A stretch of 34,022 nt of DNA from an uncultured Caryophanales bacterium (lineage in GTDB: Bacteria > Bacillota_I > Bacilli_A > RF39 > UBA660), in contig CAMZHD010000008.1 of NCBI GenBank assembly GCA_947306705.1, positions 1-34,022 of the forward strand. The letters run 5' to 3'. The notes beneath the pieces are model-generated. The model was not told the origin of the DNA. It saw only the letters and a list, made by a program, of their open reading frames with translations, and searched no databases. Numbering within the stretch: the first letter of the stretch is position 1; the number at the start of each line of letters is the position of its first letter. Shown here piece by piece: positions 1-34,022 of this stretch. The translations under genes and the position numbers were made by a program.

Positions 1-2
1 CT

Positions 3-1088
3 AATACTTCTTTCACTTTAGATTTAGGAGACAAATTTGATACCTCAAACGTAACAAGTATGGGTTCCATGTTTTCCAGTACTGGTTATTCTAATACTTC
101 TTTCACTTTAGATTTGAGAGACAAATTTGACACCTCAAACGTAACCAATATGAGTGGTATGTTTTATCTAACGGGTTACTCTAGTACATCTTTCACTTTA
201 GATTTAGGAGACAAATTTGATACCTCAAAAGTAACAAGTATGGATAATATGTTTAAAGAAACGGGGTATAAAAGTACAGTTTTCACACTGGATTTAGGAG
301 ACAAATTTGATACCTCAAACGTAACAAGTATGGGTGGTATGTTTTATCTAACGGGTTACTCTAGTACATCTTTCACTTTAGATTTAGGAGACAAATTTGA
401 TACCTCAAAAGTAACAAGTATGTCTCATATGTTTAATTCAACAGGTTATAGCAGTACCGTATTCACTTTGGATTTAGGAGACAAGTTTGATACCTCAAAC
501 GTAACAAGTATGGGTGGTATGTTTAATTTAACAGGTTATAGCAGTACCGTATTCACTTTAGATTTAGGAGACAAGTTTGATACCTCAAACGTAACAAATA
601 TGAGTGGTATGTTTAATTTAATAGGTTATAGCAGTACCGTGTTCACCTTAGATTTAGGAGACAAGTTTGATACATCGAATGTGATATCTATGGCTAATAT
701 GTTTTTTCGTACAGGTTATAACAGTACCGTATTCACTTTGGATTTAGGAGACAAATTTGATACCTCAAATGTGAAATCTATGTCTAATATGTTTTCTTCT
801 ACAGGTTATAACAGTACAGTATTCACTCTAGACTTAGGAGACAAATTTGATACATCAAATGTAAAAATTATGGATTTCATGTTTTCTGATACTGGTCACT
901 CTAGAACTTCTTTCACTTTGGATATATCTACTTTTGATTTTACTAATGTTACTTCTTATTATGGTATTTTTAATGGTTTTAATACAACACAAACAATTTA
1001 TGTTAAAGATGCAAATGATCAGAACTGGGTTATTACCAATGGTGGAAATGCTAATCTTACTACTTCTAATGTATTAATTAAAACTTAA
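3..1088 (+). CDS. DUF285/BspA-type tandem-repeat surface protein, 5'-truncated by the window edge
   Basis: The reading frame of the 60..1088 ORF stays open to the window start. It has about ten 30-aa units of the form GDKFDTSNVTSMxxMFxxTGYxSTxFTLDL, typical of Mycoplasma DUF285/BspA-like repeats, ending in a degenerate unit and a short C-terminal tail. Confidence 0.85.
   Translation, partial: NTSFTLDLGDKFDTSNVTSMGSMFSSTGYSNTSFTLDLRDKFDTSNVTNMSGMFYLTGYSSTSFTLDLGDKFDTSKVTSMDNMFKETGYKSTVFTLDLGDKFDTSNVTSMGGMFYLTGYSSTSFTLDLGDKFDTSKVTSMSHMFNSTGYSSTVFTLDLGDKFDTSNVTSMGGMFNLTGYSSTVFTLDLGDKFDTSNVTNMSGMFNLIGYSSTVFTLDLGDKFDTSNVISMANMFFRTGYNSTVFTLDLGDKFDTSNVKSMSNMFSSTGYNSTVFTLDLGDKFDTSNVKIMDFMFSDTGHSRTSFTLDISTFDFTNVTSYYGIFNGFNTTQTIYVKDANDQNWVITNGGNANLTTSNVLIKT
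21..935 (+). repeat. 90-bp (30-aa) in-frame tandem repeat array
   Basis: 'gatttaggagacaa[ag]tttgatacctcaaa' recurs at exact 90-bp spacing, with the acaaatttga core at 31, 121, 211, 301, 391, 481, 571, 661, 751 and 841. Confidence 0.92.
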
Positions 1089-1110
1089 AAAGACCTTATG
1101 GTCTTTTTTT
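1088..1110. terminator. Rho-independent terminator, likely bidirectional between convergent genes
   Basis: AAAAGACC-ttat-GGTCTTTT followed by a T tract, with an A-rich opposite side. It lies between the DUF285 stop and the end of the minus-strand regulator. Confidence 0.8.
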
Positions 1111-1744
1111 AGTAGTGTAATATTATTTTCTTTCCTATGATTTCAATGATTCCATCTTCTTTTAGATATTTGATTTCTCTCATCATGGCACTTCGATCTA
1201 CGGATAGGTAATTTGCTAGTTCTGTATAAGAAGTATTCATTTTAATGGTTTTGGATCCATCTTTTGTTTTCTTCTCTATATATTTGAAATAAGAGAGTAG
1301 TTTGTCTCTTGTAGTCTTTTTTGTGAGTAGTTCAATTCTTATGTTTCTAGTATTTAATTGTTCTGTTAGGATTTTGATTAGGTTTTTAATAAAGATGATG
1401 TAGAAATCATTTTTAAAGATTTCATCATTGGTGATTTGATTATATTCAATGAATGTGATTTCTGTATCTTCTTTTGTGATGCAGGAGATTCCTTCTTCTT
1501 GAATGGAGGAGGTTAGAGATCCAAATACTTCTCCTGTTTCTAATTCTTCTATGACGGTTTTATTTCCTGCATAATCTGTATAGATACATTCAATACTACC
1601 AGAGTCAATTAAAGCAATGAAATCTTCTCGGTTTACATTTGATAAGACATTTACATTTCGTTTAAATTTTTGCGTACTTGCCTTTAGAATTCTCTTTAAT
1701 TTCAACAATTCTTTTTCAGAAATATTTTCAAATAATTTTATCAT
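1109..1744 (-). CDS. Crp/Fnr-family transcriptional regulator
   Basis: Cyclic-nucleotide-binding-like N-terminus (GSIECIYTDYAGNKTVIEELETGEVFGSL) and C-terminal HTH (YTELANYLSVDRSAMMREIKYLKEDGIIEI). The ATG at 1744 is preceded by AAGGTG; the longer ORF start at 1801 runs through the promoter. Confidence 0.82.
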   Translation of the reverse strand: MIKLFENISEKELLKLKRILKASTQKFKRNVNVLSNVNREDFIALIDSGSIECIYTDYAGNKTVIEELETGEVFGSLTSSIQEEGISCITKEDTEITFIEYNQITNDEIFKNDFYIIFIKNLIKILTEQLNTRNIRIELLTKKTTRDKLLSYFKYIEKKTKDGSKTIKMNTSYTELANYLSVDRSAMMREIKYLKEDGIIEIIGKKIILHY

Positions 1745-1763
1745 TTTTATCACCTTAAAAAAA

Positions 1764-1792
1764 ATTATAGCAAATAATGTAAAGTGTTGCAA
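1764..1792 (-). promoter_or_regulatory. Sigma-A-type promoter of the Crp/Fnr regulator
   Basis: On the minus strand: TTGCAA (1787-1792), 17-bp spacer, TATAAT (1764-1769). Confidence 0.7.
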
Positions 1793-1804
1793 ATGCAACA
1801 CTTT
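1781..1804. promoter_or_regulatory. Candidate Crp/Fnr-family operator palindrome
   Basis: AAAGTGTTGCA-AA-TGCAACACTTT: perfect 11-bp arms around 2 nt, in the divergent regulator/nrdD intergenic region and overlapping the regulator's -35. Confidence 0.75.
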
Positions 1805-1862
1805 GTTTTGCTTTTTTATGATATGATGATTTTATAAAAAAATAAGAAAGAGGTCAAAGGTT

Positions 1863-4055
1863 ATGAAGGTTATCAAGAGAGATGGTCATGCGGTCGAATA
1901 CATGCCATCTAAAATCGAAGATGCCATCGAAAAAGCAAACTTGGAAGTGGAAGAAGAAGATAGGGCTTCTTCAACACAGATCAAAAACATTATCAAGTAT
2001 ATTGAACATTTAGGAAAAAAAAGAATCCTTGTAGAAGATATACAAGATATTATTGAAATGAAATTAATGAGTATTGGGAAGTTTGCTTTGGCAAAACAGT
2101 ATATTACGTATCGCTATCGAAGAGAGTTAGTGAGACGTAGTAATACGACTGATCAATCTATTAGAGAGTTGATTGATGGTGGTAGTGAATACTGGAATAC
2201 AGAGAATTCACACAAAGATGCAAAAGTAGTTACTACGCAGAGAGATTATTTAGCGGGAATTACAAGTACGGATATTACAAAGAGATTTTTGTTGCCGGAG
2301 GATATTGTAGAAGCTCATGAAGCGGGCATTATCCATTTTCATGATGCAGATTATTTTGCACAAAATGCATTACATAATTGTGATTTGATTAATCTGGAAG
2401 ATATGCTTCAAAATGGAACAAATATGAATGGTGTAATGATTGAAAAGCCTCATCGTTTTTTAACGGCTATGTCTATTTCTACGCAAATCATTACAGCAGT
2501 TACTTCTTCTCAATATGGAGGAGCAACGATTACTCTTACGCATTTAGCTCCTTTTGTTAGAAGTAGTAGAGAGTATTATGAAAAGAAGTATAAAGCAAGG
2601 AAATTATCAAAAGAACAAATTGAAAAGTTTGTGGAAGAAGATTTGAAAAAAGAAATTACAGATGGAGTACAAACATTCCAATATCAAATTAATTCTTTAA
2701 CCAATACTAATGGACAAGTTCCTTTCTTAAGTGTCAATATGTATTTAGGGGAGACAGACGAATATAAAGAAGAACTTGCGATGATTATTGAAGAAGTCTT
2801 AAAACAAAGAATTGAAGGAATGAAAAATGAAAAAGGAGTTTGGATTACTCCAGCATTCCCTAAACTTTTATATGTATTAGAAGAAGATAATATTCGACCA
2901 AAGAGTAAGTATTATTATCTTACAAAGTTAGCGGCTAAATGTACGGCAAAAAGAATGGTACCTGACTATATTTCTGAGAAAGTTATGAGAGAGTTAAAGA
3001 AAAATGAATTAGGAGAAGGGGATTGTTATCCATGTATGGGTTGTCGATCTTTCTTAACACCTGATAGAACCATTTCTCTTGGAAATATGGCAAAGGCAAA
3101 GAACTATGTTCCAGGTAAGGGAAAATATTATGGAAGATTTAATCAAGGAGTTGTTACTTTAAATCTTGTTGATGTTGCCTTAAGTAGCCATAAAGATATG
3201 GATGAGTTTTGGAAGATCATGGATGATCGTCTAGAGATTTGTCATCGTGCTTTACAATGTCGTCATAAGAGATTATCAAGAGTTACAAGTGATGTTGCGC
3301 CTATTTTATGGCAACATGGAGCTCTTGCGAGACTGGATAAAGGAGAATCTATTCATGAGTTATTACATCATGGATATTCTACGATTTCTCTTGGATATGC
3401 AGGACTTTATGAATGTGTGAAATATATGACTGGACATTCTCATACAGATAATGGAGAAGGAAAAGAATTTGGATTATCTGTTATGCAAAAGTTAAATGAT
3501 GCTTGTAAAGTTTGGAAAGAAGCAGAAGATATTGATTATTCTGTTTATGGAACTCCTATTGAATCTACAACGTATAAGTTTGCACAAGCTTTAAGAGATC
3601 GTTTTGGTGTCATTAAAGGAATTACCGATCGTGATTATATTACGAATAGTTATCATGTTCCTGTATTTGAAGAAATTGATGCTTTTACAAAGTTAAAATT
3701 AGAAAGTGAATTTCAAAAGTTAAGCCCTGGAGGAGCTATTTCTTATATTGAAACAGCTGATTTAAATCATAATATTGATTCTGTTCTAGAAGTCATTAAA
3801 TTTATCTATGACAATATTATGTATGCAGAATTAAATACAAAATCTGATTATTGCCAAGAATGTGGATTTGATGGAGAAATCTTAATTGATGAGAATTTAG
3901 AATGGTATTGTCCTAATTGTGGAAATCGTAATCATGATACTTTGAATGTTGCGAGAAGAACTTGTGGATATATTGGTAATAATTTCTGGAACCGTGGAAG
4001 AACCCAAGAAATTAAAGAAAGAGTTATTCACTTAGATAATAAGGATTTATCATGA
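1863..4055 (+). CDS. nrdD: Anaerobic ribonucleoside-triphosphate reductase
   Basis: N-terminal ATP-cone (KVIKRDGHAVEYMPSKIEDAI), C-terminal CxxC pairs (CQECGF...CPNCGN) and glycyl-radical motif RRTCGYIGNNFWNRGR. Confidence 0.97.
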   Translation: MKVIKRDGHAVEYMPSKIEDAIEKANLEVEEEDRASSTQIKNIIKYIEHLGKKRILVEDIQDIIEMKLMSIGKFALAKQYITYRYRRELVRRSNTTDQSIRELIDGGSEYWNTENSHKDAKVVTTQRDYLAGITSTDITKRFLLPEDIVEAHEAGIIHFHDADYFAQNALHNCDLINLEDMLQNGTNMNGVMIEKPHRFLTAMSISTQIITAVTSSQYGGATITLTHLAPFVRSSREYYEKKYKARKLSKEQIEKFVEEDLKKEITDGVQTFQYQINSLTNTNGQVPFLSVNMYLGETDEYKEELAMIIEEVLKQRIEGMKNEKGVWITPAFPKLLYVLEEDNIRPKSKYYYLTKLAAKCTAKRMVPDYISEKVMRELKKNELGEGDCYPCMGCRSFLTPDRTISLGNMAKAKNYVPGKGKYYGRFNQGVVTLNLVDVALSSHKDMDEFWKIMDDRLEICHRALQCRHKRLSRVTSDVAPILWQHGALARLDKGESIHELLHHGYSTISLGYAGLYECVKYMTGHSHTDNGEGKEFGLSVMQKLNDACKVWKEAEDIDYSVYGTPIESTTYKFAQALRDRFGVIKGITDRDYITNSYHVPVFEEIDAFTKLKLESEFQKLSPGGAISYIETADLNHNIDSVLEVIKFIYDNIMYAELNTKSDYCQECGFDGEILIDENLEWYCPNCGNRNHDTLNVARRTCGYIGNNFWNRGRTQEIKERVIHLDNKDLS

Positions 4056-4543
4056 GATACAATAAGATTCGTAAGATGGATATTTCGAATGGACCAGGGG
4101 TTCGAATTTCTATCTTCTTTCAAGGATGTCATTTTCATTGTAAGGGATGTTTTAATACAGAAGCTTGGGATTTTAATCAAGGATTAGAATTTGGAGAAAA
4201 AGAAATTGAAACGATATTAGAACTAGCTAAAGAAGATTATATTAGTGGGTTATCTATCTTAGGAGGAGAACCAATGCATCCTAAAAATATAGAAGGAACT
4301 ATGGAACTTGCGAAGAAGTTTAAAGAAGTTTATCCAAAGAAAAGTGTTTGGGTATGGAGTGGTTTCTTGTATGATGATTTAAAAGAAAAAGAAGTTTTAA
4401 ATTATGTGGATGTTTTAGTAGATGGACAATTTCAAGAAGATTTACGGAATCCTAATCTAAAATGGAGAGGTTCTTCTAATCAAAGAGTGATTGATATTCC
4501 TAAAACGAAAAAGAATAAAAAGATAGAATTATTTTGTGAATAG
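4052..4543 (+). CDS. nrdG: Anaerobic ribonucleotide reductase activating protein (radical SAM)
   Basis: Radical-SAM CxxxCxxC motif (GCHFHCKGCFN) and LSILGGEPM. ATGA overlap with nrdD. Confidence 0.96.
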   Translation: MRYNKIRKMDISNGPGVRISIFFQGCHFHCKGCFNTEAWDFNQGLEFGEKEIETILELAKEDYISGLSILGGEPMHPKNIEGTMELAKKFKEVYPKKSVWVWSGFLYDDLKEKEVLNYVDVLVDGQFQEDLRNPNLKWRGSSNQRVIDIPKTKKNKKIELFCE

Positions 4544-4552
4544 GAGGTTTAT

Positions 4553-5017
4553 ATGAAAAAAACTAGAGGATTTGAAATATGTAAAGGTTTTGAAGATAAA
4601 GAGATTCATTTACCAGAGAGAAAGACAAAACATTCCACTGGATATGATTTTGAATGTGCAGAGGATACGGTTGTGCCAAAATATGAACCTGGGATGAATC
4701 CTACTTTGATACCTACTGGAATTAAGGTATATATGATGGATGACGAGGTTTTATATTTATATAATAGAAGTTCTAATCCTAAGAAAAAAGGTTTAATTCT
4801 TGCGAACAGTGTAGGGGTTATCGATAAAGATTATTATGGAAATCCTGATAATGATGGTCATATAATGTTTGCTTTTTACAATAATAAAGAAGAAGACATT
4901 ATTGTGAAAAAAGGAGAAGCCATAGGACAAGGAGTATTCCAAAAGTATTTATTAGTCGATCATGATCAAGCATCTGGAGAGAGGGCCGGTGGATTTGGAT
5001 CTACTGATAAAAAATAG
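4553..5017 (+). CDS. dut: dUTP diphosphatase (trimeric dUTPase family)
   Basis: Motifs STGYDFECAED, NRSSNPKKKGLILANSVGVIDKDYYG and the C-terminal glycine-rich ERAGGFGSTDKK. Preceded by AGGAGG. Confidence 0.92.
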   Translation: MKKTRGFEICKGFEDKEIHLPERKTKHSTGYDFECAEDTVVPKYEPGMNPTLIPTGIKVYMMDDEVLYLYNRSSNPKKKGLILANSVGVIDKDYYGNPDNDGHIMFAFYNNKEEDIIVKKGEAIGQGVFQKYLLVDHDQASGERAGGFGSTDKK

Positions 5018-5074
5018 AGAATTGATTTTCTTTTGTTAATTTTGTACAATGAGTATGAAAGATTTGGTGTTACT

Positions 5075-5608
5075 ATGAAACATATGAAAAAGAATGTTAA
5101 AATCATTGGGTGTTGTATTTTACTTGTATTAGTACTTGTTTGTGGATTTGTAGTTTTCCACAAGAGAACTCCTAAAATACAACTTACAAATGAATTAAAA
5201 CAAGAACTTAGAAGTATGATTCCTACTCATTGTGGGGGATATGATGAAGAGTTATATCAAAATAAAAAAATAAGTCCTAGTGAATTATCTTCTAAATCAC
5301 AAGAAGATTGTGTTTCAAAAGAAGTACATTTAACTTTTTATAAGGAAAAAGAATGGAAAGTTAAAAAGAATAAAGTTTACTTACAAGATGCAATCTTAAT
5401 CTATTCGATTAGTGGTGAAGGAGAGAATAAAGTTCATTGGGCTAATCAATATAATGATTTCCGGGAAGAGAAAAATGTTCAATTAAAACATGGAAATATT
5501 ATTAGTCCTGAAGATAAATCTTTTGAACAATATGGGAAGGTTTATCAATATACATTTGAAAAGAAAAAAGATTCGTTTGAATTGATAAGCATTGAAGAAA
5601 TGAAATAA
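5075..5608 (+). CDS. Hypothetical protein with single N-terminal TM/signal segment
   Basis: Start MKHMKKNVKIIGCCILLVLVLVCGFVVF, then a hydrophilic domain. No family recognised. Confidence 0.65.
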   Translation: MKHMKKNVKIIGCCILLVLVLVCGFVVFHKRTPKIQLTNELKQELRSMIPTHCGGYDEELYQNKKISPSELSSKSQEDCVSKEVHLTFYKEKEWKVKKNKVYLQDAILIYSISGEGENKVHWANQYNDFREEKNVQLKHGNIISPEDKSFEQYGKVYQYTFEKKKDSFELISIEEMK

Positions 5609-5634
5609 CAATACCTATTGGTATTGTTTTTTTT
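5609..5634 (+). terminator. Rho-independent terminator
   Basis: CAATACC-tatt-GGTATTG followed by TTTTTTTT. Confidence 0.85.
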
Positions 5635-5653
5635 AGAAATTTCAATTCATAAA

Positions 5654-5682
5654 TTTACAAAAGGAATAGAGTTTGCTACAAT
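5654..5682 (+). promoter_or_regulatory. Sigma-A-type promoter for the large MucBP-like protein
   Basis: TTTACA (5654-5659), 17-bp spacer, TACAAT (5677-5682). Confidence 0.65.
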
Positions 5683-5702
5683 ATATAATAGAGGTGGTAT
5701 GG

Positions 5703-8700
5703 ATGACAACAAGGAAAAAAGTTATCGTTGGATTTTCTGTTGTATTTCTTGTTTTATTATCTTTTTTAGGGGTAATGAAATGGAGAGAATATTTAAAAAC
5801 GTCTATTACGAGTGATAATAGAATTAAATTAGAAAGGTATTATTATGACCCTGCACCCGTATTTGAAATAGATGAATCAAATGCAGAACAGGTATATGTT
5901 AATAAATCGGTTTATATTGATGATAGTGAATCCGAAGATCGTTTTCACATCACATTAATGAGTTATAATCCTATTCTTAGTATGAGCCCTTTTACGGCTG
6001 CGACTACTGGTGGAATTCATTTCTCAGATGATATGGGACAGGGAGTTGAATTTGGAGCATTAGAGTCATTGGTAGTAGATGGTGTGGAAGATACCAATTT
6101 CACAGTTAATACTGATGAGAGCACCTATTATACTTTTGCTAATTATCCAAATATGGGGGTTTATTCATCTGGAGATAATCTTGTATGGGATATTCCAGAT
6201 GAATATGCGGGGCACGTGTTTGCATTAAATTATTATGTGGTTCCTTATTATATTGATTATTGGGAAGATGCTCCTTATGTTAATGATTTTACAAGAGCAG
6301 GAATGATAGAGTCCAATTATGGATGTTCTGCTTCTTATATTTTAACGAATCCAAGTTCTTATGTTGCTATTAATGAACAAAAGGATTCACTAGATGATAA
6401 TTATTTCTGGGAAGATTATAATGATTATTCTCAAGTAGATTATTCTCGTTTATCTTCTTACGATGGAGAGGGTAATGAAGTTACAGTTGAGTTAGGAAAT
6501 AGAGGATATCTTTATTACTATGGTGCGTTTACGGTTACAACTTATTATGAAGGATTGGATGATCCTGTAGATGAGTATGAAGAACAATACTATTATGGAG
6601 AAAACTATTGTGGTAATGATGAACCAGACTTTATCTTAGATGATCCAGATGCTTATACACTTGATTCTATTGAAAATTCTAATGGAACTGAGAATCTATG
6701 CGGTACGATTGATGGAGACGATATTTATATTACATTAACATATGAACCTGGAGGTAGTGGGGGACAAAAATTACATTATGTTTTCTACTATATTGAAGAT
6801 ATTAATATTCTTTCTACCGTACAAGGAGAAGCTTCTAAGAATAGTGAAGTTTGTCCACCAAAGAAAACTTTCCCTGGTTATACATATATAACAGATATTG
6901 ATGAATGCTATCAATTGGAATATGATTATGAAGAATTCTATATTGAGTTAGAAAAACAAAATGTAACTCAATATACAGTTACTACGTATTATTATGATTT
7001 AAATGGAAATCAAATAAGGACTCCTGTTGTGGATACTTATAATGATGGAGATGAATATTATGCAATTCCTTATCCAATCGATGATTATGAGTTAGATTCT
7101 GATTCTGGAAATATTGATGGAATTGTTCATGGTAATATAAGTGTTTATTTCTACTATCGTTATACTGGTGGGGGAGGTTCTGATCCAGAAACTGCTACTG
7201 TACAAGTTGATTATGTAGATGAAAATAATACACCAATCGCTTCTTCTCTTAATACAACTGTAGATAAAACTTCTACTACTTGTTATAATCCGACTACGAT
7301 TCAGGGATATGAATTTGTAAATACTACAGGAGATGCTGCATGTTTAACTGGTAATAAAGATTCTTATCATATTATTCACCATTATCGTTCTACTGCTAAG
7401 ACGGTAACTGTATATTATTATGATGAAAATAATAATCCAGTTCATGATAGTACTTCTAGTACTTATGCTATGGGAGCAACTTACAATGTAACAGTATTAG
7501 ATATTCTAAATTATGACTATTCTCATCATGGACCAAATGATATTACTGGTACTGTTACGGATAATATAGATGTTTATTTGTACTATACAAAGAAGACTTC
7601 TGTTATTACATTGAATTATTACTTTGATGGATATTTAAATGCAGCAGAAACAGTGGATGCCTATTATGGAGATCCTTATGATGTAACAAGTTATCAAAGA
7701 GATTATCCTAGTTATAGTTTTACTCGTAAGACTGGTGATGATTTAACAGGAACTGTTAATAAACCTACTTATACGATTAATTTCTATTATGTTACGAAGA
7801 CTGCTAACTTCTCAATTCATTATTACTTTGATGGAGTTAATACAACGAATGAGTCTCTTACTATGAATTATAGAGAAGCTTATGATTTAACAAGTTATCA
7901 AAGAACTTATGATAATTATAATTTTGATCATAAGAGTGGTGATGACTTGACGGGTACGGTTAATAAAGATAATTATTCTGTTAGTTTCTATTATGTTAAG
8001 AAAACTGCTACAATTACGGTTCATACCGTATTCATGGGAGAAAATGAAACAAACGAAACAATTACAGTTAACTACGGAGATCCTTATGATGTAACAAGTT
8101 ATAAGAAAACGTATACAGGATACTCATTCTATAATCAAGATGGAGATCCATTAACGGGTACTGTTTCTAAAGATACTTATCAAATTAACTTATATTATCA
8201 AAGAAATTCTGCAACAATCAGTATTCATTATTTCTTTGATGGAGTAGATACTTCTACTGAGACCGTTGCGGTTACTTATGGATCTGAATATAACGTTCTA
8301 AGTTATATGAGAGAGTATCCAAACTATCGATTTGATCATTTTGATGGAGATGATTTAACCGGTACAGTAAATAAAGATAATTATGTTATTAACTTATACT
8401 ATGTTAAGAAGACGGCAACAATTACGATTCATACAATCTTTGCTAGTGAAAGTGAGAATACAGAAACTCTTACGGTTAATTATGGAGATCCTTATGATGT
8501 AACAAGTTATAAACGTACTTATGAAGAATATTCTTTCTATAGTCAAGAAGGAGATCCTCTAACGGGTACGGTTTCAAAAGATAATTATTCTATTACTTTA
8601 TATTATGTAAGACGTGGAGTTAATATTACAGTTTCCTTTGTAGATGAGAATAATCATTCTATACGTTCTTCTGAAGTGATTTCTGTTCCATATCATGATA

Positions 8701-10463
8701 ATATTGAAAATTATTATTTAGATCCTGTTCCTACTATTCAAGGATATGAATTCTTGAGAGTAGAACATGATGGAGAAACACTTGTTGATAATACGAATAC
8801 GATGATTCAGTATATCTATCATTTAAAAACATCTGTTATTACAGTTCATTATGTAGATGAGAGTAGAAATCCTATTGATGAGGATCATATCATTCATAAA
8901 AACTATAATGAAACATACAGTGTTAGTGCGAAGACAATTCCTGGATATACATATCAATCTAGGGATGGAGATGCTGAAAGTGGTACTGTTAGTCAAGATA
9001 CTTATACAATTACTTATATTTATAAAGTTAAGAGTGCAACGATTACTGTTCATCACTATGTAAGTGGAACGACTACAAAAGTATCTCCTGATCAAACACA
9101 AACTAAAAATTATTTTGAATCTTATAGTACTTCTGCAGTCGATACAACATCTCTAGACTATGAATATGATAGTGTAAGTGGAGATGATGCAAATGGTACA
9201 GTTAATAAAGATACGATTGTTGTAACATACTATTATACTGTTAAACATGGTACTTTAAAGGTATATCATTACTTATATGATGGAGGAGAAACAGCGACTG
9301 AAGTTGCTCCTGCTACTACAGAAACAAAAGATTATGGATCTACTTATACAACAAGTTCTTCTGATGTTGCTTTAGTAGATTATGATTTCCATTCTCGTAC
9401 GAATAACTATACTGGAGTATTTAGAGCTCCTTTAGTAGAAGTTAAATACTATTATCAACCAAAGAGTAGTACTATTACTGCTGTTGTTCGTAAAGAAGGA
9501 ACAGAAGCAATTACTTCTGAAACGGAAGAAGTTGCTTATGTAATCTCTTATGAAGGATCTATTAAGTTCTATGAAGGAGATGCTACGATTACGATTGTAG
9601 ATACTCTTCCTAAAGCGATTGATGTAGATCAATCTAACTTGTCTGGTGGAACTTATAATGAAAATGATCATACAATTACATGGACTACTTCTTGGACAGG
9701 AATCAATGTTACTCATGATGCAGCTACTAAGAATATTACAAAGAACATAACGCTTGTTTATGAAGATGTATCTCCACTTGAACGTACTTTGATTAATCAA
9801 GTAAAAGCAACTACAACTACTTCTGAAGATTCTTATGAAACGACAAATCAAGCATCTACTGCGGTTCAAATTAAAGGTGCTGTTATTTCTCATTTCTTGG
9901 AGAAAGGTACAAATGAAGTACTTGCAGAAGACTATCGACATGAAGACTTAGTAGGAGAGAGATATGTTGCTACTCCTGCAGAGATTCCTGGATATGAAGT
10001 TGTTGAAAGACCTGATTCTGAAGAATTTACAATCTCTAAGACAGATCAAGAATTAACTTACTATTATGAAAAGATTCATGTACATATTGAAACAGTTGTT
10101 AATGGTACTGGTGGTAAGATTGAAGGAGACGAAGAGTTCTTATGGGGAGAAGATTCTACGGAAGACAAGATTAAAATTACTGCGGATGAAGGATATGTTA
10201 TTATGGATGTCTTTGTTAATGGTGTACGCCTAGATATTCCTTTAAATCAAACTGAAATGGTATTAGATCCATTTAAAAACATGACTGAGAATAAGCTAAT
10301 TGAAGTTACTTTCCACTATGGATTAATTACAAATCCTGAGACTTCAAATAGTGTTATTTGGAAAGTCATTACAGTACTTTTGATTCCAACGATTGCGACA
10401 ATTGCGGTAAAGAAGCAAGAGACTTTAAAGAGATTTTTCCGTAAGTTAAATTTCAATAAATAA
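5703..10463 (+). CDS. Large cell-surface protein with multiple MucBP-like repeats and a C-terminal hydrophobic/basic tail
   Basis: Start MTTRKKVIVGFSVVFLVLLSFLG with GAGGTGG upstream. About 60-70-aa units (ITVHYVDE..., YDVTSYxRTYxxYxF, GDxLTGTVxKDxYxIxxYYVKK) recur. C-terminus is NPETSNSVIWKVITVLLIPTIATIAVKKQETLKRFFRKLNFNK. Confidence 0.85.
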   Translation: MTTRKKVIVGFSVVFLVLLSFLGVMKWREYLKTSITSDNRIKLERYYYDPAPVFEIDESNAEQVYVNKSVYIDDSESEDRFHITLMSYNPILSMSPFTAATTGGIHFSDDMGQGVEFGALESLVVDGVEDTNFTVNTDESTYYTFANYPNMGVYSSGDNLVWDIPDEYAGHVFALNYYVVPYYIDYWEDAPYVNDFTRAGMIESNYGCSASYILTNPSSYVAINEQKDSLDDNYFWEDYNDYSQVDYSRLSSYDGEGNEVTVELGNRGYLYYYGAFTVTTYYEGLDDPVDEYEEQYYYGENYCGNDEPDFILDDPDAYTLDSIENSNGTENLCGTIDGDDIYITLTYEPGGSGGQKLHYVFYYIEDINILSTVQGEASKNSEVCPPKKTFPGYTYITDIDECYQLEYDYEEFYIELEKQNVTQYTVTTYYYDLNGNQIRTPVVDTYNDGDEYYAIPYPIDDYELDSDSGNIDGIVHGNISVYFYYRYTGGGGSDPETATVQVDYVDENNTPIASSLNTTVDKTSTTCYNPTTIQGYEFVNTTGDAACLTGNKDSYHIIHHYRSTAKTVTVYYYDENNNPVHDSTSSTYAMGATYNVTVLDILNYDYSHHGPNDITGTVTDNIDVYLYYTKKTSVITLNYYFDGYLNAAETVDAYYGDPYDVTSYQRDYPSYSFTRKTGDDLTGTVNKPTYTINFYYVTKTANFSIHYYFDGVNTTNESLTMNYREAYDLTSYQRTYDNYNFDHKSGDDLTGTVNKDNYSVSFYYVKKTATITVHTVFMGENETNETITVNYGDPYDVTSYKKTYTGYSFYNQDGDPLTGTVSKDTYQINLYYQRNSATISIHYFFDGVDTSTETVAVTYGSEYNVLSYMREYPNYRFDHFDGDDLTGTVNKDNYVINLYYVKKTATITIHTIFASESENTETLTVNYGDPYDVTSYKRTYEEYSFYSQEGDPLTGTVSKDNYSITLYYVRRGVNITVSFVDENNHSIRSSEVISVPYHDNIENYYLDPVPTIQGYEFLRVEHDGETLVDNTNTMIQYIYHLKTSVITVHYVDESRNPIDEDHIIHKNYNETYSVSAKTIPGYTYQSRDGDAESGTVSQDTYTITYIYKVKSATITVHHYVSGTTTKVSPDQTQTKNYFESYSTSAVDTTSLDYEYDSVSGDDANGTVNKDTIVVTYYYTVKHGTLKVYHYLYDGGETATEVAPATTETKDYGSTYTTSSSDVALVDYDFHSRTNNYTGVFRAPLVEVKYYYQPKSSTITAVVRKEGTEAITSETEEVAYVISYEGSIKFYEGDATITIVDTLPKAIDVDQSNLSGGTYNENDHTITWTTSWTGINVTHDAATKNITKNITLVYEDVSPLERTLINQVKATTTTSEDSYETTNQASTAVQIKGAVISHFLEKGTNEVLAEDYRHEDLVGERYVATPAEIPGYEVVERPDSEEFTISKTDQELTYYYEKIHVHIETVVNGTGGKIEGDEEFLWGEDSTEDKIKITADEGYVIMDVFVNGVRLDIPLNQTEMVLDPFKNMTENKLIEVTFHYGLITNPETSNSVIWKVITVLLIPTIATIAVKKQETLKRFFRKLNFNK
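7590..9480 (+). repeat. Tandem MucBP-like repeat units (about 200 bp) within the large surface protein
   Basis: 'ggagatccttatgatgtaacaagttat' recurs near 7668, 8077 and 8483. GDxLTGTVxKDxY is repeated in each unit. Confidence 0.85.
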
Positions 10464-10489
10464 AAGAACCAAACCTTGGTTCTTTTTTT
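10464..10489 (+). terminator. Rho-independent terminator
   Basis: AAGAACCA-aacct-TGGTTCTT followed by a T tract. Confidence 0.85.
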
Positions 10490-10495
10490 GTTTAC

Positions 10496-10524
10496 TTGCA
10501 TTTTTAAGGGTTTTGTGTTATAAT
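10496..10524 (+). promoter_or_regulatory. Sigma-A-type promoter for the L,D-transpeptidase
   Basis: TTGCAT (10496-10501), 17-bp spacer, TATAAT (10519-10524). Confidence 0.65.
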
Positions 10525-10555
10525 ATAGCCCTCAGTAAAAAAAGGGGGTTTTTTT

Positions 10556-11803
10556 ATGGGAAGATTAAAAGCAGTGTTATTAGCGAGTATTGTAGGAGCA
10601 GGTGTAATATTTGTTCCTAAATTAATATCGAATGATAAACAGGAAACAGAAATATCAAATGCAGACTATGCGATTTATGCAGCAGCAGATAATGAACAAA
10701 TTGGAGAGATTCATATTGAACCAACTGTATATGACGTATTAAGAGAAGGCGGATATAATCTTTCTGATAATCCAATTTTAGAGAATGCCTTAAAAAAGCA
10801 TAATTTTAGTATCGATGATCGTAATTCTGGTCAAATGACTGTAGATGCAAACTTTAGAAAAGGACCAGGAACGGAATATGATATTATTGAAGAATTAAAA
10901 AGAGATATTCCATTTAAAGTACTTGCTCGTAGTGATAATGGCTGGTATTTAGTAGACTATCAGGGATCTTTAGGTTTTATTAGTGCTGATTATGTAGAAA
11001 CTTATAATCCAGAAGCACTTCAAGAAGATTTAAGTCATATGCCACGTGTGGTACCGGGCGTTCGTGCTTTAACCGATGTTAATATTCGTCGTGAACCAAA
11101 TACTAATAGTGAAATTATCACAGTACTAGACCGTACGCATGCAATTCCAGCGGGTACTCCATCCAGTGATGAATGGATTCCGGTATCTTATCAAGGTCAA
11201 CCAGGTTATGTTTATGGTGGACTAGTAGATGGTCATAAACTTGTTGAACAAACAAGTGTTATTGAAGGGTCTTGGATAGAAAAAGTAGATGTTATCCGTG
11301 ATTGTGCTATCTATAATAAACCACATGGAGAAGTCAGTGGAGCTATTCCTCAATACCAATCAGCTAATGTTTATGGAGAAGTAGATGATTACTACTATGT
11401 TGATTGTGATGGACAACTTGGATATGTTAGAAAAAGAGATTGTTCTAAAACAACTGAAACTTATGCTGTTGTTGATACTAGTATGAGAAAACTATTCTTA
11501 TATTGTGGAAACCAAAAAATAAATTCTGTATATTGTGGAATTGGTAAACCAGAAACTCCAACTCCACTTGGATGTCACTCTGTTCAAGAAAAACTTGAAA
11601 ATACTGTATTAGTAGGGGAAGATTATAGAGTACCTGTTGATTTCTTTATTCGTTTCGTTGGACAATGTGGAATCCATGATGCAGATTGGGTAGTAAATTT
11701 TGGAGTGGAAGTATCTCATGGATGTGTAAATGCTCCTCCAGGAGAAGTTCCTCTTTATTATAAGACACTAAGTGTAGGAGATACTGTTATCGTTCAACCA
11801 TAA
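10556..11803 (+). CDS. SH3-domain L,D-transpeptidase (YkuD family)
   Basis: Three SH3b-like units (NFRKGPGTEYDII..., NIRREPNTNSEII..., a third at AIYNKPHGEVSGAI...). C-terminal YkuD catalytic motif IHDADWVVNFGVEVSHGCVNAP. Confidence 0.9.
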   Translation: MGRLKAVLLASIVGAGVIFVPKLISNDKQETEISNADYAIYAAADNEQIGEIHIEPTVYDVLREGGYNLSDNPILENALKKHNFSIDDRNSGQMTVDANFRKGPGTEYDIIEELKRDIPFKVLARSDNGWYLVDYQGSLGFISADYVETYNPEALQEDLSHMPRVVPGVRALTDVNIRREPNTNSEIITVLDRTHAIPAGTPSSDEWIPVSYQGQPGYVYGGLVDGHKLVEQTSVIEGSWIEKVDVIRDCAIYNKPHGEVSGAIPQYQSANVYGEVDDYYYVDCDGQLGYVRKRDCSKTTETYAVVDTSMRKLFLYCGNQKINSVYCGIGKPETPTPLGCHSVQEKLENTVLVGEDYRVPVDFFIRFVGQCGIHDADWVVNFGVEVSHGCVNAPPGEVPLYYKTLSVGDTVIVQP

Positions 11804-11805
11804 TA

Positions 11806-11830
11806 AAAACTTTCCATTTGGAAAGTTTTT
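11806..11830. terminator. Bidirectional Rho-independent terminator between convergent genes
   Basis: AAAACTTTCC-attt-GGAAAGTTTT: perfect 10-bp stem with A/T tracts on both sides. Confidence 0.88.
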
Positions 11831-12129
11831 TATTGTTTTGATATTTCTATGATTGTTTCCATATCATCATCTTTTGCGAGAATATTTTTATGGGTTTGAT
11901 GACAGGATTCACATTGATAGAGAATCTTGTATGTATCTTTATATTTTTCTAATCCAATTGGTTTTAATAGTCCTCTGCAAGGATTCTCTCGATCTCCTGG
12001 ATTAATATCTACATGTTTGGAATATAAACAATAGGGGCAGTGATCCCTAGAGGTATATCCTAGTGGTTTCACTTCTTTTTTACAGTGTTCACAGATGAAT
12101 CCTTCATCTAATTCATTAAACCTTTTCAT
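11830..12129 (-). CDS. RNHCP-domain zinc-binding protein
   Basis: 99 aa: FICEHCKKEV...TSRDHCPYCLYSKHVDINPGDRENPCRG...YQCESCHQTHKN. The RDHCPxCLxSKHVD and PGDR elements are typical of the RNHCP family. Confidence 0.85.
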   Translation of the reverse strand: MKRFNELDEGFICEHCKKEVKPLGYTSRDHCPYCLYSKHVDINPGDRENPCRGLLKPIGLEKYKDTYKILYQCESCHQTHKNILAKDDDMETIIEISKQ

Positions 12130-12159
12130 AACTTCACCTAGGAATATTATATAATACTT

Positions 12160-12188
12160 TTGACAAATTTGGTATTTTGGTGTATAAT
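12160..12188 (+). promoter_or_regulatory. Strong sigma-A-type promoter
   Basis: TTGACA (12160-12165), 17-bp spacer, TATAAT (12183-12188). Confidence 0.8.
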
Positions 12189-12219
12189 ATAGCCAACTTT
12201 TTTAAAGGGGGATTATTTT

Positions 12220-13236
12220 ATGAATTGGAAAAAGTGGATTGCGACCATTATCTGTATTGGGTTAATTGGATCAGCTGTTCAAAGTTGTAATGAGGCGGTA
12301 CCTCATAGACGTAGAAGGGATGTAAGTCCTACACCTACACCAAAACACGAGGAGTCAATTGATATTCCAGATTATGCTTATGCATTTGTTAATGAAAGCA
12401 TTTATCAAAACTTATTATCTGCTAAAAGTAATTTTGAAGCATTCTTTAAAAATGGAGATACTGCTAGCCAAATTAGAAATCATGGTACAGAATTATCTCA
12501 TAGTAACGCAGAGTATATTCGTAAGAATATGAAAGGTATTTATGATGCTATTTGTGGATACATTACTGCGTTTGATAAGAAAGATGTTAAATCTTGTTGC
12601 AGATATGCAGAATCTTTATATGAAGATTATTATTATGCATTAAGTAGAGAGTATTTATATACTGTTTTAGTAGAACCTAAATTGCCAAGTCAATATAGAG
12701 GTGGATTCTCTTCTGATACTTATGATAATAATGGAAACATTCGTCTTCAAAATGGAAACTTATTATTCGTATTAGGTGGTAGTGATGATATCATTGAACC
12801 TACTTATTATTCGGGAGATTATTTCACAGATATGTATTTTAGAAGTGAATACTTTAGAAATTTACCATCTAATATCATTGATCAATATTCTGTATTTAAG
12901 AATACTGCTTGGACAGATGGTGTATGCTACGTTATGAATGAATCAAAAGTAGAACGTTATATTTCTGGAGAATGGGATGCACTAAGAAGAGAAGCACAAT
13001 CTATGTATGGATGTAATACAAGAGATGTCCGTGTTCTTCCAAATGGAGACGGTACTTATCGATTCGATGATGGAAATAAAAATGGATTACTTACAGGAGA
13101 ACAAAATACTCGTGTTAATCGAATTTATGCATTACAAGATGCTATGGTTGCAGAAAAAGGAAATCCAGGAACTGTTCATGATGATATTAAAGCAATTGCT
13201 GGTAAATATCCTGCATTTGAATATATTCGTTTTTAA
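12220..13236 (+). CDS. Putative lipoprotein, unknown function
   Basis: N-terminus MNWKKWIATIICIGLIGSAVQSC ends in a plausible lipobox Cys, followed by an RRRR/PTPTP linker and an unrecognised domain. Confidence 0.65.
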   Translation: MNWKKWIATIICIGLIGSAVQSCNEAVPHRRRRDVSPTPTPKHEESIDIPDYAYAFVNESIYQNLLSAKSNFEAFFKNGDTASQIRNHGTELSHSNAEYIRKNMKGIYDAICGYITAFDKKDVKSCCRYAESLYEDYYYALSREYLYTVLVEPKLPSQYRGGFSSDTYDNNGNIRLQNGNLLFVLGGSDDIIEPTYYSGDYFTDMYFRSEYFRNLPSNIIDQYSVFKNTAWTDGVCYVMNESKVERYISGEWDALRREAQSMYGCNTRDVRVLPNGDGTYRFDDGNKNGLLTGEQNTRVNRIYALQDAMVAEKGNPGTVHDDIKAIAGKYPAFEYIRF

Positions 13237-13264
13237 AAGAATAGTTTTAAACTATTCTTTTTTT
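13236..13264 (+). terminator. Rho-independent terminator
   Basis: AAAGAATAG...CTATTCTTT followed by T residues. Confidence 0.8.
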
Positions 13265-13298
13265 ATGTTATAATTTTGATATAGTGCGGAGTGATACT

Positions 13299-14021
13299 AT
13301 GGAAATGGAATTAAAAATTCATGATTTTGAAGGACCGCTTGATTTATTACTTCATTTAATTAAAGAATCTAAAATGGATATTATGAATATTGAAATAGAA
13401 GTAATAACTCAACAATATATGGATTTTCTTCATCAACAAGAAAAGATGAATTTAGAGGTTTCTTCTGAATATCTTGTTTTAGCTTCTGAATTAATTGAGA
13501 TTAAATCTAAATTATTACTTCCTAATAATCATTTAGATGAAGAGGAATCAGAAGAAGATCCTAGAGAAGAATTAGTTCATCGTTTATTAGAATATCAAGC
13601 TTATAAAGATATTACGAAGGTATTACAAGAAAAAGAATTGTTAAGAAAAGATATTTATACAAAGATGCCTGAAAATATTTTGAATTATGTTGAAGAGAAT
13701 AAAGAAATTCATTGTGATGTTACTTTAGATGATTTGATTAGTGCTTTTCAAAAGTATTATCAAAGAAAGATGGAAAGTAAACCCTTAAAAACAAAAGTTA
13801 CGATGAATGAGATTACGGTTTCTTCTAGAAGATATGAAATTAAAAGATTATTAAAGGAAAAGAAGAGAATCTCTTTCTTTGATTTATTTCCAGTTGTTTC
13901 TAAGGAGTATATTGTTGCGACTTTTTTAGCAATCTTAGAAATGACTAAAAATCGAGAAATCACCATTACGCAGAATGAAGCGTTTGATGATATTATTTGT
14001 GAGGTGTATAAAGGTGAATAA
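13299..14021 (+). CDS. scpA: Segregation and condensation protein A
   Basis: MEMELKIHDFEGPLDLLLHLIKESKMDIMNIEIEVITQQYMDFL, with C-terminal winged-helix part (RISFFDLFPVVSKEYIVATFLAILEM). Adjacent to scpB. Confidence 0.95.
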   Translation: MEMELKIHDFEGPLDLLLHLIKESKMDIMNIEIEVITQQYMDFLHQQEKMNLEVSSEYLVLASELIEIKSKLLLPNNHLDEEESEEDPREELVHRLLEYQAYKDITKVLQEKELLRKDIYTKMPENILNYVEENKEIHCDVTLDDLISAFQKYYQRKMESKPLKTKVTMNEITVSSRRYEIKRLLKEKKRISFFDLFPVVSKEYIVATFLAILEMTKNREITITQNEAFDDIICEVYKGE

Positions 14022-14583
14022 GGCTGTTTTAGAAGGACTTTTGTTTGTAGTAGGGGAAGACGGATTAACACTTGATCAAATAGAAGATGTTTTAGGAATT
14101 AGTGAAGAAGAGTCTCATGCTTTAATTATGGAATTAAAGAAAGATTACGAAGATGAATCTAGAGGACTTAGAATTGATTTTTTAGGAAATCGTTTTAAAT
14201 TAACTACGAAATTTGAACATAAAGAATATTATCAAAAGTTAATAGAAAATCCTGAGACAAATACTTTATCACAAGCCGCCTTAGAGACTTTAGCAATCAT
14301 TGCGTATAATGAGCCTATTACAAGAGTACAAGTGGATGCAATTCGAGGAGTTGGTTCTACTTCTATTATTCGTAAGTTAGTTGCGAAAGGATTTATTAAA
14401 GAGAGTGGAAGAAGTGATATTCCTGGAAGACCTATTTTATATGAAACAACAAATGAGTTTTTAGATTATTTTGGTTTATCTTCTACTGAAGATTTACCGA
14501 ATATTGATGATATTTTAGAACATGCAGAAGAAGAGGTCGACGAAAATCAAGATTTATATACTTCTCGTTATGAAGAAGAATAA
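14014..14583 (+). CDS. scpB: Segregation and condensation protein B
   Basis: GTG start overlapping the scpA end: VNKAVLEGLLFVVGEDGLTLDQIEDVL...LSQAALETLAIIAYNEPITRVQVDAIRGVGS...GRSDIPGRPILYETTNEFLDYFGL. Confidence 0.95.
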   Translation: MNKAVLEGLLFVVGEDGLTLDQIEDVLGISEEESHALIMELKKDYEDESRGLRIDFLGNRFKLTTKFEHKEYYQKLIENPETNTLSQAALETLAIIAYNEPITRVQVDAIRGVGSTSIIRKLVAKGFIKESGRSDIPGRPILYETTNEFLDYFGLSSTEDLPNIDDILEHAEEEVDENQDLYTSRYEEE

Positions 14584-14591
14584 AAAGTTGT

Positions 14592-14619
14592 TTTACTTTC
14601 AAAAAGAGTATGATATAAT
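14592..14619 (+). promoter_or_regulatory. Promoter of tRNA-Leu
   Basis: TTTACT (14592-14597), 16-bp spacer, TATAAT (14614-14619), 13 nt before the tRNA. Confidence 0.6.
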
Positions 14620-14631
14620 CTAATTGTTACT

Positions 14632-14718
14632 GCTTCCATGGCGGAATTGGTAGACGCGGCAGACTCAAAATCTGCTTCTAGCGATAGAGTTCCGGTTCAA
14701 GTCCGGATGGGAGCACCA
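14632..14718 (+). tRNA. tRNA-Leu (anticodon CAA), CCA encoded
   Basis: Acceptor GCTTCCA/TGGGAGC + ACCA, D-loop GGCGGAATTGGTAGACGC, anticodon arm GCAGA-CTCAAAA-TCTGC, class-II variable arm, T-arm CCGGTTCAAGTCCGG. Confidence 0.95.
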
Positions 14719-14729
14719 ATTAGAGTTTT

Positions 14730-14757
14730 ATAGGCAAGTTTCTTGTCTATTTTTTTT
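14730..14757 (+). terminator. Rho-independent terminator after tRNA-Leu
   Basis: ATAGGCAAG-ttt-CTTGTCTAT (one G-T pair) followed by 7 T. Confidence 0.8.
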
Positions 14758-14795
14758 GCCTATGATATAATTCTTTCTAAGATAAGGAGTTTTGT

Positions 14796-15311
14796 ATGCG
14801 AAAGATCTACTTTGTATTAACCCATTCTGGTTCCTTACTATCAAACGTTGTTCGAACGTATACAAGGAACGAATTTTCTCATGTTTCCATCTCATTAGAT
14901 GAAGAATTAAAAGAGATGTATAGTTTTGGAAGACTACATGCATATAATCCATTTTTAGGGGGATTTGTGCAAGAATCTCCTAAGTTTGGAACCTTCAAAA
15001 GATTTTCTAATACAAATAGTAAGATTTATTCTTTTGAAGTTAGTGAAAAACAATACTATAAAATCTGTAAGATTGTTCGTAAAATGATGAAGGAGAAGAA
15101 ACATTACCGTTTTAACTTTATAGGGTTAATTGCGGTTGCAATGCATTTAAAAATAAAGAGAAATAAATGTTTTTATTGTGCAGAATTTATTAAGTATATT
15201 GTAGATAATTGTGATTTACAAATTAAACTACCTGAACTTGTAAAACCGAATGATTTTGAGAATATTGAGGGTAGTCAAGTTGTCTATTATGGGAAGTTAA
15301 GTGAGTATTAA
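14796..15311 (+). CDS. Permuted NlpC/P60 (YiiX/YebB-like) superfamily protein
   Basis: Early His in FSHVSISLDEEL and later Cys in NKCFYCAEFIKYIVD, the layout of permuted papain-like NlpC/P60 proteins. RBS AAGGAG upstream. Confidence 0.6.
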   Translation: MRKIYFVLTHSGSLLSNVVRTYTRNEFSHVSISLDEELKEMYSFGRLHAYNPFLGGFVQESPKFGTFKRFSNTNSKIYSFEVSEKQYYKICKIVRKMMKEKKHYRFNFIGLIAVAMHLKIKRNKCFYCAEFIKYIVDNCDLQIKLPELVKPNDFENIEGSQVVYYGKLSEY

Positions 15312-15340
15312 AAAAACTATGATTTTTTTTAAAAATTATA

Positions 15341-15378
15341 TTGATTTCACTTTTTTTTAATGATACAATCATATTGTA
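15341..15378 (+). promoter_or_regulatory. Promoter of the SipW/TasA-like cluster with an inverted repeat overlapping the -10
   Basis: TTGATT (15341-15346), 17-bp spacer, TACAAT (15364-15369). TACAAT-cat-ATTGTA dyad at 15364-15378. Confidence 0.6.
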
Positions 15379-15434
15379 CATAGTAGGAAAGGTGGCATTG
15401 CGTACAACATAATATAGAAACAATGGGTGATTGA

Positions 15435-16136
15435 ATGAAAAATGAGGTAGAAGTAAAGGCCCAAAAAATTTACAAGCGAGAATTGACCAAAAAAAGCGCT
15501 AGAATATTATTTTTACTTTTATTGATTTTTGTGTCAATTATTTATTTGGTTTTATATGTTGTTTACCAAGGTGGAAAGTTTACTGTGTCTTTGGACAAGA
15601 ACTTATCCAATCGGAAGAACGTTTTCTTGTCAGAAACCGGAAAATTTTCTGGAAAGACGAGAGAATTAAGCGCTGAGACAATCCATTATATGGATAATAT
15701 TTCCATTAATTGGTTGCCAGAAGACATCGACCAAGAAAAGACTGGATCGCATAATGGTGATAATTATATTGCTTATACGTTCTATGTTGTTAACGCTGGT
15801 AAAGAAGAGGTTCATTACTGGTATGAAATTGGAATTGATGATAGCATTCTGAGTGTGGATGAGGCTATTCGAATTATGGTTATTCGAAATGGTGAAAGAA
15901 CTGTCTATGCAAAGAAAAGTGCAGTAAATGGGGAAGCCGAGGTTGGTACGAAGAAATTTGCTTCTGAAACATTCGCTGTTTTAGAACAAAGAAAGAATTT
16001 CAAACCTAAATCTAAGGATCGATATACTGTCGTTATTTGGATTGAGGGGGATGACCCAGAGTGTAAAAATGATCTCTTGGGTGGAGAAATAAAAATGCAC
16101 ATGGACTTTACTGAAGAACATATTGATAAGAAATAG
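15435..16136 (+). CDS. TasA/camelysin-like exported protein (putative fibre subunit or anchor)
   Basis: Single N-terminal TM. C-terminal YTVVIWIEGDDPECKNDLLGGEIKMHMDF resembles the end of the next gene product (RIYMWIEGQDVDCEDHASGSSLTFNLQF). Confidence 0.6.
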   Translation: MKNEVEVKAQKIYKRELTKKSARILFLLLLIFVSIIYLVLYVVYQGGKFTVSLDKNLSNRKNVFLSETGKFSGKTRELSAETIHYMDNISINWLPEDIDQEKTGSHNGDNYIAYTFYVVNAGKEEVHYWYEIGIDDSILSVDEAIRIMVIRNGERTVYAKKSAVNGEAEVGTKKFASETFAVLEQRKNFKPKSKDRYTVVIWIEGDDPECKNDLLGGEIKMHMDFTEEHIDKK

Positions 16137-16153
16137 AAGAAGGAGTTATAAAT

Positions 16154-17155
16154 ATGGCAAAGAGAGAAAGAAAAAGTAGGAAAAGAAGAAGAGTTCTTCT
16201 TGCAATCATAATGATATTATTTGTTGGTGTTGTACTAACAACTTCAACATATGCATGGTTTACTGCAAATACTACTGTTACAGTAAGCTCAATTGATGTT
16301 AATGTTTCAACATCATCTGGATTACAAATATCAGCAGATGCAAATGATTGGAAAGCAATCTTAACAAACAATGATTTGTTGAATGCAAACTGGACTGGTA
16401 TTCGTAACCAAATTCCAAATGGAGTTGATGAGGTTACAGTTCCAGTATCAACAGTTGGAGATGTTGATGCAGATGGATATATGCAAATGTATCGTGGTAC
16501 TGTTGAGACTGATAATACTACAGGTAGAAATATTTTAACTGCAGTTAAATCATTAGAAACTCAAGGTACTTCAGGAGATTTCATTGCATTCGATGTATTC
16601 TTCTTATCATCAGAAAGACAAATGATTTACTTAACTTCTGAATCAAGTGTAGTATACAGTGGTTCAGCTGATAAAGGTATTCAAAATGCTGCTCGTGTAG
16701 GATTTATTAAAGAAGGTTCTGTAGCTTACGGATCTACTCCTGCTCAAGCATATGCTATTAAAGGTAATGTTTCTAAGATGATTTGGGAACCAAACTATGA
16801 TGTTCATAAAGCATCTGGTGTAGCTAATGCATCAAGTGTTTATGGAGTTACAACTTCTACAACTGGTGGTTCTAAGTTATCTTATAGTGGTGTTAGAGCT
16901 CCAATTAGTATTACAGATAATGTACCATTAAATTCTACAAGTAGTACATGGTTTGGTCCAGTTACTACTGTTGGTTCAGTAGCATCAGGAATTCCAACAA
17001 CTGCATATCTTCAAATGTTTGAAGTTGAAGAAGGAATTACGAAAGTACGTATTTATATGTGGATTGAAGGACAAGACGTTGACTGCGAAGACCATGCTTC
17101 TGGTAGTTCTTTAACATTTAATCTACAATTCAGTATTAATGATAAAGCTGGATAG
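16154..17155 (+). CDS. SipW-dependent TasA/camelysin-like protein (candidate major fibre subunit)
   Basis: MAKRERKSRKRRRVLLAIIMILFVGVVLTTSTYAWFTANTTVTVSSIDVNVS: SipW-type signal followed by a beta-rich domain and C-terminal WIEGQDVDC. Confidence 0.7.
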   Translation: MAKRERKSRKRRRVLLAIIMILFVGVVLTTSTYAWFTANTTVTVSSIDVNVSTSSGLQISADANDWKAILTNNDLLNANWTGIRNQIPNGVDEVTVPVSTVGDVDADGYMQMYRGTVETDNTTGRNILTAVKSLETQGTSGDFIAFDVFFLSSERQMIYLTSESSVVYSGSADKGIQNAARVGFIKEGSVAYGSTPAQAYAIKGNVSKMIWEPNYDVHKASGVANASSVYGVTTSTTGGSKLSYSGVRAPISITDNVPLNSTSSTWFGPVTTVGSVASGIPTTAYLQMFEVEEGITKVRIYMWIEGQDVDCEDHASGSSLTFNLQFSINDKAG

Positions 17156-17168
17156 AATGATGACTTTT

Positions 17169-17195
17169 AAAAGCCTTCCTAATCGAAGGCTTTTT
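17169..17195 (+). terminator. Rho-independent terminator/attenuator after the TasA-like gene
   Basis: AAAAGCCTTC-ctaatc-GAAGGCTTTT followed by TT. Confidence 0.8.
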
Positions 17196-17213
17196 CTTCT
17201 ATGAGGTGTTTAT

Positions 17214-17348
17214 ATGGATAGTATTCAAGAAATAAGTAATTTAACAGATGAAGAATTATTACAATTGTATCAAATGGTATCTGATCATTTGACTTATTTA
17301 CAAGATAGCATTTTAGATCCTTCTATGGGAGGTGAAGAAGATGAGTAA
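17214..17348 (+). CDS. Small 44-aa acidic ORF
   Basis: MDSIQEISNLTDEELLQLYQMVSDHLTYLQDSILDPSMGGEEDE, preceded by GAGGTG and overlapping the next start (ATGAGTAA). Absent from the ORF track because it is short. Confidence 0.6.
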   Translation: MDSIQEISNLTDEELLQLYQMVSDHLTYLQDSILDPSMGGEEDE

Positions 17349-18963
17349 TCTTGATTCTTTAAAGATTGTAAAAGAAATTAATATCGATAAAAATCATATC
17401 GATAATTTTGTGTTGGAAACAGAAGAGGGAACAAAACGTACAAAGGAAAAGTTCTATCGTCAAGCTGCTGAACAACGGAATGAATATGTTCAAAAGCAAC
17501 AAGAACAATTCAATCTTTATTTAGCAAAAATAAAAGATGAAATGAGAGTTCGTTTCCAACGTGAAAATCCTACGAGTCGTGAAGAAGAACATCAACAAGA
17601 TTTGAAAAAAGTAGATGATTTATTGAATTGTATCTTCTTAAACTCTGATATTTCAGATAGTTTCAAATTAAAAATTGATTTTATTATTGCGTCTATCCAA
17701 GAAACAACGACTTTAGAGGATTTAAATTTGATTTTGAAGAGTTTTATTGATCGTTTTGCGGAATTAGGAATTCCTCTAACGATTGATGATTTTAAATATA
17801 CTATGTTTACAGAACGTTATATGGTTTCCTTTTTAAAGAGTTCTGATTTTCAAGAGATGAAAGATATTTTTGAAAAAATTTATTTTGCATGTCCTGATAT
17901 TAAACTTCAGTTAAAGATGAATTTACTTCATATCGTTCGTAAGTATGAAAAATTATTGAGTATTGGTGTTAGTCAAGTAAAAGCAAAATGCTTCTCTGAG
18001 TGTTCTGTTACACCTGCTAATGTTGTAGACACTTATATTTCTACTCGTTCTAGAGTAGGGACCGATATCGCAGTAGATGAGTATAATAATGCAAATCTAT
18101 TCTTATCAAAGGAAAAGAAAATCGATGATTATTTAGTTGGTTCTGGTTTAAGAGATAAGAATTATAATACATTTGTAGTGGAAGGAAAGACTTATGATTC
18201 TTTAAATGATGATGATAAGATGCGCTTTAATTCTGCGATGATGGGATTTTATCTTACTTTGAATGAACTAAAGAAATACTATCAATATGAGTTTATTATT
18301 ACAGATTTAGTAGAACGTTATAAGAACAAAGATAGTGTTAAGAATCAATATGCTGCGAAGAAGAAAGAAATTGAAAAGGAAGAAAAAGCACGTGAGGCAA
18401 TTTACAAACAATATCAAAAGGCAAATGGTATTGGATTCTTAGCAAAGAAAAATGATGAAAAAGCTCATATGGCTATGAAGCAAATGAATGAACAAATTCT
18501 TAAATTACGTGGATTATATGATGAGTTAGAGGATTTAGCAATTACTACACAATTGGCTAAATTAAATGATTCTGCAACGATTTATGATTTGTTCTTAGCA
18601 TCTCTTACTTCTTTCTCATTCTTAGAGAAATCATTTATGGGAGTAGAGGATTTTGCTTTAAAGAAATTAGAAGATACGGTATATGATTATTTCCGTTTCT
18701 TATATAATCCAAATAATAATTTCTTAAGAAAGATTAATGTATTTGCTGATCATAATATTGCTTCTGTTGTTGCGGAAAAGTATCGTTTATTAGATATCGC
18801 CGTTACACCTGATATGGTTGAAGCAGAGATGATTGCTACTACGATGGAAACAGTAGGTTATATTAATTTAATTCAAAATATTGATCGTTCTAAGATTTCT
18901 TTACAAACAATTTCTAATTTATGTAAGATGAGTGAAATCATAAAAACAGATGATGTTTTATAA
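17341..18963 (+). CDS. Cytoplasmic helical/coiled-coil protein, unknown function
   Basis: Long charged helical segments (EEGTKRTKEKFYRQAAEQRNEYVQKQQEQFNLYLAKIKDEMRVRFQ; KKKEIEKEEKAREAIYKQYQKANG). No TM. Start at the ATG overlapping the 44-aa ORF, with GGGAGGTGAAG upstream. Confidence 0.7.
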   Translation: MSNLDSLKIVKEINIDKNHIDNFVLETEEGTKRTKEKFYRQAAEQRNEYVQKQQEQFNLYLAKIKDEMRVRFQRENPTSREEEHQQDLKKVDDLLNCIFLNSDISDSFKLKIDFIIASIQETTTLEDLNLILKSFIDRFAELGIPLTIDDFKYTMFTERYMVSFLKSSDFQEMKDIFEKIYFACPDIKLQLKMNLLHIVRKYEKLLSIGVSQVKAKCFSECSVTPANVVDTYISTRSRVGTDIAVDEYNNANLFLSKEKKIDDYLVGSGLRDKNYNTFVVEGKTYDSLNDDDKMRFNSAMMGFYLTLNELKKYYQYEFIITDLVERYKNKDSVKNQYAAKKKEIEKEEKAREAIYKQYQKANGIGFLAKKNDEKAHMAMKQMNEQILKLRGLYDELEDLAITTQLAKLNDSATIYDLFLASLTSFSFLEKSFMGVEDFALKKLEDTVYDYFRFLYNPNNNFLRKINVFADHNIASVVAEKYRLLDIAVTPDMVEAEMIATTMETVGYINLIQNIDRSKISLQTISNLCKMSEIIKTDDVL

Positions 18964-18983
18964 TTATTAGAGAGGGAGTACCT

Positions 18984-19886
18984 ATGAGAAAAAGAATTTC
19001 TTTATTTGTAATGACAGTTTTATTATTCTTTTTTCCTATAGTTGCTAGAGCTTATAGTAGTAGTGATTTTGTAGTAGATTTTTCTTATATTCATTATGAT
19101 GTGAATACTACTACAAAAGAGTTATTAGCTTTGCAATTGTTGCTAGATAAAGGAGTATTACATAATACTTCTTTTCGTGATGAAAGTACTCCTGAAGGAT
19201 TTATTCTTGTCTATCATGATACAAAGAAAGGATTGTTATATGTAAATCCTAAAACTGGAGAGTTTCAATCAAAAGAGGGAACATTAGAATATAGTTTATT
19301 GGATGAAGATAAGGAAAAAAATCCTAATTTCAAGAACTATGATAAGATTATTGTTCATTTTGGACCTTTTAAAGGAAATGATTCTGATACTTTAGTTGCG
19401 GATTTTAGTTCTTATCAAAATTTTTTAGATAGTTCTGATGCGGCTCATGTATTATTTGATTATTTATTAGAAAATGGGTTTATTACTTCTAAGAAAGATA
19501 AAGATACAGAGATGGTTTATTTCTACAACAAAGATGGTAAAATGATATTCTCTAGATCCAATAGTAATGAAGCTATTTTTGCTGCTTCTACGAATGTAGA
19601 GGAAAGTGATAATATTACTGTAAATTATGAAGAGTTTAATCCGTATTTTGTGGAAAGATATGGGCATTCTCTTCCTGAATGTTATAAAAAGACATCGTTA
19701 TTATTCCATGAAGTACAAATGAAAAAAGTGGTTCAAGTTGAGAAAGTTGCGGAGAAGAAAACTCGTTCTAAACTAAGTAATGTAGTTCTATGTTTTGTGA
19801 TTTTTCTTGGTACTCTTGGGGTTTGTGTAGGACTCTATTTTGGAGATTGTTGGCTTCATAAAAAAATCATTCAAAAACAGTTATAA
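18984..19886 (+). CDS. Exported protein with signal peptide and C-terminal TM, unknown function
   Basis: MRKRISLFVMTVLLFFFPIVARAYSSSDF (signal peptide); C-terminal SNVVLCFVIFLGTLGVCVGLYFGDCWLHKK (TM plus basic tail). Confidence 0.7.
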   Translation: MRKRISLFVMTVLLFFFPIVARAYSSSDFVVDFSYIHYDVNTTTKELLALQLLLDKGVLHNTSFRDESTPEGFILVYHDTKKGLLYVNPKTGEFQSKEGTLEYSLLDEDKEKNPNFKNYDKIIVHFGPFKGNDSDTLVADFSSYQNFLDSSDAAHVLFDYLLENGFITSKKDKDTEMVYFYNKDGKMIFSRSNSNEAIFAASTNVEESDNITVNYEEFNPYFVERYGHSLPECYKKTSLLFHEVQMKKVVQVEKVAEKKTRSKLSNVVLCFVIFLGTLGVCVGLYFGDCWLHKKIIQKQL

Positions 19887-19919
19887 AAAACTATAAAATG
19901 TCTTTTATAGTTTTTTTTT
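19887..19919 (+). terminator. Rho-independent terminator
   Basis: AAAACTATAAAA-tgtc-TTTTATAGTTTT: perfect 12-bp stem followed by a T tract. Confidence 0.85.
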
Positions 19920-19966
19920 ATGTGCTATAATATAAGTTAGAAGAATAGATAGTGGTGGTGATTAAT

Positions 19967-21187
19967 TTGAAAAGATTAAAGATGATCTTGAAAGCTTTTG
20001 CAACTCTTTTTTTAATCCTATTAGTGTCTTTGTGTATATATACTTTTGTAGTTACGGATATCATGAAGAAGGACTATGTTAATGTCTTTGGATATACGTA
20101 CTTTGTAGTCGCTACCGGATCTATGTCAGGAACGATAGAAGTTGATGATATTATCTTCGTTAAATTAACTGATAAAGTTGAGGTAGATGATGTTATTACT
20201 TTTAAAAGCAAAGATGGAGATATTATTACACATCGATTGATTAAGAAGGATGGTAGCCGGTATGTTACCAAGGGAGATGTCAATAATGTGGTGGATGAGG
20301 CGATTACAAAAGATCAAATCATTGGCCGCGTTGATTTTGTTATTTCTCCTAGTTTTATTTTAAAATCAATCGCCGTATTCTTAATTATTTTTATTCTTTT
20401 GGCATTAGTTAATTTTGACAGTGTTGTTAAAAAGTATATTGTCAAAGGGGATCCTAAAGAGACCCCTAAAATACCGGAAGAATTGTTCTCTTCGAATGCT
20501 ACGATTCAAGAAGATCATTCTGGATTAACCGTTACGATTCGATTAGAAGATGTCGAACAATTAGAGAAAATTCAAGAAAAAGAAGCAGAACAAAGTGAGA
20601 TGGAAACGGTAGAATTACTTGATGAAGAGAGCTTCTCTTTCTTACCAAAGAAAAAGAAAGCTACTTATTTCAAAGAAAAAGAAACTGTAGATTTGGTTGT
20701 TGCCATTTTGAAATGTAAAAAGAATACCGTTAAGGCTAAGATGAATAAGAAATGGCTTACAAAATTCCAATATGTTTATAGACTTTGTCATTTGTTACTT
20801 CTTAAGAATACAGATGCGATGATAGAGGATATTAATCATCCTCCTTTCAAAGAATTATATGATTATAATGTTGATTCTGTTGGATTGACTGAGACCATTC
20901 GAGATCGAATCTTTGAAATGCCAATTTCCGTATTCTTACGAATCTTAACATATTGTATTTTATACAATGATGAAGAGATGTTTGATGGAGTCTATAAAAT
21001 ATTAAAATTTAAAGTATTATTTGATAAAAACAATGATTTTAGAGAGATTAAGAGTGTGGATATGCATACGATTAAACAAATTAAGTCATTGATTCAATTT
21101 ATGAAAAAAGTATCAGAACGTTTTGATAATAAAAATGTTTTTGAACTAGATAAAATCGAAAGATTAGCGAAAATAAACAACTATTAA
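19967..21187 (+). CDS. sipW: SipW-type signal peptidase I (ER-type Ser/His) with C-terminal cytoplasmic extension
   Basis: FGYTYFVVATGSMSGTIEVDDIIFVKLTDKVEVDDVITFK...IITHRLIKK...YVTKGDVNNVVDEAITKDQIIGRV. N- and C-terminal TMs, then about 240 extra residues. TTG at 19967 after a GTGGTGGTG-like RBS is the likely start; 19952 GTG is the alternative. Confidence 0.85.
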   Translation: MKRLKMILKAFATLFLILLVSLCIYTFVVTDIMKKDYVNVFGYTYFVVATGSMSGTIEVDDIIFVKLTDKVEVDDVITFKSKDGDIITHRLIKKDGSRYVTKGDVNNVVDEAITKDQIIGRVDFVISPSFILKSIAVFLIIFILLALVNFDSVVKKYIVKGDPKETPKIPEELFSSNATIQEDHSGLTVTIRLEDVEQLEKIQEKEAEQSEMETVELLDEESFSFLPKKKKATYFKEKETVDLVVAILKCKKNTVKAKMNKKWLTKFQYVYRLCHLLLLKNTDAMIEDINHPPFKELYDYNVDSVGLTETIRDRIFEMPISVFLRILTYCILYNDEEMFDGVYKILKFKVLFDKNNDFREIKSVDMHTIKQIKSLIQFMKKVSERFDNKNVFELDKIERLAKINNY

Positions 21188-21203
21188 AATGGAGGTGAAG
21201 ACA

Positions 21204-24200
21204 GTGAAAGAACTAATGATAAATCAAAAGAAAAAATTTATCCTTTTTGCTGTCTTTTTCTTTGTTTTGACAGTACTTGTTTCTTATTTCCTTTTAACAG
21301 GACGTTTTTCATTTAGTTCTTATGAAGGTGGATGGGATGGACAAACTGTTGCGATTGACTTTGTTGGTGGTAATGGTACTTATGAAAATCCATATATAAT
21401 TTCCACTCCAGAAGAATTTATTTATTTTAAATCTGTTATTGAGGGAGATAGTTCTCTTGGATATCAAGATAAATATTATGTATTAAGTAATGATTTAGAT
21501 TTTAATCAATTTCCATTCTCAAGTATTGGAGTGATTGGAGAAGAATCTGAAAATATCTTTAAAGGACATTTAGATGGGGCAGGACATACACTTCGTAATA
21601 TTGTCATTCAAAATAGTTCTGTTTCCGGAGAAACTTCTTATTATGGTTTATTTAATAAGATGGTAGATGGAAGGGTAGAAAACTTATTAATTGATAATTT
21701 AACGATTAATGTAGAAGAAGAGGAAAGAAAAATCATTGCAGGAAGTTTAGTTGGATTCAGTGATAGTAGTAATCCTGATGAACCTACTTCTTTCTTTAAA
21801 AATATTTCTATTACGAATTATCAAGTAAATACAAGTGGTGCTTCTTCTCCTGAAAATGAAGTAAATGCCTTTATTGGATATGTTACTTCTAGTCAAGGAA
21901 TTCATAATATTATTTTAGAAGGTTCTCTTGTGAATAATGATACTCCTCGAAGTGGTTCTGTGATTGGAGGTAATAGTCCAATTTCTTCTATTATTGATAA
22001 CGTTCATTTAGAGAAATTTGATGGTGATTCTTTAGTTCATGAAGGAATTGAAGAGTACTATTCTATGATTGATGGAGGTATCTATCTAGAGGGTGAATTT
22101 GTTGGAGACGATGCGGTTTTATTCTTATTCAATCAAGATATTAAGAGTGATTATTATTGGGTAAGAGAAAATGGAGTATTCTCTATTCAAATGTATCAAA
22201 GAATTGTAGAAGAGGCTCCTGTTACAGAACAAAGTTTTACATTCTCTATGAGAAGTGCTCCTAACTTTGCCGTTCATGATTCTGGAATTGATACTACAAA
22301 TGGTATTGTTTATATTAATGATTTAGATGCTGATTATGATTATTACATGGGACTTAATTATACAACTCCAAGTGATAGTGATATTCCATCTACTTCTAAT
22401 AAGAACTTATATGGAGATAATAACTTAAAGAAGTTTGAAATTATTTATCGTGGGGCATTAGATTCTACTAGAAAAGGTACCGTTTCTTATGAATCGGGTG
22501 AAAATCAAACAGACTTTATTTATTTTAAGTATTATCCAGTTAGTGGAAACTCTATTGATATTGAGTTAATCGATAATCCATATGCTGGTAGACCATACAA
22601 TATGGGATTTAATGGATGGGTTAGTACAGATAGCAATGTAGTTGTTTACTTAGATGATGATTCGTTTGTATACCATGCTATTGTACCAGTTACATCTAAT
22701 GAGACAGTGGTTGAGTTCTATGCTTCTTGGGTAGAAGCTACTATGGATGATACAGATAGTAATAATGATAGTATTCGTAATGCTCTAGATAGTTTAAATA
22801 ATAAAGCTTTATTAGAAGCAAGTACTTGGGAGATGAGAACACGATTATTACCAATCATTGATAATGATGAATATTATTATACTCGTGTAATTTTAAATCG
22901 AAATGATTCTCAAGCAGGATATTATTCTGCTTATGGAGGAGCTTTGACAGGTACTTGTAATAGTGCTACCTGTACTGTTTATGATAGAGTAACTGCTGGA
23001 TCTGATTGGGATGAAAATACTACTTATTATCACTACTATAACTATGCGATGAGAACGGTTGATCCTAGAGTAGAAGAACAATATCGTGCCGCAACAACAA
23101 TGTATAATGGTATGAATATGGGTGGTTTCTATGAACAAAAAGTTGTTCGTAGAAATGAAAGCATTGATGGATGTCGTAACTTAAGTGGTGCAAGATTAAC
23201 GGGAAATTGTGCCAATGCTTTATGTACTGTTTATTCTTTAATTCCTTTTTATGATGAGAATAATAATCCTAATATTTTGGATGTTGATAAAACATACTAT
23301 TATTTAGTAACAAGAGATACAAACTTTGTTTATTTAAACTCTTATAGTAATACTGCTAATAAAAATTATTGGACATCTACTAAGCCATTTACTTTAACAA
23401 GTTATTATAATGGGGTAGATTCTCGTGCATCTGCTTATTATGATTTTAGTACTACTTATATGAAGGCTGCTGGAGATAATCGAGTAGAATATGTTCGATT
23501 CTATTCCAATGAAGATGGTAGTTATGATGGTGGTTCCTTAACGACAGGAGCTACTGGTAGAGGTATTGTTTATGGTAACTTCCAAAACTTTAAAATAGGT
23601 CGAGGAATTACTTCTAGAAATGGTTATAAATCTGCAATAGCAGTAACTGCTACCGATAATTATACGAAGAGTAGTACTTACTTTAGATTAACGGTTGAAT
23701 CTGGTTCTTATACCTATGGTGGTGTTTTAACATTAAGACGTGATAATGGTACTTGGAACAATCCAAAGGGTCGTGCTGTATTTGGTAGTGATTATGACCG
23801 CGTTAAAAATGATAATAGTAAACTAGAAATTTATAAAACACTCTATGGTAGTATGACACAAACAATTAACTGTTCTGATCATAGTAATAAAGCTTTAGAT
23901 TTAATTATTAAAAGTGGTACTATTGGTCGAATGGGTATTGATGGTACTGTAGGAAACTTAGGTATTTATGTTAGTAGTAACTCTTCTGGTGTTGTAGGAT
24001 GCTCTAATAGTGTAACGGTAGAAGGTGGAAGAATCTTTACGATTTATGGTGGACCTGGGCCCTCTACTTCAATGCAAAACTATAATGCTATCTTTATTTA
24101 TCATAAAGGTGGAGTTACAGATGCTGTCTTTGGTGGAGGAGCTTATCTTACAACCAATGGTAACCGTATTGTTTCCGTTACAGGTGGTACTGTTAACTAT

Positions 24201-27200
24201 GGTGTTGCTGGTGCAAGTAATGGTTATGCAGGAAACGATAATGATAGAAAAGCAATTTTAACGGGAGACTCTTATGTTTATGTCGGAGGACATGCAACAA
24301 TTGGAAATACGACTCTTTCCGATAAATTATATGATATTGATGTAGGTTCTGTATTTGGATCTGCTAATGGTAGAAGTGGATATAATTCTGTTGGTTCTTC
24401 TGATAATTCGTATGTGGTTATCAATGGTGGAACCATTAATGGAAATGTTTATGGTGGAGGTAACTATGGAGCGGTTGCTGTTTCCTTAAATTCTGGTACT
24501 CATGAATCTAAAATTAGTATTGTTAGTGGTACGATTAAAGGTTCTGTCTATGGTGGGGGTAACAACAACGGTGCTGGAAACCCAAGTTATTCTACACAAA
24601 ATACTGTTAATACTTCTATTGAAATGACGGGTGGAACGGTTGAAAAATCCATTTATGGTGGAAGTAGAACGAAAGGAACTGTTTTTGGCTCTTCTAATAT
24701 TCATATTAATGGTGGAAATGTCTTACAAGATGTCTACGGTGGAGGCGAAGGAGGTTATCGAAATAACAATAACCCTGGAACTTATATCCGTAGTGGTGTT
24801 TCTGTTTTAGTGGATAGTGGTACTATCGGTGGAAATGTTTATGGTGGTAGTGCTTATGGATCTGTTAATACCATTAACCAAAATACAAATTCAAGTTCTT
24901 CTACAACAAATGTTGTTGTTAATGGAGGAACCATTACTGGAAATGTATTTGGTGGAGGTAAAGGTGGATCTGTCGATGGAAATAACTATACTCCAAAAGT
25001 TGTTGGTAATATAACTGTTGATATTAACGGTGGATCTATGTCTAAGGTGTTTGGAGGATTTGATGAATCTGGACGACCAAGTAATGGAGATGTCGTTAAT
25101 TTAAATGGCGGAACCATTGGAAATGCTTTTGGTGGAGGAAATAAAACTAGTCAAACGACGACAAATATTAATCTGACTGGATCTACGATTACTGGTAATT
25201 TATATGGTGGATCTAACTTATCAGGAACGGTAACAACTACGAATGTTACTGCTACCAGCGGATCGGTTGCTGAAATCTTTGGTGGTAACAACTTAGGAGG
25301 ATCTACTGGAACAACTAATGTTTCTGTAACAGGTTCTTTAACTGTTTCTGGAGATATTTATGGTGGAGGTAATGAAGCTTCTGTTTCGACAAAGACAAAT
25401 GTCACAATTACCAATGCTACTGTACATGATGTTTATGGTGGAGGTAAAGGTGAAACAAATGATGCTGATGCTAGAGAAACATCTGTTACCATTACTGGAA
25501 CAACTGGTGGATCTGTCTTTGGTGGATCGAATGCCTCTGGTACTGTTGATACAAGTGGAGTAACCATTACAAACTCAACTTTTACAAATGCTTATGGTGG
25601 AAATAACCAAGGTGGAGAAACCGATGAAACTCATATAACGGTTACGGGTATTTCTCAAATAACCAACGTATTTGGTGGAGGAGATAATGCTTCTTCCGGA
25701 GATTCTAATGTAACGATTTCTGGGGGAACGATTACAAATGTTTACGGTGGAGGTAATGAAGCTGGTCTTGATACTTCCGAAGTAACCATCAGTGGAGGAA
25801 CGGTTACAAGTGTATTTGGTGGTTCGAATACGACTGGAGATGTTTCTACTTCTCATGTTTGGGTCAGCAATGATAATGCCCATATTACTACCGTTTATGG
25901 TGGAAATAACTTAGGTGGTACTACTGTTGATACCAATATTGCGATTGCTCAAGGAGAAGTTGGTACTGTTTTTGGCGGAGGAAATAAAGCTCCTGTTGGA
26001 ACCACGACTGTCAATATTGGCGGTGGAACTATCGGTAGTGTTTATGCCGGAGGTAATGAAGCTTTAGTATCTGGAAGTACTTACTTAGATATTGATGGAG
26101 GATCTTTCTCTGGAAGTATCTTCGGTGGAGGTAATGAAGGTTTAGTTAATGGAAGTACAGAAGTCTTTGTTACGGATGCAAATGTTCTTGGAAATATTTA
26201 TGCTGGAGGTAATGGTAGTACAGCCATTGTTCAAGGAGACTCTACTGTTACTATTGATGGAGCAACTGTTGTAGGTACTGCTAGTTCAGATGTTCCTCGA
26301 GAAGGATGCGTATTCGGAAGTGGTAATGCTGCTTCTACTGGAGTTCAAGCAGAACAAAATTCTACAGCAACTGTTAATATTGCTGGTGGAGTTATTTATG
26401 GAAACGTTTACGGTGGACCAAGAATGGCTGTCGTTTATGGAGAAACTAAAACAAATATCGGAATGAGTGCTATTACAAATTCTAATACTTTAACAGAAGA
26501 TGATATTCATATTTATGGAACCGTCTTTGGTGGAGGAGAATCAAACGATACTGGATCTACTAACTTCGACTGGACATTCATCTCTGTTACACAAGGTATT
26601 GATATTAATATTAATGGTACTGGTTATGAAGATCATAGTCATGAATTTATCATTAATGGTAGTATCTTTGGAAGTGGAAATGCATCTTCTTCTTCAGGAC
26701 CTTCTAGTATTTATATTAAAAATCTTGGTACTATGGATCATCCAAACCAAAGTATTTCAATTCAAAGAACGAATGAATTGGTAGTAGATGCTTCTTGTAT
26801 CGAGTTAGCTGGTATTACCGATAGTACGAATGACTATTCTGATATTTACTATTCATTTAACTTAGTTGACCATCTTACAATCAAGAATGGAACAACTTTA
26901 TTACTACAACATAATGCGAATAAACTAGAATCTTTCTATAGTGGAGTGGATTCTGGAGGTACTTTGGTACCTGCTACGGTAACTATTAATGATGATACTA
27001 AGACTGTTACGAAAAATGTTGATAATCGTTTATATATGTTACCAGGACAAGTTCTTAATATTGCGGTTAACCAAGCAGCTACTTCTTATGGTGAAGTCTA
27101 TGGAATGACGTTCTTTGGAATGTATCAAGTAAACGAAGGAAACTATCGTTATGGATTATATGGGCCAACTTATGATTATGGAGATGCGGCTAACGCAAGT

Positions 27201-29312
27201 GCTCAAATCATTGGTGGTAGTTACGTTGTTGGTCTTCGTAAGACTAATCATGATATTACAAAAGATGGATTCTATTCGAATTATTTGAAAGATGGTACTT
27301 TTGATGAAATTAAAACACAATACATCGATCCAGAGGATATCGGAGAAACTGGTTACCAATGGTTGATCGGATTCGATGCTATTAACTATGAATTTACTTT
27401 GACAGCTTCTAAGTATGCTTCCTTAGGTACTTATGAATTACAAATGATTCATTTTGCTGAAGGTAATACTACTTTCAAAGTATTAGGATTCAATGTTGAA
27501 GGTATGGATGATGATGTTACCTTAGTCGATGTTAATGATGTACCAAGAGTTGCGGATACAGAAGAAGAAGCCAATACAATCTTTGGTTTATCTATGAAGG
27601 CTGAAACTTCTGAGTGGACTGGTTATGGTACTACGAAATATCTTGATACCGATGGAGGAGACTTCACAGGAACGGATGAGTATCTAACCGATAATAAAAA
27701 GATGCCGCCATCTCTTATGTTCTATCTATATCATGCAAAGAACATAACGAGAAATGGAAACATTGGTGATGGTATTATCAGTGTTCAAGCATCTATTCCT
27801 AGAAATGCTGTTGAAGATGAAATAAAGTTTATTAATATTACGGTTCATATGAAGGCAAGAGACTTTGGTGATGGAGATAGTTACGATGCTTCTATTACTT
27901 ATGATAAGAAATATGAAATGCCTGCTTTGACAGATGTTAACATTACAAATCAAAGTCAATTTACTGCTTATTTCTCATTAATTAGTTATAATGAACAATT
28001 TAGTAATATTTATGGAAATACAAATTCTTATAAGCATATGTTAATTACAAATGATCCATTACCTGTTAATACGGTTATTACGATGATGGACTTTGGTGCT
28101 GGAACGACTAGACCATTGTACTATTACTATCGAATTACACAAGCGGATTATACGGCTGCTCAAGCAGAAAAAACTCAATATGATGAGTGTACTTATCTGT
28201 TATCGAAGTTTATTAAGATGGATAGTACCAGTTCAACGAATACATATGATGATGCATCGTCGAACTTACTATATTATGATACGAATACTCATCTAGCGGA
28301 TGAAGAGTTTATGTTTATCTTTGACTTTAAAGAAACGAATGTTACAGGTACTCATTTGAATAATCATGTATCCTTTGAATTAAGGGATAGTGATCGATTC
28401 CCAATCTTCATTGTATTAGGAATTCGTGATACACAAATGTATTACAGTACGTATGATAGTAGTAATGCGGTACTACTTCAAACGTTTGCTGGAAATGATA
28501 ATTATTTATATTACAATGTTGAAGATGAGTTTGATTATGCAACTGCGATTCAGTATAATGCGACTGGTAATAATAAACCAGTTATTGATACAAACTATGA
28601 ATCTAGTAAGATGGGTCTAAATGTTATCTTCTTAGATAGTGATGGAGAACAGGTTACATCCAGCTTATTAGTGGGTACAAGTATTAGATTCGGAAGAGTC
28701 AATTACTATGCGGATGGTAATGGAGTCTTTAGAATTAAACTTGCTAATAAGGTATCAAATATTGAAAGACCTGCTGGAATTACGGTAAGTGAATTCTTAC
28801 CACCGGGACAATATACGGTACGATATAGTTTATTTGCTTCTAGTGATGGATTACATAATGCATCTTCTGAAGTGGTTACTCAAGATTTTGTTGTAAATGT
28901 AGTTGGATCTGAAAACTCTATTACAGCAGAATGTGATGATACTACAAAATTAGTTGACGGAGAAACTGGAAAGAATGCGGCTGGCACTACTACTAATACA
29001 TATACTGTTAAGTATGAGTCTCAATTATCAAATCCAAATTTCCGTATTGAGATTTACAAGAGAAACATCGATGATGTAAATTCTATTACTTATACTTCTG
29101 TTCCATTTAGTGATTTATTTACTAATAATTTCACTGTAGTATCTGGAAATGAAGTAAGTTTTACAATGACTGATTCTGAAGAAGATATTGATTTAACTTT
29201 AAATTCTACTTTAACGAGTGGTACTTATCGAGTAGTCTTTAAATTATATGATAATGATCAAGTTATTGATGAAGATATCAAATATGTTATTGTAAAGAAA
29301 AAAATAGAATAG
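21204..29312 (+). CDS. Giant (about 2.7k aa) exported beta-helix-like, glycine-rich repeat protein
   Basis: N-terminal TM (KKKFILFAVFFFVLTVLVSYFLLTG) and GLUG-like segment (GGNGTYENPYIISTPEEFIYF...LDGAGHTLRNIVIQN). Long array of GTIxGNVYGGGN-type turns. GTG 21204 sits after GGAGGTGA; ATG 21189 is the alternative. Confidence 0.85.
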   Translation: MKELMINQKKKFILFAVFFFVLTVLVSYFLLTGRFSFSSYEGGWDGQTVAIDFVGGNGTYENPYIISTPEEFIYFKSVIEGDSSLGYQDKYYVLSNDLDFNQFPFSSIGVIGEESENIFKGHLDGAGHTLRNIVIQNSSVSGETSYYGLFNKMVDGRVENLLIDNLTINVEEEERKIIAGSLVGFSDSSNPDEPTSFFKNISITNYQVNTSGASSPENEVNAFIGYVTSSQGIHNIILEGSLVNNDTPRSGSVIGGNSPISSIIDNVHLEKFDGDSLVHEGIEEYYSMIDGGIYLEGEFVGDDAVLFLFNQDIKSDYYWVRENGVFSIQMYQRIVEEAPVTEQSFTFSMRSAPNFAVHDSGIDTTNGIVYINDLDADYDYYMGLNYTTPSDSDIPSTSNKNLYGDNNLKKFEIIYRGALDSTRKGTVSYESGENQTDFIYFKYYPVSGNSIDIELIDNPYAGRPYNMGFNGWVSTDSNVVVYLDDDSFVYHAIVPVTSNETVVEFYASWVEATMDDTDSNNDSIRNALDSLNNKALLEASTWEMRTRLLPIIDNDEYYYTRVILNRNDSQAGYYSAYGGALTGTCNSATCTVYDRVTAGSDWDENTTYYHYYNYAMRTVDPRVEEQYRAATTMYNGMNMGGFYEQKVVRRNESIDGCRNLSGARLTGNCANALCTVYSLIPFYDENNNPNILDVDKTYYYLVTRDTNFVYLNSYSNTANKNYWTSTKPFTLTSYYNGVDSRASAYYDFSTTYMKAAGDNRVEYVRFYSNEDGSYDGGSLTTGATGRGIVYGNFQNFKIGRGITSRNGYKSAIAVTATDNYTKSSTYFRLTVESGSYTYGGVLTLRRDNGTWNNPKGRAVFGSDYDRVKNDNSKLEIYKTLYGSMTQTINCSDHSNKALDLIIKSGTIGRMGIDGTVGNLGIYVSSNSSGVVGCSNSVTVEGGRIFTIYGGPGPSTSMQNYNAIFIYHKGGVTDAVFGGGAYLTTNGNRIVSVTGGTVNYGVAGASNGYAGNDNDRKAILTGDSYVYVGGHATIGNTTLSDKLYDIDVGSVFGSANGRSGYNSVGSSDNSYVVINGGTINGNVYGGGNYGAVAVSLNSGTHESKISIVSGTIKGSVYGGGNNNGAGNPSYSTQNTVNTSIEMTGGTVEKSIYGGSRTKGTVFGSSNIHINGGNVLQDVYGGGEGGYRNNNNPGTYIRSGVSVLVDSGTIGGNVYGGSAYGSVNTINQNTNSSSSTTNVVVNGGTITGNVFGGGKGGSVDGNNYTPKVVGNITVDINGGSMSKVFGGFDESGRPSNGDVVNLNGGTIGNAFGGGNKTSQTTTNINLTGSTITGNLYGGSNLSGTVTTTNVTATSGSVAEIFGGNNLGGSTGTTNVSVTGSLTVSGDIYGGGNEASVSTKTNVTITNATVHDVYGGGKGETNDADARETSVTITGTTGGSVFGGSNASGTVDTSGVTITNSTFTNAYGGNNQGGETDETHITVTGISQITNVFGGGDNASSGDSNVTISGGTITNVYGGGNEAGLDTSEVTISGGTVTSVFGGSNTTGDVSTSHVWVSNDNAHITTVYGGNNLGGTTVDTNIAIAQGEVGTVFGGGNKAPVGTTTVNIGGGTIGSVYAGGNEALVSGSTYLDIDGGSFSGSIFGGGNEGLVNGSTEVFVTDANVLGNIYAGGNGSTAIVQGDSTVTIDGATVVGTASSDVPREGCVFGSGNAASTGVQAEQNSTATVNIAGGVIYGNVYGGPRMAVVYGETKTNIGMSAITNSNTLTEDDIHIYGTVFGGGESNDTGSTNFDWTFISVTQGIDININGTGYEDHSHEFIINGSIFGSGNASSSSGPSSIYIKNLGTMDHPNQSISIQRTNELVVDASCIELAGITDSTNDYSDIYYSFNLVDHLTIKNGTTLLLQHNANKLESFYSGVDSGGTLVPATVTINDDTKTVTKNVDNRLYMLPGQVLNIAVNQAATSYGEVYGMTFFGMYQVNEGNYRYGLYGPTYDYGDAANASAQIIGGSYVVGLRKTNHDITKDGFYSNYLKDGTFDEIKTQYIDPEDIGETGYQWLIGFDAINYEFTLTASKYASLGTYELQMIHFAEGNTTFKVLGFNVEGMDDDVTLVDVNDVPRVADTEEEANTIFGLSMKAETSEWTGYGTTKYLDTDGGDFTGTDEYLTDNKKMPPSLMFYLYHAKNITRNGNIGDGIISVQASIPRNAVEDEIKFINITVHMKARDFGDGDSYDASITYDKKYEMPALTDVNITNQSQFTAYFSLISYNEQFSNIYGNTNSYKHMLITNDPLPVNTVITMMDFGAGTTRPLYYYYRITQADYTAAQAEKTQYDECTYLLSKFIKMDSTSSTNTYDDASSNLLYYDTNTHLADEEFMFIFDFKETNVTGTHLNNHVSFELRDSDRFPIFIVLGIRDTQMYYSTYDSSNAVLLQTFAGNDNYLYYNVEDEFDYATAIQYNATGNNKPVIDTNYESSKMGLNVIFLDSDGEQVTSSLLVGTSIRFGRVNYYADGNGVFRIKLANKVSNIERPAGITVSEFLPPGQYTVRYSLFASSDGLHNASSEVVTQDFVVNVVGSENSITAECDDTTKLVDGETGKNAAGTTTNTYTVKYESQLSNPNFRIEIYKRNIDDVNSITYTSVPFSDLFTNNFTVVSGNEVSFTMTDSEEDIDLTLNSTLTSGTYRVVFKLYDNDQVIDEDIKYVIVKKKIE
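24020..26700 (+). repeat. Irregular glycine-rich beta-helix-like repeat array (x-[VI]-[FY]-G-G-[GNS]-N)
   Basis: Dozens of [VI][YF]GG[GNS]N turns (GNVYGGGN, SVFGGSN, TVYGGNN, NVFGGGD) at roughly 22-35-aa spacing. Confidence 0.85.
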
Positions 29313-29362
29313 TACTTGGAAAAATACTATAATATATGTTAAAATTAGGATGGTGATTAAAA

Positions 29363-29971
29363 ATGAAAAAGGTTTTTCATTGGGTTTGGTCTATTTTAGA
29401 AGTTATTATTATTGTGTATGTTATCATCATGACTGCTTATATTCTAAATAAGAATAAATATGGTTATACACAATTTGGTAATTATACTTTTCATAATATT
29501 AGTTTATTTGATGAAAAGAATGTTCAAAATACGAAAAATGGTGACTTATTAGTTGTTAAGAATTCAAATGACATTAAAGAAGGGGATGTAATTTATTACT
29601 ATGCTCCTTATAATGAAAGTTATATTCTTAGAACGGATGCAGTCGTTGCGATGGAGTCTGATGATTATAGTTCTCTTTACACAGTAGATCATGGAGGAGC
29701 TGTTACAATTTCTAGTAATCGTGTTATTGGAAAATATGCAACAACTTATCATAAGATTGGTGCTGTTGTAGGAGTTCTTGAAAGTAGAATTGGATTCTTA
29801 TTCTTAGTATTATTACCAATTATGATTGTCTTTATCTATCAAGTTTATGAGTTTGTTATCATCCTAAGATATGAAACTGTTGAGGATGAAGCAGAGGAAA
29901 TAAAAGAAGAGAAACCTAAGAAAAAGAAAGAGACTGTAAAGTCTTCTGATGAGGATGTAGAAATTTTATAA
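29363..29971 (+). CDS. SipW-like signal peptidase-fold protein, apparently lacking catalytic residues
   Basis: Co-linear with the 19967 product: YGYTQF..., NGDLLVVKNSNDIKEGDVIYYY, YTVDHGGAVTISSNRVIGKY, flanking TMs. GSM is absent and the ITHRL equivalent reads SYILRTD. Confidence 0.7.
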   Translation: MKKVFHWVWSILEVIIIVYVIIMTAYILNKNKYGYTQFGNYTFHNISLFDEKNVQNTKNGDLLVVKNSNDIKEGDVIYYYAPYNESYILRTDAVVAMESDDYSSLYTVDHGGAVTISSNRVIGKYATTYHKIGAVVGVLESRIGFLFLVLLPIMIVFIYQVYEFVIILRYETVEDEAEEIKEEKPKKKKETVKSSDEDVEIL

Positions 29972-29978
29972 AAAAATT

Positions 29979-30008
29979 GAGATTATTTTACAATAATCTC
30001 TTTTTTTT
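29979..30008 (+). terminator. Rho-independent terminator
   Basis: GAGATTATT-ttac-AATAATCTC followed by 8 T. Confidence 0.88.
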
Positions 30009-30037
30009 ATGGTATAATGATGATAATAGGAGTTAAT

Positions 30038-30658
30038 ATGGAAAATAGAATCAAGATGTACAAATTTATGTCTATTATCATGGTATTATTTTTAATAGCG
30101 TGCTTTTTCTATTTGAATTCAAAATCAACATATACGTTGTATGAATCCAATATTGATGGAAAGTATTCTATTCCTACGTCTAAGATTCATATTACGTTAA
30201 ATGATGTAGATGTTTTTGCCAATGCATCTCCTCTTGATAGTAGTGTGTTTGATAATCATATTATTTGGGATGATTATCACGTTCGAGAGGGAAAAGTAGC
30301 TCCTGGAGCAGCGGGACTTGTTACCTTGGACTTAAATCCAGCAGGGTCTGAAGTTGCTTTATTATTTGAATTTGAATTTATTACGGATAATTTGCCTCAA
30401 GGAATGCATATTGAATATTCCGATATTCAAGCAAACCATATGTTTATACAAACAGGAGAAAATACGTATAGTGGTATTATTACTCTTCCACAGATTGAGA
30501 TTGGAACGACCGTTAATATTTCATTCTGGTTTACATTTGATTATGATGATGATGTAGAAGTTACCTCTTTTGTACCAGAACAAATCCCTGGTTTATTTGA
30601 GATTAATTTCCATGCATATCAATACCAAGGAGAGACAATTGTACCATATTCAGGATAG
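30038..30658 (+). CDS. Small exported beta-rich protein, TasA/camelysin-like candidate
   Basis: MENRIKMYKFMSIIMVLFLIACFFYLNSKSTYTLYESNI (TM/signal), then a beta-rich domain. GGAG upstream. Confidence 0.55.
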   Translation: MENRIKMYKFMSIIMVLFLIACFFYLNSKSTYTLYESNIDGKYSIPTSKIHITLNDVDVFANASPLDSSVFDNHIIWDDYHVREGKVAPGAAGLVTLDLNPAGSEVALLFEFEFITDNLPQGMHIEYSDIQANHMFIQTGENTYSGIITLPQIEIGTTVNISFWFTFDYDDDVEVTSFVPEQIPGLFEINFHAYQYQGETIVPYSG

Positions 30659-30665
30659 GAGATTT

Positions 30666-31280
30666 ATGAAAGAAGCATTTTCAAAAATTCAAAATATTAC
30701 GCTTTTTGAAGAAAAGAAAAGATTTCTTCTTTTTGTGCTACTATTATTTAGCATGTTATTCTTATCTTATTATTTACTAACCGTTGCTTATTCTAGATAT
30801 GAAGTACAAACAAAGATTTTCTCTAATATTGATAAAGCTGTTTATATTTTTAAAGGAGAAGATGTAAGTTTTAACTTGGATCCAGATGGTATTGTTCCAA
30901 GTAGTACTGCTTATTCTTATCGTTTTAGTGTTTCTAACTTTGATGGAGAAACGATGGGAGATGTGGATCTTTCTTATACAGTATCTGTTCGTACAACTAC
31001 GAATTTACCAATTAGTGTTGCGTTATATCGAAATGAATTACCAGAAGCAAGTGGGGCAACGAATATACTAAGTGCTGCGAGAAATGCACAAGATGAAGAT
31101 GGTGCTTGGTATCGAGTTTATGATGTGAATGATGAGTATGAAATGTTATTTGAAGATCAAGTAACGGATGTTTATACGATGGTAATTACATTCCCTGCTG
31201 TTTATAGTAATGATCCAATATACTCTAATTATTTAGAAAATATTGAAGTGTCTCTTCATTCTGAACAGATGATTGCATAG
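30666..31280 (+). CDS. Small exported TasA/camelysin-like protein
   Basis: MKEAFSKIQNITLFEEKKRFLLFVLLLFSMLFLSYYLLTVAYSRYEVQTK, then FSVSNFDGETMGDVDLSYTVSVRTTTNLPISVALYRN. GATAGGAG upstream. Confidence 0.65.
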   Translation: MKEAFSKIQNITLFEEKKRFLLFVLLLFSMLFLSYYLLTVAYSRYEVQTKIFSNIDKAVYIFKGEDVSFNLDPDGIVPSSTAYSYRFSVSNFDGETMGDVDLSYTVSVRTTTNLPISVALYRNELPEASGATNILSAARNAQDEDGAWYRVYDVNDEYEMLFEDQVTDVYTMVITFPAVYSNDPIYSNYLENIEVSLHSEQMIA

Positions 31281-31288
31281 GAGGGCTT

Positions 31289-32224
31289 ATGATGAAATTT
31301 ATTCGAAAACATAAAACTCTTAGTATCCTATCATTAATCTTTTTAATAGGTTTTGTCTTTGTAACGGTTGCTTACGGACGCTATATTCGTAATATTATCT
31401 ATGACTTTATCTTAGAAACAAAGGCATTCTATTTTGATAGTGGAATTTTAGGGGTAAATGAAAAACACTATTCTATTGAAAACTGGGATGGTGTCAATTC
31501 TTATCCATTAACGATTGACTTAACAAATCGAAAAAATAGTAGACGTGTTACCAATACGGATATTGTTTACACAATTTCTGTGGATTGTCCTACAACGGTT
31601 ACTTGTTCCTTAAGTAAAAATGGAGATACCATTCATCCAGAAGAAGATCTTGATACTTTTCAAGTTACTGTATATCCTCATCAAAGTTTCTCAGAAGGGG
31701 ATACGGTTACGGTAGGAGTAACAGTTACTTCTTCCGCTCCTTATGTAAAGACATTGAGTGCTTCATATACGATTGGTGTGGAAAAGAGTAATTTCACGTA
31801 TGAGATTGTGGATAGTTCTAGTTCTAAATATTTAACGGTTAACTTCGTTAATTCGATTGCTTATTATGAAGTAGAAACAGCATTTGGTTCTTATGCAGTA
31901 GGAGATAAGATTAATCTAGATGACTTTATTAATTTGACACCAGCTGAACAAGCAAATTGTTTCTCTGCTATTGTTACTTTAACGTATGATCCTCAAGTAT
32001 TAGAAGTGGATATGACAGATTTAAATTATATCCATCATTTACCAACCAATTATCAAGAACAGACAATTAATGGATTCCAGTATGTTAAGAAATTTTCATT
32101 TAAGATACCGGCAAGTTCTAGTACAAGTGTCTTGTTCTATAAAAACGATGTTTCTCAAAACTATACATATCCAGTTGTCAACCAAACATCGATTGTCCAA
32201 GTTTCTGTCAATAAAGCAGATTAG
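31289..32224 (+). CDS. Small exported TasA/camelysin-like protein
   Basis: LSILSLIFLIGFVFVTVAYGRYIRNIIYDF signal, then LTIDLTNRKNSRRVTNTDIVYTISVDCPTTVTCSLSKNG. Shares the TVAYxRY junction with the preceding gene product. Confidence 0.6.
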   Translation: MMKFIRKHKTLSILSLIFLIGFVFVTVAYGRYIRNIIYDFILETKAFYFDSGILGVNEKHYSIENWDGVNSYPLTIDLTNRKNSRRVTNTDIVYTISVDCPTTVTCSLSKNGDTIHPEEDLDTFQVTVYPHQSFSEGDTVTVGVTVTSSAPYVKTLSASYTIGVEKSNFTYEIVDSSSSKYLTVNFVNSIAYYEVETAFGSYAVGDKINLDDFINLTPAEQANCFSAIVTLTYDPQVLEVDMTDLNYIHHLPTNYQEQTINGFQYVKKFSFKIPASSSTSVLFYKNDVSQNYTYPVVNQTSIVQVSVNKAD

Positions 32225-32281
32225 ACTATTTTTTTCAAAAAAAATATATGTTATAATTTATTCTGTAGGATAGGTGATTAT

Positions 32282-33334
32282 ATGGAAAATTTAATCAGTG
32301 TATTTATGAATTATAAAGTTAATCGCCTTGTCGAATATGGGGTTTTGATTGATGGTCGTGATTCAAAGTTTGTAAGAGAAGTATGGGAACACTATTTCCG
32401 TACTTTTATCGATAATTATTACTATCAAATTTTCCATACTATTGATGCTGATCATTTTACAGAAAAGAACTTAAAAGATGAATTAATTGGTGCGAAAGAA
32501 GAAATGTTAGATGATTATCGTGAATTCGAATTACAAGTTAGTAATGAAGAGTATTCAGGAAATCAACAAATCATTCAAGAATTGGAACCTCTCGCATTTG
32601 ATATCTGCAAAATAGAATTATTAAAGTATGAAGATAAATCTAGTATTCCAGAAGTTGTGACTCATTTTATTGAACAACATGAAGAACTAAAGAGTCGACT
32701 AGATACTCGTTTATCTAAACTTATTACATTGGTACGTGAAACAATTACTACTTGTGATAAGATGATCCATTATGAAGATAATTACTATACTTTATCTGAA
32801 AAGAAATTTGAAAACTATGATAACATTCGTTATATAGAATTAATTCCACAGATTAAAGTATTAGATGTATATAAAAAAGGTATGATTACAAAGATCTACC
32901 AAGATAGTAAATTAGATGCTAAAAAGATGGAATGCTTCCTACAAAAAGTATCTCTTTATATCTTAAAGAAGGTACTTGCAAAAGAAGAAATCAATCAATT
33001 GATTATTCGAGTAGATAGCCCATTTGTTAGTAGAGGGAAATTTGATCCTAAGATGTATCCTTTGATGGATAATCCATTATTTAGGAAATATGTTGTGATT
33101 GGAGTTCCTTATAATACTTATTTATCTCAAAAGGAAGCTTTTGCAGATGACTTTGTATTTGCGTGTATTCAAGACTTTTCACATATTAGTGATATTTATC
33201 AAAAGATATTTAATATCTATCAAGAAGGTATTTTTGATTATTTGATTGTAGAAGATTGTCGATACAGAGAAAGAGAATTCTTCTTGAAGTATGATCAAAA
33301 TGTGTTGAAAGTGTTAGTGTTTGAGGAGGAATAA
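32282..33334 (+). CDS. Cytoplasmic protein of unknown function, adjacent to the ATPase
   Basis: 350-aa ORF with no TM, ending directly ahead of the next start (GAGGAGGAATAATATG). Confidence 0.7.
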   Translation: MENLISVFMNYKVNRLVEYGVLIDGRDSKFVREVWEHYFRTFIDNYYYQIFHTIDADHFTEKNLKDELIGAKEEMLDDYREFELQVSNEEYSGNQQIIQELEPLAFDICKIELLKYEDKSSIPEVVTHFIEQHEELKSRLDTRLSKLITLVRETITTCDKMIHYEDNYYTLSEKKFENYDNIRYIELIPQIKVLDVYKKGMITKIYQDSKLDAKKMECFLQKVSLYILKKVLAKEEINQLIIRVDSPFVSRGKFDPKMYPLMDNPLFRKYVVIGVPYNTYLSQKEAFADDFVFACIQDFSHISDIYQKIFNIYQEGIFDYLIVEDCRYREREFFLKYDQNVLKVLVFEEE

Positions 33335-33335
33335 T

Positions 33336-34022
33336 ATGGATACATTTATACGATTCTTATTTGAATTTATGTCTGTATTCTTTAAGGGTGTTGGAATGAT
33401 ATTTGGTGGTATTTTTAAAGGTATTATTCAATTATTCAATTTTCAAGACTATTGGAATGTAGTAGAATTCTATCGAAAAGATTTTTCAGGAGCAGAATGG
33501 ATCTTTGTTGTGATTGCGATACTTGTAATGCTTGTAATCTTAGGTTTAATTGTATTACTAGTTATATTCTTTATTAAGAAATATGTTAAGTTCCGTAAGA
33601 CTTTAGTAGAACAAGAATCTATGCTTCAAGAAATAGGAGAGTTAAATCGTGAAGTTGCGAATCTTGTAGAAGAAAAAGAAAAGATTTTAGCAATGAAAGT
33701 TTCTCAACTTGGATTAAAACCAGGAGAAGAAGCTACGGTTACTTCTGAAGAGACTGAAAGTACAGAGACCCTTGATGGTGATGTAGATAGTTATCGTTTC
33801 TCTAAATTACATGCGATTGATTTGGAATTTAGAGATTACAAAGTACAAAACTACAACAATACCTTTACTTTGGAAGAGTTAGTAGAGTATTTCAGAAACT
33901 TCTGTGCTTCTAAGTTAAGACTTTACTATACAACGAATATGATTCGTTTGTTTATCTCAGGTTTATCTGCTACTAAGTTAGTTATACTTCAAGGTATTTC
34001 TGGTACTGGTAAAACTTCCTTA
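33336..34022 (+). CDS. Membrane-anchored P-loop (AAA+-like) ATPase, 3'-truncated by the window edge
   Basis: Open to the last base: MDTFIRFLFEFMSVFFKGVGMIFGG...WIFVVIAILVMLVILGLIVLLVIFFIKKY (TM), coiled coil (EQESMLQEIGELNREVANLVEEKEKIL), then KLVILQGISGTGKTSL (Walker A). Not in the ORF track. Confidence 0.75.
   Translation, partial: MDTFIRFLFEFMSVFFKGVGMIFGGIFKGIIQLFNFQDYWNVVEFYRKDFSGAEWIFVVIAILVMLVILGLIVLLVIFFIKKYVKFRKTLVEQESMLQEIGELNREVANLVEEKEKILAMKVSQLGLKPGEEATVTSEETESTETLDGDVDSYRFSKLHAIDLEFRDYKVQNYNNTFTLEELVEYFRNFCASKLRLYYTTNMIRLFISGLSATKLVILQGISGTGKTSL

Follow-up and report, generated by a model that had tools for sequence, protein, structure and literature searches.

The window analyzed here, a 34,022-bp stretch of DNA that makes up an entire contig (C8) from the genome of a gut bacterium of the Bacilli (1.29 Mb, 75% complete), carries 12 co-directional genes on the + strand that run from position 15435 to the window end, which is also the contig end. 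Gaps between neighboring genes of the locus are mostly 1-65 bp, and 11 of the 12 genes are found together in relatives, the exception being a gene for an exported protein of 300 residues. An earlier, sequence-only reading had described such a co-directional block, and its open reading frames and coordinates were borne out when the frames were listed again. Because the window is the whole contig, the locus is truncated on its 3' side. The missing part was located at the end of contig C6, from the same genome, where the last 49 residues of an ATPase are followed by a DUF2357 protein, a second SipW and a protein with a SipW-type signal (site AWFAFS), with a sub3-like protein on the strand opposite to this 3' part; by comparison with relatives, the gap between the two contigs would be about 0.7 kb. 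In Pfam none of the 12 genes scores above the cut-offs, and searches of Pfam plus NCBIfam return no family for most parts of the locus; an assignment to unrelated housekeeping families, which the sequence-only reading had named as the case against it, was found for none of them.

The first gene encodes TasA1 (15435..16136, +), a membrane-anchored TasA-like protein that serves throughout Bacilli as a conserved marker of the system. It has one transmembrane helix (residues 24-42) and lacks a SipW-type cleavage motif (..YQGGKFTVSL..); such a motif occurs in only 5 of 54 TasA1 proteins, regex noise included, and a conserved G-x-F-T/S-V strand follows the transmembrane helix. Taken together, the missing cut site and this strand suggest that TasA1 probably remains anchored in the membrane, and its predicted role is that of a base or anchor. 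TasA2 (16154..17155, +), the predicted major fiber subunit, has a SipW-type signal (STYA/WFTAN), a type of motif present in 92 of 102 TasA2 and 22 of 22 TasA3 proteins; the score of the window protein for TIGR04088, the NCBIfam model of the SipW-type signal, falls just under the cut-off. Across the gene maps the copy number of TasA2 ranges from 1 to 7, with seven copies in one relative (L051). TasA1 and TasA2 have a C-terminal W-I/L-E-G-x-D motif in common (86% over 34 columns in a profile comparison). The predicted model of TasA2, considered with a view to the jelly-roll fold and donor strand of TasA, is beta-rich and of moderate confidence (pLDDT 75), and a fold search with it against the PDB gave no significant match, the archaeal bundling pilus 7ueg ranking fourth (E 0.23, TM-score 0.16); the TasA1 and TasA2 profiles found nothing usable in the PDB, the sole TasA1 match being that of its transmembrane helix to a designed repeat protein.

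Directly 3' of TasA2 lies a hairpin with a T-rich tail (17169..17194, +). A comparable hairpin stands 3' of TasA2 in 17 of the 24 loci in which TasA2 adjoins Hel543, its stem sequence varying while the pairing is retained, and it is this conserved position that supports the element, since terminator-like sites across the whole window are no commoner than in shuffles. The hairpin is a probable terminator or attenuator between the subunit genes and the assembly genes, and as such would raise TasA1-TasA2 transcripts above those of the assembly genes, a pattern to be expected of a major subunit.

Three small exported subunits are encoded further downstream: Sub3 (30017..30658, +), Sub4 (30666..31280, +; signal VAYSRYE) and Sub5 (31289..32224, +; signal VAYGRY). 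Although its frame opens at 30570, Sub4 probably starts at 30666, because relatives fit that start. Where the sequence-only reading had counted about five small TasA/camelysin-like proteins, the exported subunits are indeed there, but none of those in the window matches PF12389 (TasA/camelysin). A PF12389 protein (E 8e-9) does lie inside the locus of a relative (L154), and the family profile of Sub3 aligns nearly full length, over positions 3-171 of 185, with a PF12389-positive protein (E 1e-8). The subunits likely belong to the TasA fold family, although the TasA2 model has no significant match to solved structures.

SipW (19952..21187, +) is an ER/archaeal-type signal peptidase with its catalytic Ser in TGSM and His in ITHR; it reaches the NCBIfam cut-off of TIGR02228 (archaeal-type signal peptidase) and has a cytoplasmic C-terminal region of ~250 aa. 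The catalytic motifs are kept in 45 of 48 SipW proteins, the exceptions being two fragments and one variant of the His motif, and the second SipW at the end of C6 likewise has both. SipL (29363..29971, +), a signal-peptidase homolog that matches SipW weakly, lacks the catalytic Ser and His, and the pair is found in 0 of its 38 homologs; SipL is thus a pseudo-enzyme at all loci where it occurs, and the pairing of a SipW-type peptidase with a non-catalytic paralog, seen already from the letters alone, holds. Two cytoplasmic helical proteins accompany the peptidases. Hel543 (17332..18963, +), all-helical and 543 aa long, is family-specific and gave no significant match in a fold search against the PDB, and Hel350 (32282..33334, +), of 350 aa, directly precedes the ATPase gene, with 1 bp between the two in the window. 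Seven loci from six relatives have the C-terminus of SipW fused to Hel350, and since Hel350 adjoins the ATPase, these fusions would place the peptidase near the ATPase; at two loci (L039 and L095) SipW is fused to sub4.

The largest product is a giant surface protein (21189..29312, +) of 2707 aa with a single N-terminal transmembrane signal-anchor, beta-helix-like repeats and a conserved C-terminal domain, whose G/T/S-rich part (residues 950-1780) has a period of ~25 residues, in agreement with the glycine-rich giant of 2.7k aa described previously; it is predicted to be a stalk or adhesin. The exported 300-aa protein (18984..19886, +) has the C-terminal transmembrane helix that had been ascribed to it but is not conserved in relatives, and is probably the product of an accessory gene. 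It was rejected as a core member, the protein in the same place in locus L033 being unrelated.

The last gene of the window (33336..34022, +), previously read as a membrane-anchored P-loop ATPase, does have the membrane helix and the P-loop, and can now be specified as an McrB-family AAA+ NTPase of the NxD type with a DUF2357 partner. It carries an N-terminal transmembrane helix (residues 64-82) and a charged helical stretch with a putative coiled coil, has a weak Pfam FtsL match below threshold (E 0.013-0.04), and is truncated at Walker A where the contig stops; its C-terminal 49 residues are found at G000:C6:37178-37324(-) in the same genome. Full ATPases of relatives are 500-520 aa long, with a transmembrane helix near residue 70 and then a charged helical stretch, and contain Walker A (GISGTGKTS), Walker B (LDEMN) and INNDDS motifs. 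The ATPase profile matches E. coli McrB structures in the PDB (E 1e-5), and N-x-D-D (INNDD, ANKDD, ANRDD or ANNDD) is present in 48 of 49 motif-bearing copies; the NxD assignment rests on these relatives because the motif lies past the window end. As positive charges follow the transmembrane helix, the AAA+ domain would be cytoplasmic. The NTPase also matches the PADLOC candidate PDC-M26A (E 1e-39). Its partner scores above the cut-off of PF09823 (DUF2357, the McrC N-terminal domain) in the C6 copy of the same genome and in relatives; in neither does Pfam find PF10117 or another nuclease domain, and the DUF2357 profile finds no McrC match in the PDB. These proteins may yet contain a degenerate nuclease fold. 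A mobile-element origin is unsupported: plasmid and phage records show the McrB core only, none covering 80% of the query.

When the gene set was sought in related genomes, as the sequence-only reading had proposed, it was found to co-occur and to be linked in tens of genera. Hel543 homologs are present in 34 of the 147 genomes of the window's family, nearly one per genus, and none was found in the one congener sampled. Gene maps of the family comprise TasA1, TasA2, Hel543, SipW, the giant, SipL, sub3-5, Hel350, the ATPase, DUF2357, SipW2 and TasA3, rearranged among loci. A strong TasA1 match occurs in 37 of the 147 genomes, the ATPase in 42 and both in 36 (Fisher p 7e-27), and class-wide, across 298 Bacilli genomes that include Acholeplasma laidlawii PG-8 and A. 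brassicae 0502, 64 of the 66 genomes with TasA1 also have the ATPase (p 8e-34), both p-values ignoring shared ancestry. Where the two genes share a contig in these 298 genomes, they lie within 10 kb in 52 of 53 cases (median gap 2.8 kb). In eight other families of Bacilli, TasA1 and/or TasA2 and SipW stand beside ATPase-DUF2357 at 18 of 20 ATPase loci, and a signal-peptidase gene lies within 6 kb of the ATPase at 19 of the 20 distant loci and 24 of 28 family loci. One genome (G104) has the TasA1 part and the ATPase part ~58 kb apart on one contig and retains both. The patchy distribution and the rearrangements speak against a single accident passed on by descent, and a chance neighborhood was rejected on the co-occurrence across genomes. 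Six genomes of the family lack a strong TasA1 match yet have the McrB-like/DUF2357 pair, in most cases with a different partner set, and the pair is found with other partners at loci L081-L085 and L091. The genes almost certainly form one functional system. Its core is TasA1, TasA2, SipW, the McrB-like protein, DUF2357, SipW and a TasA-like protein, to which the window's family adds the giant, the pseudo-peptidase, further subunits and the two cytoplasmic helical proteins; the core is carried by the cultured, wall-less A. laidlawii PG-8, at about 1.026-1.037 Mb of its chromosome.

Judged by its sequence features, the locus belongs to the CoCoPALM association, which has been named but hardly described. 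In the main text of the paper that introduced it, CoCoPALM occupies one paragraph, as a clade whose N-terminus resembles FtsB and which is tied to signal peptidases; a pilus link is predicted for it, and its description is deferred (eLife 2024, PMC11090510). In that paper Bell et al. also describe the NxD signature, as a rule with E or D next to it (PMC11090510). In the literature searched, CoCoPALM appears elsewhere only in the preprint of this paper. The locus has in common with CoCoPALM an McrB-like NxD NTPase with an N-terminal transmembrane helix, a DUF2357 partner and signal-peptidase neighbors; the likeness of the N-terminus, with its putative coiled coil, to FtsB is weak. Whereas the main-text account names no fiber subunits, here there are a substrate set, a non-catalytic SipW, Hel350 and Hel543, a giant putative stalk and EAL neighbors.

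Three better-known systems invite comparison. In Bacillus, SipW matures TasA, which polymerizes through N-terminal donor strands, and the fibers are described without an ATPase (PMC9674648). Like tapA-sipW-tasA of B. subtilis and TasA-CalY-CapP of B. cereus, the locus combines a SipW-type peptidase, small subunits with SipW signals and an anchor-like partner, and one relative's locus includes a PF12389 member; unlike here, those two systems have no ATPase, DUF2357, pseudo-peptidase or giant, and the subunits here are far diverged from theirs, with a fold that is unproved. The claim that the locus encodes a larger machine than tapA-sipW-tasA was correct, fiber formation itself being inferred. 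With McrBC Type IV restriction the locus shares a homologous AAA+ domain and the DUF2357 regulator, and differs in its membrane anchoring, with no nuclease domain detected and no recognized DNA-binding specificity domain. Pfam matches for parts of Type IV/Tad pili (prepilin signal, PilB/TadA-type ATPase, PilC) are absent from every gene of the locus.

The gene block probably builds protein fibers on the cell surface. We consider it likely that it encodes a SipW-dependent, pilus-like surface-fiber system with the membrane AAA+ NTPase and DUF2357 on the cytoplasmic side of a peptidase/subunit complex; that the product is an extracellular filament seems quite likely, and direct action of the AAA+ protein on assembly is slightly favored. 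TasA2, TasA3 and the small subunits would be exported via their SipW-type signals, and SipW would cut after the membrane helix, freeing an N-terminal beta strand that may, as happens in TasA, complete the subunit that follows. TasA1, keeping its transmembrane helix for want of a cut site, could serve as the base for polymerization, with the giant beta-helix protein as a distal stalk or adhesin. SipL may hold substrates or regulate SipW, Hel350 may link SipW to the AAA+ ring, and the ring, stimulated by DUF2357, would control or power subunit release or fiber growth. No ATPase requirement is known for the TasA fibers of B. subtilis, so this motor role is putative.

An anti-phage defense system, a relative of Type IV restriction and of CoCoNuTs in which secreted or membrane-bound TasA-like proteins would act as sensors or decoys and the McrB-like NTPase as effector, is unlikely. 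The NTPase does match PDC-M26A and the McrBC family, and CoCoNuTs are predicted defense systems (PMC11090510), but the NTPase here is membrane-anchored and has signal peptidases and exported subunits as neighbors in nine families, its DUF2357 partners have no nuclease match in Pfam, and amplification of the subunit gene is in keeping with a structural protein. The serial duplication of TasA2 (seven copies in L051), together with the conserved hairpin directly 3' of it, fits an abundant structural subunit and so makes decidedly unlikely a secretion or membrane-protein processing machine whose AAA+ ring would extract or sort substrates of SipW that act as single surface proteins and form no polymer, even though SipW, pseudo-SipW and AAA+ in one complex would resemble such a machine and TasA1 without a cut site and the giant with its N-terminal helix would suit it. 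A plain TasA-like biofilm-matrix operon, with the McrB-like/DUF2357 pair as an independent regulatory or defense neighbor linked by chance, is highly improbable despite Bacillus fibers described without an ATPase and pairs with other partners, given the class-wide TasA1-ATPase co-occurrence in the face of shuffled gene order, the retention of both separated parts in G104, and the fusion of SipW to Hel350, whose gene adjoins that of the McrB-like protein.

Returning to the surface-fiber system, we advance only tentatively, at somewhat less than an even chance, the broader proposal of a distinct and widespread class of pilus in which an McrBC-derived motor drives or gates TasA-like fiber growth through SipW, an NTP-driven, peptidase-coupled, donor-strand mode of assembly that would occur throughout Bacilli, wall-less Acholeplasma among them. 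Because CoCoPALM already had a name, the novelty is bounded; as far as the literature searched shows, new here are the list of parts, the almost perfect link to TasA1, the pseudo-peptidase, the fusion of SipW with Hel350 and a carrier that is in culture. Defense-annotation models such as PDC-M26A would label the locus anti-phage. Since the core is present in the cultured A. laidlawii PG-8, the question is directly testable. If our reading is right, a family of motors known from work on nucleic-acid restriction would have been turned into a protein-fiber or secretion machine, and TasA-type fibers, for which descriptions to date include no energy source, would also exist in a powered or gated form, common among Bacilli of gut and rumen.

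In most loci of the window's family, a gene for a subunit resembling sub3, a small exported subunit, lies at the module's 3' end on the opposite strand, as at L034:5519-6115 (-), L062:9076-9660 (+) and L052:14889-15491 (+) (L-numbers denote loci cut from the source genome, G000, or its relatives). The window's own genome also carries, apart from the locus, a solitary additional paralog of TasA2, the predicted major fibre subunit (L063:7797-8789, corresponding to G000:C19:15796-16788), and a gene whose product has a prepilin-like (type IV) N-terminus, KGFTLIELLAAVVILGVLA (L062:1-1071(-), on G000:C6). Upstream of the locus, the window encodes a 1596-aa MucBP-repeat surface protein (5673-10463) and an SH3-YkuD L,D-transpeptidase (10556-11803), neither of which is conserved with the locus in the relatives' gene maps that we compared.

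The ATPase of L034:1475-3034 is matched by the PADLOC model PDC-M26A (E 1e-39), and defence-finding software would therefore label the locus a phage-defence candidate. The same ATPase-DUF2357 pair recurs in a sister type of locus (L081-L085, L091), in which it is followed by a TM protein of ~430 aa with DxDGDGxxDINID repeats; SipW and other AYF-signal proteins are encoded close by in some of these loci, and Tad-pilus-like genes adjoin one of them.

In Acholeplasma laidlawii PG-8 (L129), the locus is closed by a 745-aa protein (L129:4448-6682(-)) that carries a SipW-type signal and a match to the carbohydrate-binding CBM5/12 and is a candidate adhesin. Comparison of gene neighbourhoods placed GGDEF/EAL proteins beside the core in 13 of the 20 distant Bacilli loci and in none of the window's own family. 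Such genes, noted at the distant loci L129, L126, L127, L130, L124, L125, L139 and L141, are frequently paired, with products of ~460 and ~800 aa, and it is plausible that the predicted fibre is under cyclic-di-GMP-type control.

Follow-up and report, generated by a model that had tools for sequence, protein, structure and literature searches.

A SipW-type signal peptidase homologue without an active site, encoded among active SipWs, surface protein genes and an McrB-like GTPase in uncultured gut Bacilli

Why should a gene cluster that codes for two active signal peptidases of the SipW type also keep a third member of the family that has lost its catalytic residues? The question is raised by an open reading frame at positions 29363..29971 (+ strand) of the window, the whole 34,022-nucleotide stretch of DNA that was analysed. 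The frame is present exactly as given in the first-pass annotation, starts with ATG and codes for a protein of 202 amino acids. Its product features a first transmembrane segment (TM1, approximately residues 8-30), an extracytoplasmic beta domain, a second transmembrane segment (TM2, approximately residues 143-169) and a charged cytoplasmic tail whose carboxyl terminus is DVEIL. This TM1-beta domain-TM2 organization resembles that of Bacillus subtilis SipW and of other S26B (ER-type) peptidases, including SEC11A and SEC11C, the second transmembrane segment being as in SipW. The annotation had proposed a catalytically dead paralogue of SipW, hereafter dead SipW, that could act as a chaperone, anchor or partner for substrates such as the giant protein coded by the neighbouring gene.

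The ancestry of dead SipW was traced with protein family models. The NCBIfam SipW model NF046067 matches residues 6-186, nearly the full length as in B. subtilis SipW, with an E value of 3.4e-6 that is far under the curated equivalog cut-off, and TIGR02228 matches with E 0.007, also under its curated cut-off. The models that match are of the S26B type (SipW and archaeal-type); TIGR02227, the bacterial P-type model, is absent among the matches, which do not indicate an S26A (Ser-Lys) ancestry. Alignment of the dead-family profile to that of the short active SipW with hhalign gave 99.3% probability (E 1.6e-20) and to that of the long SipW 90.6% (E 1.3e-6), against at most 4.3% for eight control profiles of unrelated proteins of the cluster, membrane proteins among them. 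By these profile comparisons the product of 29363-29971 is a true SipW/S26B homologue and its nearer paralogue is the short active SipW, whose gene in the source genome lies outside the window (C6:35442-36038, - strand), rather than the long SipW of the window. The pairwise match first drawn by eye to the product placed at 19967 did not hold: BLASTP of dead SipW against the long SipW, coded from 19952, had a best E value of 0.13, which is not significant, and no full-length match.

The AF2 model of dead SipW (mean pLDDT 83, pTM 0.67) superimposes through residues 3-143 on SEC11C (7p2q_A) with Z 7.2, rmsd 5.4 and 129 of 148 residues aligned. SEC11A ranked third in a weak Foldseek search (E 0.031), in which the remaining top rows are Tudor barrels of ~50 residues with Z similar to that of SEC11C. 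Because such barrels dominate the fold search, the claim of homology is not based on it. A sequence search of the PDB with the dead-family profile gave no match; the active-family profile matched SEC11A and SEC11C in the same type of search (E ~1e-8).

Loss of the active site was assessed in 43 aligned members of the dead family, with the catalytic columns placed by profile alignment. Column 50, the position of the catalytic Ser, has Ser in three of the 43 proteins and D, Q, N, A, L or other residues elsewhere. The catalytic His column 92 never has His (0/43); six proteins have a His one column further, without the Ser motif. The SM motif was found by pattern search in a single protein out of 62 of the dead family, and that one is divergent. 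Among the 43, the sole extracytoplasmic column in which Ser, His, Lys or Cys reaches 90% is S141, which borders TM2, and no replacement catalytic dyad is conserved. The loss read from these alignments is real and family-wide, as the first-pass annotation had supposed for this one protein. The family departs from SipW and other S26B peptidases also by an extended, variable loop in place of the Ser strand and by two motifs of its own, NKYGYTQFG, which follows TM1, and a central GDxIYYY. Its invariant residues are N31, L62, Y78-Y80, Y87, G123, G133, F145, P152 and Y159. Since the loop that replaces the Ser strand varies, the peptide cleft of dead SipW may not have been kept.

Close pairs of orthologues of dead SipW have dN/dS values of 0.07-0.29, a range similar to that of the active SipWs (0.02-0.25); those of the GTPase are mostly lower (0.03-0.10). 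In a quick tree with midpoint root, the dead genes group in a single clade (SH-aLRT 98), separate from the long, short and class-level SipWs. Eleven columns are invariant over the 43 sequences, orphan copies included. According to these sequence data dead SipW is under purifying selection and not in decay. Dead SipW matches occur in 33 of 39 genomes of the genus and in all 11 of good quality, a few of the genus-level matches at the threshold used being active homologues. Approximately 45 loci with dead SipW were found in uncultured gut Bacilli, in separate metagenome-assembled genomes whose record titles name Erysipelotrichaceae, Bacillales, Bacilli, Firmicutes or Tenericutes, which rules out an assembly artefact; the majority of the genomes compared are incomplete. 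A spread of the dead family across the class Bacilli was considered and rejected, as the 30 weaker homologues found at class and family level all keep the SM and H motifs. Among the genomes sampled, dead SipW appears restricted to the family of the window.

In the window, dead SipW is the last gene of a block opened by the long active SipW (19952..21187, + strand, 411 amino acids). The long SipW has GSM and THR motifs and a carboxyl-terminal cytoplasmic domain, and matches TIGR02228 over the cut-off (6.8e-15). It is followed by the giant repeat protein gene (21189..29312, + strand, 2707 amino acids), 50 nucleotides upstream of the dead SipW gene. The giant protein has one amino-terminal transmembrane segment and YGGGN-type repeats, many of them GGNxYGGG-like, matches no Pfam or NCBIfam family and is ~51% identical along its length to the one relative checked. 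The dead gene lies directly downstream of the giant-protein gene in 36 of the 48 cases examined. After it, at 29979..30008 (+ strand), an AT-rich hairpin with a T8 run (-7.9 kcal/mol) might be the terminator of the SipW-giant-dead unit. The assignment is only suggestive because a strict scan that requires GC finds no terminator 3' of the dead SipW gene, while a looser check finds comparable hairpins in 15 of 29 loci.

The + strand continues with genes for small secreted protein A (30038..30658; likely start 30038 in a frame that opens at 30017), small secreted protein B (30666..31280; likely start 30666, frame opening at 30570) and secreted protein C (31289..32224). Each has a single transmembrane segment, amino-terminal in A, followed by TYTxYES, AYxRYE and AYGRYI, respectively. 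They precede g350 (32282..33334), which codes for a 350-amino-acid cytoplasmic protein of no known family, and the start of a gene for a membrane-anchored McrB-like GTPase with coiled coil and Walker A motif GISGTGKT (33336..34022), truncated by the contig end. In most complete loci the order is long SipW-giant-dead-A-B-C-g350-McrB-McrC-short active SipW-TasA-like, followed where loci are complete by a divergent secreted protein gene on the other strand. In the source genome the genes for McrC, the short active SipW and the TasA-like protein are found in this order at the end of contig C6, and because the synteny of the cluster continues from the window contig (C8) to C6 the two very probably join. 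Upstream in the window two more small secreted proteins are coded at 15435-16136 and 16154-17155; the transmembrane segment of the latter ends in TSTYAWFT, and the protein has a weak match, below cut-off, to TIGR04088 (SipW-dependent signal, E 0.013).

The cluster has a fixed chromosomal site, with scpA and scpB on one side and a gene whose product starts MELE..FRYLVGGYYG on the other, and at several such sites only a remnant is found. L067, L094 and L110 have lost the giant gene together with every small secreted gene, and the dead gene alone is left. In three others it is left with a short SipW gene: L124 of genome G017 (short SipW at 10477-11058), where the two genes overlap by 4 nucleotides, L121 of G032 (8865-9635), where the dead gene ends 25 nucleotides before the short SipW gene, and L073 of G021 (contig C13, 6975-7550). 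The short SipW has lost its Ser (NNEM) or its His (ILNR) in all three pairs, and where the surface cluster is gone both SipWs look like pseudo-enzymes. G006, G021 and G030 keep the cluster elsewhere in the genome. G017, which is 94% complete, has no match to McrB or to the giant protein; no McrB shows in G020 and G032 either, but these genomes are only 69% and 77% complete. The apparent absence of the dead gene from G005 falls at an N-filled gap and was not counted as a loss. The aligned orphans (L094, L106, L110, L121, L123 and L124) retain the invariant columns, and dead SipW therefore seems to have a role independent of the giant protein and of local SipW activity. The early proposal of a pseudo-peptidase partnering such substrates gains from a gene that is conserved, under selection and encoded with likely substrates, the giant protein most often adjoining; this protein is unlikely to be the sole client, since some loci, and at least one near-complete genome, have the dead gene but no giant gene.

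Parts of the cluster occur apart from each other. G019 has A-B-C-g350-McrB-McrC-SipW at the same site without the giant or dead genes, and L102 has long SipW-giant-dead on a 15.5-kb stretch without McrBC. Judged from these arrangements, the SipW-giant-dead and McrBC modules can part. The long SipW-giant-dead block is present twice in genome G016, in L102 (contig C3) and L089 (contig C38); one of the copies is followed by a small secreted gene on the reverse strand, with no McrBC in reach.

The GTPase of the cluster has a transmembrane segment and a coiled coil, and its McrC-like partner is a DUF2357 protein. The McrB homologue of L088 matches NF008457 (McrB) with E 3.4e-6, below the cut-off of that model, and FtsL-type models weakly through residues 62-139 (E 0.015 and 0.035), its transmembrane stretch and Walker A motif being visible; the McrC-like partner matches PF09823 above cut-off (E 9.7e-12). 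The McrB/McrC pair with its signal peptidase neighbours fits the CoCoPALM systems, whose GTPase signature is the NxD variant and which Bell et al. (2024) named in a few sentences that leave the rest for a later paper (PMC11090510). The signature of the cluster GTPase, TINNDDST, read by eye, is compatible with both NxD and NxxD. As outlined there, an McrB GTPase fused to a transmembrane segment and a coiled coil has an McrC partner and neighbours of the signal peptidase family, and the name refers to a presumed link to pilus assembly. The dead SipW cluster has the same components, with a GTPase of McrB type whose membrane and coiled-coil amino terminus is FtsB-like, a DUF2357 McrC-like protein and adjacent signal peptidases. 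Its pseudo-peptidase, giant and TasA-like proteins and g350 fusions (see below) find no mention in the short description of CoCoPALM in that paper. Elsewhere in the class, in other families, the SipW that adjoins a CoCoPALM-type McrB has both the Ser and the His motif, and for this reason the dead paralogue seems to have been added in the family of the window.

Dead SipW and McrB tend to be found together. Among 291 sampled genomes of the family, 71 have both dead SipW (counted at E below ~1e-22) and McrB, four only dead SipW, 15 only McrB and 201 neither (Fisher p 2e-47, kinship not corrected for). The two genes are less than 20 kb apart on one contig in 60 of the 71 genomes. A more direct connection is suggested by gene fusions, which are limited to a minority of divergent clusters. 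In four loci a homologue of g350 is fused to an active SipW directly upstream of McrB (L068 10403-12355, L078 7557-9617, L169 9503-11938 and L170 5962-8100; 98.9% with E 1.5e-17 over 335 aligned columns). Two further loci have a g350 homologue fused to dead SipW directly before McrB, whose gene the fusion overlaps by 4 nucleotides (L125 2747-4702 and L126 2740-4803); the tails of these dead fusions align to those of the active ones with 99.7% (E 1e-25). As g350 occurs fused to both, either active or dead SipW can be the membrane carrier of the g350 domain beside the GTPase. Beyond the partnership first proposed, the fusions and the arrangement of the genes suggest a further link, to g350 and the McrB/McrC-like GTPase on the cytoplasmic side. 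Dead and short SipW have another feature in common at their carboxyl terminus, which is E-[ILV]-[IL]-COOH in 26 of 48 dead and 13 of 27 short SipWs, compared to 9 of 213 unrelated genes, and in none of the other cluster proteins, the long SipW included. This motif (29954-29971 in the window) is a possible docking or stability signal.

We propose, with a probability of roughly one half, that dead SipW is a non-catalytic structural and recognition subunit of a membrane complex that makes surface fibres or surface proteins. It would keep the signal peptidase body of TM1, beta domain and TM2 without being able to cut, sit beside active SipW and help to hold or orient SipW-type preproteins, namely the small secreted proteins, the TasA-like protein and the giant repeat protein. 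On its cytoplasmic side, g350 would connect these outer components with the McrB/McrC-like GTPase. The data show ancestry, loss of the active site, selection, a fixed neighbourhood, co-occurrence with McrB and the fusions; the complex itself, its binding of substrates and its coupling to the GTPase are inferred. The variable loop in place of the Ser strand, the restriction of the g350 fusions to a minority of divergent clusters and the separability of the two modules speak against the proposal. A more specific and tentative form of the proposal is that active and dead SipW build a hetero-oligomeric signal peptidase, in which the dead subunit would link the recognition of preproteins on the outer side of the membrane, through g350, to the McrB-type GTPase on the inner side. 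If this were true, the cluster would code for a GTP-driven machine that processes or assembles surface fibres, built from restriction-system parts.

The inactive SipA of Streptococcus pyogenes suggests another role. This signal peptidase homologue has an intact cleft and is essential for pilus polymerisation, with no demonstrated ligand (PMC4049620). Dead SipW could similarly be a substrate chaperone whose cleft binds the signal peptide region or another segment and presents surface proteins, the giant protein first, without a direct link to the GTPase. The SipA precedent and the position of the dead gene directly 3' of the giant gene, possibly in one transcription unit, speak for this possibility, which we nevertheless consider rather doubtful: the dead gene persists where the giant and small secreted genes are gone, G017 keeps it with no match to the giant protein, and the fusion of g350 to dead SipW next to McrB suggests a cytoplasmic link. 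It is unlikely that dead SipW is a decoy or regulator of active SipW that dimerises with it or competes for preproteins, damping or timing their processing. The common ancestry of dead and short SipW, their unusual carboxyl-terminal motif and the pair with overlapping genes would agree with such a regulator, but the dead gene stays beside short SipWs devoid of Ser or His in G017, G021 (C13) and G032, which weakens the idea because no local activity is left to regulate, unless the target is another SipW coded elsewhere.

Two further explanations concern the protein itself. If the active site had moved, a protease or transferase might use Thr36 (95% among the 43 dead SipWs), Thr42 (91%) and Asp61 (93%), all in the extracytoplasmic domain. 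These residues are not accompanied by a conserved Ser, His, Lys or Cys, Lys32 and Lys124 reaching only 77% and 74%, and may also be structural, behind TM1 and within the GD turn, so that we regard a new activity as quite improbable. A functionless duplicate on its way to decay would account for the lost catalytic residues and for the few copies that are short or have in-frame stops in the matched stretch. The selection data contradict decay, as the low dN/dS, the invariant columns and the match in every good-quality genome of the genus show, and its probability is put close to nil. The structural and recognition subunit stays our preferred reading of dead SipW.

The closest functional precedent, by analogy, is SipA, also a dead signal peptidase homologue adjoining surface-fibre genes and with an essential role in their assembly (PMC4049620). 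SipA derives from the S26A branch (P-type, Ser-Lys) and belongs to sortase pilus loci, whereas dead SipW is of S26B ancestry and has active SipW in the same cluster; no sortase gene was noticed among the genes of the loci compared. SpsA of Staphylococcus aureus, which lacks two catalytic residues and is dispensable, is likewise an inactive paralogue in a genome that codes for an active signal peptidase, SpsB; it is of the P type and is not described within a surface-protein/GTPase cluster (PMC12445088). No inactive SipW paralogue was found in the open-access literature, which was the part covered. SipA and SpsA are both of the P type, while the cluster described here has a conserved and selected dead paralogue of the S26B/SipW type together with two active SipWs, and makes the role of a non-cutting signal peptidase directly testable. 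The signal peptidase genes of CoCoPALM systems have so far been described by neighbourhood alone; the fusions offer a concrete candidate link that would run from secreted substrates through SipW or dead SipW and g350 to the McrB/McrC GTPase.

As in B. subtilis SipW, the neighbours of dead SipW resemble TasA-type substrates. The SipW model hits the 1.3-Mb source genome nine times in all, on contigs C16, C6 (two), C4, C1, C9, C2 and C8 (two); five of the hits lie in open frames of ~375-412 amino acids, that is, SipWs with an extension.
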